Shown: in pieces, positions 1 to 64,000 of the stretch
Numbering within the stretch: position 1 is the stretch's first letter
Layout: each line of letters begins with the position of its first letter
From: Elusimicrobiota bacterium
Lineage (GTDB): Bacteria; Elusimicrobiota; Elusimicrobia; Elusimicrobiales; UBA9959
Length of the DNA stretch: 64,000 bases
NCBI GenBank assembly: GCA_026388155.1
Contig: JAPLKI010000010.1
Location: 186,001 to 250,000 of the forward strand
Reading direction: 5' to 3'
Made by a program: the position numbers and the translations under genes
Notes under the pieces: model-generated
The model's input: only the letters and a program-made list of their open reading frames with translations
The model's database searches: none
What the model was told of the DNA's origin: nothing

Positions 1-1
1 T

Positions 2-280
2 TCCCCGCACCACACCGTCTCGGCTTCCCTCGGTCTGAAGACCGCGCCGGCGGACCTGATGCTGGCCTGGATATACAAATCCAAGCAATTTACCGTGGAC
101 GACAACAGCGCCTGGGTCGGCTGGTATCACACTTTTTCGGTTTCGGCCACGCGTTACCTCACGCGCACCATAAGTGCTAAACTTTCCGTGGAAAACATCT
201 TTAACAGGCGCTACCAGGAAAAACTTGACGACCTGGCTCCCGGCAGGACAATAACCGTTTCAGTAGCGGGTAAATTTTAG
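2..280 (+). CDS. TonB-dependent receptor, C-terminal end only
   Basis: The frame is open from the window edge and encodes the last strands of an outer-membrane beta-barrel; the start lies outside. The sequence shows alternating hydrophobic/polar strands, the phrase VENIFNRRYQE, then LAPGRTITVSVAGKF ending in Phe. That is the usual ending of TonB-dependent receptors, where a terminal aromatic residue is recognised by the BAM machinery. The ATG at 59 is internal. The receptor lies 17 bases before a periplasmic protein and just before a tungstate ABC importer, so its substrate may be tungstate or molybdate, or a complex of them. That is inference; the specificity-determining plug domain is not in the window. 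Confidence 0.85.
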   Translation, partial: SPHHTVSASLGLKTAPADLMLAWIYKSKQFTVDDNSAWVGWYHTFSVSATRYLTRTISAKLSVENIFNRRYQEKLDDLAPGRTITVSVAGKF

Positions 281-297
281 GAAAAATAAGGATCTTT

Positions 298-1362
298 ATG
301 AAAAACATCATTGTTGTCAGCCTTGCTTTTTTATTTGCCGCGCCTTACAGTGTAAATGCCGGAACTGACAATGCCGTGGCGCCGCATTGGAATTCTGCGC
401 CGGATACTTCCGATGCCACCAATGATTTTTACGACAATACCGAAACTAAAGAGCTGGCCGTGAAAAAACTTGAAATAACGGGCGAGATAGAAAACCCGGG
501 GCCGGTGGATTTTTCCGGGCTTGCCAAACATTCGGTGATCGTGAAAGAAGCGGTTTTGGACGAGAACGGCAAGAATAGGTTTATCGGGGCTTACCGGTAT
601 GACGGCTACTCCCTGTTCGATATTTTAAACAACAGGGTCCTTAATAAGAAAAACAAGCAGGATTTTCATCCGATAATAGACCTGTATGTGGAAGTGGAAA
701 ACGAAAAAGGCGAAAAAGTCGTTTTCAGCTGGGGGGAGATTTACTATCCGAATAATTTGCACAAGATAATTATTGCTACGGGTGTTTCCCGGATCGTGCC
801 TTCAAAAACCAAGGATTTGTGGGTTCTGCCGGAACAGTCAAAGCTTGTGGCGGCAAACGATCTGGTTACTGAAAGGAACATCTCAAACCCTGTTAAGATC
901 ACCGTTAAGTCTTATCCCATGTCGTTCAAAGTGGAGAAGGGGATGTCGCCCATGTTCTCTCCTTCGATAAAGCTCTTTTCCGGCACGGACAAGGCGGCGG
1001 AGCTGACGGATTTCCCGGCGGGCCTTAACACGAACACCTTTAGCACGGTTTTTTACGGACGGGGAAAAGGGATACACAGCACGACGCCGTTTACCGGGGT
1101 AATGCTGAAAGACGTGTTGAGGTCGTATTATCCATTTAACCGCGCCGATCTGCGGTCCGGCCTTTTATGCGTAACCGCGAAGGACGGCTACCGGTCAGCC
1201 ATTTCTTATTCCGAACTTTTTAATCGTAATGACCAGCAGGAGTTCCTTCTTGTGAAAACTGAAACGGATAAGGACGGCGGCCTGTTCAGCCTGTTCCCGG
1301 CCTCCGATTTCTTCTCCGACAGGGCCATAAAATCCATAACTGAAATACACTTCGGCGATTAA
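298..1362 (+). CDS. Secreted protein with two sulfite-oxidase-like (molybdopterin-binding fold) domains
   Basis: 354 residues with a clear Sec signal (MKN plus a hydrophobic stretch ending in VNA). Two halves, about residues 55-200 and 205-354, each read like the fold of the oxidoreductase molybdopterin-binding domain (PF00174 type). The second is the clearer: TTPFTGVMLKDVL, then LLCVTAKDGYRSAISYSEL. The mature chain has very few Cys and I cannot identify the Mo-ligating Cys of true sulfite oxidases, so it may bind a ligand rather than catalyse. It sits between a TonB receptor and TupA, which suggests a periplasmic role in handling the tungsten or molybdenum cargo. Fold assignment fairly confident; function inferred. 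Confidence 0.6.
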   Translation: MKNIIVVSLAFLFAAPYSVNAGTDNAVAPHWNSAPDTSDATNDFYDNTETKELAVKKLEITGEIENPGPVDFSGLAKHSVIVKEAVLDENGKNRFIGAYRYDGYSLFDILNNRVLNKKNKQDFHPIIDLYVEVENEKGEKVVFSWGEIYYPNNLHKIIIATGVSRIVPSKTKDLWVLPEQSKLVAANDLVTERNISNPVKITVKSYPMSFKVEKGMSPMFSPSIKLFSGTDKAAELTDFPAGLNTNTFSTVFYGRGKGIHSTTPFTGVMLKDVLRSYYPFNRADLRSGLLCVTAKDGYRSAISYSELFNRNDQQEFLLVKTETDKDGGLFSLFPASDFFSDRAIKSITEIHFGD

Positions 1363-1432
1363 GAACTCTTGAAGGTTTCTCCAGATTGTTTATTGGGTTT
1401 CCATTGGCTATGGCATTTGATATCATTATTTA

Positions 1433-1438
1433 TATAAT
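1433..1438 (+). promoter_or_regulatory. Possible -10 element upstream of tupA
   Basis: A perfect TATAAT lies 32 bases before the tupA ATG, inside an AT-rich 108-base gap. I cannot see a good -35 at normal spacing, so an activator or another sigma factor may be needed. No ModE-type operator is evident. Confidence 0.35.
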
Positions 1439-1470
1439 CTGTGAATTCCGCATAAAAGAGGTCTACTACC

Positions 1471-2301
1471 ATGAAATATTTAAAGAGCGTTATCCCGGCG
1501 GTTTTAATCACTTTCCTGGCTTTCGGCTGCCAGAATAAGCCCGCCCAGCAGAACATCGTGCGACTGGCCACCACTACAAGTGTCCAGGACACCGGCCTGT
1601 TGGATGTGCTGACGGACGCTTTCCAGAAGGATGGTAAGTACACACTTCAGTCTATAGCCGTGGGTTCGGGCCAGGCTATGCAGCTTGGCAAAACCGGCGA
1701 AGCCGACATACTGTGGGTGCACAGCCCTGACGACGAGGCGCAGTTCGTGGCGGAAGGGTACGGCACCGGCCGCACCACGTTCATGCATAACGATTTTGTA
1801 ATACTGGGCCCCGCCGCGGACCCCGCCAGGGTTAAAGGCGCTAAGAAAGCCGCCGACGCCTTTAAAAAAATCGCCGCGGCCAAAGCGCTGTTCGTTTCCC
1901 GCGCCGACAATTCCGGCACTAATAAAAAAGAACTCAAACTATGGGATGAAGCCAAGGTAAAGCCGGCCAAAGAGGCTTATGTGGAAGCCGGTCAGGGTAT
2001 GGCGGCCACATTATCCATGGCCAACGAGAAAAAAGCCTATGTTCTGGCGGACCGCTCCACGTATCTCTCGATGAAGAATAATATCGGCCTTGTAATACTC
2101 AGCGAAGGCGACGACGCCCTTATAAACCGCTACAGCCTGATACTTGTTAATACCGCAAAGTTCCCCAAGGTCAACGCCGGGGGCGCCAAGGCGTTCTTTG
2201 ATTTTGTGCTTTCAAAACCGGCCAGGGAAATGATAGAGAAGTACGGCCAGGATAAATACGGCCAGCAGCTGTTCTTCTACGATTACAAAATTCAGGGGTA
2301 A
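1471..2301 (+). CDS. tupA: Tungstate ABC transporter, substrate-binding lipoprotein
   Basis: 276 residues. Captures tungstate outside the inner membrane and hands it to the permease. The signal peptide ends in a lipobox (LAFGC), so the mature protein should be a lipoprotein anchored at Cys20. After it comes LATTTSVQDTGLLDVL, the TTTS oxyanion-binding signature of the TupA/WtpA-like family, followed by ADILWVHSPDDEAQFVAEGYG and, in the second lobe, SRADNSGTNKKELKLW. These are family-typical. TupA proteins bind tungstate far more tightly than molybdate, which fits the tungsten oxidoreductase downstream, although sequence alone cannot exclude molybdate. First gene of tupA-tupB-tupC; a hairpin repeat begins on its stop codon. 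Confidence 0.9.
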   Translation: MKYLKSVIPAVLITFLAFGCQNKPAQQNIVRLATTTSVQDTGLLDVLTDAFQKDGKYTLQSIAVGSGQAMQLGKTGEADILWVHSPDDEAQFVAEGYGTGRTTFMHNDFVILGPAADPARVKGAKKAADAFKKIAAAKALFVSRADNSGTNKKELKLWDEAKVKPAKEAYVEAGQGMAATLSMANEKKAYVLADRSTYLSMKNNIGLVILSEGDDALINRYSLILVNTAKFPKVNAGGAKAFFDFVLSKPAREMIEKYGQDKYGQQLFFYDYKIQG

Positions 2302-2370
2302 GCGTATAGAGGTCAGAGGACAGGGATAGAGTTCCCCGGCCAGCTATACGCTTTCCGCTATACGCTGGTT
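2301..2370 (+). repeat. Heptad-arm hairpin repeat between tupA and tupB
   Basis: The left arm starts on the tupA stop codon with AGCGTATAG. The right arm carries CTATACGCT twice (2344-2352 and 2358-2366) and is followed by GGTTTTT. The arms pair, and the centre holds GAGTTCCCC. The shape is that of a terminator or attenuator, so it could lower tupBC expression relative to the binding protein. No Shine-Dalgarno site separates it from tupB. Confidence 0.6.
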
Positions 2371-2376
2371 TTTAAT

Positions 2377-3081
2377 ATGGGCTTCATTGCTGACGGCTTC
2401 CAGAAAGCCCTGCACCTGATATTTTCCGGCAACGCGGAGATACTCGCCATCGCCAGGCTGTCGCTGTCCGTTTCGGCGCTGGCCACTGTCCTCTCCGTAT
2501 TGATAGGGGTTCCCCTCGGAAGTATAATCGCGCTGAAAAAATTCCCGTTTAAAAAAATAGTTATTTCCCTGGTGAACACCGGCATGGGTTTCCCGCCGGT
2601 GGTGGTGGGCCTGTTCGTCATGCTTTTCCTTTCCAGGAACGGCCCCCTGGGTTTTCTGGACTGGCTGTATACGCCACTGGGGATGATACTCGCGCAGGTG
2701 ATCATCGCCACCCCGGTCGTGGCCGGCTTGTCCATGTCGGCAATGCAGAGCCTTGACCCGAAGTTTTACCTGCAAATCATGACTTTGGGGGCAAGCGAAC
2801 GGCAGGCGGTAATGGTGTGTCTTAAAGAAATAAGGCTTTCAATTCTTGCCGCTGTTATTGCTGGATTCGGCAGTATTATATCGGAAGTCGGAGCGGTAAT
2901 GATAGTTGGCGGGAATATCCGGCATCAGACGCGTGTATTGACAACGGCAACGGTGCTTGAAACCCAGATGGGAAATTACGACAGCGCTATAGCTTTAGGA
3001 TTGATCCTGCTGCTGCTGACGTTCCTGATAAACCTGGCGCTTACTTTTATCCAGCAGCAGAAGGTGCAACCCCGATGCTGA
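2377..3081 (+). CDS. tupB: Tungstate ABC transporter permease
   Basis: 234 residues with five or so hydrophobic segments. It forms the inner-membrane channel of the tungstate importer. The cytoplasmic loop ATLGASERQAV-like stretch (LGASERQAVMVCLKEIRLSILAA, broken here by family variation) carries the EAA-type contact with the ATPase, and the MGFPPVVVGLFVMLFLSRNG region is typical of TupB permeases. The ATG at 2377 has no visible Shine-Dalgarno site; MGFIADGF is a normal family start, so I keep it. The 3' end overlaps tupC by seven bases, implying translational coupling. Confidence 0.88.
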   Translation: MGFIADGFQKALHLIFSGNAEILAIARLSLSVSALATVLSVLIGVPLGSIIALKKFPFKKIVISLVNTGMGFPPVVVGLFVMLFLSRNGPLGFLDWLYTPLGMILAQVIIATPVVAGLSMSAMQSLDPKFYLQIMTLGASERQAVMVCLKEIRLSILAAVIAGFGSIISEVGAVMIVGGNIRHQTRVLTTATVLETQMGNYDSAIALGLILLLLTFLINLALTFIQQQKVQPRC

Positions 3082-4133
3082 AACTTAAAGATTTGAATTT
3101 TTGCGTCGCTCCCGGGTTTAACCTTTCAATAGACAATCTTGAGGTCGGAGAGGGCGAAATTTTAGCCGTCATCGGGCCCAACGGCGCGGGAAAGACTTCA
3201 TTGCTGAATGTTTTAGCTTTGTTCCGGAAAGCCGGCGCGGGAAGCCTGGAAATGTTCGGCAAAAACGCTTATAACCCCGCCGATAAGATGTTTTTACGGC
3301 GCTCGATGTCATTCGTGTTTTCCCAGCCGTATCTTTTAAACGATACGGTATACGACAATGTCGCCTTGCCGCTGAAGTTAAGGGGGGGCCGCGACGACGC
3401 CCGGGTTTCCGGTATGCTGGAGCTTTTTAAAATAGCCGGCTTAAAAGACCGCAACGCTAATTTGCTTTCGCAGGGAGAGAAACATCGCGTGGCGCTCGCG
3501 CGGGCGTTCGTAACGCGGCCGAGACTTATTTTGCTGGATGAGCCTTTTTTAAGCCTGGACGCGCGCGTTAAAGAATCCATAATGCGCGATCTGCGCCATA
3601 TTATCAAGGCATCCGGCGCAGCCGTGATATTTGTCACGCAGGATCAGACTGAAGCGCTGGCTCTTTGCGATTCCATGGCGGTAATGATGAACGGCCGGAT
3701 AGTGCAGCGGGGCAGTCCGCAGGAGGTGTTTGCCAGGCCCGCGTCAAAAGAGGCGGCTGATTTTGTGGGAGTGGAGACGATCCTTGAAGGGAAGATAGTC
3801 AAAAAAAGCGAAAACCTTTGCTCTATTAAAGTAAACGGCCAATCCCTTGAAGTGGTATCCGAATATAACGAGGGCGACAGCGTATTCGTGTGCGTGCGGC
3901 CGGAAGACGTGTCGGTGTCAAAAAGCGCGGATGTGAACAGTATGCGCAATCATTTTAAGGCTAAAATAACTTTCATGGAACCCTGGCGGCTGGAATATAA
4001 ATTAAGCCTTGATTGCGGTTTTAGTTTAATTGCCGCCGTGACCAAACAGTCGGTGGAAGGACTGGGTTTCAAAATGGGCGCGGAGGTCTTCGCTTCGTTC
4101 AAGGCCACAGCCGCGCATTTGATAAAGAGGTGA
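3075..4133 (+). CDS. tupC: Tungstate ABC transporter ATP-binding protein
   Basis: 352 residues. It hydrolyses ATP at the cytoplasmic face to drive tungstate import. The ATPase domain (about 1-235) has Walker A GPNGAGKTS, an ABC signature written LLSQGEKHRVALARA (LSQGE rather than LSGGQ), Walker B LILLDEPF and a following D-loop SLDAR. The C-terminal 110 residues resemble a TOBE/MOP-like regulatory domain, as in molybdate-type ATPases, and could sense the oxyanion. It overlaps tupB by seven bases and is followed six bases later by moeA, so import and cofactor genes form one operon. Confidence 0.88.
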   Translation: MLKLKDLNFCVAPGFNLSIDNLEVGEGEILAVIGPNGAGKTSLLNVLALFRKAGAGSLEMFGKNAYNPADKMFLRRSMSFVFSQPYLLNDTVYDNVALPLKLRGGRDDARVSGMLELFKIAGLKDRNANLLSQGEKHRVALARAFVTRPRLILLDEPFLSLDARVKESIMRDLRHIIKASGAAVIFVTQDQTEALALCDSMAVMMNGRIVQRGSPQEVFARPASKEAADFVGVETILEGKIVKKSENLCSIKVNGQSLEVVSEYNEGDSVFVCVRPEDVSVSKSADVNSMRNHFKAKITFMEPWRLEYKLSLDCGFSLIAAVTKQSVEGLGFKMGAEVFASFKATAAHLIKR

Positions 4134-4139
4134 GATGAA

Positions 4140-5333
4140 ATGATAACTTTTGAGACCGCTTTAAAAAATATATTCAAGAACACGCTCCCTCTGCGCGCGG
4201 AAAAGATCAGCATTGAACACGCCGTTGGCCGGGTATTACTGGAAGACATTTGTTCAGCGCTGGATATGCCGCCTTTTGACAAATCGGCAGTGGACGGCTA
4301 TGCGGTGAAAGCGGCGGATTTGCGCAAGACGCCCGAAACCCTGCGATGTATCGGCCTTGTGCAGGCCGGGGACGTTTTTAAAGGAAAAGCAGGCGGCGGT
4401 GAATGCGTGAAGATAATGACCGGCGCGCCGCTGCCGGCCGGTATGGACAGCGTGGTGATGGTGGAGGACACGGCGGAGGCCGGCGGCCTTGTGAAATTTT
4501 CAAAAGCGGTAAAGAAGGGAGACAACGTCTGTGTGCTGGGGGAGGACATAAAGAAAAGTTGTAAAATCCTCGCGCGCGGTACGGTTATTTCAGTCTCACA
4601 CATTGCTGTACTGGCGGCGGTGGGACGAAGTTTAGTCAAAACCGGCGCCATGCCCAAAGTAGCCTTAATAAACACCGGAGGCGAGATAGTTCCGCCGGGC
4701 GCCAAACTTGGGAAGAACCGGATATATAACAGCAATGGTCCCATGCTTTGCACCCTGCTTAAGTCCGACGGTATAGCCGCCGTCCCGATAATTGTAAAGG
4801 ACGACGCAAAAAAATTGAAAGCGGCTTTCGCCAAAGCCCTGAAATCCGACATAGTCCTTATCTCTGGCGGGGTGTCCATGGGGGATTATGACCTGGTGCC
4901 CGCGGTTTTAAAAAGTCTCGGCGTGCGCGAAATTTTCCACAAGGTTAAGGTCAAGCCGGGGAAACCTCTTTTTTTCGGCAGAAAAGGCGGAACCATCGTT
5001 TTCGGTATACCGGGAAACCCTGTTTCCAACTTTCTGGCGTATCTTGCGTTTATACGCCCCGCGATACTTAAGATGAGCAGGCGCGGGGTTTACGCCCCGG
5101 AATTTAAGACGGGAGTTTGCGCCGGGCGTTTTACCCCGAATACCCCGCGCAAGGCCTTTGTGCTTTCAAAAGTCCGGGAAAAAGAAGGAAAATACACTCT
5201 GACCGCCGTATTAAACAACGGTTCGGCCGATATACTGGCACTTTCGCGGGCTGACGGATTTACTGTTGTAGATGAGGGCAAAGTCCTTGAGAAGAATGAA
5301 AAGGCGCGGTTTATTTCATGGAAAGCAGCGTAA
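4140..5333 (+). CDS. moeA: Molybdopterin molybdenumtransferase (metal insertion)
   Basis: 397 residues, normal MoeA length. It inserts the metal oxyanion into adenylylated molybdopterin, giving Moco or, in this context, tungsten cofactor. Features seen: MPPFDKSAVDGYAV near residue 45, the IMTGAPLPAGMDSVVMVED segment, SGGVSMGDYDLV (the MoCF-like domain with its GG and D residues) and KPGKPLFFGR followed by FGIPGNPVS. The C-terminal domain IV is present. The position directly after tupC argues that it handles imported tungstate. The last 16 bases overlap moaA. Confidence 0.93.
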   Translation: MITFETALKNIFKNTLPLRAEKISIEHAVGRVLLEDICSALDMPPFDKSAVDGYAVKAADLRKTPETLRCIGLVQAGDVFKGKAGGGECVKIMTGAPLPAGMDSVVMVEDTAEAGGLVKFSKAVKKGDNVCVLGEDIKKSCKILARGTVISVSHIAVLAAVGRSLVKTGAMPKVALINTGGEIVPPGAKLGKNRIYNSNGPMLCTLLKSDGIAAVPIIVKDDAKKLKAAFAKALKSDIVLISGGVSMGDYDLVPAVLKSLGVREIFHKVKVKPGKPLFFGRKGGTIVFGIPGNPVSNFLAYLAFIRPAILKMSRRGVYAPEFKTGVCAGRFTPNTPRKAFVLSKVREKEGKYTLTAVLNNGSADILALSRADGFTVVDEGKVLEKNEKARFISWKAA

Positions 5334-6277
5334 ACTATCTCAGGCTTTCTCTAACTGACAGGTGCAATTTAAACTGCATCTACTGTACCCCTTTGGAAAA
5401 AAGCCGCTTTCTGGCCCGCGGAGAAGTATTAACACACGAGGAAACGGCCCGGGCGGCCCGGGCTTTTGTTAAGGCTGGAGTGCGCAAGATACGCCTGACA
5501 GGCGGAGAGCCTTTACTAAAAAAAGATATTATTAAACTGGCTGGTATGCTGAAAGCGCTCCCGGGGCTGGAAGAGCTGGCGCTGACCACTAACGGGGTTT
5601 ATCTGGAGGACATGGCCGGCAAATTGCGCGCGGCGGGGCTTGACCGGGTAAACATCAGCATTGATACGTTGAAAAAAGAGAAATTTAAAATGATCACCGG
5701 TTCGGACGAATTCGATTCCGTTTGGCGCGGTATAGAAAAATCCCTTGAAACCGGGTTTACGGCTGTAAAACTGAACGTTATTTTAATGAAAGGGATAAAC
5801 GATGACGAAATAGCCGATTTCACCCGACTTTCTATCGATTATCCGCTGGTCGTCCGCTTTATAGAATTTTTCCCTACCAATAAGAGGTCCATAAGGCTTA
5901 CCGGCGCGCTTATCAGGACGGAGGAAGTAAAAAAACGGATCGAGGCTTCTTTCGGGTCTTTGTCGGAGACAGTTCCCGTAAAAAGCGGCGGCCCGGCTCG
6001 CGGCTATAAACTTAAAGGCGCGAAGGGGGAACTGGGTTTTATAAGCGGGCGCAGCGATAATTTCTGCGGCGCCTGCAACCGGGTGCGGATGGACTGCTCC
6101 GGCAAGGTTTACCCGTGCCTGTTCGCGGGGGCCACGCACGACCTGCGGCCCTTGCTGCGGGGTGCGGCCGACGATGCGGCCCTGGTCAAATATATAAAAG
6201 GCCTTTTTTTAGTAAAATCTAAATACAATAAAGCCTCAGCCTCGGGGCATATTGAGATGAGCAGCATAGGCGGCTAA
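5318..6277 (+). CDS. moaA: GTP 3',8-cyclase (first step of molybdopterin synthesis)
   Basis: 319 residues. A radical-SAM enzyme that converts GTP to 3',8-cyclo-7,8-dihydro-GTP with MoaC downstream. The N-terminal cluster motif DRCNLNCIYC (CxxxCxxC) binds the SAM iron-sulfur cluster and TGGEPLL follows. The C-terminal cluster is CGACNRVRMDCSGKVYPC. The chain ends in SSIGG, and the terminal Gly-Gly is required for activity in characterised MoaA. The start overlaps moeA by 16 bases; MESSVNYLRLSLTDRCN is a normal if short N-terminus. Confidence 0.94.
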   Translation: MESSVNYLRLSLTDRCNLNCIYCTPLEKSRFLARGEVLTHEETARAARAFVKAGVRKIRLTGGEPLLKKDIIKLAGMLKALPGLEELALTTNGVYLEDMAGKLRAAGLDRVNISIDTLKKEKFKMITGSDEFDSVWRGIEKSLETGFTAVKLNVILMKGINDDEIADFTRLSIDYPLVVRFIEFFPTNKRSIRLTGALIRTEEVKKRIEASFGSLSETVPVKSGGPARGYKLKGAKGELGFISGRSDNFCGACNRVRMDCSGKVYPCLFAGATHDLRPLLRGAADDAALVKYIKGLFLVKSKYNKASASGHIEMSSIGG

Positions 6278-6278
6278 A

Positions 6279-6716
6279 ATGATCGATGTCGGCGCGAAGA
6301 AAGATACTAAGCGGACAGCCAAGGCACAGGCTTATGTTAAACTGAACGGCGAAATTATCCGGCTTATCCGGGCGGGTAAGATTCCCAAGGGCAATGTTTT
6401 GGAAGCAGCGCGTTTTGCCGGCATACTTGCCGCCAAGAATACCGCCAACCTGATCCCTCTCTGCCATAACCTTCCGCTCAATTATGTGGGAGTAGAATTT
6501 GAATTGGACAATACCGGCGTGCAGGTAAAAACCGAGGCGCGCTGCACAGGCAAAACCGGCGTGGAAATGGAGGCGCTCGTAGCGGCTTCCGTGGCGGCAC
6601 TCACAATTTACGACATGTGCAAAATGTTCGCCCAGAATTTGGAGATAGGCGAAGTCTTTCTGCTCGAAAAACGCGGCGGCAAGAGTGGCGTATATTTGAG
6701 GAAAGGCGGCAAATAA
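6279..6716 (+). CDS. moaC: Cyclic pyranopterin monophosphate synthase
   Basis: 145 residues, slightly short of the usual 155-160. It completes cyclic pyranopterin formation after MoaA. MIDVGAKKDTKRTA, IPLCHNLPLNYVGVEF and TGVEMEALVAASVAALTIYDMCK are strong MoaC family blocks, with the catalytic Lys in the ligand loop. It starts one base after the moaA stop, so the two are coupled. A GC-rich hairpin region of 180 bases follows before the MOSC gene. Confidence 0.94.
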   Translation: MIDVGAKKDTKRTAKAQAYVKLNGEIIRLIRAGKIPKGNVLEAARFAGILAAKNTANLIPLCHNLPLNYVGVEFELDNTGVQVKTEARCTGKTGVEMEALVAASVAALTIYDMCKMFAQNLEIGEVFLLEKRGGKSGVYLRKGGK

Positions 6717-6719
6717 CCG

Positions 6720-6890
6720 TCACTAACGTTAGAATTGGGGAATCTGGAGGGGTGGCGAGGGCGTTGCCCTGTAGCCGCATAGCGGATGGGGGGCCCCGTT
6801 TCGGGGGGAAACCACGGGAGGGTTTCCTACGCGGCGCAAGGGCAATCCCTCGACAGGACCCCGACTGGGCATCTCGCGGATAGTAAATTT
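6720..6890 (+). repeat. GC-rich multi-hairpin element between moaC and the MOSC gene
   Basis: The 180-base gap holds no gene but several perfect small hairpins: AGGGC-GTT-GCCCT (6758-6770), CCGC-ATA-GCGG (about 6775-6785), a GGGGCCCC palindrome, and GGAAACC/GGTTTCC (6807-6827). It resembles other hairpin-rich gaps in this window (12.4, 15.8 and 43.7 kb) in style, and may be a dispersed structured repeat. As it sits inside a cofactor operon, a riboswitch must also be considered; I cannot fit it to the Moco motif by eye. Confidence 0.5.
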
Positions 6891-6896
6891 GAAACT

Positions 6897-7346
6897 ATGG
6901 GTAAGATTTTTTCAATCAATTACAGCAAAGTAAAAGGCGTGCCTAAAACACAGGCTCAAACCGCCGTGCTCGTAAAAAACCGCGGCATCAAAGACGACGC
7001 CCATGCCGGCACCCCGGTCCGCCAGGTAAGCCTGCTTGCTATGGAAAGCATTCGCGGCCAGATAGAAACCGCCAAAGCCAAAAACGCCACGGTGAAAATA
7101 CGCCCCGGCATATATGCCGAGAACATCACCACCGAGGGTGTCAGCTTGGTCGCACTAAAGCTCGGCGACAGACTCCGCGTAGGCAAAACAGCCGTGCTTA
7201 AAATTTCAAAAATAGGCAAAGAATGCCATAATCATTGTGCCGTCTACCAACAGGTGGGAGACTGCATAATGCCGCGCGAAGGCATATTCGCCGAAGTGCT
7301 GGAAGGCGGCGAAATAGCCGTAGGGGATACCATTGAAACCTATTGA
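6897..7346 (+). CDS. Stand-alone MOSC domain protein
   Basis: 149 residues from the ATG at 6897. MOSC domains bind or transfer sulfur or the molybdenum cofactor (as in MoCo sulfurase C-termini and YiiM). Short MOSC-only proteins commonly lie with moaC and mogA. The chain has the expected RQVSLLAMESI, PGIYAENITTEGVSL and a Cys-rich KIGKECHNHCAVYQQVGDC, whose Cys may carry sulfur. I reject an earlier in-frame ATG (6786) because it reads through the hairpin element and gives a non-family N-terminus. No Shine-Dalgarno site is obvious. Overlaps mogA by 14 bases. Confidence 0.85.
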   Translation: MGKIFSINYSKVKGVPKTQAQTAVLVKNRGIKDDAHAGTPVRQVSLLAMESIRGQIETAKAKNATVKIRPGIYAENITTEGVSLVALKLGDRLRVGKTAVLKISKIGKECHNHCAVYQQVGDCIMPREGIFAEVLEGGEIAVGDTIETY

Positions 7347-7815
7347 AATCGCAGTCCTGACCTCCAGCGACCGCTGCTCACACGGAGAAACCGCCGACGA
7401 AAGCGGCAAACTGATCTCTGAAATGGTAAAAACCATAGGCGGCCGCACCGCCGCCTACGACATAGTCCCGGACGAAATAGCCGCTATAAAAGAAAAACTC
7501 CTGCATTACTGCGACGAACTCAAGGTGAATCTGGTGATCACCACCGGCGGCACCGGTTTTGGCGGCAGGGACATTACCCCTGAAGCCACCGGACAGGTTA
7601 TAGAGAAAGTAATACCGGGCTTGAGCGAGCTGATGCGTGCCGAAGGCCTTAAAAAGACCAAAAAGGCCGTGCTGTCGCGCGGTATCAGCGGCATACGCAA
7701 GAACACCATCATAATCAATTTACCGGGGAGTCCCAAGGCGGTCAAAGAATCCCTTGATGCGGTTTTAGATCTTATCCCGCACGCTTTGGAAATGTTAGCA
7801 GGCGGCGGGCACTAA
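7333..7815 (+). CDS. mogA: Molybdopterin adenylyltransferase
   Basis: 160 residues, a MogA/MoaB-type protein. It activates molybdopterin by adenylylation so that MoeA can insert the metal. TTGGTGFGGRDITPEAT (substrate-binding loop with the key Asp), LSRGISGIRKNTIIINLPGSPKAVKE and the N-terminal VLTSSDRCSHGETADESG are diagnostic. Overlap with the MOSC gene implies coupled translation. The MoaB and MogA names are used interchangeably in such short proteins, and I cannot separate them. Confidence 0.92.
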   Translation: MKPIEIAVLTSSDRCSHGETADESGKLISEMVKTIGGRTAAYDIVPDEIAAIKEKLLHYCDELKVNLVITTGGTGFGGRDITPEATGQVIEKVIPGLSELMRAEGLKKTKKAVLSRGISGIRKNTIIINLPGSPKAVKESLDAVLDLIPHALEMLAGGGH

Positions 7816-7820
7816 CTGCT

Positions 7821-7848
7821 GAAGTTAGGAGTTTGGAGTTGTGAGTTA
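7821..7848 (+). repeat. Single-arm heptad repeat after mogA
   Basis: Four consecutive seven-base words: GAAGTTA, GGAGTTT, GGAGTTG, TGAGTTA. No pairing arm is seen downstream. Same architecture as the two-armed elements elsewhere in the window. Confidence 0.55.
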
Positions 7849-7874
7849 AAAATTACAGATTCATGGAGGCATAT

Positions 7875-9713
7875 ATGAAAGGATGGACCGGAAATATACT
7901 CAGGGTAAACCTGACAAACAAAACTTATAAAAAAGAATCTTTTACCGAAGAATTCGCCACAACCTGGATCGGCGGACGCGGCTTTGCCGTGAAGATCTTA
8001 TACGACGAACTAAAACCCGGCATTGATCCGCTCGGCCCGGAGAATAAATTGATAGTCGCCCTCGGGCCTATCTCCGGAATACCGGCTCCTAACACCGGTA
8101 AAGCCGTGGTGGCCGCGAAGTCGCCGCTTACGGGTTTTTACGGCGACGGGAATCTGGGGACCAAAGTCTCGGAGCAGCTCCGTAAAGCCGGATACGATGC
8201 CATGATAGTGGAAGGCAAAGCCGACAAGCCGACGATGCTTTATATTGAGGATGATAAAGTGGAATTTTTGAGCGCCGAAGAAGTGTGGGGAAAGGGGACC
8301 TACGCGACCAACGACTGGGTCTACGGGAAATATGGAAAGGGAGTGGGCGTTTTAAACATCGGCCAAGGCGGAGAGAATATGGTACGCTACGCCGTGATCC
8401 GCAGCCTTGAAGGACGCGCCGGCGGACGGCCGGGCATAGGCGCGGTTATGGGCTCGAAGCTTCTTAAGGCCATAGTAGTTAAAGGCACCAAACCCATCCC
8501 ACAGGCTAACCCGGAAGCCATGAAGGCGCTGGGCATCGGGGACCTGAAGAAAGTTTATGAGATGGATAAAAAGTCAGGCTGGACCAAACAGAGCACGAAT
8601 GCCGTGCTTGCCTGGTGCAACGAAGTGGCGGGGCTGCCGGTGCAGAATTTCCGCAAGACCAGCCATAGCGAAGCCTGGAAAATAGACGGCGAGCGGCTTA
8701 ACGATGCCAGGGTGGCCACTTACGGCTGCCCCAACTGCACGATGAAGTGCGGCATAACCATCCACGACAAAGAGGGGAGAGAGTCCGAACTTGATTATGA
8801 AAATGTCGGTTTGCTGGGCAGTAATCTCAATATCTTTGAACTGAACCAGGTCGGCTCGCTGAATTACTTGTGCGACGAATACGGCCTGGATACGATGTCG
8901 GCCGGCTGCACCCTCAGTTTCTACGCCGACGCTATTGAACAAGGCGCTACTACCGGCGACTTCAAGTTCGGCGACGCGGAGAGGGCCAAAGAACTGCTGC
9001 GGCTGGCCGCTCACCGCGAGGGGAAAGTGGGAAACCTGCTTGCCGAGGGCTCGCTGCGGATGGCGCGGGAATTCGGGCATAACTCCGAGGCTTACGCCAT
9101 GCAGGTGAAGGGGCTTGAAGTTGCTGCTTACAACTGCAAGTTCATCCCCGGGCAGGCTTTGTCGTTCGGCGTCGCCGCCATAGGCGCCCACCACCGCGAG
9201 GCGTGGATCATCTCATTTGAGCTTAAAAATACCACGCGGGAATCCTTCGGCCCGGAGAAGGCCGCCAAGGTGATAGAGCTTCAGCGCATCCGGGGAGGGA
9301 TGTTCGAGACCCTTGTCGCATGCAGATTCCCCTGGATAGAGGAAGGCTGGTCGCTTGATAATTATCCCAAGTATTTCAACACGGTCACCGGCTTGAACTG
9401 GACGCTGGACGATATGTGGACTGTGGCCGACCGGATATATGCCATGATAAAGCTTCATTACATCCGCGAGTTCCCTGAGGCGACGCGCAAGGGCGACTAT
9501 CCCCCGGCCGTCTGGTTCGATAAATCCAATGTGGACACCGAAGGACCCATCGCCGGCAAGTGCCTGGATGTCGACAAATACGACCAGCTCCTCCAGCATT
9601 ATTACGACCAGCGCGGCTACGACCAGCGGGGTATACCCCCGAAGAGCCTGCTGGCGAAGCTTGGCCTGTCCAAAGAGGCGGCAGCCGCGGAAAAGTACGC
9701 GAAATTAAGCTAG
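7875..9713 (+). CDS. aor: Tungsten-dependent aldehyde:ferredoxin oxidoreductase
   Basis: 612 residues. Oxidises aldehydes to acids with ferredoxin, or the reverse, using a bis-pterin tungsten cofactor and one 4Fe-4S cluster. Domain 1 begins MKGWTGNILRVNLTNKTY and has WIGGRGFAVKILYDEL and TGKAVVAAKSPLTG. The cluster ligands appear as CPNCTMKC (CxxCxxxC) plus a later Cys in TLVACRFPW. The start at 7875 is chosen because GGAGG lies five bases upstream; ATG 7863 precedes that site. It is the likely client of the surrounding tungsten and pterin genes. Physiological aldehyde unknown; relatives such as BamB, FOR or GOR cannot be fully excluded. Confidence 0.9.
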   Translation: MKGWTGNILRVNLTNKTYKKESFTEEFATTWIGGRGFAVKILYDELKPGIDPLGPENKLIVALGPISGIPAPNTGKAVVAAKSPLTGFYGDGNLGTKVSEQLRKAGYDAMIVEGKADKPTMLYIEDDKVEFLSAEEVWGKGTYATNDWVYGKYGKGVGVLNIGQGGENMVRYAVIRSLEGRAGGRPGIGAVMGSKLLKAIVVKGTKPIPQANPEAMKALGIGDLKKVYEMDKKSGWTKQSTNAVLAWCNEVAGLPVQNFRKTSHSEAWKIDGERLNDARVATYGCPNCTMKCGITIHDKEGRESELDYENVGLLGSNLNIFELNQVGSLNYLCDEYGLDTMSAGCTLSFYADAIEQGATTGDFKFGDAERAKELLRLAAHREGKVGNLLAEGSLRMAREFGHNSEAYAMQVKGLEVAAYNCKFIPGQALSFGVAAIGAHHREAWIISFELKNTTRESFGPEKAAKVIELQRIRGGMFETLVACRFPWIEEGWSLDNYPKYFNTVTGLNWTLDDMWTVADRIYAMIKLHYIREFPEATRKGDYPPAVWFDKSNVDTEGPIAGKCLDVDKYDQLLQHYYDQRGYDQRGIPPKSLLAKLGLSKEAAAAEKYAKLS

Positions 9714-9793
9714 AAGGGCAGGCTGAGGGCTGAAGGAAAATTGAAAACTATTTGACATACTGTTTCTCTTTTTTACCTTCAGTCTGATAGTTC
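9712..9793 (+). repeat. Degenerate heptad-arm repeat after aor
   Basis: The left side holds GGGCAGGCTGAGGGCTGAAGG and the right side ACCTTCAGTCTGATAGTT, which pair imperfectly. It is weaker than the other copies. Confidence 0.35.
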
Positions 9794-9806
9794 CGATAAA
9801 GATGTT

Positions 9807-10034
9807 ATGAGGATAATTGTCAAATTGATCGGCCCGCTCATTTATGAGTGCGGATTCAGCGAGAAGGAGCTGTCGCTCCCCGGTCCGATGACGGCGGGTG
9901 AGCTGCCGGCTTATGTTAATGTGGACAAGAAGCGGCCTACCATTATTACGCGCAACGGCAAAGCTGTGGCGCCGGGCGACGCGTTTGAAGACGGAGATCG
10001 CGTGGTTATCTCGCACATCTACTCGGGAGGGTAG
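9807..10034 (+). CDS. MoaD/ThiS-like sulfur carrier protein
   Basis: 75 residues with a beta-grasp pattern and a C-terminal SGG. The free Gly-Gly tail is the feature of MoaD/ThiS proteins that is adenylylated and then converted to a thiocarboxylate. GDRVVISHIYSGG is a typical ending. Coming right after aor in the pterin island it is probably the MoaD that supplies the dithiolene sulfur. No moaE is visible in the window, so the large synthase subunit must lie elsewhere, or this protein serves the tungstoenzyme or thiamine instead. The short ThiF at 12.96-13.58 kb is a possible activating partner. Confidence 0.75.
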   Translation: MRIIVKLIGPLIYECGFSEKELSLPGPMTAGELPAYVNVDKKRPTIITRNGKAVAPGDAFEDGDRVVISHIYSGG

Positions 10035-10136
10035 GGTGTGAAAAATGCCGGCGGGCTGCAGATTTGGTTAGGGAGACACGGTTTAAGGTGAGCGCGCTGC
10101 TAAAACTGAATAAATCTTTAGACTGAATTTTTCAGG

Positions 10137-10550
10137 TTAAAAACCGTCCTCAACCTCCAAAACCGCCCCCGTAGCGATCCCCTCCAAAGCCTCTTTTAAA
10201 CCCGCGGCAAAATCTTTGCGGAAATCGGCGTATAATTTATACTTTAAAGGCGGTGGCATTTCGCAGTCTTCCATTAAAACGGGAATAATTATCGCGTGTT
10301 TTTCAGCTAATTCGTGTGTCAGCGCCGTCAATTCTTTTCCGCACCAGGCGGCTGAAATAGATGTTTTAGATATAACGATCAATAAAGCATCCATAGCCGT
10401 TATCCCCACTTGTGACCTGGCGAGAAGAGAATCTCCGGCCTGTAATTCCCATTTCGCCATCCAAATATAGTTATTGCGTTTGATCAGTTCGGAAGCAAGG
10501 TGATTGGCGAAATCAGCATCTTCTTTGGAATAGCTAACAAAAACCGACAT
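10137..10550 (-). CDS. Small TIR-domain protein (putative NAD-active effector)
   Basis: 137 residues, essentially one TIR domain. It opens MSVFVSYSKEDADFANHLASEL (beta-A with the SYSKED box), then the W-rich helix, DALLIVISKTSISAAWCGKEL and HAIIIPVLMEDCEMP. The Glu in WCGKEL is at the position of the catalytic Glu of NAD-cleaving TIRs, so activity is plausible. Stand-alone TIR proteins often work in anti-phage or abortive-infection systems, but no sensor partner is seen beside it. It faces away from a paralog at 11.0 kb across a decayed transposase. Function inferred. Confidence 0.8.
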   Translation of the reverse strand: MSVFVSYSKEDADFANHLASELIKRNNYIWMAKWELQAGDSLLARSQVGITAMDALLIVISKTSISAAWCGKELTALTHELAEKHAIIIPVLMEDCEMPPPLKYKLYADFRKDFAAGLKEALEGIATGAVLEVEDGF

Positions 10551-10571
10551 AATTTTCCTTCACTGTTTGTT

Positions 10572-10860
10572 CTATACCCAAAACACTTGAGAGCCCTTCA
10601 CAGACCACCACAGCCGTTACATGAAAATATTATCGTAAAACGGGCCGCGGCTGTCAATGCTGATTCTAACATTTTCGGCAGCAAGCCTGCTTGTGAAACT
10701 TTAGCTCTTAATCTGGCTTCCCTGGCCGCGATTGACGATTTCCGGCTTCCCATATACCGTGCCATGCTTCTCACCCGGTGCTTCCACCCAGAAATCGCTT
10801 TGCCGCGTATTTGGCCGTTTATAAGCCACCCCGCCACCTGCCAAAAGCTTGCGCTTCGCA
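10572..10860 (-). pseudogene. Decayed IS3-family transposase (orfB) remnant
   Basis: On the minus strand one frame reads YGKPEIVNRGQGSQ, a stop, SFTSRLAAENVRISIDSRG, then PFYDNIFM, a stop, and RLWWSVK. This tracks the conserved IS3 OrfB end (YGKPEI-NTDQGSQFTS ... ISMDGRG ... DNIFVERLWRSVK). The catalytic Asp of DQGSQ is preceded by RG in place of TD, and the catalytic Glu codon before RLW has become a stop. An upstream piece in another frame (VAGWLIN ... MARYMG) fits the preceding block, implying a frameshift. It lies between the two TIR genes and marks the spot as a mobile insertion site. Confidence 0.7.
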
Positions 10861-10871
10861 CCCTGAAAAAA

Positions 10872-10902
10872 TTGATAAAAATACCGCCGCTTTTTGTATT
10901 AT
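10872..10902 (+). promoter_or_regulatory. Possible promoter for the second TIR gene
   Basis: TTGATA (10872-10877) and TATTAT (10897-10902), separated by 19 bases, about 95 bases before the TIR start. The spacing is long, so this is tentative. Confidence 0.35.
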
Positions 10903-10934
10903 AGTGGTAAGGCGGAAATAGGGAGATACTTGTT

Positions 10935-11024
10935 TTGTGTGACAATAACAGGCTCCTGATTGACGAACTTATTGAAAAAGAAGTGGTGAAGGAGAACCAT
11001 GTCGATTTATATCAGCTATCCTAA
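10935..11024 (+). CDS. Possible 29-residue leader ORF overlapping the second TIR gene
   Basis: A TTG start nine bases after GGGAG opens a frame that reads CDNNRLLIDELIEKEVV and ends 26 bases inside the TIR gene. The strong Shine-Dalgarno site and the overlap suggest a coupled leader peptide, or the worn remains of an upstream partner. It is short, and coding is unproven. Confidence 0.3.
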   Translation: MCDNNRLLIDELIEKEVVKENHVDLYQLS

Positions 11025-11430
11025 AGAAAATGCTGATTTTGCCAATCACCTAGCTTCTGAATTGGTCCGGCGTAACCACTGTGTCTGGGTGGAAAAATGG
11101 GAATTACAAGCCGGAGATTCTCTTATTGAGAAGGTACAAGGAACTATAACGGATTCGGACGCTTTGTTGGTCGTTATATCTAAAGCATCTGTTGCTGCTG
11201 CCTGGTGTAGAAGATCATTGGCGGCAACACTGACGCGGGAGGTAGCTGCAAAACATGCAATAATTGTTCCCGTTTTAATGGAAGACTGTGAAATACCGTT
11301 ATTTGTAACAAATTACCTGCGTGCCGATTTCCGCAAAGGTTTTGACGCGGGTTTTAAAAATATTTTTGAGGGGATTGCCGCGGGTGCGAGGCGTGATATC
11401 GGTGAGGATGAGCCCGGGGACGATTCTTGA
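10999..11430 (+). CDS. Small TIR-domain protein lacking the predicted catalytic Glu
   Basis: 143 residues, a clear paralog of the TIR at 10137-10550: MSIYISYPKENADFANHLASEL, WELQAGDSL, DALLVVISKASVAAAWC and HAIIVPVLMEDCEIP. Where the sister has WCGKEL this one has WCRRSL, so the Glu expected to cleave NAD is Ser. It may be a regulator, decoy or scaffold, or simply decaying. AAGGAGAACC sits just before the ATG. The C-terminal acidic tail (GEDEPGDD) is not shared. The two TIR genes point away from each other around an IS3 remnant. Confidence 0.8.
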   Translation: MSIYISYPKENADFANHLASELVRRNHCVWVEKWELQAGDSLIEKVQGTITDSDALLVVISKASVAAAWCRRSLAATLTREVAAKHAIIVPVLMEDCEIPLFVTNYLRADFRKGFDAGFKNIFEGIAAGARRDIGEDEPGDDS

Positions 11431-11635
11431 GCGCGCTAATCTGAATCTTGGCCGTCCGATGGCCATAGGCCCGTATAGTGGACGACCCTTTCCCAACACC
11501 TTAAGGGACACCCCCCCAAGCTTGGCGGGGGTTTCCCCTCCTACACAGGCCACGCCCTTTTGGTTCCAATATATATCCAAAAGAGCGGGGCAGGTATTGC
11601 AATATTTCTGTTCCCTGTGTTTCTTAATGAAAACT
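11431..11635 (+). repeat. Hairpin-rich gap with a diverged copy of the GGCC-ATA-GGCC unit
   Basis: No gene is visible. Bases 11448-11487 hold TTGGCCGTCCGATGGCCATAGGCC and then GGACGACC, forming an outer stem GGCCGTCC/GGACGACC around a GGCC-ATA-GGCC hairpin. Further right are a CCAAGCTTGG palindrome in a C-rich/G-rich stem, and CCTACACAGG. The core word is shared with copies at 12.31 and 12.50 kb. Confidence 0.55.
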
Positions 11636-11652
11636 ATCTTGAATTGCAAGAT
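11636..11652 (-). terminator. Likely terminator of udk
   Basis: Just past the udk stop, reading on the minus strand: ATCTTG-CAATT-CAAGAT followed by AGTTTTC. Six-base stem with a modest T run. Confidence 0.45.
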
Positions 11653-11657
11653 TCATG

Positions 11658-12299
11658 CTATCGGAAATGGTCTCTCAGCATTCTGACCAGGCCTTCGGTG
11701 GCTTTTTCCGGGATCTCTTCGCCTTCCCAGTTTATTGAGAAGTGGGCGTTTCTCTGGGTGGGTTTTACATAGGTCTCATACATCGGCATCACCGTGGTCA
11801 GGATCTGGTGCTTGGTATCTTCAATGGTGCGGCCCCTTTCTACGATATCTCTCTGCACCCTGCGCAAAACGCCCGTCACCATCCCTGTGGAAATGAATAT
11901 TTTGTAGTCGCAAAGAGCCAGGAATTTTGGGAAATAAAGAGTGTAAAGCCCCTCAAGTATGATCAGCTTTGTCGGGCGGCAGATGACGGGTTCTTTTTCC
12001 CGCGTGTGCAGCTTGAAATCATATACGGGCTGGCTGATAGATTTGCCCGCGCAGAGCATTTTTATGTGTTTTAAGGCGAGCGCGGAATCTATCGCGTTCG
12101 GGTGGTCGAAGTTGTAAGCCTTCCTCTCCTCAAATTTCAGATGGTCGAGCGGCCTGTAATAGTTGTCCAGTGATAAGATCTGGCCGGCAATCCCTATTTT
12201 TTCGCATTCTTCTATAAGTTTCTTGGCCAGAGTAGTCTTGCCCGATCCCGATCCTCCGGCGATGCCGACCAAAAACCTGGTTTTTGTTTTTGTGTCCAT
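11658..12299 (-). CDS. udk: Uridine kinase family protein
   Basis: 213 residues. Phosphorylates uridine (and cytidine) with a nucleoside triphosphate. P-loop GIAGGSGSGKTTLAKKL at the N-terminus, LSLDNYYRPLD and NFDHPNAID (the Udk substrate-loop pattern), then LIILEGLYTLYF (Walker B-like). About 210 residues is the usual Udk size. Start at 12299: ATAAGG lies just upstream; the longer GTG frame reads through a repeat and is rejected. Together with ppnP behind it, it suggests nucleoside salvage. Phosphoribulokinase-like relatives are an alternative. Confidence 0.82.
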   Translation of the reverse strand: MDTKTKTRFLVGIAGGSGSGKTTLAKKLIEECEKIGIAGQILSLDNYYRPLDHLKFEERKAYNFDHPNAIDSALALKHIKMLCAGKSISQPVYDFKLHTREKEPVICRPTKLIILEGLYTLYFPKFLALCDYKIFISTGMVTGVLRRVQRDIVERGRTIEDTKHQILTTVMPMYETYVKPTQRNAHFSINWEGEEIPEKATEGLVRMLRDHFR

Positions 12300-12312
12300 A
12301 ATAACCTTATCC

Positions 12313-12380
12313 GAATTCTTCAGTTGGCCGTCTGGTGGCCATAGGCCCTGATACGGCACCTACACAAGTATTGAAGAATC
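12313..12380 (+). repeat. Structured repeat, copy B (GGCC-ATA-GGCC unit)
   Basis: Outer stem ATTCTTCA/TGAAGAAT, inner stem GCCGT/ACGGC around GGCC-ATA-GGCC, then an ACCT-ACAC-AAGT hairpin. Nearly identical inside to copy C at 12496-12564, but the outer stem differs on both sides and still pairs. The drawn fold is a three-way junction. Confidence 0.65.
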
Positions 12381-12490
12381 CCCGTTCCCAGCGCTCGCGG
12401 ATCGCTGCGCGACGGATACACCCTTGAGAATTTCCGCGCATAGCGCTGGAAATTCTAAACCCGCTACTGCGGGGAATCCTGCATTTTTTT
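12376..12490 (+). repeat. Nested hairpins between copies B and C
   Basis: GAATCCCCG (12376-12384) pairs with CGGGGAATC (12470-12478), enclosing a perfect GAATTTCC/GGAAATTC hairpin (12428-12455) whose loop contains GCATAGC. The outer stem is followed by TGCATTTTTTT, as in a terminator read rightward, although no rightward gene feeds it. Confidence 0.5.
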
Positions 12491-12495
12491 ATCAT

Positions 12496-12564
12496 CCGAT
12501 TTCCCAATGGCCGTCTGTTGGCCATAGGCCTTGAAACGGCACCTATGCAGGTATTGAAAATCGG
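12496..12564 (+). repeat. Structured repeat, copy C (GGCC-ATA-GGCC unit)
   Basis: The core matches copy B (TGGCCGTCTGTTGGCCATAGG, then TTGAAACGGCACCTATGCAGG). The outer stem here is CCGATTT/AAATCGG in place of ATTCTTCA/TGAAGAAT. The last hairpin is ACCT-ATGC-AGGT. Confidence 0.65.
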
Positions 12565-12587
12565 GTTTAATTGCCGGATTCGGGTTA

Positions 12588-12869
12588 TCACACATACAAA
12601 CACAGATACGCGGATTCTTCGGTAACTTTCAGCTGGAACTTTTTGTCGGGCGCAACAGTGAAGGTTTCGCCTTTCAGGTAATCCTTCCAGGCGGTTTCAC
12701 CCGGGAGTTTCACCGTCAGCTTGCCGCTGACAACCGTCATGATTTCGTTCTTGGCGGTGCCGAACTCATACTCTCCTATGGCCATTACGCCTATCGTCGC
12801 CGGGCCGGTGAAAGTCGTAAAGGCGATGGATTTAACCTTGCCGTCGAAATATTCGTTGACTTTAAACAT
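12588..12869 (-). CDS. ppnP: Pyrimidine/purine nucleoside phosphorylase
   Basis: 93 residues, the exact size of the cupin-like PpnP (DUF1255) family. Phosphorolyses several nucleosides to base plus ribose-1-phosphate. [42 protein letters not shown] and the closing ESAYLCLYV are close to the family pattern. AAGGAG lies eight bases before the ATG. It lies in line with udk, about 290 bases upstream of it, across the repeat cluster, so co-transcription is uncertain. Confidence 0.9.
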
Positions 12870-12883
12870 GTAAACTCCTTGCT

Positions 12884-12965
12884 AGTGTAGAGTAGATAGT
12901 GGATAGTGTAGAGAAGAATTAAAAACTCCGTAAAATCTCTACACTCTACACTCGTTACTATCTAC
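12884..12965 (-). repeat. Heptad-arm hairpin repeat between ppnP and thiF
   Basis: The left arm has AGTGTAGAGTAGATAGT and the right arm CTCTACACTCTACACT and ACTATCTACT, which pair around ACTCC. The right arm encodes the last two residues and stop of thiF. Confidence 0.6.
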
Positions 12966-13581
12966 TTCCCTTCAATTTTACTAATAGTTCAACCGCTAAA
13001 TTGGCCTGCATATTGGCGACTATCGCCACGCGCGGCGCCATGGGGCTTATTCCCGCCAGGCACTGGGACTCGCCGTCGCCGCAGACATAGAGGCTGCCCA
13101 TCTTACGGGTGCGGAGTCTGGCGTTTTTGCCGTAACCCGCAAGGCCCGAAGCCGCTATTACGGGCTTTTTGGGGTAAAGCGACAGCCATGTATTTATCAG
13201 CATGCCCTTTTGTCCGGCCTTGTCAAAAGCTTCTATCAAAATGTCCGCCCCGCCGAAGATACTGCCGGTGTTGGCGCGGGTCACCTTCACGTCGTGGATG
13301 ATATATGACGCAAACGGGTTTATTTTTTTAAGGCTCGCGCGCAGGGCTTCAACCTTGCGCAGGCCGATCTGTTCGACGAAATACTGCTGCCTGTTAAGGT
13401 TAGAGGTTTCTATTTTGTCGAAATCGGCTATGATGAGCTTTCCTACTCCCGCCCGGGCCAGGGAAACCGCAACATTGGAGCCCAGTCCGCCGGCTCCCGC
13501 GATGCCAACCGTGCTGCGCTGAAGGGCCGTGAGAACTTGCGGATCGTGTCTGGAGAACAGGTCTTTAAAAAGGTCTGCCAT
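12958..13581 (-). CDS. thiF: Short ThiF-type sulfur-carrier adenylyltransferase
   Basis: 207 residues, matching the short ThiF family 2 rather than MoeB with a rhodanese tail. Adenylylates the C-terminal Gly of a ThiS/MoaD-like carrier. GIAGAGGLGSNVAVSLARAGVG is the nucleotide-binding loop, followed by DFDKIETSNLNRQQYF, the E1-family Asp/Arg motif. The paired zinc Cys of larger E1s are largely absent (only two Cys near the C-terminus, VCGDGESQC). No thiamine genes are near. The candidate carrier in the window is the 75-residue protein at 9.8 kb, but the two are not in one operon. Confidence 0.8.
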   Translation of the reverse strand: MADLFKDLFSRHDPQVLTALQRSTVGIAGAGGLGSNVAVSLARAGVGKLIIADFDKIETSNLNRQQYFVEQIGLRKVEALRASLKKINPFASYIIHDVKVTRANTGSIFGGADILIEAFDKAGQKGMLINTWLSLYPKKPVIAASGLAGYGKNARLRTRKMGSLYVCGDGESQCLAGISPMAPRVAIVANMQANLAVELLVKLKGSR

Positions 13582-13650
13582 TCGTGCACCATCTCTGTAA
13601 TCGGTCTGCCATCACTGTAATCGAGGGGCTGCTGGTTTCAGCAGACCCCG

Positions 13651-15156
13651 CTAAAACCCGTATATTTTTGAATATTTGTTCCTGATGTAATCAAGGAAAG
13701 GTTCAACGCGCAACTTGTCGTTTAAAGCGTTTTTTACCAGTTCCTCAGGCAGGTACTTCCGGCCGTGCGCGTGAATGTTCTTTCTAAGCCAGCCGAGCAC
13801 GGGTTTGAAATCGCCCTTTTCGATCAGATCGCCGGCGCCGGGTATATCCGCCGAGATCTTATTGAAAAGCTGTGCGGAGAGCAGATTGCCGATGGCGTAA
13901 GTCGGGAAGTATCCCATCATGCCGTACGCCCAGTGGATGTCCTGCAGCACGCCGTGCGCGTCGTTTTCGGGAGTAAGGCCGAAATACTCGCGCATTTTTT
14001 CGTTCCACAGTTCCGGCGCGTCTTTTACCTTCAGCTTTTTTTCAAGCAGCAGCGTTTCCACCTCAAAGCGCAGCATTATATGCAGGTTATAGGTCACCTC
14101 ATCGGCTTCAATGCGCACAAGCGAGGGTTCGGCCATGTTTACGGCCTTGTAAAGTTCTTCCGGGGAAGCCTTGGCAAAATTCCCGGGGAAATATTCGGCT
14201 AAAACGGGCAACAGCCAGCGGCAGAAAGGCTCACTGCGGCCTATTATATTTTCCCAGAATCGCGACTGCGATTCATGCACGCCCAAAGACGCGCCGCCTG
14301 AAAGCGGGGTAAATTCGAACTCGCGCGTTATGCCCTGGCCGTAAAGCGCGTGGCCGCATTCATGAATAGAACCGTAAAGAACCGCGCCAAGATAATCGCG
14401 CTGGGTGTGGGTGGTGATGCGCACATCGTCAATTGAGAAATCGGTGGTGAAGGGGTGGGCGGAACGGTCCTGCCTGCCGCGCTTGAAATCGTAGCCGAGG
14501 GCGGCCGTCACCTCGTTTACCAGTTCAAGCTGAGTGTCTTCGTCAAAGCCGCCTTTGAGCATTGCGTTCGACACCCGGCCTTTCCGTGAGCTGATTTCCT
14601 TTATAACAGGTTTAAGCCCCGCGGCAAGTTTGGAAAACAGCGGTACCAGGGCCGACTTTTTTAAGCCAGGCTCGTAGAGGTCAAGCAAGGCGTCGTAGGG
14701 AGACTCTTCAAAACCCAGCAGCTCGGCTTTTCTTATATTCAGGTCGAGTATTTTCTCAAGGTTGGGGGAAAAAAATGAAAAATCGGATTCTTTCTTCGCC
14801 TTGGTCCAGGCTTCTATTCCAAGCGAGGACTCCCTGGACATCTCGGCCACAAATTCCGGCGGCAATTTTACGGCTTTGTCGTAATCGCGCTTTATGGCGC
14901 GCAGATAGCCGGCTTCAAATGAATCATTGCCCTTGCTTTGGGCCCAGTCGAAGGTTTGGCTAATCAGGCGGCCTGTGTCTGGGGAGGTGAACTTGCGGTG
15001 GGTAATTTCTTCAAGGGCGCTTATGGCCCGGGCTCTGGCTCCCGCGCCGCCGGGCGGCATATAAACCTGCTGGTCCCACTGGATGACGGCGTTGGCTGAG
15101 CTTATGGCCGCCACTTCTTCGTATATCCGGCGCAGTTCCTTGAATTTGTTTTCCAT
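13651..15156 (-). CDS. M32 carboxypeptidase (Taq type)
   Basis: 501 residues, normal M32 length. A zinc metallocarboxypeptidase releasing C-terminal residues. The zinc motif HECGHALYGQG (HExxH) is in the middle, followed 25-30 residues on by HESQSRFWEN, which gives the third ligand Glu. Other family signatures: IQWDQQVYMPPGG near the N-terminus and HWAYGMMGYFPTYAIGNLL near the C-terminus. No signal peptide, so cytoplasmic. Probably involved in peptide use. A short CTGTAATCG-type repeat lies downstream. Confidence 0.93.
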   Translation of the reverse strand: MENKFKELRRIYEEVAAISSANAVIQWDQQVYMPPGGAGARARAISALEEITHRKFTSPDTGRLISQTFDWAQSKGNDSFEAGYLRAIKRDYDKAVKLPPEFVAEMSRESSLGIEAWTKAKKESDFSFFSPNLEKILDLNIRKAELLGFEESPYDALLDLYEPGLKKSALVPLFSKLAAGLKPVIKEISSRKGRVSNAMLKGGFDEDTQLELVNEVTAALGYDFKRGRQDRSAHPFTTDFSIDDVRITTHTQRDYLGAVLYGSIHECGHALYGQGITREFEFTPLSGGASLGVHESQSRFWENIIGRSEPFCRWLLPVLAEYFPGNFAKASPEELYKAVNMAEPSLVRIEADEVTYNLHIMLRFEVETLLLEKKLKVKDAPELWNEKMREYFGLTPENDAHGVLQDIHWAYGMMGYFPTYAIGNLLSAQLFNKISADIPGAGDLIEKGDFKPVLGWLRKNIHAHGRKYLPEELVKNALNDKLRVEPFLDYIRNKYSKIYGF

Positions 15157-15312
15157 GATACAGTGATGGGAGAACGATTAGGAGGAAGAGATCGCAGCGA
15201 TAGGGAGAGATTGCTTACGGCAGATAACAATTATCACGATAATAATCGCTGTTACAGGGATGATTCTTCAACTGCAATCACTGCAATCTCTCTTTAATCG
15301 CTGTAATCCGGG
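15157..15312 (-). repeat. Heptad-like inverted repeat upstream of the M32 gene
   Basis: The left side holds GATCGCAGCGATAGGGAGAG and the right side CACTGCAATCTCTC and TTAATCGCTGTAATCC. The two sides are imperfectly complementary, with an AATTATCACGATAATAAT palindromic centre. The words share the family GATTACAGCGAT with the copy at 28.9 kb. Confidence 0.5.
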
Positions 15313-15314
15313 CC

Positions 15315-15509
15315 CTAGCCTCCGCAGCCGCAACCGCCGCCGCAGGTATGCCCGCCTTTGTTCATGGGGCATGCGCCTTCAAAAGAGCCGCCCTTCTTAA
15401 GCCCGACCACTTCGTCCGAGACTTTTACCACTTTGCCCAGTTTCTTGTCGTAGACATAGCGGCCGGTGGCTTTTTCTTTGTTTTTTTCCTGAGTATCTTT
15501 TTGTGTCAT
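15315..15509 (-). CDS. Small Cys-rich protein, unknown
   Basis: 64 residues. The N-terminal 20 are charged, then GRYVYDKKLGKVVKVSDEV, and a C-terminal cluster CPMNKGGHTCGGGCGCGG. The Cys/Gly tail could bind zinc or an iron-sulfur cluster, or act as a thiol tail. I do not recognise the family. It is upstream of the M32 gene and in the same orientation, separated by a repeat. Base composition and a neat ATG support coding. Confidence 0.6.
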   Translation of the reverse strand: MTQKDTQEKNKEKATGRYVYDKKLGKVVKVSDEVVGLKKGGSFEGACPMNKGGHTCGGGCGCGG

Positions 15510-15526
15510 TCGGGTTGTCCGGATAA

Positions 15527-15610
15527 TAGCGTATAGGGGCTAGGGTGCAGGGACTGCATTTTACAAATGGTTTGGTTTTTTAATCGCTAACCCCTATTCG
15601 CTATTCGCTG
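15527..15610 (-). repeat. Heptad-arm hairpin repeat next to tRNA-Arg
   Basis: The left arm has AGCGTATAGGGGCTAGGG and the right arm AACCCCTATTCGCTATTCGC, which pair. The centre is T-rich (TTGGTTTTTTAA). Same word family as the copies at 2.3, 23.7, 25.3 and 33.0 kb. Confidence 0.6.
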
Positions 15611-15619
15611 AAATTTACG

Positions 15620-15691
15620 TGCGCCCACCTGGAATCGAACCAGGACAACCAGCTTCGCAGGCTGGGACTCTATCCGTTGAGATATGGGCGC
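15620..15691 (-). tRNA. tRNA-Arg (anticodon GCG)
   Basis: A 72-base cloverleaf folds on the minus strand: acceptor GCGCCCA/TGGGCGC with discriminator A, D arm with the GGATA loop that gives A20, anticodon stem CCAGC/GCTGG with loop CTGCGAA, and T arm CCTGG-TTCGATT-CCAGG. CCA is not encoded. C35 and A20 are Arg identity bases. GCG reads CGC and CGU; most bacteria use ACG (deaminated to ICG) for this box. Confidence 0.93.
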
Positions 15692-15925
15692 ATCTGTCGC
15701 ATCCCGCGCCGCACAGCGCGCGGGACGGATTATCCGCCGGCCTTTAAGCGGTGGCGGCCGGTGCTCCACGAGGGGAGCTAAGCTCCCCTTCGTCGTTCGC
15801 TCAACCGCTTTTAGCGGTCCGCTCACTGAACCCCTTCTATAAGGTCCCCGCACTCACTAGCGAAGGTAATCGTGCGGGCTTATCGCACCGTCCGCACTGT
15901 ACAGCGTTCGGGGCCGACTACTTAT
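15692..15925 (+). repeat. GC-rich multi-hairpin element beside tRNA-Arg
   Basis: No gene seen in 15692-16069. Perfect hairpins: TCCCGCGC/GCGCGGGA (15702-15725), AGGGGAGCT-A-AGCTCCCCT (15771-15789) and ACCGCT-TTT-AGCGGT (15804-15818), plus a CCGGCC/GGCCGG stem. In style it resembles the 43.6 kb element, with an RCCGC hairpin near a palindrome whose arms end in CTTCG. The remaining 140 bases are AT-rich with no recognisable feature. Confidence 0.5.
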
Positions 15926-16069
15926 TGCTTTGATATATTTTATAATTATAGCGGGCGGGATAACAATGTATGTTTTGCGGGTTGGGCTTTCAGATAATAA
16001 AAATTGTCGGTATTTGGCAAATAAGCGGGTGGAGGGGTATTGTTTATCGGTTAATAGTTCCTCTTGTTA

Positions 16070-17884
16070 CTATAGTCCCAGCACTTTTCTCCATAAGGCT
16101 TTTCCCTCTTTTGTTTTTTTGGGTTCTGTAATTTGGTGTATCGGCTGACTGCGGTATACCGGCAGACCCACGCGGAAAGTGGCTCCCCTGCCCGATCCGC
16201 TTTCAATCGTTATCGTACCCCCCTGCATTACCGTCATAGCCTTTGTGATGGCAAGCCCAAGGCCGGTGCCGCCCACATTTCCCCCGGCGGCCACCTGCAC
16301 GAATTTTTCAAAAACTTTATCCTGGTCTTCTTTTTTTATGCCGCAGCCGGTATCTTTCACGGAAAAGAAAATAAAGCCGGCAAGGGCTTCCTTGCCCGAG
16401 TCGGCGCTTATCTCTATTTTGCCGCCGGCCGGAGTGAATTTAATGGAATTTGAAATAAGATTTAGCATTATCTGCACTGTGCGGCGTTTGTCGGCGTAAA
16501 CACGGCCCAGTTCCGGCTCGGGGATTGCCGTAAGACTTACGCCCTTTGAAACGGCCCAGGCTTTCATGGCGTCCGCCGCCTCTTTGATTATTTCTCCGGC
16601 GGGCACGTCCTCGGGATGGAAAGTCAGTTTGCCCGACTGCAGTTTGGAGAAATCAAGTATATCGGTGATGACGGAATTGAGGCGCTCCGAGTTGCGTATG
16701 GCGGTGTTAAGTATGGTTTTAGTGGAGTCTTCAAGCCTGCTTTCCCCGGCAAGCAGCTTAAGCGCCATGTGTATGGAGGTCAGCGGCGAGCGCAGTTCGT
16801 GCGTCATGTTGGCCATAAAATCCCGCTGCATCTGTTCCACCTGTTTTAATTTTGCCGAGTCGGTCGCGACCGAAACGGAACCCACTATTTTGCCGTCCTC
16901 ATTTTGTATGATGGCGGTGGCGTTCTTTATGGTTTCGCCCAGTTCTTTTTTGCCTTTTCGTTCGAGGTCTTTTGAAATATCTCCGTTGTTTTCGCTTCCT
17001 ATTTCTTTGGCGAGCGACAGGACCAGGTTTTCAAGCTGGGTGACGTCAAAAATTTTCTTGCCGGAAAGTTCGGAAAGCGTTTTGCCTGAAATGGTCTCCG
17101 CCTGCGGGTTCATCATTAAAATCTTGCCGTCCTTGTCCACGACCACCACGCCTTCGGCAATGTTTGAGATTACGGTCTCGGCGCGGGCTATGTCGTTTTC
17201 TATTTTCTTTTTCTCATGTCTTATTCCTTCAACAGCCTTTGAAACATTGGTCTCGATCTCATCCTTTAATTTTTTAACCAGCAGTTCCGTTATGACGCGC
17301 CGTTCCCCGGCGTTGGGAATCGCCCTGGCCGCCAGTGTGGCCAGGGAATTTTCAAGGTTCTGGCCGGCCAGCATTTTGCCCAGCGGCTCAAATTGAGCCT
17401 GCCCCCTCGCGCTCCGTGCCGGGTTTGCCGCGGTTTCCGCCGCGGCTTTGTCACCCTGCACGTAAACCGCCGGACTGACTGATATTTTCTTCACCCCGCG
17501 CTCTTTAAGGTAGGCGACGGGGTCAATTTCCAAGGCCTGCATCTGGCAGAGAGCGAGCAGATCATCTTTGGAGACTTCGTCCAGGAAAGAGAGCGTTTGA
17601 ATGTGGAAGTTCGAAAAAAGGTTCTTCAGGGAATTGGGCAGCTTGTCGGCTGTCAAAAGCGGGGAGCCGTTGACTATAAGCTTGTTGTTATCAAGGGTAA
17701 GGGAAAATTTGCCTCCCGGCGAGCCGGCTGTTATTTTTGCAAGGAGCGCCTGTCCTTCGTCCAGGGCCTGCCGCGCCTGCGGGGAGTCCGGCTTATAAAG
17801 GTTTATCTGCACCAGCGCCCTTGTGAAAGCTTTAAGAAACCCGATCCAAAGCAGGCGCGCGTCTTTATTTTCTGTCATTGTCAT
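16070..17884 (-). CDS. Sensor histidine kinase with PAS domain
   Basis: 604 residues, no membrane segments, so cytoplasmic. The N-terminal 160 residues form an unrecognised helical and beta region (WIGFLKAFTRALVQINLYKPDSPQ), followed by a coiled helix and a PAS domain (about 235-345, VISNIAEGVVVVDKDGKILMM). Then HisKA with the phospho-acceptor His in MANMTHELRSPLTSIH, and HATPase with MLNLISNSIKFTP, DTGCGIKKED and GGTGLGLAI. No response regulator is adjacent. Its ATG overlaps the TGA of the nucleotide-sugar dehydrogenase (ATGA), so the two are co-translated, which hints at control of envelope or polysaccharide genes. Confidence 0.9.
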   Translation of the reverse strand: MTMTENKDARLLWIGFLKAFTRALVQINLYKPDSPQARQALDEGQALLAKITAGSPGGKFSLTLDNNKLIVNGSPLLTADKLPNSLKNLFSNFHIQTLSFLDEVSKDDLLALCQMQALEIDPVAYLKERGVKKISVSPAVYVQGDKAAAETAANPARSARGQAQFEPLGKMLAGQNLENSLATLAARAIPNAGERRVITELLVKKLKDEIETNVSKAVEGIRHEKKKIENDIARAETVISNIAEGVVVVDKDGKILMMNPQAETISGKTLSELSGKKIFDVTQLENLVLSLAKEIGSENNGDISKDLERKGKKELGETIKNATAIIQNEDGKIVGSVSVATDSAKLKQVEQMQRDFMANMTHELRSPLTSIHMALKLLAGESRLEDSTKTILNTAIRNSERLNSVITDILDFSKLQSGKLTFHPEDVPAGEIIKEAADAMKAWAVSKGVSLTAIPEPELGRVYADKRRTVQIMLNLISNSIKFTPAGGKIEISADSGKEALAGFIFFSVKDTGCGIKKEDQDKVFEKFVQVAAGGNVGGTGLGLAITKAMTVMQGGTITIESGSGRGATFRVGLPVYRSQPIHQITEPKKTKEGKALWRKVLGL

Positions 17885-19179
17885 AGACGGTAAAGATTAC
17901 TTCCTTTAAGCCCTTTTGTCGCGTTCCTGGTGTCAAAAACCAGTTTTGAGTTTTTGACCAGTTTGGGGTAATCAATGGCTGAGTGAGGGGTTATTATAAG
18001 CACGCAATCATAGGCTCCCAGCGTTTTTGCGGTGAGGGGCTTTGAACGGTAAAGGCCGCCCTCTATGTTTATATTCGGAACAAAAGGGTCGTGATAGTCC
18101 GTTCTGGCGCCGGTGCGCCGTAGCAGTGTGAACACGTCTTTGGCGGGGGATTCGCGCGGGTCCGAGATATCCGGCTTGTAGGACATGCCTATCATAAGGA
18201 TTTTAGACCTGCTGAGCGCTTTGCCCTTTAAATTAAGAAGTTCACCCAGCCGCGCCACCACATGCTCCGGCATAGAAGAATTTATAACACCCGCGAGCTC
18301 TATGAAACGCGGTTCAAAATTAAGGGTTTTCATTTTCCAGCCCAGATAATGCGGGTCAAGCGGAATGCAGTGCCCGCCGATGCCGGGGCCCGGGTAAAAG
18401 GGCATGAACCCGAAGGGTTTTGAAGAAGCCGCTTTTATCACTTCCCACACGTCCAGGCCCAGCTTGTGGCACATAAGGGCCATTTCATTCATCATGGCGA
18501 TGTTTACCGCGCGGAAAGTATTTTCAAGCAGTTTTACCAGTTCCGCTGCTTCCGTGCTTGAAACCTCTATCACAGTGTCTATTACCTGGCCGTAAAGCAG
18601 TCCGGCAAGCCTGGTACAGGTTTTGGTAAGCCCGCCCACCACTTTCGGGGTGTTCTTTATTCCGTATTTGGAATTGCCGGGGTCCACGCGTTCGGGTGAG
18701 AAGGCCAGATAAAAATCCCTGCCGGCCTTAAGGCCGGTTTCTTCAAGAATGGGGCTGACCAGGTCCTTGGTGGTACCGGGGTAAGTGGTGCTTTCAAGGA
18801 TGATGATCTGTTTTTTGCGCAGGTATTTTTTTATCTGCAGGGCGGCCGACACGATATAGGAGACATCAGGGTCTTTACTTTTCCTTAAAGGGGTGGGAAC
18901 GCAGACTATCACCGCGTCCATTTTTTTCAGCCCGGAAAAATCCAGGCTGGCTTTAAGCTTTCCCGCTTTTGAAAGCGCGCGCACTTCGCCTGAGGTGATA
19001 TCGCCTATATAGGAAACGCCCCTGGCGATGGCTTTAACTTTTTTGGGATCCACTTCAAAACCGGTGGTTTCAAAGCCGCCTTTGGCAAATTCCACCGCCA
19101 GCGGCAGGCCGACATAGCCCATGCCTATGATGCCGACTTTAAAGCGCCTGGTTTTTATTGCATTTTCCAATTCTTTCAT
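17881..19179 (-). CDS. UDP-N-acetyl-hexosamine 6-dehydrogenase (WecC/TviB/WbpA type)
   Basis: 432 residues. Oxidises a UDP-amino sugar to its uronate with two NAD. FKVGIIGMGYVGLPLAVEFA (Rossmann), the STTYPGTT loop, AFSPERVDPGN, ELVKLLENTFRAVNIAMMNEMA and the catalytic Cys region GIGGHCIPLDPHYL are present. The C-terminal domain has MIGMSYKPDISDPRESPA. Start 19179 is ATG with GAGGA eight bases upstream; a TTG 15 bases earlier is less likely. UDP-GlcNAc is the probable substrate, but UDP-GalNAc or glucose cannot be excluded. Confidence 0.88.
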   Translation of the reverse strand: MKELENAIKTRRFKVGIIGMGYVGLPLAVEFAKGGFETTGFEVDPKKVKAIARGVSYIGDITSGEVRALSKAGKLKASLDFSGLKKMDAVIVCVPTPLRKSKDPDVSYIVSAALQIKKYLRKKQIIILESTTYPGTTKDLVSPILEETGLKAGRDFYLAFSPERVDPGNSKYGIKNTPKVVGGLTKTCTRLAGLLYGQVIDTVIEVSSTEAAELVKLLENTFRAVNIAMMNEMALMCHKLGLDVWEVIKAASSKPFGFMPFYPGPGIGGHCIPLDPHYLGWKMKTLNFEPRFIELAGVINSSMPEHVVARLGELLNLKGKALSRSKILMIGMSYKPDISDPRESPAKDVFTLLRRTGARTDYHDPFVPNINIEGGLYRSKPLTAKTLGAYDCVLIITPHSAIDYPKLVKNSKLVFDTRNATKGLKGSNLYRL

Positions 19180-19280
19180 ATAAATATTCCTCAAATATTG
19201 AAAGGTATTAAAAAACCGTCCGTCCTGAAAATTATACTAAAAAAGACCGCTTTTCATTCCCGCCTTTTACTTCAGGGCCA

Positions 19281-19294
19281 TATAATAATATAAT
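19281..19294 (+). promoter_or_regulatory. Tandem TATAAT boxes just before the M50 protease start
   Basis: TATAAT occurs at 19281-19286 and 19289-19294. The ATG is at 19302, so transcripts would start at or a few bases before the start codon, and no Shine-Dalgarno site is present. This suggests a leaderless or near-leaderless mRNA. A reverse TATAAT (19231-19236) may serve the divergent dehydrogenase. Confidence 0.45.
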
Positions 19295-19301
19295 TAGAAC
19301 G

Positions 19302-19943
19302 ATGGAATGGATTTTACAGGCTCCGGTGCTTTTCTTTTCCGTGATCTTTCACGAATTCGCCCACGGCTTTACCGCTTACAGAAAAGGGGACGATACCGCG
19401 TACTTATCCGGCAGGCTTACCTTAAATCCCCTGCCCCATATAGATATCATGGGCACGGTGGTAATGCCGGCCATTTGCGCGATGTCGCACTTCCCCATTA
19501 TAGGCTGGGCAAAGCCCGTACCTGTAAACCCGTATCGTATGGGGCGCCCGCGCCATGACATGGCATTGGTGGCTTTAAGCGGTCCGTCAGCCAACATCCT
19601 TCTGGCGATGCTTTCTTTTGTATTATGGAAAATATTTGCTCTGGGCTTTTTGGGCGCGGATCTGACTTTCACGCTTTTAAAGGCTTTACAGTTCGGAGTA
19701 ATTATAAATCTGGCGCTCGCGCTTTTCAACCTTATTCCGGTATATCCGCTGGACGGCAGCAATATAATGCTCGGCTGGCTTACCGGGCGCTGGCTTGAAA
19801 ATTACGAAAAGCACCTCCCCTATGGAATGTATATAATACTCGCCCTTGTGCTTACGGGGATGGTGCAACACATCATATGGCCTCCCATTTCGCTCGCTCT
19901 TACCGCACTGAGCTGGCTTGGGTTTGTGCCTATGCCATTTTAA
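19302..19943 (+). CDS. M50 site-2-protease-like membrane metalloprotease
   Basis: 213 residues with about five hydrophobic segments. The zinc motif FHEFAHG (HExxH) is in the first membrane segment and NLIPVYPLDGS provides the conserved N-x-x-P and LDG zinc-binding Asp. No PDZ domain, so it is the small YwhC/Rip-like type found beside trpS and scpA in many bacteria. Intramembrane proteolysis is the family role; its substrate is unknown. trpS starts three bases after its stop, so they are co-transcribed. Confidence 0.9.
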   Translation: MEWILQAPVLFFSVIFHEFAHGFTAYRKGDDTAYLSGRLTLNPLPHIDIMGTVVMPAICAMSHFPIIGWAKPVPVNPYRMGRPRHDMALVALSGPSANILLAMLSFVLWKIFALGFLGADLTFTLLKALQFGVIINLALALFNLIPVYPLDGSNIMLGWLTGRWLENYEKHLPYGMYIILALVLTGMVQHIIWPPISLALTALSWLGFVPMPF

Positions 19944-19946
19944 TTT

Positions 19947-21038
19947 ATGGAAAATGAAAAGAAAAAAATAGTGGTTTCAGGCATGCGCCCCACAGGACGC
20001 CTTCATTTGGGCAATTACTGGGGCGCCCTGAAGAACTGGGTGGACCTCCAGGAAAAATACGATTGTTTTTTCTTCGTAGCGGACTGGCACGTGCTTACCA
20101 CCGCGACCGAGAAAACCGAAGCTATCAGGGAAAACGCCCGCCTGATGGTGATCGACTGGCTGGCGGCCGGGCTTGACCCCCGGAAGTGCGTGTTTTTCAG
20201 GCAGTCCGAGATAAAAGAGCATGCCGAGCTTTACCTGCTTCTTTCCATGGTAACCCCGGTCAGCTGGCTTTTACGCAACCCCACTTTCAAGGAAACGCTG
20301 CTTGAGCTTCACAAGCAAAAATACAAAGGCCAGGAGGACAAGGCGAAAGCGGTTGAAGGCGCGTCAAAAAAACTGTTGGAGGCCCACTCCGGGGTCGAAG
20401 AGGATCTGGCCGTAACCTCCGAACTGTCCACTTACGGCTTTTTGGGCTATCCCGTTCTTATGGCGGTTGACATCGTTATGTACGGGGCCGATTTCGTGCC
20501 GGTAGGAAAGGACCAGCTGCCCCATCTTGAACTTACAAGGGAAATAGCCCGTAAGTTCAACCGCGTTTTCGGCACGGGCCTGCTTAAAGAGCCGGGCGCG
20601 CTTTTGACCCCGTCGCCTATGGTGCCGGGCCTGGACGGCCGCAAGATGTCCAAGTCCTACAATAATTCAATAGAACTAGGCGAAGCGCCTAAATCCGTTG
20701 AGGCTAAAATAAAACGGATGTTTACCGACCCGCTCAAAATTAAAGTGAACGACAAAGGGCACCCTGAGGGCTGCGTGGTATTCGCTTTCCATAAAATCTA
20801 CAATCCGCTCTTCGCCGCACGCGAAACTGAATGTCGCGGAGGCGCGATAGGCTGCGGCGCCTGCAAGAAACATCTTTTTGAGCTTATGTCCCCAAGCCTT
20901 GAAGCTTTCGCCGCGCGCCGAGCGGCTTACGAGGAAAACCCCGACAAAGTGGACGCTCTGCTGTCTGCCGGCTCGGCCAAAGCCCGCGCAGCAGCGGCCG
21001 CGGCGCTTGCACGTATAAACGGAACTCTTAAATTATGA
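19947..21038 (+). CDS. trpS: Tryptophanyl-tRNA synthetase
   Basis: 363 residues. Charges tRNA-Trp. Class I features: SGMRPTGRLHLGNYWGAL (HIGH as HLGN) and KMSKSYNNSI (KMSKS). The C-terminal stretch CRGGAIGCGACKKHLFE is typical of the longer bacterial form and may bind zinc. The final residues are Ala-rich (KARAAAAAALARING). Overlaps scpA by four bases (ATGA). Confidence 0.95.
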   Translation: MENEKKKIVVSGMRPTGRLHLGNYWGALKNWVDLQEKYDCFFFVADWHVLTTATEKTEAIRENARLMVIDWLAAGLDPRKCVFFRQSEIKEHAELYLLLSMVTPVSWLLRNPTFKETLLELHKQKYKGQEDKAKAVEGASKKLLEAHSGVEEDLAVTSELSTYGFLGYPVLMAVDIVMYGADFVPVGKDQLPHLELTREIARKFNRVFGTGLLKEPGALLTPSPMVPGLDGRKMSKSYNNSIELGEAPKSVEAKIKRMFTDPLKIKVNDKGHPEGCVVFAFHKIYNPLFAARETECRGGAIGCGACKKHLFELMSPSLEAFAARRAAYEENPDKVDALLSAGSAKARAAAAAALARINGTLKL

Positions 21039-21757
21039 ACGAACTTGATATCCATATCGAGGTTTTTGAAGGCCCGTTGGATTTGCTGATGCATCTTATA
21101 CGAAAGAACAATCTGGATATCTACGATATTCCCATTTCCCAGATAACCAAAGAGTATCTGTCCTACCTGGAAGTGATAAAGACGCTGAATCTGGAGGTGG
21201 CCGGGGAATTTCTGGTAATGGCCACGACCCTCATGCAGATAAAGGCCAAAATGCTCTTGCCCGCCAGGGAAATGCCCGGAGAGGAAGGCACAGGCCCCGA
21301 CCCGAGAGGAGCCCTGGTTTCCATGCTTGAGGAATACCAGCGTTACAAGGAAGCCTCAAAGGATATGTCGCAGCGTTTCGCGCGCTACAAGGATGTTTTC
21401 TACCGCGGTTCCCCCGTGTTTACAAGTGAGGAAAAATTTCTGGAACTGGATTTTTACTCGCTTATCGACGCCGTAAAGCGCGCCTTTGAGAGGGTTGAGG
21501 GCTCGGAAGAAGTTGAGGCGGACCGTTTCCCGATAGAATCGCGCGTGGAAAAAGTGCTGAATATGCTTGAGGGCCGCGAGTGGCTGCTGCTGGATGATAT
21601 TTTTGCCGGCGAAACGCATAAACTCGGCGTAATTACCTGTTTTATAGCCATGCTTGAGCTGATAAAACAGCGTAAAATAATCGTTTCCCAGGATGACGTT
21701 TGCGGCGAAGTGCGGGTTTACCCGGCGCCTGAGCCGGTGGCAGAAAAAATGCCATAA
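21035..21757 (+). CDS. scpA: Chromosome segregation and condensation protein ScpA
   Basis: 240 residues. The kleisin that bridges SMC heads. HIEVFEGPLDLLMHLIRKNNLDIYDIPISQIT is the signature N-terminus. The C-terminal winged helix (KLGVITCFIAMLELIKQRKI) contacts the SMC cap. The left arm of the following hairpin repeat begins over its last codons (GCCATAAGC). Confidence 0.94.
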   Translation: MNELDIHIEVFEGPLDLLMHLIRKNNLDIYDIPISQITKEYLSYLEVIKTLNLEVAGEFLVMATTLMQIKAKMLLPAREMPGEEGTGPDPRGALVSMLEEYQRYKEASKDMSQRFARYKDVFYRGSPVFTSEEKFLELDFYSLIDAVKRAFERVEGSEEVEADRFPIESRVEKVLNMLEGREWLLLDDIFAGETHKLGVITCFIAMLELIKQRKIIVSQDDVCGEVRVYPAPEPVAEKMP

Positions 21758-21836
21758 GCTTTAGGCCATCTGCCATAGGCGTATTTAAGGAATTCCTTGA
21801 AGCATATGGCATACGGCTTATGGCTTATAGCAGATA
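21752..21836 (+). repeat. Heptad-arm hairpin repeat between scpA and scpB
   Basis: Arms GCCATAAGC ... GGCCATCTGCCATAGGC and GCATATGGCATACGGCTTAT pair around a TTAAGGAATTCCTTGA palindrome. Same GCCATAA/GCCGTAA words as at 41.7 and 58.6 kb. Confidence 0.6.
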
Positions 21837-21874
21837 AAACACCGTCTTAACCGCTATTTTTACATGAGGTACAT

Positions 21875-22618
21875 ATGGAAGACACTGAACTGAAAAAAGC
21901 GCTTGAAACTTTGCTTTTTATCGCGGACCATCCCCTGCCTGTTGAAAGTCTGGCACAGCTTTGTGAGGTAAAAAATCAGGAGCGCGTTAAAGCGCTGTTG
22001 GATGAGCTGAAGGCGGTTTACGACGGTGAGGAAAGGGCGCTGCAGGTTATGCAGGTGGCCGGCGGCTGGCAGATGTCCACCAGACCCGCCTACAGCCTGT
22101 GGGTGAGAAAACTCTACCACAATAAAATGACCGTTCGCCTTACGCAGGCGGCGGTGGAAACGCTTTGTATCATAGCTTACAAGCAGCCGCTCACCCGCGC
22201 GGAAATAGAGGCCATAAGGGGTGTTGAAGTAATAGGCCCGCTGGACACTCTTACCGAGCGCAGGCTGATTACCGTGGTCGGCAGGAGGGAGACCACGGGC
22301 CGCCCCATACTTTACGGCACCACCACCGAATTCCTGCGGCAGTTCGGGCTTAATACGCTTTCCGATTTGCCGAAACTTGAAAATTTCACCGTTGAAAATC
22401 CGGCGGCCTCTGCCCAGGCCACGGCGGTGGAACTGGTGGAAGAAGAATCCGCCGCGGCTCTTGAAGCGGCTCAGTCCGCCAAAGAAACCGCCGACGGCCT
22501 GAGCGCCGGAGAAGAAAATCAAGCCGTTAAGCCGGAAGCCGCTGCCGCTCCGGAGCCTGTTGAAGCGGTACAGAACACTGAAAACACCGCAGAAAAGGAT
22601 AAAGGGAGTAACCAGTAA
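21875..22618 (+). CDS. scpB: Chromosome segregation and condensation protein ScpB
   Basis: 247 residues. Partner of ScpA in the SMC condensin. Two winged-helix domains: LKKALETLLFIADHPL to MSTRPAYSLWV, and LTQAAVETLCIIAYKQPLTRAEIEAIRGV. The last 65 residues are low-complexity Ala/Glu (TAVELVEEESAAALEA), a disordered tail. The final codons (GSNQ and stop) are themselves part of a heptad repeat, so the C-terminus may have been altered by repeat insertion. Confidence 0.93.
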   Translation: MEDTELKKALETLLFIADHPLPVESLAQLCEVKNQERVKALLDELKAVYDGEERALQVMQVAGGWQMSTRPAYSLWVRKLYHNKMTVRLTQAAVETLCIIAYKQPLTRAEIEAIRGVEVIGPLDTLTERRLITVVGRRETTGRPILYGTTTEFLRQFGLNTLSDLPKLENFTVENPAASAQATAVELVEEESAAALEAAQSAKETADGLSAGEENQAVKPEAAAAPEPVEAVQNTENTAEKDKGSNQ

Positions 22619-22662
22619 CCAGTGACCGGTAACCGGTTACTGATTACCGAGTTGTTACCGCC
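22606..22662 (+). repeat. Heptad-arm hairpin repeat between scpB and galT
   Basis: GTAACCAGTAACCAGTGACC pairs with GGTTACTGATTACC and GTTGTTACC. It overlaps the end of scpB. Confidence 0.6.
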
Positions 22663-22672
22663 GTTTACGCAT

Positions 22673-23662
22673 ATGCCTGAAATAAGAAAAGACCCGGTTT
22701 TCGGCCGTTGGGTGATAATAGCTTCAGAGCGCGGATTGAGGCCTAATGAGTTCCTGACCGCTTCCGAAGCCGGCGACTACAAATGCCCTTTCTGCCCGGG
22801 CAATGAGCGTCTTACCCCTCCGGCGGTCTATTCGCTCCCTTCTACGGGCGGCGACTGGCGGTTGAGGGTGGTGCCTAACAAGTATCCGGCCCTGGTTTCC
22901 GGCGGTGTGGGAGGGGAGCAGCCGGACGGAATTTATTATCGCATGGACGGCATCGGCTCTCATGAGGTGCTTATAGAAAATACGCGCCATGGCCTGCGCC
23001 TTGAGGAAATGGAGGTTGAGGCCATAGCCGATGTCCTCAGGGCCTTTATCCTGAGAACGCGCGAAATAAAAAAAGACCCCGGTGTGAAGTATGTGATGAT
23101 CTTTAAAAACCACGGCAGGAACGCCGGAGCCAGCCTCGCGCATCCGCATTCGCAGATAATAGTTCTGCCCATGGTTCCCATAAGGCTGGTGGAAGAAATA
23201 GACGGAGCTAAAAATTATCTTGAAAAAAAAGGCGCCTGCGTGTTCTGTGATATTATAAAAGAGGAAACCCGCGTTAAGAACAGGGTGTTGGATGAAAACG
23301 AGCATTTCCTGGCCATAGAGCCGTACGCCAGCAGGTTTTCTTTTGAAACCTGGCTGCTGCCAAAAAAACACCTGAGCCATTTCGAAGCTATGCCGGATGC
23401 GCTTGTTTTGGACCTAGCCGCTATTTTAAAAGGCACCCTGGGCAAGCTTTACGCAACGCTTCCTGATTTTTCCTATAACCTGGTAGTTCATTCCATGCCG
23501 GTCCAGGAGCCGCAGGCGGCTCACTATCACTGGCATATTGAGATAATGCCCAAATTAAGCCAGGTGGCGGGCTTTGAATGGGGCACCGGTTTCTACATAA
23601 ACACGGTTTCCCCGGAAGACGCGGCCGACATGCTGAATACAGGGAAGAAGTTTAAAATTTAG
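22673..23662 (+). CDS. galT: Galactose-1-phosphate uridylyltransferase
   Basis: 329 residues. Exchanges UMP between UDP-glucose and galactose-1-phosphate. MPEIRKDPVFGRWVII start, zinc Cys CPFCPGNE, the active site GASLAHPHSQI (second His is the nucleophile) and HYHWHIEIMP. A GTG start at 22622 would read through the hairpin repeat and is rejected. It lies by the glycogen genes. ADP-glucose-type uridylyltransferase relatives exist, so the nucleotide is not certain. Confidence 0.9.
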   Translation: MPEIRKDPVFGRWVIIASERGLRPNEFLTASEAGDYKCPFCPGNERLTPPAVYSLPSTGGDWRLRVVPNKYPALVSGGVGGEQPDGIYYRMDGIGSHEVLIENTRHGLRLEEMEVEAIADVLRAFILRTREIKKDPGVKYVMIFKNHGRNAGASLAHPHSQIIVLPMVPIRLVEEIDGAKNYLEKKGACVFCDIIKEETRVKNRVLDENEHFLAIEPYASRFSFETWLLPKKHLSHFEAMPDALVLDLAAILKGTLGKLYATLPDFSYNLVVHSMPVQEPQAAHYHWHIEIMPKLSQVAGFEWGTGFYINTVSPEDAADMLNTGKKFKI

Positions 23663-23775
23663 CGAGTAGCGGATAGCAAATAGTAAATAAGGAGTGATGT
23701 TAAGCGGATTTGAAATGGAATTTATTTAAGGAACTCCCTCCGCTATTCGCCATTCGCTATACGCTAATCGCTGTC
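23663..23775 (+). repeat. Heptad-arm hairpin repeat between galT and glgA
   Basis: The left arm has AGCGAGTAGCGGATAGC, the right arm CCGCTATTCGCCATTCGCTA and ACGCTAATCGCT. The centre includes AAGGAACTCCC. Confidence 0.65.
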
Positions 23776-23788
23776 TTATGGAGCCATC

Positions 23789-25246
23789 ATGAAAATTCTC
23801 ATTGCCGCAAGCGAGGCTTTCCCTTTCGCCAAAACCGGCGGGCTGGCGGATGTGGTGGGCGCGCTTTCCCAGGTGTTTTCCCGGACCGAGGATACGGAGG
23901 TGGCGCTTTTTCTGCCCAAATACCGCAATGTCGGCGGCGGGGCGTTTTCGCTTAAAGCCGTTGGCGGCAGTTTCCTGATCCCGATGTCCGGCCGAGTTGA
24001 AACGGCCACCATGTCCCAGGTACAGTGGGGCCGTGTGTCGGTCTATTTCATCGAAAACCGCAAATATTTTGACAGGCCAGGTATGTACCGGGCTAATTTC
24101 GGAGATTACGAAGACAATGATGAAAGGTTTATTTTCTTTTCCCGCGCCGTGCTTGAGGGGGCGAAGTTTATAGGTTTCAAGCCCGATGTCATTCATTGTC
24201 ACGACTGGCAGACGGGGCTTGTAAGCGCCTATCTTAAAACCATTTACCGCATAGATTCCTTCTTCTCCAAAACCGCCGCGATATTCACCATAAACAACAT
24301 CGCCTACCAGGGGATGTTCCCCAAGGAAACCCTTTTAAAAGCCGGGCTCTCATGGGCGGATTTCACGCCCGACAAGCTCGAGTTTTACGGCGGGATGAAC
24401 TTTATGAAAGCGGGGCTCGTATTCTCGGACATTCTCACCACAGTCAGCCCCACTTACGCGAGCGAAATCCAGTTCAGACCCGATTTCGGCAAGGGGCTGG
24501 AGGGCGTTCTACGGGCGCGAACCACGGATCTCTTCGGCGTCCTGAACGGCATAGACGAGGAAATATGGGACCCCGCCACCGACACATTCCTGGAGCGCGG
24601 CTACGATATAAAAAGTTTCCAGCGGGGCAAGGCCGCGGCCAAAAAAGCTCTTCAGCGGGAGCTGGGCCTTGAGGAAAACAAAGATTTGATACTTGCGGGT
24701 GCGGTATCGCGCCTGGATCAGCAAAAAGGGCTGGATGTCCTGTACAAAGTGATGCAAGAGCACCTGGGAAAAATACAGTTCGTAGTGCTTGGCGCGGGCG
24801 ATCCGGGGCTTACCGAGGCCTTCTCAAACCTGGCCAAGGCCGAGCCTAAAAAAGTGTTTTTTGAAACAGGTTTCCATGAAAGCCTGGCGCACAGGATATA
24901 CGCCGCCTCCGATATTTTCGTGATGCCCTCCCGCTTTGAACCCTGCGGGCTCTCGCAGATGATAGCCATGCGCTACGGAGCGCTTCCGGTGGTAACGCGC
25001 ACCGGCGGACTTAAAGACACCGTCAGCTATAACGGCGAGCCTAAAGACTCAAACGGGTTCGCCATTGACAACGCGGATGAAGGTGAGCTTAGATCCGTGC
25101 TGGGCCACATTATCTCGCTTTACGGCTGGCGGGAAAACTGGGACACTATGGTAAGGAACGCCATGAAAAGCGATTTTTCCTGGACCAGGTCCGCGCAGGA
25201 GTATTTGAAACTTTTTAATATCGCTTATCAGAAGAAGCAGTTGTAA
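23789..25246 (+). CDS. glgA: Glycogen synthase (ADP-glucose)
   Basis: 485 residues. Extends alpha-1,4-glucan from ADP-glucose; GT5. The N-terminal KTGGLADVVGAL motif, HCHDWQTGLV, the NNIAYQG segment and the C-terminal GT domain LVLGAGDPGL (here VVLGAGDPGL) and PSRFEPCGLSQMIAMRYG are classical. ATG preceded by a hairpin repeat. Together with the GT4 enzyme at 25.7 kb it gives two routes from ADP-glucose to glucan. Confidence 0.94.
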   Translation: MKILIAASEAFPFAKTGGLADVVGALSQVFSRTEDTEVALFLPKYRNVGGGAFSLKAVGGSFLIPMSGRVETATMSQVQWGRVSVYFIENRKYFDRPGMYRANFGDYEDNDERFIFFSRAVLEGAKFIGFKPDVIHCHDWQTGLVSAYLKTIYRIDSFFSKTAAIFTINNIAYQGMFPKETLLKAGLSWADFTPDKLEFYGGMNFMKAGLVFSDILTTVSPTYASEIQFRPDFGKGLEGVLRARTTDLFGVLNGIDEEIWDPATDTFLERGYDIKSFQRGKAAAKKALQRELGLEENKDLILAGAVSRLDQQKGLDVLYKVMQEHLGKIQFVVLGAGDPGLTEAFSNLAKAEPKKVFFETGFHESLAHRIYAASDIFVMPSRFEPCGLSQMIAMRYGALPVVTRTGGLKDTVSYNGEPKDSNGFAIDNADEGELRSVLGHIISLYGWRENWDTMVRNAMKSDFSWTRSAQEYLKLFNIAYQKKQL

Positions 25247-25251
25247 GGGCA

Positions 25252-25286
25252 GCAAATAGCGATTAGCGAATAGCGAGCAGGGGATG
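25252..25286 (+). repeat. Single-arm heptad repeat after glgA
   Basis: AGCAAAT, AGCGATT, AGCGAAT, AGCGAGC in tandem, no paired arm. Same word family as the copy at 23.7 kb. Confidence 0.6.
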
Positions 25287-25311
25287 AAATATCTGATTAT
25301 CGGAGGGGATT

Positions 25312-25662
25312 ATGGGTATCCTGACTAAAATTTTCGGCGGAACAGAAAAACGGAAAGGGACAAACGGAACCGCGCTGCTCGAGGCGTTCGTCATGAAAGT
25401 GGACAGGGATATATTCCCCGTTATTGGGCGGGGAGTGGTGGTGAAGGGCACCGTTGAAAGCGGGACTATTTCTTCCGGCGACAAGGTCTGCCTTACAACT
25501 AAAACCGGCAATAAGATAGTCTGCGGCGCGGATATCCAGGCCGGGGGCGAAGGAAAAGGATCCTCTCAGACGGCTTCGGCGGGTATGGTAATAGCGCTGC
25601 TGCTTAAATGCGCGGACTACCGCGACATCGAAGAAGGCACGGTGATCTCCGGACGCCCTTAA
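25312..25662 (+). CDS. Free-standing EF-Tu domain II-like protein
   Basis: 116 residues. The core reads like domain II of translation GTPases: FPVIGRGVVVKGTVESGTISSGDKV, then a closing MVIALLLKCADYRDIEEGTVI, close to EF-Tu's GRG-TVVTGRVE and LLRG-KREDI-RG blocks. There is no G domain or P-loop. Such small barrel proteins are known but without clear function; it may bind RNA, tRNA ends or another protein. Good GGAGG site before the ATG. It sits between two glucan synthases, which may be coincidence. Confidence 0.65.
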   Translation: MGILTKIFGGTEKRKGTNGTALLEAFVMKVDRDIFPVIGRGVVVKGTVESGTISSGDKVCLTTKTGNKIVCGADIQAGGEGKGSSQTASAGMVIALLLKCADYRDIEEGTVISGRP

Positions 25663-25730
25663 GCAATCGGGCTGTCGAAATTGCGGGAGCTGCCTCGCCG
25701 TTCAGCCGCCTGGCTGCTTAGGAGGTTTGC

Positions 25731-26930
25731 ATGAAAGTGGTCTTCTATACTAACGAATATCCTCCCTACACTTATGGCGGCGCGGGGGTCGCGGTGGAGT
25801 ACCTCACTCGCGAACTCGCCAAGCTCATGGACGTGGAAGTGCGCTGTTTCGGCGATCAGCGCGCGAAGCGGCCGCACCTTGAGGTTACAGGTTTCAGCCC
25901 CTGGGCGGAACTGGCCAAAGGCGCACATAAAGGTTTTGACAAGGCTCTTGAAGCTTTAAGCGTCAATCTGCAGTTCTGCAAGAATAATACGGCCGACATC
26001 GTCCACTGTCACACCTGGTACACTAATCTGGGAGGGTTCTTCGCGAAGGTCCTGCACAACATCCCCTTCGTAATGACCACCCACTCGCTTGAGCCGCTGC
26101 GGCCCTGGAAGAGGGAGCAGTTGGGCCGCGCCTACGACCTCAGCAGTTGGATAGAGGAGAACGCGGTGCGTTCAGCCGACGCCGTTATCGCGGTTTCTCA
26201 GGGCATGAAAGACGATATCCTTTCCTGCTACGACGTTCCCGCCTCCAAAATACATGTCATCCACAACGGCATAGACCTCGCCGAGTATCGCCGGAGCAAC
26301 AGCGTCAAAGCCCTCCGCCGCTGGGGGGTGAACCCGGACAAGCCCTATGTTCTTTTCGTCGGGCGCATAACAAGGCAGAAGGGCATCATCCACCTTGTAA
26401 ATGCCATCTCTCATATAGACCCGGAAGCGCAGATCGTTCTCTGCGCCGGGGCGCCTGACACAAAAGAAATAGCGGCCGAGATGGAAGCCCGAGTCGCAAA
26501 GATACAGAAGACGCGCAAGAATGTCATCTGGATACAGAAGATGCTTCCCAAAAATGAAATTATCGAACTCTACAGCCATGCCGCGGTTTTCTGCTGCCCG
26601 TCTATTTACGAGCCTTTCGGTATAATTAATGTGGAGGCTATGGCCTGCGGCACTCCGGTAGTGGCCTCGGCCGTGGGCGGCATCTGTGAGGTGGTGGTTC
26701 CGGAACGGACCGGACTGCTGGTGCCTTTCGCGGCGCGCCGGGACGGCACCTATGAACCGCGGAATCCCGAAAAATTCTCCCGTGACCTCGCCGTTGCGCT
26801 CAACAGGGTGCTGCGTCAGCCGTCTCTGCGGAGCAGGTTCGCGGAACTTGGCCGCCGCCGCGCCGAAACGCACTTCAGTTGGGCCGGCGTCGCCAAAAAA
26901 ACGCACGCCCTTTACCGGCGTCTGGTCTAA
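25731..26930 (+). CDS. GT4 glycosyltransferase, GlgM/GlgA (actinobacterial-type) like
   Basis: 399 residues. Reads as the TIGR02149-like group: TNEYPPYTYGGAGVAVEYLTREL, HCHTWYTNLGGFFAK, FVGRITRQKGIIHLV and PSIYEPFGIINVEAMACGTPVVAS. In mycobacteria such an enzyme (GlgM) joins ADP-glucose and glucose-1-phosphate into maltose-1-phosphate, the substrate of GlgE. GlgE lies 2 kb on, which supports that role, but older annotations call this family glycogen synthase. AGGAGG seven bases before the start. Confidence 0.75.
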   Translation: MKVVFYTNEYPPYTYGGAGVAVEYLTRELAKLMDVEVRCFGDQRAKRPHLEVTGFSPWAELAKGAHKGFDKALEALSVNLQFCKNNTADIVHCHTWYTNLGGFFAKVLHNIPFVMTTHSLEPLRPWKREQLGRAYDLSSWIEENAVRSADAVIAVSQGMKDDILSCYDVPASKIHVIHNGIDLAEYRRSNSVKALRRWGVNPDKPYVLFVGRITRQKGIIHLVNAISHIDPEAQIVLCAGAPDTKEIAAEMEARVAKIQKTRKNVIWIQKMLPKNEIIELYSHAAVFCCPSIYEPFGIINVEAMACGTPVVASAVGGICEVVVPERTGLLVPFAARRDGTYEPRNPEKFSRDLAVALNRVLRQPSLRSRFAELGRRRAETHFSWAGVAKKTHALYRRLV

Positions 26931-27024
26931 TATCATTCCTAAAGCATTGCAATATGGAGGAGTTCTGAAAAGCCGGCATATTGAAGCCCGCCTCCCGCGT
27001 GCGGCACTGCCAGAAAAAAAGGAA

Positions 27025-28872
27025 ATGCCTGCCAGTCTTGGCGCGCGTTACTTAGGCTCAGGCCGTTGCGAATTTTTAGTATGGGCTTCGCGGGCTAAGC
27101 GAGTCCAGCTGCATCTTATTGCCCCCCGCCGTAAACTGATTCCTATGGTTACGGACGGCTCCGGTTATCACTGGACGGTCCTTTTGGATGTGAAGCCGGG
27201 TACGGAATATAGCTTTCGCCTCGATAGCGGTCTTGAAAGGCCCGACCCGGCCTCCCGCTGTCAGCCACACGGCGTCCACGGCCCCTCCGCGGTAGTGGAC
27301 CCGGCGTATAACTGGAAGGACAAAACCTGGAAAGGTCTGCCTATTGAGCGCTTTGTCATCTATGAACTGCACACAGGGACCTTCTCCCCCGAGGGAACCT
27401 TTGCCGGAATCATCCCCTGGCTGGATACCCTCAAAGACCTGGGCGTGACCGTTCTGGAAATTATGCCGGTGGCGCAATTTCCCGGCGCGCGCAACTGGGG
27501 ATATGACGGGGTGTATCCTTTCGCGGCGCAACAGTCCTACGGCGGCGCGCCTGAACTCAAGCGCCTGATAGATGCCTGTCATCAGCGGGGGCTCGCCGTA
27601 ATGCTGGATGTCGTATACAACCACATGGGCCCTGAGGGGAATTACCTGCGGGATTTCGGGCCTTATTTCACGCGTAAATACCGGACGCCGTGGGGGGAAT
27701 CGCTCAATTTCGACGGCCCGGCCTCCGGCGAAGTGCGCCGCTTCTTTAGTGAAAGCGCCATGCGCTGGCTGGATGAGTTCCATATTGACGCGCTGCGCCT
27801 TGACGCCGTCGACGCCATACGCGACTGTTCCGCCAGGCATTTTGTGGGGGAGCTTGTTGTGGCCGCGCGCGAAATAGGCCGCGCTCAGGGCCGCCGGATA
27901 CAGATAATCGCGGAGAGCGGCCTTAACGATCCGCGCGTTATCCGGCCTCTTGCCGACGGCGGCTGGGGCTGCGACGCGCAGTACTGCAGGGATTTTCATC
28001 ATTCCCTGCATGTCGCGCTGACCGGCGAACGCTCGGGGCAATACAGGGATTTTGCGGGGCTGAGCGATCTGGCCCGTTCATACCGCGACGCCTTCGTTTA
28101 TACCGGCCAGTATTCGGCTTACAGGCGGCGGAACCACGGCCGCAGCGCGGCCGGCAGGCCCGCTTCGCAGTTCCTCGTTTTCGCACAGGAACACGACGAG
28201 GCGGGCAACAGGCCTTTCGGCGAGCGTCTGGCCGCTTTAGCGGATTTTGAAACTCTTAAACTTGCGGCCGGCGCGGTGGCTCTGTCATCCTTCATTCCGT
28301 ACATGTTCATGGGCGAAGAATACGGGGAGAAGGCGCCGTTCCTTTATTTCACCAGCCATTCCGACAAGCGGCTCGCCGAAGCCGTTCGCATAGGGCGGCG
28401 CAAGGAATTTAATTCATTTGCGCGTAAAGGGGAGATCCCGGATCCTAACGACGAGAAGACCTTTCTGCGTTCCCGGCTTGACCAGGGGTTGCGCCGCAAA
28501 GGGCGGCACGCCCTCCTGCAGAATTTCTACCGCCGCCTCTATGCTCTGCGCCGGGAACACCCGGCGCTTGCCCGGCCTGACCGGGAGAATCTTGACGTTA
28601 CGCTATATGAGAAGGCCGGAGCCCTTGCGGTGCGGCGCCGGTCCGGAAACGACGAGGCGGTTTTTATACTGCATTTCGCAAAGAAGCCCGGCCGCTTAAA
28701 GCTGGAACTGCCCGGCGGAACCTGGATAAAACTTTTGGATTCGGCCGAGGCGAAATGGGGAGGCCCCGGCAGTAAAGCCGCCCGGCGCATTGCCGGGACT
28801 CAAGTGGAAATGCCCCTGGCGCCGCTTTGCGTAGTGCTTTACGGTAAAGAGATTTCAGCGATAAAGAATTGA
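27025..28872 (+). CDS. treZ: Malto-oligosyltrehalose trehalohydrolase
   Basis: 615 residues from ATG 27025. Releases trehalose from malto-oligosyltrehalose. GH13: N-terminal CBM48-like ARYLGSGRCEFLVWASRA, then WGYDGVYPFAAQ, the nucleophile region LRLDAVDAI, the acid IIAESGLND and FAQEHDEAGNRPFGERL, which is TreZ-like (QxHDxxGNR). The longer open frame upstream overlaps the glycosyltransferase in another frame. A GGAGGA followed by CTG (26965) is a less likely start. No treY is in the window, so the substrate supplier is elsewhere or the enzyme branches or debranches instead. Confidence 0.82.
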   Translation: MPASLGARYLGSGRCEFLVWASRAKRVQLHLIAPRRKLIPMVTDGSGYHWTVLLDVKPGTEYSFRLDSGLERPDPASRCQPHGVHGPSAVVDPAYNWKDKTWKGLPIERFVIYELHTGTFSPEGTFAGIIPWLDTLKDLGVTVLEIMPVAQFPGARNWGYDGVYPFAAQQSYGGAPELKRLIDACHQRGLAVMLDVVYNHMGPEGNYLRDFGPYFTRKYRTPWGESLNFDGPASGEVRRFFSESAMRWLDEFHIDALRLDAVDAIRDCSARHFVGELVVAAREIGRAQGRRIQIIAESGLNDPRVIRPLADGGWGCDAQYCRDFHHSLHVALTGERSGQYRDFAGLSDLARSYRDAFVYTGQYSAYRRRNHGRSAAGRPASQFLVFAQEHDEAGNRPFGERLAALADFETLKLAAGAVALSSFIPYMFMGEEYGEKAPFLYFTSHSDKRLAEAVRIGRRKEFNSFARKGEIPDPNDEKTFLRSRLDQGLRRKGRHALLQNFYRRLYALRREHPALARPDRENLDVTLYEKAGALAVRRRSGNDEAVFILHFAKKPGRLKLELPGGTWIKLLDSAEAKWGGPGSKAARRIAGTQVEMPLAPLCVVLYGKEISAIKN

Positions 28873-28879
28873 TAACAGT

Positions 28880-28992
28880 GCAGAGATTACGGCGATGGGT
28901 AAGAGATGACGGCGGTAGTTTAAAGAATATTAGATTAACGAATTGTTAGTTCATCGTTGTAATCGTGTTGTTTTATCGCTGTAATCTCTTTT
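28880..28992 (+). repeat. Heptad-like inverted repeat before glgE
   Basis: CAGAGATTACGGCGATGGG and ATCGTTGTAATCG, TTATCGCTGTAATCTC on the far side pair. Same words as the copy at 15.2 kb. Confidence 0.5.
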
Positions 28993-29004
28993 CATGGAGG
29001 AATT

Positions 29005-31044
29005 ATGCCGAAAAAATCCGAGAAAATCGTTAAGTGCGCGGCGGTGACAAAAACTACTTTTCCGGAGAATCCCCGGCGCGTCGTTATTGAGAATGTCCGG
29101 CCTGAAATAGACGGAGGACTGTTTCCCATCAAGCGCGTTACTGGCGACCAGGTTTGTGTTGAAGCGGACATTTTTACGGACGGTCATGACGAATTGGCAT
29201 GCTTCCTGCTTTACCGCAGGGAGAACGACTCAATATGGACACAGGTTCCGATGCGGCCGCTGGGCAATGACCGCTGGCGGGCTGAATTTAAGGTGACGGA
29301 ATTGGGTTCGTACCGCTACACTGTCCAGGGCCGCATTGACCACTTTACTACATGGCTGAGGGATTTAAAAAAACGGCTGGACGCCGGGCAGGACGCCCGC
29401 CTGGAACTGCCGGCCGGCGCCGAACTCATCGCCGCGGCCGCGGCCAGGGCTGTTGCAGTTAAAGCTGATGCCAGGCAGCTTAAAAAATTGGCGCGGGACC
29501 TTAAAGCCGGCGGCGACCCGCGCGCTTTGGCGAAGCGTCTTTCGGACCCGGAAGCGGGCGCTTTAGTCTCCCGCTGGGGCGCCGACAACGATTTTGTCCG
29601 TTCCGGGCGCGAGCTTGAGATCTGGGTGGACCGCGTAACAGCCCGTTTCGGCGCGTGGTATGAACTGTTCCCCCGTTCCTGCTCTTCCAGGCCGGGTCGG
29701 CACGGTTCTTTCAAGGACCTTATTGCGCGGCTGCCCTACATCGCTGAAATGGGTTTTGACGTGCTCTACCTGCCGCCCATCCATCCCGTAGGCGGTACCA
29801 ACCGCAAGGGAAAAAATAACACCTTATCGGCGAGGCCGGGCGAGCCGGGCAGCCCCTGGGCTATCGGCGATAAAACCGGCGGCCATAAAGCCGTACATAC
29901 GGAGTTAGGGACTTTGCAGGACTTCCGGCGGCTGGTCGCGGCGGCTAAAGAAAAGGGTTTGGAAGTAGCCCTGGACATTGCTTTGCAGTGTTCGCCCGAC
30001 CATCCCTGGCTGCGCGAGCATCCGGAGTGGTTCCGGCGGCGGCCGGACGGGAGCCTGCGTTACGCCGAGAACCCTCCGAAGAAATATGAAGATATTTATC
30101 CGCTGGATTTTGCCTGCCGGGATTGGCGGCCTTTATGGGAGGAGGTCAAAAGCGTATTCCAGTTCTGGATGGCGCAGGGAGTGCGGATCTTTCGCGTTGA
30201 CAACCCGCATACCAAGCCCTTCGTGTTCTGGGAGTGGCTCATCCGGGAGCTGAGGCGCGAGAACCCCGACCTTATTTTCCTTGCCGAGGCTTTTACCCGG
30301 CCCAGGGTGATGGGCCGTCTGGCCAAGGCGGGTTTCAGCCAGTCCTACAACTATTTTCCCTGGCGCAATTCCAAACGGGAGCTGGAAAGCTATTTCACCG
30401 AACTGACACGCACCGAGGTGAGCGAGTTTCTCCGGCCGAACTTGTGGCCCAACACGCCTGATATTCTTACGGAGTATCTGCAGTCCGGCGGGCGTCCGGC
30501 CTTTATGATACGCCACGTTCTTGCGGCCACGCTTGGCGCCAGCTACGGGATATATGGTCCGGCATTCGAGCTGTGCGAGCGTATACCCCGGAGCCCCGGC
30601 CACGAGGAGTACCTGAATTCCGAGAAGTACGAGATAAAGAACTGGGACATAAACCGGGCGGACAGCATACATGAGCTTATCGCGCGCGTAAACCGCATTC
30701 GCCGGGAGAATACGGCGCTGCACAACGACGCGAGCCTGCGGTTCTTCCACGTGGACAACGAGCAGCTGATATGTTATGGCAAACAGTCCGGCAGCAACCT
30801 GATAGTGACGGTGGTTAATCTGGACCCTAACTACAAGCAATCCGGCTGGGTGGAACTGCCTTTCCGGGAGTTCGGTCTGGCGGTTGACAGGCCGTATCAG
30901 ATGCACGATCTGCTGGCGGACCGGCATTTCCTGTGGAGGGGGGCGAAGAATTATGTGGAGCTCGATCCAAAAGTGTGTCCGGCCCACATCTTCCGCCTGC
31001 GCCGCTATGTCAGGACCGAACAGGACTTTGATTATTTTCTGTAA
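29005..31044 (+). CDS. glgE: Alpha-1,4-glucan:maltose-1-phosphate maltosyltransferase
   Basis: 679 residues. Transfers maltosyl units from maltose-1-phosphate to glucan ends. RVVIENVRPEIDGGLFPIKR is the diagnostic N-terminus. The GH13 core has VLYLPPIHPVGGTNRKGKNN, the nucleophile in FRVDNPHTKP, the acid in IFLAEAFTRP and the third acid in the region before PDILTEYLQ. Length and order match the family. GGAGG lies before the ATG. Together with the GlgM-like enzyme it makes a GlgE pathway; treS and pep2 are not seen, which fits the GlgM route to maltose-1-phosphate. Confidence 0.95.
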   Translation: MPKKSEKIVKCAAVTKTTFPENPRRVVIENVRPEIDGGLFPIKRVTGDQVCVEADIFTDGHDELACFLLYRRENDSIWTQVPMRPLGNDRWRAEFKVTELGSYRYTVQGRIDHFTTWLRDLKKRLDAGQDARLELPAGAELIAAAAARAVAVKADARQLKKLARDLKAGGDPRALAKRLSDPEAGALVSRWGADNDFVRSGRELEIWVDRVTARFGAWYELFPRSCSSRPGRHGSFKDLIARLPYIAEMGFDVLYLPPIHPVGGTNRKGKNNTLSARPGEPGSPWAIGDKTGGHKAVHTELGTLQDFRRLVAAAKEKGLEVALDIALQCSPDHPWLREHPEWFRRRPDGSLRYAENPPKKYEDIYPLDFACRDWRPLWEEVKSVFQFWMAQGVRIFRVDNPHTKPFVFWEWLIRELRRENPDLIFLAEAFTRPRVMGRLAKAGFSQSYNYFPWRNSKRELESYFTELTRTEVSEFLRPNLWPNTPDILTEYLQSGGRPAFMIRHVLAATLGASYGIYGPAFELCERIPRSPGHEEYLNSEKYEIKNWDINRADSIHELIARVNRIRRENTALHNDASLRFFHVDNEQLICYGKQSGSNLIVTVVNLDPNYKQSGWVELPFREFGLAVDRPYQMHDLLADRHFLWRGAKNYVELDPKVCPAHIFRLRRYVRTEQDFDYFL

Positions 31045-31045
31045 C

Positions 31046-31145
31046 TGCCCGGCTGGAATAGGCTGTGGATTAGTGTGGAGCCAGGCAAACATCCTCTATT
31101 CTTTGCGTTCTTTATCGCTACACTAGCTTCAGCCTGCAGCCTAAA
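31046..31145 (+). repeat. Weak heptad-arm repeat after glgE
   Basis: GGCTGTGGATTAGTGTGGAG on the left and CGCTACACTAGCTTCAGCC on the right are partly complementary. Degenerate copy. Confidence 0.35.
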
Positions 31146-31167
31146 CAACCCGGGTGGTTGCTGAAAG

Positions 31168-31698
31168 ATGTATTTTCAAGCATGGGGAAAAATGTCCGAA
31201 GATTTAGAGCTAACTAAAAAAAAGTTTGTAAACAGATTGGCGTTGTCCGCTGTGATACTCGGCGGAGCGTTAAATCTTATCCCGAAAATTATTTTCTTCT
31301 GGCAGCCCGATAATGGATTTAAGCTTGATCTAAAAAATTTCGCGTGCATATTGTTCTGGTGGTTTTATTTGTCAATACCATTCATCATGTTGGCGGTCGT
31401 TGTAAAATTTGTTTTGCGCCGCTCAAACATGGGGCAGCGTGCGTTTTTTATGCGGATGTCGGGGATCGCCGGCGCGTTCGCTTTTATGCAGGCGTTTTAT
31501 TTTATTTATGACAAGTATTTTTGTTCGGGGCGGGGAGCGGACATAATACTTTACGCCTTATATGCTTTTTCGCCTCTTTTGAATATACTGGTATTGCCGT
31601 TCGGTTATTTTATTGGATTTTTTTCGGCCTACATTTTTTGCATATTTTACGGGAAAAAGCAGCTTTCGGAAGGCTTAAGGCTTAGGGCTGAAGACTGA
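31168..31698 (+). CDS. Membrane protein of unknown function
   Basis: 176 residues with four hydrophobic segments and charged loops (VVVKFVLRRSNMGQRAF). The first 20 residues are polar. ATG 31192 after GGGGAAAA is an alternative start. I do not recognise the family. Likely inner membrane. It sits between repeats, alone. Confidence 0.6.
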   Translation: MYFQAWGKMSEDLELTKKKFVNRLALSAVILGGALNLIPKIIFFWQPDNGFKLDLKNFACILFWWFYLSIPFIMLAVVVKFVLRRSNMGQRAFFMRMSGIAGAFAFMQAFYFIYDKYFCSGRGADIILYALYAFSPLLNILVLPFGYFIGFFSAYIFCIFYGKKQLSEGLRLRAED

Positions 31699-31745
31699 AG
31701 TCGGGAAAATTCCCCCGTAAGCCTTCAGCTATAAACAGGACCTAA
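31676..31745 (+). repeat. Heptad-arm hairpin repeat
   Basis: GGCTTAGGGCTGAAGACTGAAG and TAAGCCTTCAGC flank a CGGGAAAATTCCCCCG hairpin; the left side overlaps the end of the preceding gene. Confidence 0.5.
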
Positions 31746-31759
31746 AAAAGGAGCGTTAT

Positions 31760-32962
31760 ATGCCGATACTTTCACGGATTCAACTTGAAAAATACGCGGA
31801 TGTGCTTATATGGGGTCTTAAAACCGCGCGGCCGGGGTTTAAAAAATACGACGCCATACTTATCCGCTGCGACCTTGAAGGCCGCGAGCTTGGAGAGGTG
31901 GTGAACCGCAAGCTTGTGCAGGCCGGATACAATGTCACTTTCCGCTTCCTGATGAGCCCGCGGCTGGAGCGCGGCTTTTATGAATTTTCAGACAACAGGC
32001 AGCGCGCTTTTGTGGCGGCCGGGGAAAAAGAATTTTCCGCTTCCCTGAACGGCAATATTTATATTAACGCGCCGGCTTCGCTTACAAATCTTAAAGGCAT
32101 AGACACCGGACGGCAGTCCCAGGTGGCCATAGCAAGAAAGCCGCTCCGCGACCTGATGACCAAAAACGAGGAAAAAGGTAAATTCGGCTGGACGCTTTGC
32201 ACTTATCCTACTGAAGAACTGGCCCGTCAGGCCGGGCTCTCCGTTAAGGAATACGCGGCCCAGATAACCAAGGCCTGCTTCCTGGGAGAAAAGGATCCGG
32301 CTAAAAAATGGGCGGAAATTTACAAAGATTCCATGGCTATAAAAAAATGGCTCGCGGGCCTGAATATAGACACCATCCGCACTGAGTCCAAATCCATGGA
32401 CTTTGAAGTGAAAGTGGGCGAAATGAGGCGCTTCCTGGGAGTGAGCGGGCATAACATACCGTCTTTTGAAATATTCACATCGCCGGACTGGCGCGGCACT
32501 AAAGGCGTATATTTCGCGAATCTCCCCGCCTTTCGCGGCGGAAATTATGTGGAGAACATCCGCCTGGAGTTTAAGGCAGGCCGCGCGGTAAAGATCTCGG
32601 CCAAAAAAGGCGATGAATACGTTAAAAAAATAATGGCCACCGACAATGGCGCCTCTCAGATCGGCGAATACTCGCTTACCGACCGCCGCTTCTCCCGGAT
32701 AGACAGGTTTATGGCCGACACGCTGTTTGATGAAAACTACGGCGGCAAGCACGGCAACTGCCATGTGGCAGTCGGCGACTCCTACTCCGACACCTACGCC
32801 GGAGATGTCTCAAAGCTTACCAAAGAAAAAAAAGCGGAACTGGGCTACAACAACTCGGCCGTGCACTGGGATATGATCAACACCGAAGATAAAAAAGTGA
32901 CCGCCGCGCTTAAGAACGGCAAAAAGGTCGCCATCTACGAAAAGGGACAGTTTAAATACTAA
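31760..32962 (+). CDS. M29 metallo-aminopeptidase
   Basis: 400 residues. Removes N-terminal residues, with a dinuclear metal centre. The family pattern is present: IPSFEIFTSPDWRGTKG (metal Glu), GEYSLTDRRFSRI, then LFDENYGGKHGNCHVAVGDSY and NNSAVHWDMI (His, Asp ligands). Cytoplasmic, no signal. AAGGAG precedes the start by about ten bases. Suggests peptide use together with the M32 enzyme. Confidence 0.92.
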   Translation: MPILSRIQLEKYADVLIWGLKTARPGFKKYDAILIRCDLEGRELGEVVNRKLVQAGYNVTFRFLMSPRLERGFYEFSDNRQRAFVAAGEKEFSASLNGNIYINAPASLTNLKGIDTGRQSQVAIARKPLRDLMTKNEEKGKFGWTLCTYPTEELARQAGLSVKEYAAQITKACFLGEKDPAKKWAEIYKDSMAIKKWLAGLNIDTIRTESKSMDFEVKVGEMRRFLGVSGHNIPSFEIFTSPDWRGTKGVYFANLPAFRGGNYVENIRLEFKAGRAVKISAKKGDEYVKKIMATDNGASQIGEYSLTDRRFSRIDRFMADTLFDENYGGKHGNCHVAVGDSYSDTYAGDVSKLTKEKKAELGYNNSAVHWDMINTEDKKVTAALKNGKKVAIYEKGQFKY

Positions 32963-33045
32963 AGCGTATAGGGGCTAGCGTATAGAGGTTAGGGAAGGAG
33001 TTCCTTGCCACCCCTAGTACCCTCACCCCTAGCCCCTGACCCCTA
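32962..33045 (+). repeat. Heptad-arm hairpin repeat before the nucleotide-transporter-like gene
   Basis: AGCGTATAGGGGCTAGCG with GAGGTTAGGG, and CACCCCTAGCCCCTGACCCC, pair around AAGGAGTTCCTT. Confidence 0.65.
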
Positions 33046-33047
33046 CT

Positions 33048-34292
33048 ATGTCAACACTTCTTGCGGCTTTAAAAACTGAACGAGGGCGGCATGTGGCCGC
33101 GGCGGCGGGACTCGCCGGCCTTTCGGCCTCCTTCCTTTTCTGCGGCTATGAGTTTATACGTTCGCCTATAGAATCCATATTCATAGATAACTTCGGCGCG
33201 GCGGCAAAACCTTACGCCCTGAGTTGCGTGCCGGTGATGATGGGCCTGCTCATTTACCTCTACGGCAGGGCGTTGTCGGCTTTTGGCGCCGCACGGTCCA
33301 TGGCCGGGTCCATGCTTTTGTCAGGCGCGATGTTTGCCGCCGCCTATTTTTCTCTGGATTGGCTTGGCAAGCCGATGGTGTTTTTTTTGTTTATTTTCAA
33401 GGAATCCTATGTGGTAATAATTTCAGAGCAGTACTGGTCTTTCATCAACAGCGTAGTCAGGGATGAAGAAGGCAAGGTGTTTAACGGGCCGGTGGCGGGC
33501 TTGGGCGCTCTTGGCTCTTTGATAGGCGGTTTTCTGCTGGGTCATTACGCTGTGCGTCTGCACACGGAGTCTTTTATACTGCTGTCCGCTATATGCTTCC
33601 TGCCGGCTATGGCACTGATGTGGAAGGCTTACGGTCGGATCGCCGAGCCTAAGCCGGCGGCGGCTGAGGAAGGCGGTAAAAAGGGGCACCTCCATCTAAG
33701 CATACTCAGGGAGAACCGCACCATTCTTTTTATAGCTTTGATTATTTTCGCCACGCAGGTTGTGGCCACCGCCCTGGATCTGCGGTTCTCGCTGCTGGTG
33801 CAGGACGCTCTGCCGGATAAGGATTTGCGCACGGCATTCCTTGGCGGTTTCTGGATGAAGGTGAACATCTTTTCTTTTTCAATGCAGTTCCTGCTTGCGC
33901 CGCTTTTATTGCGCTACCTGTCGGTGCGCCGCATACAGACCGCCATTCCGGTAGTTCATGTGGCTACCTGCGTTCTGCTGCTTATCTACCCCAGCCTGTG
34001 GCTTGGCTCGGCGGCGTTTCTGCTGTTTAAAGGCATGGATTATTCTATTTTCCGCGCCTCAAAAGAAACCCTCTATATACCTTTCTCCTACGATACGCGT
34101 TACCGCGCCAAGCAGGTGGCCGATGCCTTCACATACAGGTTTTCAAAGGGTCTTACTTCCGTGGTGCTTTCAGTTATTAAATCTTTCAGCGCCATACCGG
34201 TTGCGGCCTACGCCGCTATGGGACTTGCGTTTTCAGCCGCCTGGCTGGGCCTCGCATTTCCGCTTACAGCCAAAAGAGCGACAAAAGTCTAA
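33048..34292 (+). CDS. ATP/ADP-translocase-like (Npt/TLC) or MFS membrane transporter
   Basis: 414 residues with about twelve hydrophobic segments. The stretch SKETLYIPFSYDTRYRAKQV, followed by DAFTYRFSKG, resembles the TLC nucleotide transporter block (KE-LYIPLS and KAK-D--G-R--K). SEQYWSFINSVVRDEEGKVF, then GLGALGSLIGGFLLG, match its earlier block. TLC carriers are best known in intracellular bacteria and plastids, but divergent members occur in free-living bacteria. The substrate may be nucleotides or something else. Start codon inside the repeat tail, no clear Shine-Dalgarno site. Confidence 0.6.
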   Translation: MSTLLAALKTERGRHVAAAAGLAGLSASFLFCGYEFIRSPIESIFIDNFGAAAKPYALSCVPVMMGLLIYLYGRALSAFGAARSMAGSMLLSGAMFAAAYFSLDWLGKPMVFFLFIFKESYVVIISEQYWSFINSVVRDEEGKVFNGPVAGLGALGSLIGGFLLGHYAVRLHTESFILLSAICFLPAMALMWKAYGRIAEPKPAAAEEGGKKGHLHLSILRENRTILFIALIIFATQVVATALDLRFSLLVQDALPDKDLRTAFLGGFWMKVNIFSFSMQFLLAPLLLRYLSVRRIQTAIPVVHVATCVLLLIYPSLWLGSAAFLLFKGMDYSIFRASKETLYIPFSYDTRYRAKQVADAFTYRFSKGLTSVVLSVIKSFSAIPVAAYAAMGLAFSAAWLGLAFPLTAKRATKV

Positions 34293-34372
34293 GCGTCTGG
34301 GAGTCTGAGAGTCAGGAAGCTCTACTTTTTGACTCCTAGACTCTATGACTCTCGACTCTTAGACTTTTCCTG
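34293..34372 (+). repeat. Heptad-arm hairpin repeat between convergent genes
   Basis: GTCTGGGAGTCTGAGAGTCAGG pairs with ACTCCTAGACTCTATGACTC and CGACTCTTAGAC. Repeating word GACTCTA. Lies between the transporter and PorV, which converge; probably the terminator for both. Confidence 0.6.
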
Positions 34373-34386
34373 CTGATTACTGTTTT

Positions 34387-35376
34387 TTAGAAGTTCCAAC
34401 TGGCCGAAATCCTGTGCACCGAGCCCAGGTCGCCGAAAGGGGACAGGGCGTAGTCTATGGAGTAGACGCCATATCGCAGCCCTGTACCCAGGGTTATATT
34501 GTGAAATCCGCCTACGGCGCTTATACTGCGGGTATTAAATCCCGCGCGCAAAGCGGCGTTAATTTTTTCCGAGAGCCCGATTTTTATTTCGCCGCCCATT
34601 GCGAGATAAGGCAGATTGTCTTTTTGCGCCACCACATCGGCTGTAATTGCGAAGTATTTTGTAAGTGTGGTCACGCTGCCAAAGCGCAATATCAGAGGCA
34701 GAGGGGTATCTTCCTTGTCGTAGCGCAGCGTTCCCATTATGTTCTGGGCCGACATGGCCAGGCGGAAGCGGTTGTCAAACAAATATGGAAACAGCAGGCC
34801 GATATCGGCTGAAATGGTGTTGTCGGAGGAATATAATTTTGAACGCACGAATTTGCCGGTTGCTCCGAGTATAAAGCGTTCTTCCGGCTCTTTGTTATAG
34901 CCGGTGATGTAGGTGGCAAAGCTTACCGAGGCGGAAATGTCGTATGGGGTGAATACGCCCAGATCAAAGCCGCTTGAGTCTGTTTTATGGATGGCGCCGA
35001 AGTTCATGTATTTGACAGCCACTCCCCAGGCTCCCACCTCGCCCGCGTTTTCGGCATAACCGAAATAATCCACAAAAGTTCCCGCCAGGTATGGGGCGTG
35101 CATGAATACCATTGATTTCTTTTTAATGGCCACAATACCCGCCGGGTTCCAATCCAGCGCGAAGGCGTCGTCGGCAAGAGCCGAATAGGCCTCGCCAAGG
35201 GCCGCTCCGCGCGCGCCCGAGGCTACCTTTAGAAACTGCGCGCCCGATGTGCCCACGGAACTGCTGCCAAACCCTGCCTGAACGGCAGGAGTCAGCGAGG
35301 GGGTAGCGTATAGCGCCAGCAGGACGATACAAAATGTCCCTCTGCCGCCTATGCTTTTAAAAACCGGTTTTTTCAT
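34387..35376 (-). CDS. PorV/PorQ-like outer-membrane beta-barrel protein
   Basis: 329 residues with a signal peptide (hydrophobic core LLALYATPSL). The mature start SGAQFLKVASGARGAALGEAYSALADDAFALDWNPAGI is typical of the PorV/PorQ (UPF0164) family of the T9SS. The rest alternates as strands and ends in SWNF. PorV is the sorting or shuttle protein of the type IX secretion system; the next gene has a FlgD-like C-terminal domain, as sorted proteins do. Whether a full T9SS exists cannot be seen here. Confidence 0.85.
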   Translation of the reverse strand: MKKPVFKSIGGRGTFCIVLLALYATPSLTPAVQAGFGSSSVGTSGAQFLKVASGARGAALGEAYSALADDAFALDWNPAGIVAIKKKSMVFMHAPYLAGTFVDYFGYAENAGEVGAWGVAVKYMNFGAIHKTDSSGFDLGVFTPYDISASVSFATYITGYNKEPEERFILGATGKFVRSKLYSSDNTISADIGLLFPYLFDNRFRLAMSAQNIMGTLRYDKEDTPLPLILRFGSVTTLTKYFAITADVVAQKDNLPYLAMGGEIKIGLSEKINAALRAGFNTRSISAVGGFHNITLGTGLRYGVYSIDYALSPFGDLGSVHRISASWNF

Positions 35377-35403
35377 AATAACTTCACTCCCGCTGTCCCA
35401 TTA

Positions 35404-35438
35404 TCGCTACCCTGTCCCCTGACCCCTATTCTCTGCTT
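35404..35438 (-). repeat. Single-arm heptad repeat between PorV and the FN3 gene
   Basis: CGCTACCCTGTCCCCTGACCCC with CTATTCTCTGC. No paired arm. Confidence 0.45.
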
Positions 35439-35440
35439 TT

Positions 35441-38400
35441 TCATCTTTCCACTACTACTTTAAAAACCTTGCCCGATTTTTTGTCGCTTGTCTGTATCAG
35501 CGCTATGTAAACGCCGCTGGCCGCTTTCTGTCCGGAATCGTTCTCTCCCGCCCAGGCAGCCATGCCGTTCGCATCCGCTTTTATATCGCGCACCAGCTCG
35601 CCCAGGAAAGTGTAAATCTTTAGTTTTGCGTATGGCGGCATATTGGTGAAGTGTACGATATCCGAAGCGCTTGAAGGCCTGTAAGGGTTCGGATAAATTT
35701 TTACGCCCGCAAGTCCGGCGGCCGGGTTGGATTCCATTATCTGAAAAATTGAAAGGTGCCAGCTTTGGGCTATAACGCGGTTTGCGGCTGTGTCTGAAAC
35801 CGAGGGTAGCGGAACCCACACTTCGTTGGTTTCGTCGTAAAGCGCCAGTATCAGCTTGCTGTGGTCGGTGCCCGGCGGCAGGTCGGACACCCGGTAAGAA
35901 ACGGTAAGGGTAACCGGTTTAAACAGGAGAGTGGGGGGAAAATAAGTGATTTCAAACCCTATATTGGTGGCTTTAAGCGAAGCCACGGCGGAAACCGGCG
36001 GGGCGAAGGAAATTTTAGGCTGCAATTTCATTTTGGTTGAACTTCCTATTGACCCGCTGGGCAAAAATATAGAAATGGGGCCGTAAGAGGTCTCAAGCGT
36101 TATTGTATTGTCCTGAAAAGCCACAGCTGGAGACTGGGTATAAAGAAGAGTTTTGGTCGAACCGGCCGTAACAAAATGCGAAGTCAGCTCCGATTGTCCC
36201 ACGGCCTGTATCTGCACCCAATAGGTGGTATCTGTAAGCAGGTTCGATAAAGCGCAGGTTTTTGCGTTCACTAAAACCGAGGTGCTGATAATCAGGAAAT
36301 CGGAGGTAGTGGATGCCTGCACCGTGTAAAGGGTGTGGGAGGAATTGCCGTTGTCTTCCCAATTTACTGAAAACCCGTCGGTTAAAAAGCCGGAGAAGGT
36401 CTTGTCGGGCAATAGCAAATATGGCGTTGTGGGAAGCGTAAGCGCTGTTCCAAGGGACACCGGCGGATCTGTGGGCACATTGGTCAGGTTAAGGGCGGAA
36501 ACCTGCAGATAGTAGGAAGCATTCGGGACCAGGCCGGTAAATGTGGCCGTAAGACTGGCGGTAACGGAAGACAGCACCGTGCCGGAAAACGCGGCTTCGG
36601 AAGAGATCTTCGCCAGATAATAGGTGATGTCCGGCGGGTTTGAGCCGCGTTTCCAGTTGATTGTTATGGAAGATACTCCAATGTCCAAAATATCCGAAAG
36701 CGGGTAGTGGCTGGCAGGGTCGTAGGCGCCGGTGGCCATAGGTGAAAATATCACTGTGGGGCTTGCGCGGTCCAGGCGGTTTACCGCCGTCACGCGCGTG
36801 TAATAGGTGGTATTGGAATATAAATCGGAAAAAGTGGCCGAGGAAAGTGTTGTGGTGGCGGAAGACAGAAAGGATGTAAAGCCGGAATCGTGATAAAATT
36901 CCGCCCAATAGCGCGTGTCGGCCGGGTTTGAATTGGTCTGCCAATTAAATGTTATGGCTGAAGGTGTCAGATCTGACGGCTTTGGAAGCTGTTGCGTAGG
37001 CGCGTTGGCTAAAGTTGATGTTGACGGAGTATAAACAAAATCCGGAACATTATCCCAGTTAAGCGTGCCGGCTCTGAAATAATAGCTTGCATTGGGGGAG
37101 AGCCCCGCAATGCTCAAAGCCGCGGTCTGCGGCATATTGGAGCGCGAAGAAAAAATCACCCCCTGAAAATCGGCGGAGGTGGAGGTCTCTAAAAGATATT
37201 TTTCCCCCGTAAAGTCCGGCGGCCAGGAGGCCGGCAAAGTCCAGCCGACCGTTACGCTCGAATAAAACACGCCGCTTATCAGCTGATTGAGAAGGGGCGG
37301 GGCCAGAGTTGATTTTTTTGACGGGGTGGTGTTGCTGTAAACGGTTGTGCCGCTGTATAATGAGCCCGCCCTGTAATTGAAGACGGTATTCGCCGGCAGT
37401 CCCTCCACGATCAGGCCGGCGGCGTCGCTGTTTACCGTGGCGGAGCTCGCGAAAACCCAGCTGAAATACTGGTAGGTGGAGGCTTCAACCACATAGCTGT
37501 CCGCTCCCGCGCTCGTAAATGACACGGCCGCGCTTGTTACCCAGACCGAGCCAAGGACTACCGACTCAAGCGGTCCCGGCAAAGAGGTTTTTGCCACATT
37601 AAGGTCAGTGTAATGCGGAGCTTTGTTCCAGGTGAGCGTTCCAAGGCGTAAGTAATAGCTGGTATTCGGTTTCAGTTCCGAAAGCGTCAGGGAATTTAAC
37701 TGGTTCAGGTCTGTGGAGGAAGAATGAACTATGGAGCCCGCGCCGAACGGGGCGGAGGAGCCTTCAAAGCGGTAGCCCTCGCAGGAGAAAGCCTGCGGTG
37801 AGGCGGGGAGCGGAGTGAAAGTCACTGTCAGGGATCGCGGGCCCGGGAGCGTAGCCGTGGTGTTGGAGGAAAACGGCAGGGCAAGCGTTATAGTGGAAGG
37901 CGCGCCCGTGTAGTTGGCATCCAAATTCCCGTTAAGCGAAGCCGCCCTGAAGTACCAGGTGGTGTTCGGTTCAAGGTTTTGAACGGTGAGCGTGCTGCGC
38001 GTCATGTCATAGACGGAAGATGAAAGGATAATACCGGAACCGTTGAAATTGGTTGATGATGCCTCAAGGCGGTAACCAAGCGCCGACGCCGCGGGAGGAC
38101 TTGCCGGGAGCGCTGTCCAGCCAAGCGATGCCCACTGGTCGCTGAAGTTCAATAGCTGCGGATTCTGCAATTTGGCGGAGAGCGTGACGAATTGGCCGTA
38201 ATCAAAATTGGCGGCTCCGTTCCAGTTAAGCGCGCCGACCTTGTAATAGTATGTGGTATTGCGGTCCAGGCCGGTAAGACCAAAGCTTGAGGTGTAGTGT
38301 TCGGCGCTGTTCAGCGCTATTGGTAAACTGTCGAAAATATTCGAGGTTGAAAGCATAAGCCGGTAGCCCTCGGAATCCTGCGCCTGGGCGGGGCCTGAAA

Positions 38401-39106
38401 CAGCCGTCCAGGAAACCGTGGCGCTGGTTTCGTAAACCATATTGCTCAGCGTGCGCAGGTTAAGGGCCATGGTAGCCGTGGAAATATCAGGTGCGGTGAA
38501 AACGGTTTTGTTTCCGTAAAGGTTCACGGCCCGCACCCTCAAAAAATAGGTGGTGTTCGCGGCAAGACCGCCTAATATAACCGGCGGATAGTTTTCAGCG
38601 TAGGTTTTTGAATTTGAAAAGCCGGAATTGTCGGCGTATTGGATTTCATAATCGGTCCAATCCGGATTGCCGTTGATCTCCCAGGCAACGCTTATCTGCG
38701 CGGTGACCGATGAATCAGCTGTGAAATATTCCGAGATAAAATAAGGGGTTGTCGGCGCGGCGGCGTAAGTTACGGATGAAATCTGGTTGAGCGGATTATA
38801 GGAGGCGTCGCTTTGATTTTTTACACGGAAATAATAAATGGTGTCCGGGTTCAAGTTCGTATAAGCGGCGCTGTTGGTTAACACCGTGCCTGTCGCTGTA
38901 AGAGCGGAGAAATCGGTTGCGGTCGAGAGGGCGGCTATAAAAGATGTTCCGGCGTCCCAACTGAAAGACAGTGTGTTCGCTGTGACGCCGGTATTGCCGG
39001 GGTGTAAATTGATCTGGGCTGCGAGGCCGCCCGAGAAAACAAAAAAGAACCCCGCGGCCAAAAAGAACAACGGAAATCCGCGCCGGGGCGAATTGTAACT
39101 GGGCAT
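35441..39106 (-). CDS. Giant secreted protein with fibronectin type III repeats and FlgD-like tail
   Basis: 1221 residues. Signal peptide (RRGFPLFFLAAGFFFVF) followed by about ten FN3-like repeats with the recurring phrase L-P-NTTYY-R (for example GLAANTTYFLRVRAVN, DLYSNTTYYTRVTAVN). Then a beta domain (ITLETSYGPISIFLPSGS) and a C-terminal FlgD-like Ig domain: KIYPNPYRPS, LKIYTFLGELVRDI and GVYIALIQ. This tail resembles the T9SS type A sorting signal region. Likely exported to the surface as an adhesin or matrix protein. The ATG at 39106 is chosen; a TTG 42 bases earlier is less likely. PorV lies right behind it. Confidence 0.85.
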   Translation of the reverse strand: MPSYNSPRRGFPLFFLAAGFFFVFSGGLAAQINLHPGNTGVTANTLSFSWDAGTSFIAALSTATDFSALTATGTVLTNSAAYTNLNPDTIYYFRVKNQSDASYNPLNQISSVTYAAAPTTPYFISEYFTADSSVTAQISVAWEINGNPDWTDYEIQYADNSGFSNSKTYAENYPPVILGGLAANTTYFLRVRAVNLYGNKTVFTAPDISTATMALNLRTLSNMVYETSATVSWTAVSGPAQAQDSEGYRLMLSTSNIFDSLPIALNSAEHYTSSFGLTGLDRNTTYYYKVGALNWNGAANFDYGQFVTLSAKLQNPQLLNFSDQWASLGWTALPASPPAASALGYRLEASSTNFNGSGIILSSSVYDMTRSTLTVQNLEPNTTWYFRAASLNGNLDANYTGAPSTITLALPFSSNTTATLPGPRSLTVTFTPLPASPQAFSCEGYRFEGSSAPFGAGSIVHSSSTDLNQLNSLTLSELKPNTSYYLRLGTLTWNKAPHYTDLNVAKTSLPGPLESVVLGSVWVTSAAVSFTSAGADSYVVEASTYQYFSWVFASSATVNSDAAGLIVEGLPANTVFNYRAGSLYSGTTVYSNTTPSKKSTLAPPLLNQLISGVFYSSVTVGWTLPASWPPDFTGEKYLLETSTSADFQGVIFSSRSNMPQTAALSIAGLSPNASYYFRAGTLNWDNVPDFVYTPSTSTLANAPTQQLPKPSDLTPSAITFNWQTNSNPADTRYWAEFYHDSGFTSFLSSATTTLSSATFSDLYSNTTYYTRVTAVNRLDRASPTVIFSPMATGAYDPASHYPLSDILDIGVSSITINWKRGSNPPDITYYLAKISSEAAFSGTVLSSVTASLTATFTGLVPNASYYLQVSALNLTNVPTDPPVSLGTALTLPTTPYLLLPDKTFSGFLTDGFSVNWEDNGNSSHTLYTVQASTTSDFLIISTSVLVNAKTCALSNLLTDTTYWVQIQAVGQSELTSHFVTAGSTKTLLYTQSPAVAFQDNTITLETSYGPISIFLPSGSIGSSTKMKLQPKISFAPPVSAVASLKATNIGFEITYFPPTLLFKPVTLTVSYRVSDLPPGTDHSKLILALYDETNEVWVPLPSVSDTAANRVIAQSWHLSIFQIMESNPAAGLAGVKIYPNPYRPSSASDIVHFTNMPPYAKLKIYTFLGELVRDIKADANGMAAWAGENDSGQKAASGVYIALIQTSDKKSGKVFKVVVER

Positions 39107-39165
39107 AATAGTATAGTTTAGCAAAGAGGTATTAAAAATCAATGGCAAATATGTTACAGAGTAAA

Positions 39166-39179
39166 CGGGGGCGCCCCCG
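39166..39179. other. Perfect 14-base GC palindrome
   Basis: CGGGGGCGCCCCCG in the divergent gap between the FN3 gene and the propeller-like gene; could be a terminator stem or a regulator site. Confidence 0.35.
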
Positions 39180-39185
39180 CCTTTA

Positions 39186-39213
39186 TTGAAATGACTGCCA
39201 TTTCTATTATATT
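39186..39213 (+). promoter_or_regulatory. Candidate promoter of the propeller-like gene
   Basis: TTGAAA (39186-39191), 16 bases, then TATATT (39208-39213). The leader to the ATG at 39318 is about 100 bases and contains the word TTAAAATGAAAGT, which recurs at the start codon. Confidence 0.45.
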
Positions 39214-39317
39214 ATAGGGTCAGAGCACTAGCCGTGCGAGTTTTTAAAATGAAAGTGGAAAGTGCTTAAGTCGATCGAAAAATACTGCTTTTTTTGAACC
39301 GTACCGGAACTCTTAAA

Positions 39318-40529
39318 ATGAAAGTAAAGACCGTCCTTTTTTCCGCGTTAGTCATTTTGTGCGGTTTTTCAGAAGGCGCGCGGGCTGCGGACAATACGGG
39401 GAGCCCCGCCAAGCTTGGGTTGGTTCAGGGAGAACTCCCGCACCAGCAGGCCACCATAGGCGCGCGCCAGGAAACCACTATAGGCCCGGCGGAGGGTTTA
39501 CCGGTACGGCCGGCCCGGACGCCGGAACACAAAAGCCTTGAGTTCTCCGTGAAGCAGGTCGGCCCTCTTTTTGAAGTTAAGGGGGCTTCCACCCAGGTAA
39601 TAGGCCAGGGCGGAAATTACGCGGTTGCCGCCGGCGGGGGGAAAACAGTCTGGTTCCTTAACAATATCTGGATCGGCGAGGTCCCGGCAGCCGGCCAGCC
39701 TGCCCGTTGGGGCATAATTGAGGGCGGGGTGGCCCTGTCTGCCTCCAGTTCCCCATACTCTTTAAAAAGCGGTCTGAATTATGTGCTGGATGAAAACCGC
39801 TGGCCGATACCGTTTCTTTCCTCGGATTTCAGGGAATACATTCAGGTGCGTAAATTCTGGCCGCGCGCCGGTCTTAAAACCGAAAAGAAGTATTACGCGT
39901 TTTACTCCATCCTGAATAATTTCGGCAGCGGCCCTTATGATTATTTCCGCGTCGGGCAGGGGCTCGCTTTTTCCGACAATCCCGAGGGCCCTTACAAAAA
40001 AGTGGAAATCGGCCTGTCATACGCCCTATGGAGCGATGTGGAACCCGCCTTCGGCTCGGCCGCTTTTTCCGACAGCGACGGCTGGCTGTATATTTACGGC
40101 CGGGTAATGACCGAGCCGGGCAAGTATGCCGCGGCGCTCTCAAGAGTAAAGCCCGCGGATATAGAGAGCAGGGAAAAGTACGAGTACTACAGCCTGGACG
40201 CCTCAAGCGGGGTGTGGACCTCCGATTTGACCGAACTTACTCCGGTCATGGAAAATATGCCGGAGGAATTTTCTGTTTCTTATAATGAACATCTGAAAAG
40301 CTACCTGGCTCTTTACCTGGACATCGAAGACACGGAAATTTTATTGATGAGAGCCGACTATCCCTGGGGACCGTGGAAAGACCCCGTGAAAATAACGGCC
40401 TGTTCCAAAGAAGAGTACTGCTCCGGCGGCAAGGAGCAGCCCCTGTTCTCGCTTGAAGAAGGAAAAAAGACCTTTTTCACTCTTGAAAAAAAGAATATGC
40501 CGTATATCTACGAACTCACGTTTCAGTAA
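39318..40529 (+). CDS. Secreted protein of the DUF4185/propeller-like type
   Basis: 403 residues. Signal peptide (VKTVLFSALVILCGF, ARAA cut). The mature chain has repeated blade-like phrases (GLAFSDNPEGPYKKVE, YPWGPWKDPVK, SDSDGWLYIYGR) as in glycan-acting beta-propellers or DUF4185. I do not see catalytic acids arranged as in a known glycosidase. Extracytoplasmic, possibly sugar binding. The start at 39318 has only a weak GGAA upstream. A TTG 24 bases earlier is not favoured. Confidence 0.6.
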   Translation: MKVKTVLFSALVILCGFSEGARAADNTGSPAKLGLVQGELPHQQATIGARQETTIGPAEGLPVRPARTPEHKSLEFSVKQVGPLFEVKGASTQVIGQGGNYAVAAGGGKTVWFLNNIWIGEVPAAGQPARWGIIEGGVALSASSSPYSLKSGLNYVLDENRWPIPFLSSDFREYIQVRKFWPRAGLKTEKKYYAFYSILNNFGSGPYDYFRVGQGLAFSDNPEGPYKKVEIGLSYALWSDVEPAFGSAAFSDSDGWLYIYGRVMTEPGKYAAALSRVKPADIESREKYEYYSLDASSGVWTSDLTELTPVMENMPEEFSVSYNEHLKSYLALYLDIEDTEILLMRADYPWGPWKDPVKITACSKEEYCSGGKEQPLFSLEEGKKTFFTLEKKNMPYIYELTFQ

Positions 40530-40545
40530 ATCACGAGAGGCGCGC

Positions 40546-41664
40546 ATGGCTGACTATAACATACTGGTGATAAACCCCGGCTCCACCTCCGACGAGGTGA
40601 GTTTTTTCCGCGGCGAAAAACTGGTTTTTCATAAGGTAGTCCGGTACAACCCGGAGGACCTGAAAGCCTACGAATTTAAAAAAGTAACCGCCCAATATAA
40701 ATTCAGGAAAGGCTTGGTGCTTGACACCCTGAAAGAGCACAAGGTGGAGCTATCGGAGCTGCATGCCATTATAGGCCGCGGCGGGGTACTCCGGTCCATA
40801 GAGGGCGGGGTTTACGCGGTTAACGAAAACATGCTTAAAGACCTTAACGAAGGCGTAATGGGAGACCACCCTTCAAATCTGGGGGGAATACTCGCCTACA
40901 ACATAGCCGCCATGTGCGGCGCCGCGGCGTTTATAGCCGACCCGGTGACGGTTGACGAGATGGAGCCTTTGGCCAGGTATTCGGGCATGCCGGAGAACCC
41001 GAGGATTTCAATTTTTCACGCGCTTAACCAGAAAAGGGTGGCCCGCCACGCGGCCCGCCAGCTTGGCAAACCATACGAAGACTGCCGCCTGATCGTAATG
41101 CACGGCGGCGGCGGCGTTTCGGTAGGGGCGCACATAGGCGGCAGGGTGGTGGATGTAAATAACGGGCTTGAGGGCGACGGGCCCTTCACGCCGCAGCGCT
41201 CCGGCAGCGTGCCGGCTGCCGGGCTGATAAAAATGTGTTTCTCGGGCAAATACACTTTGGCCGAAATGAAGCTCAAGCTGAAAGGCCGCGGCGGCCTTGT
41301 GGCTTACACCGGCACCTCCGACTGCATAGCCCTTGAAAAATATATCCTGACCGGCGAGATAAAGCCTAATTCCGGCCTTGACCCGGCAAAAATTTCGCGC
41401 GAAAAGGCCAAAGAGGCGGTGCTTGCCATGGCCTATCAGATTTCAAAAGAGATAGCCTCCCTGTCGGCGGTGCTTGAAGGCAAGGTGGACGCTATAGTAC
41501 TTACAGGCGGGCTCGCCTACGACCAGATAGTGGTACCTGAAATCAAACGCCGTGTGGACTGGATAGCCCCGGTGCTAAGCTACCCCGGCGGCGATGAAAT
41601 GCGCGCCTTGCGCGTGGCGGCGCAAACCGGCCTTAAGCATCCCGCCAAGGTAAAGGTGTACTAA
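40546..41664 (+). CDS. buk: Butyrate kinase
   Basis: 372 residues. Forms ATP and butyrate (or branched acid) from the acyl phosphate. YNILVINPGSTSDEVSFF, HALNQKRVARHAA, MHGGGGVSVGAHIGGRVVDVNNGLEGDGPFTP and LTGGLAYD are family blocks. ASKHA fold. The start is the ATG after CGAGAGG; longer frames overlap the previous gene. Paired with ptb downstream, a standard acyl-CoA to acid route. Confidence 0.93.
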   Translation: MADYNILVINPGSTSDEVSFFRGEKLVFHKVVRYNPEDLKAYEFKKVTAQYKFRKGLVLDTLKEHKVELSELHAIIGRGGVLRSIEGGVYAVNENMLKDLNEGVMGDHPSNLGGILAYNIAAMCGAAAFIADPVTVDEMEPLARYSGMPENPRISIFHALNQKRVARHAARQLGKPYEDCRLIVMHGGGGVSVGAHIGGRVVDVNNGLEGDGPFTPQRSGSVPAAGLIKMCFSGKYTLAEMKLKLKGRGGLVAYTGTSDCIALEKYILTGEIKPNSGLDPAKISREKAKEAVLAMAYQISKEIASLSAVLEGKVDAIVLTGGLAYDQIVVPEIKRRVDWIAPVLSYPGGDEMRALRVAAQTGLKHPAKVKVY

Positions 41665-41665
41665 C

Positions 41666-41700
41666 TGCCGTATGCCATAAGCCGTAAGCCATAGGCAGAA
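41666..41700 (+). repeat. Single-arm heptad repeat between buk and ptb
   Basis: GCCGTAT, GCCATAA, GCCGTAA, GCCATAG. No paired arm. Confidence 0.6.
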
Positions 41701-41719
41701 AAACTACAGGAGAAAAATC

Positions 41720-42649
41720 ATGAAATTCCGTAACTTTGAAGAGTTGATGCGGCTTGTTAAAGACAAGCCGAACCGGATAGTGGTGCCCGGCGCGAATAAT
41801 GAGGAAGTGCTGGAAGCCATAAAAATGGGGGTTGAACACCGCATAATTTCCGGCGGCATACTTGTGGGACCGAAAGCCCAGGTTGAGGCTGCGGCGGCGA
41901 AAGTCGGAGTAAAACTGGACATTTTTGAAATCATAGACATGTCCGATTGCGCCGAAATGTGCAATAAGGCCGTGGACCTTGTAAAAGCCGGCAAAGGAGA
42001 CTTCCTTGTCAAGGGCCTGGTGGACACGAAGTTCTACATGAAGGCCATACTGCGCAAGGAAGTCGGCGCGGTGGCCGAAGGGACGGTGCTCAGCCATTTT
42101 GTGCTTTTTGAACTGGCCAACTATCACAAGCTTTTCGCCGTTACCGACGCGGCCATAATGATAAACCCCACACTGGAGCAGAAGGCGAAGATCACCCGCA
42201 ACGCCGTGGATATGATGCGTATGCTGGGAGTGGAAAAGCCCAATGTGGCCGTGATCTGCCCGGTGGAAAAAGTAAACCCCAATATCCCCAGCACTCTGGA
42301 CGCGGAGGCCCTTGTGAAGATGAACAGGGAGGGGACTTTAAAGAATTGTGTGGTGGAAGGTCCTTATGACATTTACATCTCATTCTCCAAGGAACTGGCG
42401 GCGGAAAAAGGCATAAAAGGCGCCGCCGTTCCCGGCGAAACCGACATAGCGCTTTTTCCTAACCTGGATTCGGCCAACCCGGTGTATAAATGCCTGTCGT
42501 TTTTCGGCGCGGGCGTGAAATCGGCCGCTCTGCTTGCCGGGTCCAATATCCCGGTAATACTGCCGTCCCGCACCGACTCGCCTGTGACGAAGCTGCACTC
42601 CATAGCGCTGGCGGGTTTTCTTAAGACCCAGGCGAAGGTCTGCGCCTGA
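41720..42649 (+). CDS. ptb: Phosphate butyryltransferase
   Basis: 309 residues. Converts butyryl-CoA and phosphate to butyryl phosphate. VVPGANNEEVLEAIKMG, GGILVGPKAQVE, FLVKGLVDTKFYMKAIL and FAVTDAAIMINP are typical. AGGAG precedes the ATG. It may accept isobutyryl- or isovaleryl-CoA, giving ATP from amino-acid fermentation. Terminal step of a fermentative pathway whose earlier enzymes are not in the window. Confidence 0.93.
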   Translation: MKFRNFEELMRLVKDKPNRIVVPGANNEEVLEAIKMGVEHRIISGGILVGPKAQVEAAAAKVGVKLDIFEIIDMSDCAEMCNKAVDLVKAGKGDFLVKGLVDTKFYMKAILRKEVGAVAEGTVLSHFVLFELANYHKLFAVTDAAIMINPTLEQKAKITRNAVDMMRMLGVEKPNVAVICPVEKVNPNIPSTLDAEALVKMNREGTLKNCVVEGPYDIYISFSKELAAEKGIKGAAVPGETDIALFPNLDSANPVYKCLSFFGAGVKSAALLAGSNIPVILPSRTDSPVTKLHSIALAGFLKTQAKVCA

Positions 42650-42654
42650 CAGGG

Positions 42655-42781
42655 ACGGAGGCGAGCGAATAGGGAAGGATTGATTTATTTTTGCAGCTCT
42701 ACACTAGTTAAAGTCGGAAGCTTTGATTAGTCTGCCGGAACTTCAGCGCTTCAGAGCTTATAGCTCTTCAGCTCTAGCTTA
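42655..42781 (+). repeat. Heptad-type arms before the SEC-C gene
   Basis: CAGCGCTTCAGAGC and TATAGCTCTTCAGCTC with GAACTTCAG on the left form a weak, mostly single-arm array; related words occur at 47.4 kb. Confidence 0.45.
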
Positions 42782-42792
42782 AGGAGACACTT

Positions 42793-43365
42793 ATGGTTTG
42801 GAATTTTTTAAAGAAGATACTTAACAAGAAGGAAGAAAAGCGGTCGGAGACGGAACCCCGGGCCGCTTTCCGGCAAAATACGCGGATCCAGCAAGCGGCC
42901 TCTCCGGCTCCATCGGCAGTTCCCGCCGCTGTAGCGCCGGCTGCGGCGGAAGCAGCCCCCGCACCTGCGGCAGATGTGGTGATAAATCAAACCGTCGCGC
43001 CGTCCGCGACTCCGCTGGCCGAAAAGACCGCCCCGGCTAAAGAAAAGTCTCCCGCTGAAAAAACTGATGATGAGCTGGCTCAGGAACTTAATGTTATTTC
43101 CCCTGAAATTCTTTCCCAGGCCAAAACCCCGCAGATGCGCAAGCTGATAATAGACATCTACCGCAAGATGCTTATCGAGGGCGTGGACATAAACGACGAA
43201 AAAGAAGTGAAAAAATGGCTTAAAAAGCATCCCGAAGTGGTGAACGGGGGCGAAGCCCACAAAATAGAGACCTTTAAAAGAGAGGAGCCGAAAGTGGGCC
43301 GCAATGACGCCTGCCCCTGCGGCTCCGGCAGGAAATACAAGAAGTGCTGCGGAAAAGGAAAGTAA
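42793..43365 (+). CDS. SEC-C zinc-motif protein with Ala/Pro-rich middle
   Basis: 190 residues. N-terminal basic stretch ([16 protein letters not shown]), an Ala/Pro linker (about 35-80), a helical region ([20 protein letters not shown]) and the C-terminal SEC-C motif [19 protein letters not shown] binds zinc and often contacts ribosome or SecB partners. No Walker motifs, so not SecA. A worn second copy of its 3' end lies 600 bases on (43.93-43.98 kb). Confidence 0.8.
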
Positions 43366-43633
43366 ATTCTGGTCACCCCCGATGGGTTCGCAGGGCCTGC
43401 CGCCGGACCGGAACGCGGGGACAGCCGCCCACACCGTGGCCGGCTTCCACCACTCATCTTCGGCGCTTATGCAAGCCTCAGATTCGCGAAGGCCCCGCTA
43501 ACCCGGCTCCGGCGTCACCCGCTCCATTTATTCCCGACCTATTCCTTATATCAAGTTTCTCTCTGTTAACGTCCTTTTCACAATAAAACCGACTTCTTAT
43601 GTTTAAAAAAGCCGGCGGCGAAAACACCTAGCT
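43366..43633 (+). other. Gene-free GC-rich stretch after the SEC-C gene
   Basis: The first 150 bases are GC-rich with no open frame I trust. CGTCACCCGC (43513-43522) pairs perfectly with GCGGGTGACG (43637-43646). The rest is AT-rich without a recognisable feature. Confidence 0.4.
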
Positions 43634-43901
43634 TGCGCGGGTGACGGGGGACTGGGTAAGCAAAACACTCCGGAGCCCGACGCTTGCATAGCGCGGAGGT
43701 GAGGCACGGCTTCAGAGCGAAGCATAATTATGCTTCGCGTCCGGGCCGCAAGGGCGGAGGCGGTTCTCTGCGAAGCAGAACCGCTGAGCCGGGGCCGCGC
43801 AAAACCGCTATGCGGTTTATGAGTGGCGAGGAAGTGAAGGGCGGGCACGGTGTGTCCCGACCCTGGTTTTGCGTTCCCAGTCCCCCGGCAGGACCCGTGC
43901 C
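43634..43901 (+). repeat. Large inverted-repeat, multi-hairpin element
   Basis: Terminal arms (43645-43666 and 43866-43887) agree at 20 of 22 bases; the left begins CGGGGGACTGGG. Inside are a perfect 22-base palindrome (43717-43738, arms GCGAAGCATAA), a GCGGTTCT/AGAACCGC stem (43760-43784) and AAACCGC-TAT-GCGGTTT (43802-43818). It could be a MITE-like repeat or a structured RNA. No transposase is seen. Confidence 0.6.
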
Positions 43902-43925
43902 AGTTTATAATGCTTCTATGCGTAA

Positions 43926-43985
43926 AATGTCGAGTGTCCAATTGCGGAAGGCGGGAAGTGCTGTTGGAAGGGAAAGTAAATTCTG
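43926..43985 (+). pseudogene. Worn duplicate of the SEC-C gene 3' end
   Basis: GAAGTGCTGTTGGAAGGGAA, followed by AGTAAATTCTG, repeats the end of the SEC-C gene (GAAGTGCTGCGGAAAAGGAA, followed by AGTAAATTCTG) with few changes, including the stop codon. The upstream part still hints at CP...GG...CC. It suggests the intervening 600 bases were inserted with a duplication of the target. Confidence 0.55.
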
Positions 43986-43987
43986 TC

Positions 43988-45319
43988 TCAGCTCACGTGA
44001 GAAAGAAGGATCGTTTTCAGCCGGTTGAAATCGGCCGGTATGGCGGAGCTTTTGTCGCGTTTTCTCATGCAGGACGCAAGCCGTGAAGGGGCCTTTACCG
44101 CAAGCCCTGTGTTTCTTGAAACGATATCGGGGAATTTCGCCGGATGAGCCGTAGCTAAGACTATCTTCGGGCCCGCGATATTGCAATTAAGAGCGGCGGC
44201 TATGCCGGTGGCGGTATGCGGGTCGGATACGTAGCAGAATCTTCTGAAAGCCATTCTTATGGTTTTTTCAATTTCCGCATCCGTAACGGTGACGGAGTCA
44301 ATATCCCGTTTAACCGCAATGCGGTCGTTATGATACAGATCAAGGATCCGGGTGAAGTTGCTGGGTATGCCCACATCCATGGCGCTTGAAAGGGTCATCC
44401 GGGTCTTTGCGCGGGGCAGTATTCCCGTAGCAAGGTAACGCGGCACCCCGCTGTTGATATTAACCGCGGCAATAAACTTACGCACGGGCAAACCCATTCT
44501 TTTCGCGAACAGTCCGGCGGAAAGATCGCCGAAGTTTCCGCTGGGGACGACAAATACCGGCTTGCGTTTTCCCCTTTCTTCGCTCAAGACTTTAAGCTGT
44601 GAAACAGCGCTGAAATAATAGAACATCTGAGGGAGAAGCCTGCCTATGTTGATAGAGTTGGCGGATGAAAGGGCCATTTTCCCGCGGATCCCGGCGTCGG
44701 AAAGGGCTTTTTTGGCCAGCCGCTGGCAATCGTCAAAATCCCCTCTTACCTTAAGCGCGGTGATATTACCTCCGAGCGTGGCTATCTGCTTTTCCTGCAG
44801 AGGGCTTATCCTGCCTTCCGGATAAAGAACAAAAACATTTATTCCGGGAAGTCCGAAAAATCCGCATGCCGCCGCGCTTCCCGTGTCGCCGGAAGTGGCT
44901 ACGATAACAGCCAGGCGCTTTTTTGAACCGGCAAGGTAATGCTTCATAAGGCGGGCCATGAAACGCGCCCCGAAATCTTTGAACGAGAGCGTGGGGCCGT
45001 GAAAGAGTTCAAGGATATATAGATCTTCCGCGAGCCTGACCAGCGGAGAGGGGGAGTTCTTTACGGGGAAGGCTTTTCTGCTGAAGGAATCGCGGATTAT
45101 TTCTTTTAAATCCTTATCAGCCACATCGGAAATATACTCCCGGCAGACCTTAAAAGCCGTCTCATGAAAATTATTATTTCCGGCGGCGCGGGGGAAATTG
45201 TTCCCGCGATTTGGGAAAGCCTCCGGCATGAAAAGCCCTCCGTCGTCAGCCAGGCCCGTGAAAAGGGCTTCCCGGAAAGTTGCCGGTCTTGATTTTCCGT
45301 TAGTGCTGTAGTATTTCAT
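43988..45319 (-). CDS. thrC: Threonine synthase
   Basis: 443 residues, PLP enzyme. Turns O-phosphohomoserine into threonine. MKYYSTNGKSRPATFREAL start, the PLP Lys in LSFKDFGARFMARLM, ATSGDTGSAAACGF, and PSGNFGDLSAGLFAKRMG are clear. No repressor site seen. Convergent with the SEC-C gene. Threonine made here could feed Tdh at 55 kb, but the two serve opposite directions. Confidence 0.94.
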   Translation of the reverse strand: MKYYSTNGKSRPATFREALFTGLADDGGLFMPEAFPNRGNNFPRAAGNNNFHETAFKVCREYISDVADKDLKEIIRDSFSRKAFPVKNSPSPLVRLAEDLYILELFHGPTLSFKDFGARFMARLMKHYLAGSKKRLAVIVATSGDTGSAAACGFFGLPGINVFVLYPEGRISPLQEKQIATLGGNITALKVRGDFDDCQRLAKKALSDAGIRGKMALSSANSINIGRLLPQMFYYFSAVSQLKVLSEERGKRKPVFVVPSGNFGDLSAGLFAKRMGLPVRKFIAAVNINSGVPRYLATGILPRAKTRMTLSSAMDVGIPSNFTRILDLYHNDRIAVKRDIDSVTVTDAEIEKTIRMAFRRFCYVSDPHTATGIAAALNCNIAGPKIVLATAHPAKFPDIVSRNTGLAVKAPSRLASCMRKRDKSSAIPADFNRLKTILLSHVS

Positions 45320-45328
45320 TGTCGTTAC

Positions 45329-45477
45329 GGCTCAGGTAGACAGAATCCAGAAGTCAAGCCTATGGCAGTGCCGTAAAAAGAGCTATGCTCCTCAAACGGC
45401 CAGGATTCAGAACGGTGGAATCTGCTCAATTGCTGGTGCTCCCATTCTGACTACTGAATTCTGACTTCTGGCTACCC
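45329..45477 (-). repeat. Heptad-arm hairpin repeat between thrC and the kinase-like gene
   Basis: GTAGACAGAATCCAGAAGTC on one side, CCATTCTGACTACTGAATTC and TGACTTCTGG on the other; the read-back words are CAGAAGT, CAGAATT, CAGTAGT, CAGAATG. The arm ends beside the stop of the kinase-like gene. Confidence 0.6.
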
Positions 45478-45999
45478 GGGCAGTTGCCATTGTTTTATAT
45501 TTCTAATGATTTCCGCCGCAGTTTCAGCCGGCGATCGCTCCCGGGTGTCAACAGTCAGGTCCGCCGCTTTTTCATAAACCCGGGTTCTTTCTTTGAAAAG
45601 GCGTGTTATGCCTTTTTCCTTCAATCCTACTATGCCGCGCAGGTGAATAATCCCCGAAAGTCTTTTTTTTACTTCCGTGAGAGGCGTTTTGAGGTAAACG
45701 ACCAGGGTTTCTTTTTTGAGTTTCTTCATCGCCGCCGGCGAATAAATTATGCTTCCGCCGGGCGAGAACACAACCCTAATCAGGTCTATTGCCAGGGTGA
45801 GTTTCTCCTCCAGCGCCAGCAGAGCATGCTCTCCGTCCTTGGCTAAAATCACTTCGTGCCCCCTGCCGGTCGTTTCCCGAATGTGAATGTCCAGATCGAT
45901 AAAATTCCAGTCCAGTTTTTTTGCCAGAGTTTTGCCTGCCGTGGATTTTCCGGACCCGGGCATGCCCACAAGCGTTATCCCTTTGAATTTTTTCTTCAT
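45472..45999 (-). CDS. Shikimate-kinase-like protein with altered substrate site
   Basis: 175 residues. Walker A GMPGSGKSTAGKTLAKKL, DLDIHIRE (DxD with Mg and shikimate roles) and a closing FKERTRVYEKAADLTVDT match shikimate kinases. But the usual GE--FR--E loop reads DGEHALLALEE, so the shikimate-binding Arg is missing, and the GGG motif reads PGGSIIY. It may act on another small alcohol or be weak. A minus-strand TATAAT ten bases before the ATG suggests a short leader. Confidence 0.7.
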   Translation of the reverse strand: MKKKFKGITLVGMPGSGKSTAGKTLAKKLDWNFIDLDIHIRETTGRGHEVILAKDGEHALLALEEKLTLAIDLIRVVFSPGGSIIYSPAAMKKLKKETLVVYLKTPLTEVKKRLSGIIHLRGIVGLKEKGITRLFKERTRVYEKAADLTVDTRERSPAETAAEIIRNIKQWQLPG

Positions 46000-46090
46000 T
46001 CTCTTTTTTTGTATTATACACTTAGCAGCTTTGATTCGGCAAGCGCCCGCTTAGGCGGATGAACAGATTCAAACCGCAGGAGGAAACCCA

Positions 46091-47347
46091 ATGAACACGG
46101 ATATTGAAAAGATGCTCCGGATTTCACCCAAAAGATTCAAGGAAATTAACACTTTCCTGGTTGACCCTAAAAACGAAGCGGTCCGCGCTGTTGTAAAACT
46201 TATCGAAAAACACGGCGGCGCCGCCGCGATAAACAGGAAAGCGGCCGAAGCAGGGAAGCCTGAGAACCTGCTGGCGCGCCTTAAAAAGGAAAATTCGCCG
46301 TATTATAACGAAGTTCTCTGGCTCAGGGAACAGCGCGACAAGGGCGCGTTTATCGGCATGAAAGATTATTGCCGCAAACACGCGGGCAGGTGCAAGATCA
46401 ACAGCAAGAATGCGGTCGCGCTGGAAATCAGCGCCCTGCAGTATTTTCCTTTTCTCATACAGTCCGCCAAGCAGGCCATTGCCAGGCAGGAACTGATGCC
46501 GGGCCGCTTTATCCGCGTGCGAAACATGAAAGAACAGGTGGCGGACCTGGGCGATATCCTCGCGGTTTCCGCCTCAATGAATATAATAGGCGCGTCCCTT
46601 GTTGAGACGCTGGATACGAAGGGCACGGACGGTTCTAACATACACCTGGGGGGGGCTGCGACTATCACCGGCTATTTCGGAGGCGTGGGCCAGCCCAATG
46701 AGCATGCCATGCAGTGGGCCGAGGAGTATCTGCACTACTACACTAACTACGGCATCCGCCAGGCGCTCAATGTCAATTCCGGTACGATAATGATCGCCTA
46801 CCTTATGCACAGGCTTGGAGTGAATAACGAATTCAAGATCTCCGTGTTCATGGGCAACGACAACCCCTACTCTATAATGTGGACGCTGCTTGCGGCGAAA
46901 CTCTTCGCGCGCGAAGACGGGACAACTTCGCTGATCGGTTTCAACCTGGCTAACTCGGTGAATAACGAAACGATTATACAAGCCTCGAAAATACGCAAAG
47001 CGCTGGGCCTCGAAAAAGTTGTCCGCTTTGAGCACCACATCACGGAGACGTTCAAGTCCATCGTGGTTCAGCCGTACAACCGCAGACAGGAATTGATCCA
47101 GCTCGCCGCGAAGGTCCCCAATATCGCGGCCAAACATGAAGGCGGAGACCCGCAAATTGACGGCAAGCGCGCGCATCCTTCGGACATCCTCGATTACTTC
47201 ATGCCCAAGAAAGATGTGGAAGCCCAGGGCCTGATGCCCGCTATGCTGAGGAATTACCTGGACAAACACGACGCCGTGAACCGGACCGCCGAAGCGCTAA
47301 CTAAAGCCGGCATCGGAGTGCTGGCCGCGCAGAATCTGCATAAATAG
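46091..47347 (+). CDS. Conserved-looking protein of unknown function, TIM-barrel-like
   Basis: 418 residues, no signal or membrane segment. An N-terminal helical third (PKNEAVRAVVKLIEKHGG), then a Gly/Asn-rich core: GTDGSNIHLGGAATITGYFG, QALNVNSGTIMIAYLM, ISVFMGNDNPYSIMWTLLA, SLIGFNLANSVNNETI, VRFEHHITE, and a tail KHEGGDPQIDGKRAHPSD. The repeated beta-loop-helix units with polar ends look like a barrel enzyme. I do not recognise the family. AGGAGG lies upstream. panB follows 100 bases on in line. Confidence 0.75.
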   Translation: MNTDIEKMLRISPKRFKEINTFLVDPKNEAVRAVVKLIEKHGGAAAINRKAAEAGKPENLLARLKKENSPYYNEVLWLREQRDKGAFIGMKDYCRKHAGRCKINSKNAVALEISALQYFPFLIQSAKQAIARQELMPGRFIRVRNMKEQVADLGDILAVSASMNIIGASLVETLDTKGTDGSNIHLGGAATITGYFGGVGQPNEHAMQWAEEYLHYYTNYGIRQALNVNSGTIMIAYLMHRLGVNNEFKISVFMGNDNPYSIMWTLLAAKLFAREDGTTSLIGFNLANSVNNETIIQASKIRKALGLEKVVRFEHHITETFKSIVVQPYNRRQELIQLAAKVPNIAAKHEGGDPQIDGKRAHPSDILDYFMPKKDVEAQGLMPAMLRNYLDKHDAVNRTAEALTKAGIGVLAAQNLHK

Positions 47348-47431
47348 AGCTGAAGAGCTGGAAGCTCTGAAGAGCTGAAGTAAAGGAAAAGTATACTTCA
47401 GCTCTTCAGCACTTCAGGCTTCAGCGCTTCC
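47346..47431 (+). repeat. Heptad-arm hairpin repeat before panB
   Basis: AGAGCTGAAGAGCTGGAAGC and CTGAAGAGCTGAAG face ACTTCAGCTCTTCAGC and ACTTCAGG; complementary arms with an eight- to nine-base period here. Confidence 0.6.
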
Positions 47432-47446
47432 CTAAGGAGAATCGTA

Positions 47447-48430
47447 ATGAAAAAAATTAAAAAAGAAGCTGTAAGCCCTGTTGCATTAAAACCGCCGCAA
47501 AATGTGAAAAGAAGCCTTTTGGATTTTGCCAAAATGAAACGAAACGGCGTTCCCGCCGCCTGGGTTACCTCTTATGACCTTCCTTTCGCCTATGCCGCCC
47601 AGAAAGCGGGGGTTGATATGATACTTGTCGGCGATTCCGGCGGAATGGTCCAATTGGGCTATTCCACTACCAATCCCGTCACCATGGATGAAATGATAAC
47701 GCTTGCAAAGGCGGCCAGAAGGGGGGCTCCCGATACTTTCATGATAGGAGATATGCCGCAGGGGGCTTATGAACCCTCGGAAAGGGACGCGGTTATAAGC
47801 GCTTTACGCTTTGTTAAAGAAGCCGGCTCCGACGCTATAAAGTGCGAGGGCGGTCACAGGATCATTCCTAAAGTAAAGGCCATAGTCGATGCCGGAATTC
47901 TTGTAATGGGGCATTTGGGGCTTACCCCGCAAAGCACAGGCTCCTTCGGCGGTTACAGGGTGCAGGGCAAATCAGTTGCAAGTTTTGAAAAAACAATGGA
48001 AGACGCCCTGGAGCTTCAGGAGGCAGGGGTGTTCGCCTTACTGCTTGAGGCAATGCCCTCTGAACCGGCGGGCCAGATAGCCAGGGCTCTTAAAATACCG
48101 GTTTATGGAATAGGCGCCGGGACCGAGGTTGACGGGCAGCTTATCATAATGCACGACCTTATGGGTTTTTACGCCTCCTTCCGTCCATGGTTCGCCAAGT
48201 GCTATATTCCGGAAGTCGCCGGTCAATTCAAGGATTATCTGGCGCAGATACCTGACATAAGGAAGAACGGAAAAGAGGAAAGAGGCGACGGTTTATTGGT
48301 TTTGACGGAGATGGCCGTAAAAGCTTACATTAAGCAGGTTCGCGACGGGAGTTTCCCCGGCAAAGACTACTCTTATTCAATAAAACCGGAAGAAATAGCC
48401 GCGCTTAAAGCCTCCAAATACTGGAAATAA
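47447..48430 (+). CDS. panB: Ketopantoate hydroxymethyltransferase (extended)
   Basis: 327 residues against about 265 usual. Adds hydroxymethyl from methylene-THF to 2-oxoisovalerate for pantothenate. Metal and substrate residues are all there: ILVGDSGGM, GDMPQGAYE, AIKCEGG, MGHLGLTPQSTGSFGGYRVQG, LLLEAMPSE and GIGAGTEVDGQ. There are about 35 extra N-terminal and 35 extra C-terminal residues. No panC is near, and the unknown gene upstream is in the same direction, so a modified role is possible. AAGGAG precedes the ATG. Confidence 0.82.
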   Translation: MKKIKKEAVSPVALKPPQNVKRSLLDFAKMKRNGVPAAWVTSYDLPFAYAAQKAGVDMILVGDSGGMVQLGYSTTNPVTMDEMITLAKAARRGAPDTFMIGDMPQGAYEPSERDAVISALRFVKEAGSDAIKCEGGHRIIPKVKAIVDAGILVMGHLGLTPQSTGSFGGYRVQGKSVASFEKTMEDALELQEAGVFALLLEAMPSEPAGQIARALKIPVYGIGAGTEVDGQLIIMHDLMGFYASFRPWFAKCYIPEVAGQFKDYLAQIPDIRKNGKEERGDGLLVLTEMAVKAYIKQVRDGSFPGKDYSYSIKPEEIAALKASKYWK

Positions 48431-48449
48431 CAGCAACCGGCTGCCTCAG

Positions 48450-48492
48450 TTAGCCCGAATTTTTCAGTTGAAGAATTCGGGCTAATAGTTTT
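48450..48492 (+). terminator. Rho-independent terminator of panB
   Basis: A perfect 12-base stem TTAGCCCGAATT / AATTCGGGCTAA with a 12-base loop, followed by TAGTTTT. Confidence 0.8.
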
Positions 48493-48598
48493 CAAGGTCC
48501 AACTCACCATCCGTAAAGGGGGGGGATTCAGCCGGGCCCGAGCCTTCAGGCTGAAGCGGAGACCGGAAACAGGCCCGTATTAAAGGGTCTACAGGCCC

Positions 48599-48627
48599 TT
48601 GACAAAACTCAAACTTCCCTTTATGCT
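48599..48627 (+). promoter_or_regulatory. Sigma-70-like promoter of the TPR-kinase gene
   Basis: TTGACA (48599-48604), 17 bases, TATGCT (48622-48627), with TATATAT overlapping. The best promoter by eye in the window. Confidence 0.6.
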
Positions 48628-48654
48628 ATATATGAAATAAAGGTATTAAAAGGC

Positions 48655-48671
48655 GCCCGTTCAATACGGGC
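48655..48671 (+). promoter_or_regulatory. Small hairpin at the translation start of the TPR-kinase
   Basis: GCCCGT-TCAAT-ACGGGC ends four bases before the ATG, where a Shine-Dalgarno site would be. No such site is visible, so the hairpin may control translation. Confidence 0.4.
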
Positions 48672-48675
48672 ATTT

Positions 48676-51330
48676 ATGAAGAAGATACATTATTTTCTTT
48701 CTGTTTTCTTTTTTCTGCCGCTGTTTACTCCCGCTTTAGCCATGTCTAAGGAGGAAGTACCCGGCGTAGTCGCCGCTCCCGTAGTGCCGGGGTCTGAAAT
48801 TCCGGTTGTTGACAACACTCCGCCTGTGTCAGGCCAAAACCAGGCCGCGGCTATCACCGTAGACCCGGCATTGCATGAGAATAGGCGCGATGATTTTAGA
48901 ACATTCAGAATGAACGCCTCTAACCATCCCGATGTTTCCGCGCGCGCCCTGGCGCGGATCCTAAAGGGGCTTCCGCCGGATGAGGCACAGAAATTTACAG
49001 ACAGGAACTGCTTTCCGATATCCGAAATGCTCACAGGCCTCAGGCGCATGGCGGATTCCAAAAACCTGTCGCATGAAAATTTGCATTCTATAAGCTCCGA
49101 ACTCGAGCCTTTTGATATTCATGTGTTTGACGCCCGAGGCCGCAAGCCGCCGGACCGCGGCGGTCCCGGAGGCCCCGGAGGCCGCGGACACGATAAAATG
49201 AATCCCGTAAACGATCTGGTGGCTGTGCGCTCTGCCGTTAACTCGGAGGACAAAAAGGCGGCGGAGGAGAAAGTTCAGGCGCTTACGCAGAGCTACCCCG
49301 ACAATCCCTCGGTTCAGTCCGCGGCGGCTTCCTACTATAATGAAATGCGCAACTATACCATGGCTGAAAAGGCCGCCACCACTGCCATAAAACTGGACGA
49401 AAAAGATCCGGATCCCTATAAAACACGGGCGGTGGCTCGGGCCGAACTTGAAGACAGAAAAGGCGCCCTTGAGGACATAAAAAAAGCCATGGCCATAGAT
49501 CCGCAGGACGAATCGGCTAAAATCCTTTCCATACTTCTTGAAAGCCGCAAAAGCGTGCCCACCCTTAAATCCCTGGCTTCCGCGGAGGAAATAAAAAAGG
49601 CCCTTGGCTCCGTTGAAGATGGAAGCGCGGCCGCTGTAAGAGGCGACCGGGATCCCGGCGGCATAAACGGCGCGCCCGGGCAGTCTCCAGCCGCCGACGG
49701 CGGCGCTGCCACGTCCGCCGCGAATGGGGGGGCGGGCCAGGCCCAGGTTCCGGATTACGGCAAATCCCAGGCATACCTGCAGACCGCGTTTTCCAAAACG
49801 CGCCTTGGCGACTACGGGAACACCGTTAAATACGCTACCCTTTCCATAGAAAAAAACCCCGCTAATACCGACGCCTATCTGGAAAGGGCCAACGCCATGA
49901 ATTTCCTTGGCCGCTACGACGAAGCCGTAAGGGACGCCACCGTAGTGCTGCAAAAAGACCCTTCAAATCTTCAGGCTTTGAACATGCGCGCCTGGGCGCT
50001 TAATAAAAAAGGGCTGTCCGGCGAGGCGGAAACCGATTCGAGCCGGGCCATAGGCATAAACCCCGGTTTTGCGGACGCCTGGTTTAACAGGGCTCTGGCC
50101 TATGAGAAGCAGGGCGACTATAAAAAAACGCTTGAAAATTTCAGACAGGCCGCCGCGTTGAGCGGGGCTTACCAGAGCCGCTATCAGGACGCGGTGGCGC
50201 AGTACGGCGCCATGGTGCCGGGTTTCTCGGCCGGGCTTGGCGCGGCTTCCGCGGGAGCGCAGGCGGCTTATGAAGGCGCGCGCCGCCAAAAACGCTCTCC
50301 GCTCAAGCGGTTCCTCATTTTGCTGTTCTTCACGCTCACGGGCGGGGCGCTGGTGGCCATGGGATTGGTGCACATCGTGACTTCCAGAAACGTCAAAGCG
50401 GCGGTAAGCGCGCGCAGCACTCATCCGGATGTGCTTTCCCCGTCCGTCTTCTACGAGGGCGTGGCTACCGGGAAATATAAGATAGAGCGCAAAATCGGCG
50501 AAGGCGGCATGGGAGTGGTTTATGAAGCTGTTGACCAGTCGCTCGGCAGAAAAGTGGCCATAAAAAAGATGAACGAGGAGATAAAAGTGAACGAGCGCGA
50601 AAAACAGCGCTTCCTTGAAGAGGCCCGCACCGTGGCCCTTCTGCACCACCCCAATATAGTGGAGATCTATACCATTTTTGAGGAAGAGGACAATATTTAC
50701 CTGGTTTTTGAATATATCAACGGCCTGACGCTGGACCGTCTGCTTGACAAGGAAGTGCGGCTGGATTTTGCGAAAACAGTGGGTATATTTGACGAGGTAT
50801 CAAAAGCCCTGGTTTACGCCCATTCAAAAAATGTCATTCATCGCGACCTCAAGCTTTCAAACATTATGCTGAGCGAGGAAAACGAGATTAAGGTGATGGA
50901 TTTCGGGCTGGCAAGCCGCGTCAGGGAATCTCTGGCCAGATCCTCCAACGCGGAAGTGGTTGGAAGCCCCGCTTATATGGCGCCCGAGCAGGATATGGGC
51001 GTTTCTTCCAGGGAGGCCGACATTTATTCCCTGGGCGTGTGCCTTTACGAGTCCCTCAGCGGTGTGCTGCCCTTTCCGGGGCCGGATTTTCATCAGCAGA
51101 AGGTGGGCAGGCTTTACCAGCCCCTTAGCGGCGTGGTGCCCGGTTCTCCAAAAGCCCTTGATTCGCTGTTTGAAAAAGCCTTTGCCCCGGAGCCTGAAAA
51201 CCGCTTCCACAGCGCCGAGGAATTCCGGAAGACCTTGCTTGACATAGCCGAGGCCGGCGGCTTTAGCCCGGAAAGCGAAGAGCGCGGCCGCGCAAAACAA
51301 GGTCCGGAATACAGAACCTTCCCTGTTTAA
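48676..51330 (+). CDS. Membrane Ser/Thr protein kinase with N-terminal TPR domain
   Basis: 884 residues. An N-terminal signal-like segment (FLSVFFFLPLFTPALA), a linker and two TPR blocks (about 190-300 and 370-500: KAATTAIKLDEKDPDPYK, YATLSIEKNPANTDAY, with Ala/Gly-rich linkers). A membrane helix at about 545-565 (FLILLFFTLTGGALVAMGLV). Then a kinase domain: GEGGMGVVYEAVD, VAIKKM, HRDLKLSNIM, MDFGLA and APEQ. The order is the reverse of PknB, where the kinase is N-terminal. If the signal is not cleaved, the TPRs would sit outside or in the periplasm and the kinase inside. Targets unknown. Confidence 0.88.
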   Translation: MKKIHYFLSVFFFLPLFTPALAMSKEEVPGVVAAPVVPGSEIPVVDNTPPVSGQNQAAAITVDPALHENRRDDFRTFRMNASNHPDVSARALARILKGLPPDEAQKFTDRNCFPISEMLTGLRRMADSKNLSHENLHSISSELEPFDIHVFDARGRKPPDRGGPGGPGGRGHDKMNPVNDLVAVRSAVNSEDKKAAEEKVQALTQSYPDNPSVQSAAASYYNEMRNYTMAEKAATTAIKLDEKDPDPYKTRAVARAELEDRKGALEDIKKAMAIDPQDESAKILSILLESRKSVPTLKSLASAEEIKKALGSVEDGSAAAVRGDRDPGGINGAPGQSPAADGGAATSAANGGAGQAQVPDYGKSQAYLQTAFSKTRLGDYGNTVKYATLSIEKNPANTDAYLERANAMNFLGRYDEAVRDATVVLQKDPSNLQALNMRAWALNKKGLSGEAETDSSRAIGINPGFADAWFNRALAYEKQGDYKKTLENFRQAAALSGAYQSRYQDAVAQYGAMVPGFSAGLGAASAGAQAAYEGARRQKRSPLKRFLILLFFTLTGGALVAMGLVHIVTSRNVKAAVSARSTHPDVLSPSVFYEGVATGKYKIERKIGEGGMGVVYEAVDQSLGRKVAIKKMNEEIKVNEREKQRFLEEARTVALLHHPNIVEIYTIFEEEDNIYLVFEYINGLTLDRLLDKEVRLDFAKTVGIFDEVSKALVYAHSKNVIHRDLKLSNIMLSEENEIKVMDFGLASRVRESLARSSNAEVVGSPAYMAPEQDMGVSSREADIYSLGVCLYESLSGVLPFPGPDFHQQKVGRLYQPLSGVVPGSPKALDSLFEKAFAPEPENRFHSAEEFRKTLLDIAEAGGFSPESEERGRAKQGPEYRTFPV

Positions 51331-51335
51331 GTGCC

Positions 51336-51965
51336 CTAATCCCCGAAAAATGATTTTTTTATCCCGTCCAGCATAAACTGCACGGCCGTAGCCGCGAGTA
51401 TAAGCCCCATCAGGCGGGTGGTGATGTTCATGGCGATGGGGTTTATTTTTTTTGCTTTTTTTACCGAAAAATAAAAAGTGTAATAGCTCACAAGACCGAT
51501 AACGGCGAACAGAGTAAAAAGTATCAGGTCGTAGGCTAAATTTTTGGCTTTTGACTCAAGCAGGATAGCCGTGGTAATGGCGCCGGGGCCGGACAGCATG
51601 GGTATGGCGAGCGGGGTTATGGAAATGTCGTCCTTGGCTATACCCTCGTTTTTTTCCTCCTCGGTTTCCTGCACTTCCGAACGCTTGGCGCGCAAACTGT
51701 CCAAAGCCACTAAAAGAAGCAAAAGCCCTCCCGCCAGCTGGAAAGCGGCCAGCGTTATGCCGAAAATCCCGAACAGCCTGTTGCCCGTGGCCGCAAAAAC
51801 CGCAAGCACCCCTGTGGCCGTAAGGCAGGCGGTGCGCGCCATTCTAAGGCGCTCCGTCTCCGTGTTAGTGGGGGTCATGGCCAAAAAGGCCGGCACCGCC
51901 GCCAGGGGGTTTACTATGGCGAACAGCGAGCCCGCGCTCATAAGAGTGAATTCCATTACGGTCAT
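51336..51965 (-). CDS. MarC-family integral membrane protein
   Basis: 209 residues, six hydrophobic segments. Starts MTVMEFTLMSAGSLFAIVNPLAAVPAFLAM, with the family N-P in the first segment; later LLLVALDSLRA, TPLAIPMLSGPGAITTAIL. The biochemical role of MarC proteins is unresolved; antibiotic resistance was proposed and withdrawn. The long frame start upstream is not used: a minus-strand TATACT lies 16 bases before the ATG. Convergent with the kinase. Confidence 0.88.
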   Translation of the reverse strand: MTVMEFTLMSAGSLFAIVNPLAAVPAFLAMTPTNTETERLRMARTACLTATGVLAVFAATGNRLFGIFGITLAAFQLAGGLLLLLVALDSLRAKRSEVQETEEEKNEGIAKDDISITPLAIPMLSGPGAITTAILLESKAKNLAYDLILFTLFAVIGLVSYYTFYFSVKKAKKINPIAMNITTRLMGLILAATAVQFMLDGIKKSFFGD

Positions 51966-52132
51966 AACGGCAAATAGTATATTAAAAAAAGACCGGCAGA
52001 TAAACTCCGGGGTTCGTTTGGGTATATCGTTATTTCGCGGATAAAAAGAGTAAAATCCAGGGGAGCTAGTAAGAGTGAAACTGCTGCGAAGGGGAAAAAT
52101 CAACTGAATTTGTCGGGCCAAGCCGTCCGCCG

Positions 52133-53092
52133 TCAGCGCGTATGCGCTTTCCGGGCGTTTACGGTGCTTTTAAGCTCCGTTTTTCCGACCAGCCGGGAAA
52201 TGAGAGGGGCTGCTTCGGTTTCAGCTTTTTTCCGTTCCGATTTGTTCAGTTTGGAGGCCGTCTTTTTCAGGAGTTCGTCGAACCTGGGCTGGTATTCCTT
52301 TCTGGTAAGCACATAGAGCCATTTGTAAGCCTGCGCCGCGTCTGGCGGAACCAGTCTTTTCCCATTATACTCTTCTATCCCCAGATGCGCTTTCGCCAGG
52401 TAGAACATGGCGATGGCGGAGCCTTTTTCCGAGCCTTTTAAAAGCCAGTCTCCGGCTTTGGCGTATTCCCCGCGGACTTCATATATGCCGGAGATGTAAT
52501 ACGCCGCGTCCGGTTGGCCGAACTCAAAGGCTTTCAGGAATAGCTGCAGGGCCTTTTCCTCGTCCCTGTTCAGGCCTGGACCGCCAAGGTAATATAATCT
52601 CGCGAGTTTGAATGCCGGGTCTGGAAGGGAGGAGGCTTCCGCCGCTTTGGCGTACCATTTTGCCGCCTCGGCGTAGTTTTCGCCAAGGCTTTTTCCGTTC
52701 AGATAGGCGTCCGCCAGTTTTTCCATGCCCTCGGAGTTGCCGGAATTGGCCGCCTTCAGATACCAGTCAAAAGCCTTTTTTTCGTCTTTTTCCGCGCCCT
52801 GCCCCAGGGCGTACATATCCCCCAGCCTCACGCAGGCGGCGTAATTGCCATGGCCCGCCGCCCGGCTGAACCACTCCAGAGCCTTTCCATAATCCCTGGG
52901 GGCGCCGCCTATGCCCTGATAAAAAGCCAGCCCGGCCGGATATTCTTTTTCCGGCTCTCCGTTCCGGGCCGCTTCCAGCCAGTTAAGATATTCAGGTTTC
53001 GTCCCCGTCTTCCCGGCAGGCGCGGCGCCGGAAGCAGGGGCAAGGAAGGAGAAACAAAGCAGGAGCAAAGCCGCGCGCTTAAAGGTAGTCAT
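52133..53092 (-). CDS. Secreted Sel1-repeat protein
   Basis: 319 residues with a signal peptide (LLLLCFSFLAPASGA). About five to six Sel1-like repeats follow with the pattern YALGQGAEKDEKKAFDWY and LAKAHLGIEEYNG. A lysine/glutamate-rich C-terminal tail. Sel1 proteins are usually scaffolds for protein interactions, in bacteria often in envelope processes. Not catalytic. The next gene is in the same direction. Confidence 0.85.
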   Translation of the reverse strand: MTTFKRAALLLLCFSFLAPASGAAPAGKTGTKPEYLNWLEAARNGEPEKEYPAGLAFYQGIGGAPRDYGKALEWFSRAAGHGNYAACVRLGDMYALGQGAEKDEKKAFDWYLKAANSGNSEGMEKLADAYLNGKSLGENYAEAAKWYAKAAEASSLPDPAFKLARLYYLGGPGLNRDEEKALQLFLKAFEFGQPDAAYYISGIYEVRGEYAKAGDWLLKGSEKGSAIAMFYLAKAHLGIEEYNGKRLVPPDAAQAYKWLYVLTRKEYQPRFDELLKKTASKLNKSERKKAETEAAPLISRLVGKTELKSTVNARKAHTR

Positions 53093-53122
53093 ATGTGTCC
53101 TCCCGCGTATGGCATCGCGCGC

Positions 53123-54793
53123 TTATTGCTTTATCTCAAAGCACGGCTTCCCGATCATGCCGTTATAGTTCACCATCTGGCCGAACTGGAAATGGCTCCA
53201 GGTGTGGCCATAGTTTAAATTGACGGAGAAGCCGCCTTCCACTATGATCCCGACTTTCCCGCTCACACCGGCGGATCCCCCGAGCGAATCCGAACTGCCG
53301 GACATCCCTTTGCGCATTCTGGCTCCCGATATAAGCCATGTTCCGCTCTTGTCATTCAATGTGCAGGTAACGGTGACTTCCATATCATACTGGTCTCTTT
53401 TTATGCTCTCCTGGAGAAAGACCTCGGGGAAAGCGGGGGTCGGCGGGGTGTCCATCATTCGCGCCCGGTGAGGAAGAACCTGATCGCCGTCGGTTCCGTA
53501 TCCCAGACTGTAATCCGGAACTGTCCCATACACCGCCTCGGTGTTCCAGACAGCGCAGTCTTTTACCGTCACATAGCCCATTTTTCCCCAGCTCCAGGTC
53601 TGCTTATCGCTCCACTTGGAACAGGTCGTTTTTTTAGAGATCTTCTGACCTTTGTCGTCATAGAGCTCTATGCGCCGGGTGCCTTTAAGGATCTGTATAT
53701 TGTAAAGCAGAGACGGAAAAGTGGCCTTGCCCTGGGCGTAAAGCACCTGGCCGTCCCGCACGTATTTTATGCATTCCCCCACAAGTGTGTTGTACTCGCG
53801 GCCCATCCTCTGCATGTTCGCAAGAATGGCCTGGGCCTCCTGCTGCGTAATATTGCCGTTTATCATTTCCCAGGCTTCGCGCACGCTGATCCTGAGCCCG
53901 TCTATCTTCCTGGCGTTCTTTATATATTCGCTGTAAGGTTTGGCAAAAGCTCCATATACCGGGAATTTATCCGGCCAGCTGTCATAACCCACGAAGGTGA
54001 GGTTCGCTCCGTAGTTGGTGTAATACATCTCAGCCTGGTGCCTGATATCCTGTAGGGAACCGGGGGGGCCGGCTTCCGCGGCGCCGCTGCCTATGCCCCG
54101 GGCGCCGGAGGGATTGTCGGCCCGCGGTAAATTACCAATGGAGCCGGGGAGCACGGCTTCCACGGCGCCGTCGCCTGCGCCCCTGGCGCCGAAAGGATTG
54201 CCGGCCAGCAGTGAATTATACGAGGCGGAATTGACTTGCCCGGAGACGGACGGCCCGGGGACGGCATCAGAATAATGCGAAACCGAGGCGGGGTAAACAT
54301 AAGTCTGTTTTTCTCCCTTCCTGTCCACTATTACAAAAAGTCCGTTGTCGGCCCGTTCCGGGGAATACAGGTAAAACACCCAGTTGGCCGCGGCGCTCTC
54401 GCCCCTGTCGGCGTTTTCATCCAGTCCCAGGAGGCTCACAGTCGTGCCGGCGCCGTCCACTTTGCGTGCGTCCCCGGCCCCGGCTTCAGCGATCAGTTTG
54501 GCGAGCGAATTTTTAAGGGCGGCCCTGAACCTTATCGCGCCGCCGGCCGCATTCTCCTGGCTAGCCGCTTCTTCATGGGAAACCAGCACGCTTATATTCC
54601 TGAGCCCCAATTCAACGAGAATGTCGGCGAAAGGACGGTCCGCTACGGGGGAAGGATAATTTACTATTTCCGTTCCCGCTGTACTTCCGGCCAGGATATT
54701 GAAAGAGGTCCGCTTCGCCGATTCCGAAGCATCGCACGGGAGGTTATAGCAAACTCCGGACAGGATTATAGTCAATACGATGGTTTTTTTCAT
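53123..54793 (-). CDS. Large secreted protein, unknown, with internal repeat
   Basis: 556 residues with a signal peptide (TIVLTIILSGVCYNLPC). An N-terminal domain to about 180, then two tandem copies of a 26-residue unit (AGNPFGARGAGDGAVEAVLP and NPSGARGIGSGAAEAGPP), then a C-terminal half with Cys pairs (CSKWSDKQTWSWGKMG, VTCTLNDKSG). Ends GKPCFEIKQ. I do not recognise the family. Probably extracytoplasmic and structural or binding. Confidence 0.6.
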   Translation of the reverse strand: MKKTIVLTIILSGVCYNLPCDASESAKRTSFNILAGSTAGTEIVNYPSPVADRPFADILVELGLRNISVLVSHEEAASQENAAGGAIRFRAALKNSLAKLIAEAGAGDARKVDGAGTTVSLLGLDENADRGESAAANWVFYLYSPERADNGLFVIVDRKGEKQTYVYPASVSHYSDAVPGPSVSGQVNSASYNSLLAGNPFGARGAGDGAVEAVLPGSIGNLPRADNPSGARGIGSGAAEAGPPGSLQDIRHQAEMYYTNYGANLTFVGYDSWPDKFPVYGAFAKPYSEYIKNARKIDGLRISVREAWEMINGNITQQEAQAILANMQRMGREYNTLVGECIKYVRDGQVLYAQGKATFPSLLYNIQILKGTRRIELYDDKGQKISKKTTCSKWSDKQTWSWGKMGYVTVKDCAVWNTEAVYGTVPDYSLGYGTDGDQVLPHRARMMDTPPTPAFPEVFLQESIKRDQYDMEVTVTCTLNDKSGTWLISGARMRKGMSGSSDSLGGSAGVSGKVGIIVEGGFSVNLNYGHTWSHFQFGQMVNYNGMIGKPCFEIKQ

Positions 54794-54955
54794 GGTTTTT
54801 CCTTGTCTTCGTAAACCGGAAATCCGTTCTTATATACAAAGTATACCGCGCGCGACAGAAAAGTAAAAGAGACTAAAGGGTAATAAATCCCGGAAAAAGG
54901 GCCTATGTTACAAGTAGGCCGCGGCAATTGCTTTTTCTGGAATCGCCATGCGGAT

Positions 54956-54985
54956 TTGTAAGGCGGAATTTATAAGCGGTATAAT
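54956..54985 (+). promoter_or_regulatory. Candidate promoter of tdh
   Basis: TTGTAA (54956-54961), 18 bases, TATAAT (54980-54985), 70 bases before the tdh ATG. Confidence 0.55.
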
Positions 54986-55054
54986 GTGAATCGGGCTGTG
55001 AGTTTCAGAAATATGCGGTCCGCTGCCCCGAATTAACGTTTTTTGGGAGAAATT

Positions 55055-56086
55055 ATGAAAGCTATCGTTAAAAAATATCGTGAAAAAGGTCTTTGGCTTG
55101 AAGATGTCCCTAAACCGGAGCCGGGGGACAACGAAGTCCTGATAAAAATAAAACAGACCGCTATCTGCGGCACCGATATACATATTTACCAGTGGAACGA
55201 CTGGGCCCAGAAAACCATACCTGTCCCCATGCACGTGGGGCACGAATTCGTGGGCGTAATAGAGGCGCTGGGAAAAAATGTTAAAGGACACACTATCGGC
55301 GAGCGGGTTTCGGGCGAGGGACACATAGTCTGCGGCCATTGCCGCAACTGCAAGGCCGGCCACAGGCATTTGTGCATAAATACCAGAGGTGTTGGCGTTA
55401 ACCGCCCCGGCGCTTTCGCGGAGTATCTGTCCATGCCGGCCGAAAATGTTTTCCCGCTTCCGGACGATATTTCAGACGACGAGGCTTCAATACTCGATCC
55501 CCTCGGCAACGCCGTGCATACGGCGCTTTCTTTCGACCTGGTGGGGGAGGATGTTCTGATCACCGGAGCGGGCCCCATAGGCATAATGGGCGCCGCCATT
55601 GCCATGCATGTGGGCGCGCGCCATGTGGTTATAACCGACCTGAACGATTACCGCCTTGAGCTGGCAAAAAAACTGGGCGTAAAAAATGTGGTGGATGTGC
55701 GCAAAGAGAAACTCCCGGATGTTATGCGGCGCCTTAAAATGACGGAGGGCTTTGATGTCGGCCTTGAAATGTCCGGCAGTCCCTCGGCTTTCAACGATAT
55801 GATAGCCTCTGTCAAAATGGGGGCCAAAATCGGGCTGCTCGGCATATTGCCGCCTAATACCACCATCCCCTGGGGAACCGTTATTTTCAAGGCCCTGCTG
55901 ATGAAATGTATTTATGGCAGAGAAATGTTCGAGACCTGGTATAAGATGTGCGCCATGCTTCAAAGCGGGCTTGATATCAAACCCATAATCACCCACCGCT
56001 TTCCGGTGGAGCGCTTCAAGGAAGGCTTTGATATTATGGCCTCAGGCGATTCAGGGAAGATAATTTTAGACTGGAGCAAGCTTTGA
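55055..56086 (+). CDS. tdh: L-threonine 3-dehydrogenase
   Basis: 343 residues. Zinc MDR enzyme oxidising threonine to 2-amino-3-ketobutyrate with [20 protein letters not shown] (catalytic Zn Cys and the WNDWAQ signature of Tdh), [27 protein letters not shown] (structural Zn) and [13 protein letters not shown] (NAD). The ATG at 55055 after GGGAGA is used; a TTG 12 bases earlier is not. No kbl next door. A perfect 11-base stem (AGCTTTGAGCC/GGCTCAAAGCT) overlaps its stop. Confidence 0.95.
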
Positions 56087-56103
56087 GCCGTCGGCTCAAA
56101 GCT
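56079..56103 (+). terminator. Hairpin overlapping the tdh stop codon
   Basis: AGCTTTGAGCC-GTC-GGCTCAAAGCT, perfect 11 bp, contains the TGA. No T run follows, so it may only attenuate or protect mRNA ends. Confidence 0.5.
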
Positions 56104-56119
56104 GTCGCGAGACTGAATA

Positions 56120-56617
56120 ATGGATTATCATTGCGGTTTTGACAAGCTCTGCGAAGCGCTTAAAGGCTCGGGGGCGCTTCTCGTGGTTTTGGATGACAAG
56201 AAGCGCCTCAACGTCATGACCATCGGCTGGGCGCAAACAGGCGTTATCTGGGGCAGGCCCGTAATGACCGTGCTGGTTCGCCCTTCCCGCTATACGCATG
56301 AGCTTCTTGAGAATGCGCGCTATTTCGCGGTTTGCGTTCCGGCAGCCGGCGCCTGGAAAAAGGAACTTGCTTTTTGCGGCTCAAAGTCGGGCCGGGAACA
56401 TGACAAACTGCGCGCCTGCGCGTTTAAAACCAGAGACGGCTCAAAGCCGGGCGTTAAGCTTATAGAAGGCGCGGCGCTCTCTTATGAGTGCGAAATTCTT
56501 TCCAGGGCCGAAATGCCGTCCTCGGCTCTGCCGAGGGAGATAAGGAAACAATATTATCCCGCCGGCGACTCGCATACGCTTTATTTCGGCGAAATAATTA
56601 AAATCCGGAAGGCCTGA
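56120..56617 (+). CDS. Flavin-reductase-like FMN-binding protein
   Basis: 165 residues, split-barrel FMN domain. NVMTIGWAQTGVIWGRPVMTVLVRPSRYTHELL and FAVCVPAAGAW are the family phrases; SKSGREHDKL and LSYECEIL close the barrel. Reduces flavin or binds FMN. No partner gene is nearby except the tdh pair. The short gap after tdh suggests co-transcription. Confidence 0.8.
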   Translation: MDYHCGFDKLCEALKGSGALLVVLDDKKRLNVMTIGWAQTGVIWGRPVMTVLVRPSRYTHELLENARYFAVCVPAAGAWKKELAFCGSKSGREHDKLRACAFKTRDGSKPGVKLIEGAALSYECEILSRAEMPSSALPREIRKQYYPAGDSHTLYFGEIIKIRKA

Positions 56618-57889
56618 ATGGAACTGCTGAAAAAAACATTTTTAATTTCGCTTATGGTTTCTTTATCCGCCTGCGGCCTTGCCCGGGAAAAGGCCGCGGT
56701 GTATTATCTTTCAAAGGCGGAAAAGATCATCTCTGAAAAAAGCGCCGCTCCGGCCGATATTGAAGAGGCATACGGTTTTATAGATAAAGCCCTTTCCAAA
56801 GCGCCGGATTCGGAAAGGGCGCTGGCCCTGCTTGAAGAGTTGAGTGAGAATGCCTACAAAAGCGGCTTTGAACGCGGCGGCGAATTTGAAACCGCGATAC
56901 TAAAAAAAACCGTAAAGGCCAGCGCGGACAACTGGCAGGCAGCCATGGCCCTTATAACAGTTCTGGGCGAAAGGGGCGATGTGCCTTCCATAAGGGAGCT
57001 TTCCCTTTTGCTTGAAACCCGCTCGTCTTCCGGCACAGTCGCGGAAAGCGCCATAAGCCCGCGACAGGCCGGTGTCACGCCTTCCGCGCTCTACAATTCC
57101 CGCCTGCTTTTGCTGAGCTGCTACTCGGCGCTTGCCTCCTGGCTTGAAGCGGACGGATTCCTGGCCCTTAATAAAGACGCCGAGCGCCTGGAAAGGAACG
57201 CCTCCCACTATGTTGCGGTCATTGAAAAGATAAAGGCGCTTAAAACCGGGCTTGAAAAAGAGGAGGCCGAGTCCCCGGAACTTAAAAAAAACGCTCCGCC
57301 AAATATCCTTTCTTCCGCCGAGATCACTTCGGCGGATGCCCTTAAAAACAGCGCGGAGGCTGAAAAGATAAAAAATACGGTGGACCAGCTGGCGCGGGAC
57401 GCGGGGTTCAAAAAAGCGCTTGAACTTACGGTGGAAGGCAATAAAGCGCTGGTTAATAAAGACTACCCCCGGGCCAGGGCTTTTTATCAGGGGGCGCTCG
57501 GCAATTATCCGGATTTTATCGACGCGCGCAAGCAGCAGGTGGAGGCGGATTTCCAGGAAGGGGCGAGCCTTGCCATAGTAAATGAAAACCGCCCGGCCGC
57601 GCGGGCGCTTCTTTTAAAAGCGTATCAGGGAAGTTCTCAGGTTATAGCGGCTGGGCTGGAAAAAGGCAACCGCATGCCTTTTGTGGGCGCCGATAAATTC
57701 ATGAGCGAGATCTACGCGCTCAGGGCGGCTGTCATTTCCGCCTTTGGCGCCGTGGGAAAACCCGATCCCAGGCGAAAAGCGCGCATGGAAAAGGACCTTA
57801 AAGAGGCGCTGGATTCTGCGGTCAAATTCAACCCGGACAACAGGATCGCGCGCGAACTTCTTGAGCGCTACGCGAAAGAAGGCTTCTGA
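56618..57889 (+). CDS. TPR-type lipoprotein
   Basis: 423 residues. Signal with lipobox LSACG, so a lipoprotein. Long helical body with TPR-like stretches: EEAYGFIDKALSKAPDSERA, and GNKALVNKDYPRARAFYQGA, LGNYPDFIDARKQQVEADF. Starts one base after the flavin-reductase stop (TGAATG), so coupled. Envelope scaffold, function unknown. The next gene starts two bases after its stop. Confidence 0.75.
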   Translation: MELLKKTFLISLMVSLSACGLAREKAAVYYLSKAEKIISEKSAAPADIEEAYGFIDKALSKAPDSERALALLEELSENAYKSGFERGGEFETAILKKTVKASADNWQAAMALITVLGERGDVPSIRELSLLLETRSSSGTVAESAISPRQAGVTPSALYNSRLLLLSCYSALASWLEADGFLALNKDAERLERNASHYVAVIEKIKALKTGLEKEEAESPELKKNAPPNILSSAEITSADALKNSAEAEKIKNTVDQLARDAGFKKALELTVEGNKALVNKDYPRARAFYQGALGNYPDFIDARKQQVEADFQEGASLAIVNENRPAARALLLKAYQGSSQVIAAGLEKGNRMPFVGADKFMSEIYALRAAVISAFGAVGKPDPRRKARMEKDLKEALDSAVKFNPDNRIARELLERYAKEGF

Positions 57890-57891
57890 AA

Positions 57892-58548
57892 ATGAGGCGG
57901 TCAGGTAAAACTCTTTTAGCGGGCGTTTTTTTATTTTCCTTTAAAATTTTACTTCATGGCCAAAATGAGAATGTGGTCTCGACCGCCGCTGTAAAGGCTC
58001 CATCCGCCCGGCCTGATGAAAGCCCGCTTATGCTTAATATATCAAAGGACGCCCGCGATTCAAGGGTGGCGCTGGATTATTCCCTGAGGTGGGATTTTTC
58101 CGATTTGCGCGGTTTCAGGCCCGGCGTAAAAACTCTGTATTACCTCTTTAAGAGCGCTTCTTCCTGGGACATAACGGAAAATACCAGGCTTAAATATTAC
58201 GGCTTTAAAACCAATCCCTGGCGGGTGTTTATCGCCAAAGAACGGTTGGAGCAGTCCGCTCCAGCCGGGGCTTTGGGGGCCGGCGCCGGCGGACCGCCGG
58301 CTGAGTACAAAAAACGCCTGCGGCTTTCCCTTTCGCCGCTGGTGGATGATTTTGAACGGGATCTTGACGAAAATTTACGGGACGCTCTGCTTAACGCTTC
58401 ATTTAAAGGCGCGTCGCCGCAATGGTCCAAAATAAGCGAAAAAGATAAAAAAGTGTTTTTCAGGGATGTATTGTCGCTTGGAGTCTGGGATACGCCCCTG
58501 CCCCTGATCAACGAAGGCAAAGAAAGCCTTGAGTATATCAGTAAATAA
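57892..58548 (+). CDS. Secreted protein of unknown function
   Basis: 218 residues with a signal peptide (TLLAGVFLFSFKILLHG). A beta-rich start (VALDYSLRWDFSDLRGFRPG, YLFKSASSWDITENTRL) and a Gly/Ala-rich linker (GALGAGAGGPP), then a helical end with many Asp/Lys. No family recognised. Coupled to the lipoprotein gene before it, so probably part of the same envelope complex. Confidence 0.55.
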   Translation: MRRSGKTLLAGVFLFSFKILLHGQNENVVSTAAVKAPSARPDESPLMLNISKDARDSRVALDYSLRWDFSDLRGFRPGVKTLYYLFKSASSWDITENTRLKYYGFKTNPWRVFIAKERLEQSAPAGALGAGAGGPPAEYKKRLRLSLSPLVDDFERDLDENLRDALLNASFKGASPQWSKISEKDKKVFFRDVLSLGVWDTPLPLINEGKESLEYISK

Positions 58549-58555
58549 GCCGCAT

Positions 58556-58600
58556 GCTGCCCGCGCCATAAGCCGCAAGCCATCGGCTATAAGGAATTCC
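58556..58600 (+). repeat. Heptad-arm repeat between the secreted and membrane genes
   Basis: GCCATAAGCCGCAAGCCATC with GGCTATAAGGAATTCC. Same words as at 21.8 and 41.7 kb. Confidence 0.5.
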
Positions 58601-58663
58601 AGATCTCAATCCTGCAGGGTGAAACTTACAATAGCGGCCCTTATGTTGCCTACAGATAAATCC

Positions 58664-60184
58664 ATGAAGCGCGGCAAAAGGTTCGCTCTGGCAGCTCTGG
58701 CGATATCCGTCCTGGTTGTCGCTTACGTGCATTACCAACTTCTAAGAGCGGCTCCCGACCCTGAATTGTTTCCTGACTCCGAAGGGTATCTCGCGCCTGT
58801 CTTGGAGAGTATATTTCATGGAAGGTTCGCATTAACGTCAATCCGAACCCCCGGTTATTCCCTTTTCCTCTTGACGATCCTGAACGTTTTCCGCTGGTTG
58901 CCGGCCGTAACGATCTTTCAGCACGCTCTTCTTATTTTAACCGGATGTATAACGGCCCTGATCTCTTATCGGTTCATACGCCCTTCGTATCTCCTGGCGA
59001 TCTTTATCGGAACGCTGACGGCCCTGCTCCCCCGCCCGCTTGCGTCCGCCCAGCAGCTCCTGACCGAAACGCTTTACTCGTTTATCGAGGTGTGTCTGGT
59101 ATTTTCCATCGCAACGGCAAGTAAGTCCGCGGCGGCGAATCGGACGTGGGTCGCTGCAGGGATCCTGTCCGTACTGGCGGCGTTTGTCCGCCCCATCGGA
59201 ACTGGTCTCCTGGTCGCTATTCCTGCGGGTATTCTTACGACAAGAATGGGAAAGAGAACTATCCGGGCGCTTACACTCTGGGTCGTTCCAGTGATGTTTC
59301 TGTCGCTCTCCTGGTGCGCCGTAAACCTTAAACATTTCGGGTTCTGGGGATTTACACAATTTGGAAGTTATGCGCTTTTTGTTAATAACGCCTATTTGCT
59401 GGAACCCGGCCAGGGATCCGCACAAATAAGCGCCCTGCGCACTACGCTGAGGCCGGGAACGCCAGGAGCCGCAGTTGGAAGCAGGGAAGCAGACTGGATG
59501 ACGTACAGCGGAGAAGATTACCTGGCAATTATAGACCGATCCGGGTGCCCGCCGGCACAGCGGGAGCGAATTCTCAGGGATTTGGCGGTTAAGGCAATCG
59601 CCGGCCACCCGTTTAAGTTTCTCCGGGACCAGGTTGTGCATTTCATCTGGTTTATTCTGGAAAGCGGCAAAAGACCACCCGGCCGTTTATCCATTTTATA
59701 TAATTCCGAAGAAAGTCTTAAACGCTATATGGGGTTTTCCTCGGCTCATCCCGAGATCGATCAAATGCTTCAGATTTCCCGCGAATCTCCCGGCCGGTAC
59801 CTTGCGCGGGCTGAACAATTGTCTTCTTACCCTTACGAAAAACGCGGCTATCTTGCCCATGTTTTGTGGCCGCTGACGTGGGTAGAAGAATACCTGCCCG
59901 TGGCCGCATTTTGCCTGGGGCTGTTGGCTGTCTGGAAGAATCGGTCGCCGTTAGCCATTTACCTTCTGTTCATCGCTACCGTGCATATTCTGCTGACGAA
60001 CCTCGGAGGCAGTCGCAGCGGGCGACACGGGGTACCGTTGGAACCTATCTATTTGCTGATGATCATGGCGGCTGCGCAAAGAGATAATGATCAGAGGCTG
60101 CAGACCCGCTTCCGGCCGGCGGCTAAAACAAACAAGTACCCGGCTTCCTGCCTGCCCGAAAAACCGCCGGTCATGGGGGGATAA
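58664..60184 (+). CDS. Multi-pass membrane protein, GT-C-type glycosyltransferase-like
   Basis: 506 residues from ATG 58664 (58643 is an alternative). About ten hydrophobic segments. The first loop holds PDSEGYLAPVLESI and RTPGYSLFLLTIL, the acidic-residue pattern of GT-C lipid-linked sugar transferases, followed by LTALLPRPLASAQQLLTETLY. The last third is short of hydrophobic segments (IIDRSGCPPAQRERILRDLA, then QVVHFIWFILESG). Donor and acceptor unknown. The longer open frame upstream runs through the repeat and is not used. No TPRs, unlike the next two. Confidence 0.6.
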   Translation: MKRGKRFALAALAISVLVVAYVHYQLLRAAPDPELFPDSEGYLAPVLESIFHGRFALTSIRTPGYSLFLLTILNVFRWLPAVTIFQHALLILTGCITALISYRFIRPSYLLAIFIGTLTALLPRPLASAQQLLTETLYSFIEVCLVFSIATASKSAAANRTWVAAGILSVLAAFVRPIGTGLLVAIPAGILTTRMGKRTIRALTLWVVPVMFLSLSWCAVNLKHFGFWGFTQFGSYALFVNNAYLLEPGQGSAQISALRTTLRPGTPGAAVGSREADWMTYSGEDYLAIIDRSGCPPAQRERILRDLAVKAIAGHPFKFLRDQVVHFIWFILESGKRPPGRLSILYNSEESLKRYMGFSSAHPEIDQMLQISRESPGRYLARAEQLSSYPYEKRGYLAHVLWPLTWVEEYLPVAAFCLGLLAVWKNRSPLAIYLLFIATVHILLTNLGGSRSGRHGVPLEPIYLLMIMAAAQRDNDQRLQTRFRPAAKTNKYPASCLPEKPPVMGG

Positions 60185-60269
60185 AATTCATGAAAACGCC
60201 TCCACTTTTGCTACTATACACGTAGTGGATCGCTTTTTGCAAAGATAATAACTTTTGTATAGCGCAATT

Positions 60270-60275
60270 TATAAT
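60270..60275 (+). promoter_or_regulatory. Possible -10 of the next gene
   Basis: TATAAT 32 bases before the ATG at 60307; no convincing -35. A CCACT/AGTGG inverted pair lies at about 60203-60230. Confidence 0.35.
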
Positions 60276-60306
60276 AAACCCGGTTCCGTATCAGCGCATC
60301 AAGCTT

Positions 60307-61971
60307 ATGTCTCTTACAAATGCCGCATGCGGCTCGTCCAAAATTAAATTTTTCCGGAAGATCTGCGTTTTTGCCGAAAAAATTCCGCTGCCGGCGCTGT
60401 TATGCCTGCTCGTTCTTGCAGCGCTGTTCCCGGTCCTGAATAACGGGTTCGTGGACTACGATGATGTGCAGTATGTTCTGTCAAATACGGCGCTTCGCGG
60501 CTCATGGCTTGACGCGCTTGCTTTCTCCCCGGGTTATTACCATCCTGTCGTCACCCTGATCTATAAGGCGGAGTTCTTCCTTTTCGGCCTTAATCCGCTG
60601 CCTTATCATATCACAAGCCTCGCGCTTCACCTTGCCAACTGCGCGTCGGTTTTTTACCTGTTTTTACTGCTCGGCTGGCGCAGGGAGGCGGCTTTTCTGG
60701 GCGCGCTGCTGTTCGGCGTTCATCCGGTTCAGGTTGAACCGGTGGCCTGGATTTCCGGGCGCAAAGAGCTTTTGTGGGGGTTTTTTGCTTTCTGGACCTT
60801 AAGCTGCTATTTAAAATACATTGACACGGGAAAGAACAGATTTTTTATTCTCTCTCTTTTTTGTTTTATCCTGGCCGTCCTTTCAAAGCCTTTCGCCTTG
60901 ATGCTTGCCTTTGCGCTCCCTCTGGCGGATTATTACCGGAAACGCGTCTTTAGCGCGGTTCTGCTGTTTGAAAAAGTTCCATATTTTTTAGCGGCATTTT
61001 CTCTTTTTCTGCTTTCCTGGGCTCCATCCGGTTTTCTTCTGGGTTCCGGCTCCGGGGTTTTTAATCTGTCAAGTTATGCGGCGGGGGGAGGGGAGAGTCT
61101 CCTTTTTTACCTGGGGAAATTCGTGGCGCCGGTAAATCTTTCCGCCATGTATCCGCCGCCGGCTTTGCCGGCCGCGCCGGCAGGCTGGTTCTTCCTGCTT
61201 TTTGCCGCGGTTTCCGCCCTTTACTGCGCCTGGCGTATTTTACGCGGGCCTGAAAGAGGCGGGGCGGCGAAAGCCGCTGTGTTTTGCCTGGGGTTTTTTC
61301 TGATAACTATCTTTCCCGCCCTTTTGATTTTCCCGCCGGCTGACCGTTACGGGTATGTTCCGGCGGCAGGGCTTTTTTTTATTTACAGCTTTCTGGCGCT
61401 ACGGTTATATGAAATTTTCAGTCAAAGCCGCGGCGCGGCTTACAGTGGCGGCTTTGAGAAGAACCGGCTGAAAAGGCTTTTTTCTCCCGGGCGGGTGCTT
61501 GCGGTTATTGTGGCCGCGCATTGCGCCATTCTGGGGGTCGCTTCGTTCGAGAGGGCCGCGGTCTGGAGGAATACTTTTTCGCTGTGCAATGACGTGCTGA
61601 AAAAATATCCCCGCGAGGCCGCGGCGTATCGCGCCCTGTCCGACGCGCACAGGGCGGCGGGGCGGTATCAGGACGCGCTGGCGGATCTTAACCGGTGCAT
61701 TGAACTGCGTCCGGACGACTGGAAGGCGTTGAGCAATCGGGCCGGAATTTTTGTGCACATGAGGGAATTTGACAAAGCTATCTCGGACTGCGGCGCGGCT
61801 ATCCGGAACAATCCGGGCTCGGCTCTAATGTTCTTTAACAGGGGCAACGCCTATTTCCTGAAAGGGGAATATGCCGCCGCCATCAGGGATTATGACCGCG
61901 CGCTCGCAATATCTCCGGCTTTTTCCGCGGCCGCTGAAAGTAAACGGAACGCTTTGGGAAAGCTGAAATAA
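60307..61971 (+). CDS. TMTC-like membrane protein (GT-C glycosyltransferase plus TPR)
   Basis: 554 residues. About ten membrane segments with the first-loop motif NNGFVDYDDVQYVL and PGYYHPVVTLIY, then HITSLALHLANC, GVHPVQVEPVAWISGRKELL. These match the O-mannosyltransferase TMTC-type GT-C family. The C-terminal 120 residues are three TPRs (YRALSDAHRAAGRYQDALAD). Probably glycosylates exported proteins or a lipid-linked sugar; donor unknown. Ends nine bases from a converging second TMTC-type gene. Confidence 0.75.
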   Translation: MSLTNAACGSSKIKFFRKICVFAEKIPLPALLCLLVLAALFPVLNNGFVDYDDVQYVLSNTALRGSWLDALAFSPGYYHPVVTLIYKAEFFLFGLNPLPYHITSLALHLANCASVFYLFLLLGWRREAAFLGALLFGVHPVQVEPVAWISGRKELLWGFFAFWTLSCYLKYIDTGKNRFFILSLFCFILAVLSKPFALMLAFALPLADYYRKRVFSAVLLFEKVPYFLAAFSLFLLSWAPSGFLLGSGSGVFNLSSYAAGGGESLLFYLGKFVAPVNLSAMYPPPALPAAPAGWFFLLFAAVSALYCAWRILRGPERGGAAKAAVFCLGFFLITIFPALLIFPPADRYGYVPAAGLFFIYSFLALRLYEIFSQSRGAAYSGGFEKNRLKRLFSPGRVLAVIVAAHCAILGVASFERAAVWRNTFSLCNDVLKKYPREAAAYRALSDAHRAAGRYQDALADLNRCIELRPDDWKALSNRAGIFVHMREFDKAISDCGAAIRNNPGSALMFFNRGNAYFLKGEYAAAIRDYDRALAISPAFSAAAESKRNALGKLK

Positions 61972-61980
61972 AGCCGCGGT

Positions 61981-64000
61981 TTACAATGCCTTTAAAAGCC
62001 GTTCAATGGTTTCACGGTCCGGGTCACGGGGATTAAGCCGCAGGCATTCCAGAAAATGCTTCCGCATCTCTTCGGTTTTGCCCAGTTTCTGGGCGGTGAT
62101 GCCCATTTGACGCTGAACATCGCCCGGGCTCAGTTGAGTGTCCAGAAAGGCGGAATCGGGCATTTTTTCCACTAACTCGTATTTTAGATAAGCCTGGCCG
62201 GCCTGGCCCATCTCTTCCAGCGCGCGGCCTTCGAAAAATAACCCGCGCGGATCGCCCGGAGATTCCTTTTGCAGAAGCCTGAGGACTTCAATCATGCGGG
62301 GAAAATTACGCAAGTTAAACTCCAATGTCATCTCTCCCACCAGGGAAGGTCCCCCCGATAGTCCGTGTTTCTTATAGAGCTCGAACGACCGATGGTACCA
62401 ATTCCGGGCTTTTTCGGGTTTGTTCATCCTGCTGTAAGCGTCGCCGAGACCTTTTGCCGCCGCCGGCGCTTCCCACTCGCCCTTCTCCACTATCGCGCTC
62501 AGCGGGCCGACGGCATCCTGCGGCCGTCCCTCATCAATGGCGTTCGATGCCGTACTGACGCCTTCCCGTCCCACCTGTCTCAGAATTTCTCTAAAGGGCC
62601 GGGCATCGCCCGGGCGCCCCTCCCTATCGTAGGCGACGGCCAATTCTTCGAGCATATCCAGAATGGGCAGCGCGACCGCCCGGCCCCACGCTTTCCTCAA
62701 GAATTCTTCGGCGCTAACGGGGCCGTCGCCGGAAAGAAAGGACACGTTCTTTCTTAAAGTATCGGACCGGAGCAAAACTAGGGAACTCCACACATTTATT
62801 CTCGCCAGTGTTAAACCGCAATACATCGTCAGAACGATAAAAACCCCTGCCGTGACCCGGCGGGTTCGTTTCCGATCCGGCCATTTTTCCTGAAGCGTTT
62901 TGCCGGCCCAGACGAGGAGAAGGCAACTGCCCAGCGTCGGTAAAAACAGATACCGATCGGTCATCCAGATGCGGAGAGTAAAAAAAGTGTTCATCGTGGT
63001 GGCGAGAGGCAGGCCGAACAAAGCGAAGGAGTAGGCCGCTGCGGGAGCGCGTTTCCGAAGCAGTATAAACCAGGAAACGAGCGCGCCGAGCAGGGCCAGT
63101 CCCAGCAGCGCCACCCATTGCGGATACCATCCCTGCGAGGAGACCATATATTTGGCATTCAGCGCGAGCGGGGCCAGAGAGCGGGCCGCGTAGAGCGCGA
63201 AAATTTTGAGGAGCACTTCGATCCGGCCGGAGGCCGTAAGCCCTCCCAGCACACTCATATCTTTAAGCAGGGCGCCGCTGCCCTCCTGGGCTCCGACGGT
63301 CATCAGCACGAGTCCCGCGGCCAGGCCGAGCAGCGGTATTTTGTCAAGGTACCCGCGCCAGCCGACGCGGGGAAAAAAGCAGAGATCGTAGGCGAGAAAG
63401 ACTAAGGGGAGAACCGCCGCATACCCCTTGGCTCCCAGGGCAAGGCATGTCCAAAACATCACGAAAAGGTACTCTCTAAAAGGCCACGCCTGGCCGGTTT
63501 TGCGTGAGTTCTCGCGGATATCGGCGTAGCGTTTGTACGCGATCAAAGCCGCGGCGTAGAAGACCATGCAAACGACGTCTTTACGGCAGGCCAGCCAGGC
63601 GACCGGCTCAACATGCAGGGTATGGGCTGAAAAGATGGCCGCCCCCATCAGCGCCCAGAATCTATCGCCCAGTACCCGGCGAAAGAGTTCGTAGGCCAGG
63701 ATCACCCCGGCGGCGTAAAAAACAAGCTGGGTGATATGGCAGCCCGGGATCCATTGCCCCCAAACGGATCGGTCGAATAAATAGGTGAGAGTTGTGACCG
63801 GATGGTAATTGGCAAAAAAAGGCCGGGTGAAGATATCCCGTAGATGGGCGAGCGTCAGCCCATCAAGCCGGGAATCCTCAAAAAGATAAACCGAATCATC
63901 CCAGTGGTGCAGCGCAAATCCGAGCGTTCTGCCCCAGAGAAGCCAGGTGAACGCCGCGAGCAGGGCCGCGGCTCTCCACTTCCCGCCTTCCAGCCACAAG
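61981..64000 (-). CDS. TMTC-like membrane protein (GT-C plus TPR), N-terminus cut by window edge
   Basis: At least 672 residues; the frame is still open at the window edge, so the true start may lie beyond. Membrane segments with HHWDDSVYLFEDSRLDGL, NYHPVTTLTYLFD, HTLHVEPVAWLACRKDVVC (family motifs). The C-terminal 230 residues are TPR-like (KGLGDAYSRMNKPEKARNWY and KYELVEKMPDSAFLDTQ). A diverged relative of the neighbour at 60.3 kb, convergent with it. The pair suggests a local expansion. Confidence 0.75.
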   Translation of the reverse strand, partial: LWLEGGKWRAAALLAAFTWLLWGRTLGFALHHWDDSVYLFEDSRLDGLTLAHLRDIFTRPFFANYHPVTTLTYLFDRSVWGQWIPGCHITQLVFYAAGVILAYELFRRVLGDRFWALMGAAIFSAHTLHVEPVAWLACRKDVVCMVFYAAALIAYKRYADIRENSRKTGQAWPFREYLFVMFWTCLALGAKGYAAVLPLVFLAYDLCFFPRVGWRGYLDKIPLLGLAAGLVLMTVGAQEGSGALLKDMSVLGGLTASGRIEVLLKIFALYAARSLAPLALNAKYMVSSQGWYPQWVALLGLALLGALVSWFILLRKRAPAAAYSFALFGLPLATTMNTFFTLRIWMTDRYLFLPTLGSCLLLVWAGKTLQEKWPDRKRTRRVTAGVFIVLTMYCGLTLARINVWSSLVLLRSDTLRKNVSFLSGDGPVSAEEFLRKAWGRAVALPILDMLEELAVAYDREGRPGDARPFREILRQVGREGVSTASNAIDEGRPQDAVGPLSAIVEKGEWEAPAAAKGLGDAYSRMNKPEKARNWYHRSFELYKKHGLSGGPSLVGEMTLEFNLRNFPRMIEVLRLLQKESPGDPRGLFFEGRALEEMGQAGQAYLKYELVEKMPDSAFLDTQLSPGDVQRQMGITAQKLGKTEEMRKHFLECLRLNPRDPDRETIERLLKAL

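Follow-up and report, generated by a model that had tools for sequence, protein, structure and literature searches.

Short gaps between genes in the window (the whole 64,000-nucleotide stretch analysed here) carry elements made of inverted arms of tandem seven-base words, and both the period and the matching of the arms outlast shuffling. Comparison of the sequences leads us, tentatively, to regard them as dispersed, non-autonomous inverted repeats of the REP or MITE kind, acting at the DNA level, whose families may turn over fast. In each, two tandem arrays of a 7-nt word (range 7-9 nt) would converge on a short centre, either palindromic or variable, and the elements would accumulate 3′ of genes, where insertions are tolerated. 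Elements or single arms may be copied from gap to gap by an agent that needs polarity rather than a fixed sequence, older copies being lost or overwritten; replication slippage would produce the 7-nt step within an array, and template switching at inverted repeats some exchange between arms. The majority of copies would be neutral or tolerated weakly and would not work as RNA devices that depend on sequence.

Heptad arrays in short intergenic gaps

In the window, 11 lag-7 segments were detected against a mean of 0.15 and a maximum of 2 in 20 Markov shuffles, while the other lags from 4 to 16 gave 0-2 segments at the same threshold, except lag 14 with 6. A preliminary description had listed 21 gaps with such elements. 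In fifteen of them, an array no more than 150 nt from a gene end scores at least 8.5 (lag 7, 8 or 9), and the 31.7 kb gap, whose array overlaps a gene end, is a sixteenth positive; not every gap qualified, those at 2.3, 9.7 and 31.1 kb being weak by the lag detector, which finds no array at 28.9 and 58.6 kb. The repeat unit is not always a heptad: the gaps at 34.3, 42.7 and 47.4 kb have their highest scores at period 8, and the 15.2 kb gap has its highest at period 9 (Table 1).

Table 1. Elements in the window, by position; all element ends are approximate.
Position	Strand	Element	Related copies	Basis or score
2301..2366	+	two-arm, AGCGTATAG/AGGTCAG, right arm CTATACG		sequence; lag-7 score 8.2, weak
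7823..7847	+	one-arm array AGTTAGG		score 11.1
9715..9790	+	degenerate two-arm, AGGCTGA ... TTCAGTCT		score 6.8, weak
12881..12968	-	two-arm, AGTGTAG / CTACACT
15165..15300	-	two-arm, period 9, ACTGCAATC
15529..15610	-	two-arm, AGCGTAT/AGGGGCT ... CGCTATT
21750..21836	+	two-arm GCCATAA, centre AAGGAATTCCTT	sister species AGTGGCT-type
22607..22650	+	left-arm array AGTAACC	sister species keeps word
23660..23772	+	two-arm, AGCGGAT ... CGCTATT	sister species AGAGTCT-type
25251..25276	+	one-arm array AGCGATT/AGCGAAT	sister species AACAGGT-type
28875..28990	+	116-bp dispersed element GATTACRGCGAT	copy at C10:165 kb, 90.5% identical	missed by lag detector
31056..31147	+	degenerate two-arm		score 6.8, weak
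31670..31735	+	array AGGCTTA/AGGCTGA over gene end, right arm CCTTCAGC		score 14.8
32963..33050	+	two-arm AGCGTAT/AGGGGCT, centre AAGGAGTTCCTT	family members have several different words at this gap
34290..34366	+	two-arm AGTCTGAG, period 7/8, convergent genes either side
35387..35434	-	AGGGGTC-type array
41664..41696	+	one-arm array GCCGTAA	sister species AGAATTC-type
42741..42782	+	right-arm array CTTCAGCG, period 8
45324..45473	-	two-arm AGAAGTC/AGAATTC, one outer end resembling GTTACTnCTCAGGT
47345..47430	+	two-arm AGAGCTGA, period 8	sister species AGCGATT-type
58566..58600	+	degenerate GCCATAA arm, centre AAGGAATTCC		by eye; missed by lag detector

The pattern extends beyond the window. 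In a 1.25-Mb sample of the same genome (G000; 37% of it), nearly half of the short co-directional gaps carry arrays (163 of 365 gaps of 45-200 nt at lag 7/8). Permuting the gap sequences, the control proposed with the preliminary description, yields far fewer (1.4 by letter shuffles and 6.0 by Markov shuffles), as do control lags 6/9 (5). The 289 co-directional gaps of 45-150 nt have a lag-7 identity of 0.360, compared with 0.24-0.27 at lags not divisible by 7; the lag-7 values for convergent (n=54) and divergent gaps (n=17) are 0.313 and 0.258. Lag-7 segments number 214 in 114.7 kb of co-directional gaps vs 32 in 1,078 kb of coding DNA. The arrays are extragenic and 3′ of genes, mostly between co-directional genes, with a minority of period 8 or 9. 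Among relatives, G010 has 5 lag-7 arrays in 30 gaps, and none were found in 23 gaps of G020 or 11 gaps of G013.

Matching arms with a common polarity

The right arm of a gap often roughly reverse-complements the left, in line with the first description: left-right complementarity of at least 12 occurs in 33.1% of 266 gaps, falling to 3.6% when the arms are drawn from different gaps. Among 116 pairs of neighbouring arrays, 62 share a word in inverted orientation (9.1 expected) and 11 are direct. The centre AAGGANNTCCTT (at most one mismatch) appears 51 times in co-directional gaps vs 3.05 in shuffles. One-armed copies are also present, some of which may have a partner missed by detection.

In most arrays, words with AG point inward from both gap edges. 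Leaving out words with both dinucleotides or neither, the counts are 168:29 and 138:19 in co-directional, 10:0 and 7:0 in convergent, and 2:0 and 4:0 in divergent gaps; AG occurs in 85-88% of words vs 63-66% of shuffled words. Avoidance of Shine-Dalgarno sequences was rejected as the cause, convergent gaps, which have no start codon, showing the same polarity (17 decided arrays). A role in stopping translation, one stop codon per heptad giving stops in three frames, was also rejected: 70% of 5′ arrays contain stop triplets, as do 71% of 3′ arrays in antisense, and this equality indicates no coding-strand effect.

Arms of different family members match almost as well as those of one element in G000 (5.06 vs 5.21 of 7, p 0.11). 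In its congener G002 the arms of one element match better than those of family mates (5.26 vs 4.28, p 1.5e-6), as they do in pooled data (5.27 vs 4.80, p 9e-7); the choice of elements biases these comparisons upward. The G002 and pooled values point to some local homogenisation.

Word families that differ between species

The words differ from gap to gap, as the preliminary description stated, but they are not private to a gap: many gaps share them, and they fall into about 15 families present in different proportions from one congener to another. In samples of 1.25, 0.38 and 0.76 Mb from G000, G001 and G002, GCCATAA gaps number 37, 0 and 17, AGTGGCT gaps 0, 0 and 14, and AGGGTAT gaps 3, 15 and 10; the pools of G000 and G002 differ with a chi-square p of 8e-9 (15 hand-defined families). 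Dozens of gaps share one word within a genome, and a process acting gap by gap would not bring the words of a whole genome into step.

Comparison of words at the same gap in sister species, a check suggested with the preliminary description, mostly gave different words. Where both species hold an array at an orthologous gap (49 cases), the words differ by at least 2 letters in 34 (7 by exactly 2; 27 are clearly different), and at one gap three related genomes each have a word of their own. The same word is found at 31% of orthologous vs 7.9% of non-orthologous gaps. At 32962 G000 and G001 have a conserved centre with arms that differ heptad by heptad, and mixed words occur inside single arms. 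Orthologous gaps have a centre motif in common above expectation (odds ratio 2.6-4, p 0.016-0.04), and some elements may accordingly outlast changes in their arms. Among the 108 gap pairs long enough for the comparison, array occupancy is not conserved (odds ratio 1.4, p 0.5); when all 169 pairs are counted, it is (odds ratio 4.0). Alignments between species are poorer for gaps with arrays than for 14 gaps that have none.

Dispersed copies

Among the 40 best of 3,412 pairs are copies matching over 116 bp at 90.5%, GCCATAA members at 69-91% over 77-159 bp with the centre included, and a GGTTCAC pair at 81% over 108 bp. Near-identical copies are rare, the best-scoring pair among 406 gaps having 90.5% identity and the highest among the pairs listed 91.4%. 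In 32 gap pairs the gap is shorter than 30 nt in one species and 50-260 nt in the other, and the long gap holds an array in 16 of the 32. Some gaps lack the element in a sister species. At one of these pairs, the ATGA gene overlap at 21038 of the window, TTATGA on both sides suggests a target-site duplication in this single case. Some AGAAGTC, GGTTCAC and other members have an imperfect outer end like that of the 45324 element in Table 1. No copying agent was found around RAYT genes or between far-spaced inverted arrays: in 2.4 Mb of three genomes, 11 AG-inward pairs of 34 far-spaced ones were examined for an autonomous parent, and by eye they enclose ribosomal proteins, transporter permeases, enzymes or no gene, with no recognised transposase.

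Competing explanations

Inverted arms 3′ of mostly co-directional genes could also be functional RNA hairpins, acting between cistrons or at 3′ ends in mRNA stability, processing or attenuation, with structure selected and sequence free. Some arms surround a terminator-like hairpin, as at C25 41554, and one stem of the Nostoc trnL intron is served by two heptad motifs (PMC4476775). The preliminary description spoke of selected hairpins, which the data do not bear out. G-U pairs show no excess over A-C in a test of modest power, with G-T 289 vs A-C 265 mismatches in 258 heptad gaps; terminator-like hairpins gave 22 vs 9 (p 0.03; contrast with heptads p 0.04), 15 tRNAs 3 vs 0, and 141 other hairpin gaps lacking heptads or a T-run 106 vs 120, without bias. 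Nor is heptad order mirrored between arms (5.85 vs 5.80 of 7 after permutation, 122 elements), beyond a weak signal (sum z 1.95 for these, 2.14 for the 63 from other phyla), and centre-anchored pairing has no peak at register 0. With neither wobble bias nor mirrored order, exact RNA hairpins under selection are unsupported. A T-run ends the stem in only 10 of the 258 gaps, unlike intrinsic terminators, and Rfam at gathering scores gives only a tRNA in the window. The unconserved occupancy in pairs of adequate length (conserved over all pairs) and the poor alignment of array gaps also weigh against an RNA function, which we consider rather improbable. The preliminary description was right that a REP family of conserved sequence does not fit, and an unusual one moved by resident RAYT (Y1) transposases is highly improbable. 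Y1_Tnp matches do occur in 16 of 19 genomes of the host's own family (some of whose members have arrays) vs 1 of 12 in the sister family, distribution and polarity are REP-like (PMC3733652), and GTAG exceeds shuffles at right ends (37 vs 17.5). It does so inside arms as well, and is no commoner at element ends (37/286 right, 23/240 left) than inside arms (55/292). Three genomes hold 16 Y1_Tnp/RAYT matches; no lag 7/8 array lies within 260 nt of the 11 genes examined, 7 of which have AAAAGG..CCTTTT palindromes instead, and G013 carries two Y1_Tnp matches with no array in its 11 gaps. The elements share the extragenic position downstream of genes with REPs, and neither the GTAG foot tag nor, at the 11 genes examined, the flanking of RAYT genes.

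Purely local mutation is an unlikely account; slippage would make the heptads, quasi-palindrome template switching would keep the arms alike, and words would drift in each gap with no movement between gaps. Its ingredients are published: template switching makes the arms of imperfect inverted repeats more alike (PMC8604942), and quasi-palindrome mutations in yeast are linked to transcription (PMC3820800). The mixed words inside arms, the 32962 arms, the centres shared at orthologous gaps, the better within-element match in G002 and the weak mirrored-order signal all agree with it. Against it stand a word found in dozens of gaps of one genome and in none of a congener's sample, similarity between gaps that extends through the centre, and the polarity and patchiness among relatives, which it leaves unexplained. 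Convergent clusters of sites for DNA-binding proteins, one protein per word, as proposed for Geobacter metallireducens, would suit the convergent polarity, the AG enrichment and arms that match by word and not by order. They are nonetheless very improbable: about 15 word-specific proteins would have to turn over between congeners, orthologous genes mostly do not keep the same words, and arrays are rarer in divergent (promoter) gaps than in co-directional ones. Our preferred reading of dispersing DNA elements could be widened to a pan-bacterial class with a common architecture (convergent heptad arrays, AG inward) and no common sequence, its agent reading fold and polarity and leaving the word free, so that word pools of sister species change genome-wide; this wider version we hold to be doubtful.

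Relation to known repeats

Heptanucleotide repeats are known from cyanobacteria as STRRs; the host genome here is Elusimicrobiota-like, not cyanobacterial. The paired form, which the preliminary description took to be new, has already been published for Xanthomonas (PMC4692102), G. metallireducens (PMC2700814) and the Nostoc trnL intron (PMC4476775). Xanthomonas genomes have 70-75 convergent pairs of GGGAATC heptad arrays, intergenic and for the most part flanked by co-directional or convergent genes (Rehm et al. 2015, PMC4692102). Tandem 7-nt units and close convergent sites recur here, but the Xanthomonas repeats are of one word type, discussed as G-quadruplexes, whereas about 15 words per genome form word-matched pairs here and are swapped between congeners; GGGAATC is not among them, and of the 15 families only AGGGGCT and AGGGTAT have runs of at least 3 G. 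Stem P6b of the Nostoc tRNA-Leu intron takes its paired arms from either of two equivalent heptad motifs, and among related strains there have been repeated replacements of one motif by the other (PMC4476775); this concerns one RNA locus, within a group I intron, in contrast to hundreds of gaps without a wobble signal. The 'global regulator' sites of G. metallireducens are tandem heptads or octads, mostly paired on opposite strands, and their class 3 consensus MTYCTGA equals the AGAAGTC word of the window; they differ in forming few classes, proposed as IHF/HU sites, with no word swap described in the passages cited (PMC2700814).

TAACTGA repeats of Beggiatoaceae, cyanobacteria and Bacteroidetes are likewise intergenic heptad arrays, patchy across distant lineages, but have one word in direct orientation (169 sets, one indirect), mostly just 5′ of start codons (PMC4679880). 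Among long simple sequence repeats of cyanobacteria the 7-nt unit is also the most abundant, with slippage proposed, although these are described as direct arrays (PMC4679880). REP and BIME sequences resemble our elements as palindromes dispersed 3′ of genes in co-directional and convergent gaps, with several families in some genomes; they differ in their conserved sequence and GTAG/CGTC tag, heptads not being mentioned in the text cited (PMC3733652). A search of open-access PMC, with subscription papers outside its scope, found no paper on many word-matched pairs per genome, and the many-word lexicon, genome-wide word turnover and polarity across words appear to be new. If an agent does spread an architecture without its sequence, sequence-based repeat searches will have missed such elements; any clade with genomes at strain level can be scored for its word pools, its swaps at orthologous gaps and the polarity rule. 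In a single-word contig scan, one paired word occurred in records (isolates and MAGs) named after 14 phylum-level groups. The paired AGAAGTC pattern was also present in viral contigs, in the very few cases of 2 stretches, vs 0 for divergent order and 0 for the reversed-letter control.

Heptad arrays in gene gaps

The heptad repeats of the gaps are real. Within the window, 11 lag-7 segments were found versus 0.15 in shuffles. Across the 289 co-directional gaps that measure 45-150 nt, identity at lag 7 reached 0.360, and lags other than multiples of 7 gave 0.24-0.27; lag-7 identity was 0.313 in convergent and 0.258 in divergent gaps. Co-directional gaps (114.7 kb) held 214 lag-7 segments, whereas coding DNA contained 32 over 1,078 kb.

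We sampled 1.25 Mb of the window's own genome (G000; 3.36 Mb in 25 contigs, the window being C10:186001-250000), together with 0.38 Mb from G001 and 0.76 Mb from G002, two genomes of the same genus with median identities to G000 of 86% (74 reciprocal best hits) and 84% (279 reciprocal best hits). Arrays of period 7 or 8 were detected in 163/365, 52/124 and 162/288 co-directional gaps of 45-200 nt, respectively, counts that hinge on gene calls from a purpose-made hexamer gene finder and shift with the threshold of a simple lag-match score, which differs among analyses. Markov shuffles of the same gap sets yielded 6.0, 1.8 and 4.6; control lags 6/9 yielded 5, 1 and 4, and lags 5/10 yielded 14 in G002. 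The observed counts, far above both, confirmed the heptad-period elements of the preliminary description. Period 8 was the minority (27 lag-8 vs 190 lag-7 segments in G000, 63 vs 139 in G002).

Most arrays fell in 15 hand-defined word families, with 10 of about 200 G000 gap entries outside; GGTTCAC elements largely escape the lag detector. Words do vary from gap to gap, as initially described, but they are not private, being common to many gaps as families. All-against-all comparison of 406 gaps gave a best extended copy of 90.5% over 116 bp (window 28875-28990 vs C10:165 kb), and members of the GCCATAA family were similar across the centre too. Several GCCATAA arrays (e.g., C10:174614, C18:111655) have a small conserved hairpin, GCGGCTGGAACAGCCGC, next to them.

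Arms match by word and are polar

Complementarity of arms within a gap was borne out: alignment scores of ≥12 were obtained for same-gap arms in 33.1% of 266 gaps, versus 3.6% for arms from different gaps. Among 116 neighbouring array pairs, 62 were inverted and shared their word to within one letter, where 9.1 were expected; 11 were direct, 15 had unrelated words and the remainder were intermediate. When heptads were permuted inside arms, the best in-phase match, out of 7, was 5.80 compared with 5.85 observed (122 elements); for the window's own genome the values were 5.47 and 5.41. The 63 of these elements that come from other phyla showed a weak excess over permutation (sum z 2.1). Centre-anchored complementarity had no peak at register zero. 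Arm matching is at the level of the word, not base by base.

Counting only words with one of the two dinucleotides, AG-words prevailed in the left half of co-directional gaps (168:29) and CT-words in the right half (138:19); the corresponding ratios were 10:0 and 7:0 in convergent gaps, 2:0 and 4:0 in divergent gaps. AG occurred in 85-88% of words versus 63-66% after shuffling, and TAG in 43-45% versus 20%. Since hairpins form with the arms in either order, this polarity is not demanded by hairpin formation alone. We propose a polar copying or binding agent, the sole mechanism we venture for it. Convergent pairs of Xanthomonas obey a similar rule for a single word (PMC4692102).

Word turnover between congeners

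Word pools are genome-specific. The numbers of gaps per family in G000, G001 and G002 were 37/0/17 for GCCATAA, 0/0/14 for AGTGGCT, 3/15/10 for AGGGTAT and 8/7/22 for ACAAGTC, and the pools of G000 and G002 differed (chi-square p 8e-9, 15 hand-defined families). Words at the same gap mostly differ across genomes: where orthologous gaps (those between matching genes) carried arrays in both G000 and G002, words were different at 34/49, seven of these by only two letters, and the same within one letter at 15/49, compared with 7.9% at non-orthologous gaps.

Word swaps at orthologous gaps, and the tRNA gene of the window
Feature	Window position	Strand	Word in G000	Word in sister	Remark
Word swap	21757		GCCATAA	AGTGGCT	orthologous gap
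Word swap	23662		AGCGGAT	AGAGTCT	orthologous gap
Word swap	41664		GCCGTAA	AGAATTC	orthologous gap
Word swap	47347		AGAGCTGA	AGCGATT	orthologous gap
tRNA gene	15620-15691	reverse			the window's sole hit at the Rfam gathering score

The gap 3′ of the M29 peptidase gene (Pfam; window 32962) carries AGGGGCT, AGTGGTT, AGTCTAA, a TTAAGAA-type array or others across family members, some of which have no array. Gap C25:20839 has AGGCTGA in G000, GGTTCAC in G002 and AGAAGTC in Elusimicrobia record UBA9634, which is collinear with six genes of the genome (protein identity 80-87% in four, 62-70% in two). This collinearity marks the organism as Elusimicrobiota-like. In 32 gap pairs, the gap was <30 nt in one species and 50-260 nt in the other, and 16/32 long gaps held an array. 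Occupancy was associated between species over all 169 gap pairs (odds ratio 4.0), with no association among the 108 pairs in which both gaps were ≥30 nt (odds ratio 1.4, p 0.5).

At C13:96096 and C16:103874 of G000, arrays reach into the called CDS at its 3′ end, and the C-terminus is, by eye, unlike that of the sister species.

Distribution across bacteria

The exact paired pattern TCAGAANTCAGAA...TTCTGANTTCTGA was found in at least 118 stretches, 80 of them listed, with ∼0.06 expected by our arithmetic in random sequence of even composition. Record titles among the matches listed include Cyanobacteria, Acidobacteria, Proteobacteria, Planctomycetes, Nitrospinae, Firmicutes, Deltaproteobacteria, Chlamydiae, Elusimicrobia, WOR-3, Verrucomicrobia, Omnitrophota, Bacteroidetes (Saprospiraceae) and Actinomycetota; isolates of Nostoc, Pelotomaculum and Desulfoscipio are among them, and one MAG contig is the sole support for several groups. 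Spacers and flanks appeared unrelated by eye, save among close relatives (the Nostoc records, for instance). The 80 listed loci contained no direct pairs and 11 more inverted pairs with other words; the left word of these had AG but not CT in 6 pairs, both dinucleotides in 2 and neither in 3. The 16-mer AGCGAATAGCGAATAG was present in 9/294 genomes of the phylum; in further relatives, lag-7 arrays numbered 5 in 30 gaps of G010, none in 23 of G020 and none in 11 of G013. The wide taxon list and the lack of arrays in the gaps sampled from some relatives indicate that arrays are broad yet patchy.

The paired heptad form, initially thought new, is already published. Three reports describe paired heptads in Xanthomonas, near gene ends and not conserved between sister species (PMC4692102), two equivalent heptad motifs in a Nostoc intron, one replacing the other (PMC4476775), and paired sites with an MTYCTGA word in Geobacter (PMC2700814). 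Our searches of open-access papers yielded no account of a genome with many families of word-matched pairs, of congeners that differ by turnover of the word pool, or of polarity as a rule spanning words and phyla.

Origin of the arrays

Our tentative preference, as the likeliest reading, is REP/MITE-like dispersal plus local turnover. A dispersing element is favoured by the change in word pools and by the polarity, as well as by copies found in separate gaps and by gaps filled in one species and empty in another. Heptads within arrays may be replaced rapidly through slippage and inverted template switching; the latter is known for imperfect inverted repeats (PMC8604942, PMC3820800). Such rapid turnover is suggested by the rarity of near-identical dispersed copies, by loci that retained the centre while the arms changed, and by the better match of G002 arms within an element (5.26) than between family mates (4.28). 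The same three observations tell against a dispersing element. Local mutation alone, i.e., slippage and template switching with no movement between gaps, is rather unlikely because a genome-wide change of word pools between congeners needs transfer from gap to gap.

That the arrays are functional RNA, acting as hairpins, seems quite improbable. A wobble bias would be expected if exact RNA stems were under strong selection, and G-T and A-C mismatches in heptad arms were even (166/164 in one count, 289/265 in another), compared with 22/9 in 87 terminator-like hairpins (contrast p 0.04). This test is modest in power, since 141 other hairpin gaps with neither heptads nor a T-run likewise had no G-T bias (106/120). 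With even mismatches in this modest test, and heptad order unmirrored beyond permutation, the selected hairpins of the preliminary description were not upheld.

Mobilization of arrays by RAYTs, Y1 transposases (Y1_Tnp) tied to REP elements, was not supported: no array lay ≤260 nt from any of the 11 RAYT genes examined, and GTAG was no more frequent at element ends than inside arms. No autonomous parent element was recognised among the regions examined.

Other repeats

A palindrome family separate from the heptad arrays, AAAAGGTACCAGGTACCTTTTT and variants, lies beside 7/11 RAYT genes (e.g., loci L122 and L127); these palindromes are probably the true REPs of the genus. At C25:41554 and C25:188406 of G000, apparent terminator hairpins are enclosed by heptad arms, as if the arms had grown around a pre-existing palindrome. 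G002:C42:175400-176016 is a compound satellite, in which an ACAAGTC-type array precedes four ACTTGTG arrays whose starts are spaced by 38-45 bp. Repeats resembling GAAACGGCACCTAYRCAGGTATTG at window 12350-12570, and a like stretch in a G010 gap, perhaps represent another dispersed family. Finally, an 84-bp near-tandem duplication with 79% matches occupies window 54056-54218, within the reverse-strand gene 53123-54793.

Follow-up and report, generated by a model that had tools for sequence, protein, structure and literature searches.

The repeated unit described here is in all likelihood a very small non-autonomous mobile element that inserts precisely, with an inner fold selected for its shape and an outer stem that is supplied by the hairpin of a host repeat. 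This study analyzed a 64-kb stretch of DNA (the window) from a genome of 25 contigs (3.36 Mb), to which the genome-wide counts refer. Copies gathered across the genome defined the unit as [G]GCCGT-YTG-hp1-YTGAT-ACGGC-hp2-TT[G], with a length of 46-48 nt; with its full conserved parts, it reads [G]GCCGTCTGA-hp1-CTGATACGGC-ACC-hp2-TT[G]. Each unit holds three helices: a GCCGT/ACGGC stem that encloses hp1 (4 bp, loop ATA or ACC) to form an interrupted hairpin, and then a second short hairpin, hp2 (3-4 bp). Outside the unit, the copies differ from one another, except for those in a common host repeat. The features identified in the window are listed below; scores are those of the covariance model, and the host repeat, the host arms, and unit 3 (with its subtype core pattern) were assigned from the sequence.

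6803-6849, no strand assigned: empty target site without a unit, paralogous to the filled sites C25:356477 and C20:76847
11443-11654, no strand assigned: host arms around unit 3, GAATCTTG (11443-11450) and CAAGATTC (11647-11654)
11451-11599, plus strand: unit 3, long subtype
12302-12587, no strand assigned: host palindromic repeat, with related unfilled copies in L043, L073, and L256
12313-12322, no strand assigned: host hairpin interrupted by unit 1, left arm (its right arm is at 12372-12380); L043, L073, and L030 have this hairpin intact
12327-12373, plus strand: unit 1, type I, 47 nt (GCCGT..ATTG), 74.4 bits, E 1.4e-16
12496-12502, no strand assigned: host hairpin interrupted by unit 2, left arm (its right arm is at approximately 12558-12564); L073:4596-4669 has this hairpin intact
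12510-12556, plus strand: unit 2, type I, 47 nt, 70.0 bits, E 1.7e-15
43629-43760, no strand assigned: two empty target sites, paralogous to the filled sites C10:68321 and C16:224480
45355-45401, minus strand: unit 4, type II (hp2 GCC-ATA-GGC), 49.0 bits, E 2.5e-10

The original prediction described two copies of a 68-69-nt repeat that included outer stems, and a third, diverged copy with a stem of its own. All three copies are real, and the fourth, on the minus strand at 45355-45401, had been missed. The core that two of them were said to share was confirmed at 12326 and 12509, with a related sequence at 11450 (three matches to GGCCGTCnGnTGGCCATAGGCC, compared with 0.01 expected by chance). 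The unit itself proved to be 47 nt long at 12327-12373 and 12510-12556; the ends carry a one-G ambiguity, with an alternative span of 12326-12372 for unit 1. The third copy, which had been regarded as short and diverged (11448-11487), is a long-subtype unit that occupies 11451-11599 between host arms. It comprises a GGCCGTCC/GGACGACC stem, an extra domain of the GGGGA..TTTCCCC type, and hp2, the loop of which holds another inserted repeat (approximately 11550-11591). The long-subtype core pattern was found 23 times in the genome and 0 times for the reversed control, and the same flanks were observed with the long and the short version of the unit (L021 versus L001).

A covariance-model search for further copies revealed 97 matches in the genome, at approximately 95 places, and more in related genomes. 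Among 93 copies in the source genome, 81 were intergenic, and the unit lay on the locally G-richer strand in 57 cases versus 35. Six contig ends (C2, C4, C20, C22, C23, and C24; L001, L002, L014, and L019-L021) were within approximately 150 bases of a unit, all of them in one larger repeat, GGGGGACCACGGGAG..GGTCCCCCACGGG. This larger repeat probably broke the assembly at these ends, and the unit copies may therefore be undercounted. The conserved 5' end of most units, GCCGTCTGA(A) (12327-12336), matches the core of the Neisseria DNA uptake sequence, GCCGTCTGAA, which we presume is probably a coincidence.

The outer stem had been proposed to co-evolve with the rest of the repeat. The pairs ATTCTTCA/TGAAGAAT and CCGATTT/AAATCGG are present and fold, but they belong to host palindromes and not to the unit, and the same hairpins occur elsewhere in the genome without it. 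The empty hairpin of copy 1 joins ATCCGAATTCTTCAGTTG directly to AAGAATTCCCC; L043 carries it as GAATTCTTCAGTTG joined to AAGAATTC, with the exact empty paralogue of unit 1 at L043:1404-1466. The empty hairpin of copy 2, CCGATTTTCCAATA joined to AAAACCGG, is in L073 (4596-4669). Both units lie in the same host repeat at 12302-12587 (ends TAACC..GAATTC and GGATTCGGGTTA), which is located between the stop codon of an upstream cupin-like gene and the start of a uridine-kinase-like gene. Both of its hairpins hold a unit, and the host repeat is absent at the corresponding place in the congeners G001 and G002. The apparent outer stem is thus an older host palindrome split by insertion of the unit. 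Here, each hairpin of a single palindrome received an insertion, and the pair of events mimicked compensatory change.

That the outer stem is a co-evolving part of the element is extremely improbable. The outer stems of copies 1 and 2 are perfect over 7-8 bp, and paired flanks are mildly in excess, with complementarity of at least 7 bp in 8 of 69 distinct insertions compared with approximately 2.6 expected by re-pairing the flanks. However, this excess arises because the unit inserts into palindromic repeats, the outer stem is missing in most copies, and identical hairpins are found unsplit and unit-free. A change on both sides of a stem in two copies can therefore arise when a unit lands in palindromes, with no compensatory mutation involved.

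The inner fold, by contrast with the outer stem, is under selection, and this part of the predicted selected fold held. Neither of the outcomes named beforehand as refuting it, a lack of more copies or a lack of covariation, was observed. In an alignment of 105 distinct copies, two-sided changes with pairing kept were observed in 8 of 12 pairs, with 157 two-sided cells compared with a shuffled mean of 51, and 0 of 500 shuffles reached the covariation score; the shuffles ignore kinship, and the alignment was fitted to the covariance model, so that these counts lean towards structure. A plain MAFFT alignment of 44 sequences gave two-sided changes in 8 of 13 pairs, and RNAalifold recovered the same structure unprompted. 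Slid structures, used as a control, showed almost no two-sided covariation and far lower scores. Covariation was present in all three inner helices: the stem changes from GCCGT/ACGGC to GCCGC/GCGGC (pairing between GCCGT and ACGGC holds in 98.9% of cells), the hp1 arms occur as GGCC, GGAC/GTCC, GCAC/GTGC, GAGC/GCTC, and AGCC/GGCT, and the hp2 arms occur as TAC/GTA, TGC/GCA, GCC/GGC, and TCC/GGA. Mismatches amounted to 32 G-T and 14 A-C, or 18 versus 14 after subtraction of 14 G-T cells of register-shifted type II/III hp2; this near balance gives no sign of one-strand RNA selection.

A cis-regulatory or structural RNA family would also account for clear covariation in mostly intergenic copies, and many copies carry GCAA, a GNRA loop, in hp2. 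This explanation is very unlikely. Rfam gave no match for the unit at gathering score and E-value thresholds, and gene context and orientation are not common to the copies. Precise filled and empty polymorphism, mutual nesting, and insertion into coding sequence suit a mobile element, and an RNA fold in transcripts may be a secondary role.

To identify empty sites, we joined the flanks of each copy and sought the joined sequence in the retrieved DNA. Exact, ungapped empty paralogues were found for 40 copies, units 1 and 2 among them; these include same-locus matches (C25:27715, C21:89772, and C18:192495), and the sound count is approximately 37. For one 76-nt host repeat, the filled and empty versions were 100% identical apart from the unit. 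Unit 4 lies within a CCAGAAGTCAGAATTC-type palindrome with an empty paralogue at L206:1929-1980, and the target of unit 3, at the junction of GAATCCTG and CAT, is empty in L210 and filled in L009, L015, L018, and L059. In the window, the empty site at 6803-6849 matched its filled paralogues (96% and 91%) along the 47 nt that span the junction, and the two sites at 43629-43760 matched theirs at 90% (72 nt) and 95% (63 nt). A further repeat, TGTCGCACCCCG..GCACAGCGCGCGG (15691-15765), which recurs often among the empty targets, abuts a tRNA gene (15620-15691).

No target duplication was detected at the ungapped empty junctions of the 40 copies. A 2-bp duplication (TG..TG or AG..AG), raised by a correlation between ends and flanks, was rejected, given that AG..TG is common (21/79). 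The base preceding the unit was G in 67 of 68 cases (1.86 bits), that at -2 was mostly A or T (weakly, 0.44 bits), and T occurred at +2 downstream in 1 of 79 (p 1.5e-7). AG preceded 13 of 17 AG-ended units and 21 of 59 TG-ended units (p 0.005). Such likeness between an element end and its target is expected under IS200/IS605-type transposition (PMC6006769) and would account for the tandem arrays, the TTG end being itself a target.

Exact head-to-tail arrays with a period of 47-48 nt were present in the source genome and in related genomes, and close pairs of units had the same orientation in 6 of 10 cases and opposite orientations in 4. In L010, a unit is nested within the hp1 loop of another, with an empty relative in L083. 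Another repeat, CCCCGCCCTTTTGG..CCAAAAGAGCGGGG, also sits in unit loops (L010, L049, L065, and 11550-11591), and its insertions show an apparent 4-5-bp target duplication (CAAG, CATA). Beside unit 3, we observed a divergent pair of similar short proteins, encoded at 10137-10550 (minus strand) and 10999-11430 (plus strand), which begin FVSYSKEDADFANHLASEL and YISYPKENADFANHLASEL and look TIR-like by eye.

The direction of change rests on polA. In this gene (L174, C10:281877-281925), a 48-nt unit lies in frame in the stretch that separates the 5'-3' exonuclease domain from the polymerase domain, and it is absent in the orthologues of the congeners G001 and G002. This argues for insertion rather than precise excision, whereas the paralogous empty sites fit either. 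In-frame units were found in four long genes, namely polA, prmC, and the genes for a TPR protein and an 820-aa membrane-like protein; the annotation is Pfam-based, the 820-aa protein has no Pfam match, and the congener comparison covers polA only. The unit was 48 nt long in all four, compared with a length divisible by three in 8 of 85 others (p 0.0002), and the frames and orientation of in-gene units vary between genes.

On the basis of these findings, the unit inserts precisely after G, mostly in [T/A]G, without target duplication and rarely where T is the second base downstream. It often lands in other palindromic repeats, within their hairpin arms, in other units, or after the ..TTG end of an existing unit. 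The covarying inner fold would be kept because the mobility machinery reads shape more than sequence, and transfer may occur as single-stranded DNA hairpins that an HUH/Y1-like enzyme, supplied in trans, would cut and rejoin; we consider the case for this route evenly balanced. IS200/IS605 elements recognize single-strand hairpins and insert after a motif like their own 3' end without target duplication (PMC6006769). The unit resembles them in the lack of duplication, in a target like its own 3' end, and perhaps in hairpins read as single strands, but differs in that its target holds little beyond one G, compared with their fixed target (a tetranucleotide, or 4-5 nt, 5' of the left end), and in that there is no transposase gene inside or beside it.

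No transposase or reverse transcriptase family tracked the unit convincingly. IS110 was discarded as the mover, being sporadic (12/41 genomes) and not in the source genome. Y1_Tnp is encoded in 33 of the 41 family genomes, which would suit a REP-type palindrome mobilized by RAYT (Y1) transposases of the family; moreover, short structured high-copy repeats that are mostly intergenic and lack target duplication are REP-like. Nevertheless, such an origin is unlikely. Units flanked Y1_Tnp genes at 0 of 33 loci (103 kb), and 2 of 20 further loci had a unit, near background. No Y1_Tnp was found in G025 (82 copies), G029, G035, or G032, which are incomplete MAGs (G025 approximately 90% complete), and genomes that lack Y1_Tnp did not have fewer copies (p 0.37). 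The Y1 genes examined have repeats of their own: the source genome carries four Y1 transposase genes (L074-L077), and those of L074 and L075 lie between AAAAGGTA..TACCTTTT hairpins that form a repeat family distinct from the unit. One Y1 gene approximately 140 nt from a unit (L425) was surrounded by other repeats and looked like a coincidence.

The form of the unit also separates it from REPs. It resembles REP (GTAG, CGTC; PMC3733652) and REPIN (PMC3116915) sequences in being very short, structured, high-copy, and mostly intergenic, and it shares with REPs the existence of subfamilies with complementary stem changes; CGTC repeats likewise have no linked transposase. A REP, however, is a single 5-13-bp hairpin with an unpaired 5' GTAG or CGTC tag, found mostly in head-to-head pairs (PMC3733652). 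The unit has two unlike hairpins and exact tandem arrays; it begins GCCGTC, with GCCGT paired, so that CGT lies within the stem and no unpaired GTAG or CGTC was found at the foot. Head-to-head arrangement did not predominate among the close pairs.

An alternative is mobility at the RNA level, in which the transcribed unit is inserted in trans by reverse splicing or reverse transcription. RNA intermediates were proposed for fungal double-hairpin elements, given their absent target duplications (PMC2800124). Genomes with a reverse transcriptase (RVT_1) held more units (p 0.0002), and units in the source genome were aligned with both flanking genes in 33 cases and against them in 14 (93 copies). 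We consider this route distinctly improbable. The reverse transcriptases comprise both group II introns and DGR-like types (IGNLTSQ motif, by eye) that are unlike each other and offer no single candidate, G002 has 75 unit copies and none of these enzymes, the unit excess may reflect general mobile-element load, and strand-specific G-U enrichment was absent; the link was rejected despite the higher copy number. A DGR-like reverse transcriptase with the IGNLTSQ motif (L393, C17:45666-46307) lies approximately 2 kb from two units, and relatives also carry DGR-like enzymes. Matches to the 2dG-II riboswitch occur near reverse transcriptase genes of three relatives (L394:5425-5495, L407:3301-3370, and L402:467-536), and that in L407 adjoins a group II intron match.

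The unit was confined to family f1 in the genomes sampled. Among relatives, matches occurred in 30 of 61 genomes (the source genome included), all of f1, and in 0 of 24 genomes of the sister family. In a phylum sample, the unit was present in 39 of 46 f1 genomes and in 0 of 249 genomes outside f1. At least 120 stretches of viral contigs matched a loose unit pattern, for which chance matches are expected. We found no description of such repeats in Elusimicrobia in the literature, with thin coverage of subscription journals.

The unit is best classed as a small palindromic mobile repeat set apart from REP, MITE, and RPE families. Like MITEs, it is small, non-autonomous, and subject to nested insertions, but its two ends, GCCGT.. 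and ..ATTG, do not form inverted repeats, and it leaves no target duplication; the host repeats, unlike the unit, look MITE-like. Rickettsia palindromic elements (RPE) are approximately 150 bp long with a conserved reading frame (PMC10969869). They share with the unit the palindromic, mobile character and in-frame insertion in genes, whereas the unit is 46-48 nt, mostly intergenic, present in genes as a 48-nt variant, and from another phylum, the comparison being by description. Fungal mitochondrial double-hairpin elements are short, dispersed, and thought to be mobile without target duplication, with 1 to 14 in the mtDNA of fission yeasts (PMC10085805, PMC2800124). The resemblance of the unit, with its two adjacent hairpins, to these elements is in form only, and it differs in having approximately 95 copies in a bacterial genome and exact empty sites.

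These findings provide a clean natural case of a mobile element of approximately 47 nt, with hundreds of copies in one bacterial family, exact empty sites, and strong covariation, and the movement of palindromic repeats that lack a transposase (CGTC REPs, RPEs, and double-hairpin elements) becomes directly testable. A bolder and still tentative reading is that the unit is a lineage-specific bacterial 'double-hairpin element', a parasite of approximately 47 nt that would be moved as a folded single strand by a shape-reading enzyme and would add 16-residue peptides to essential proteins. If this is true, a chromosomal parasite of approximately 47 nt would approach the lower size limit of a mobile unit.
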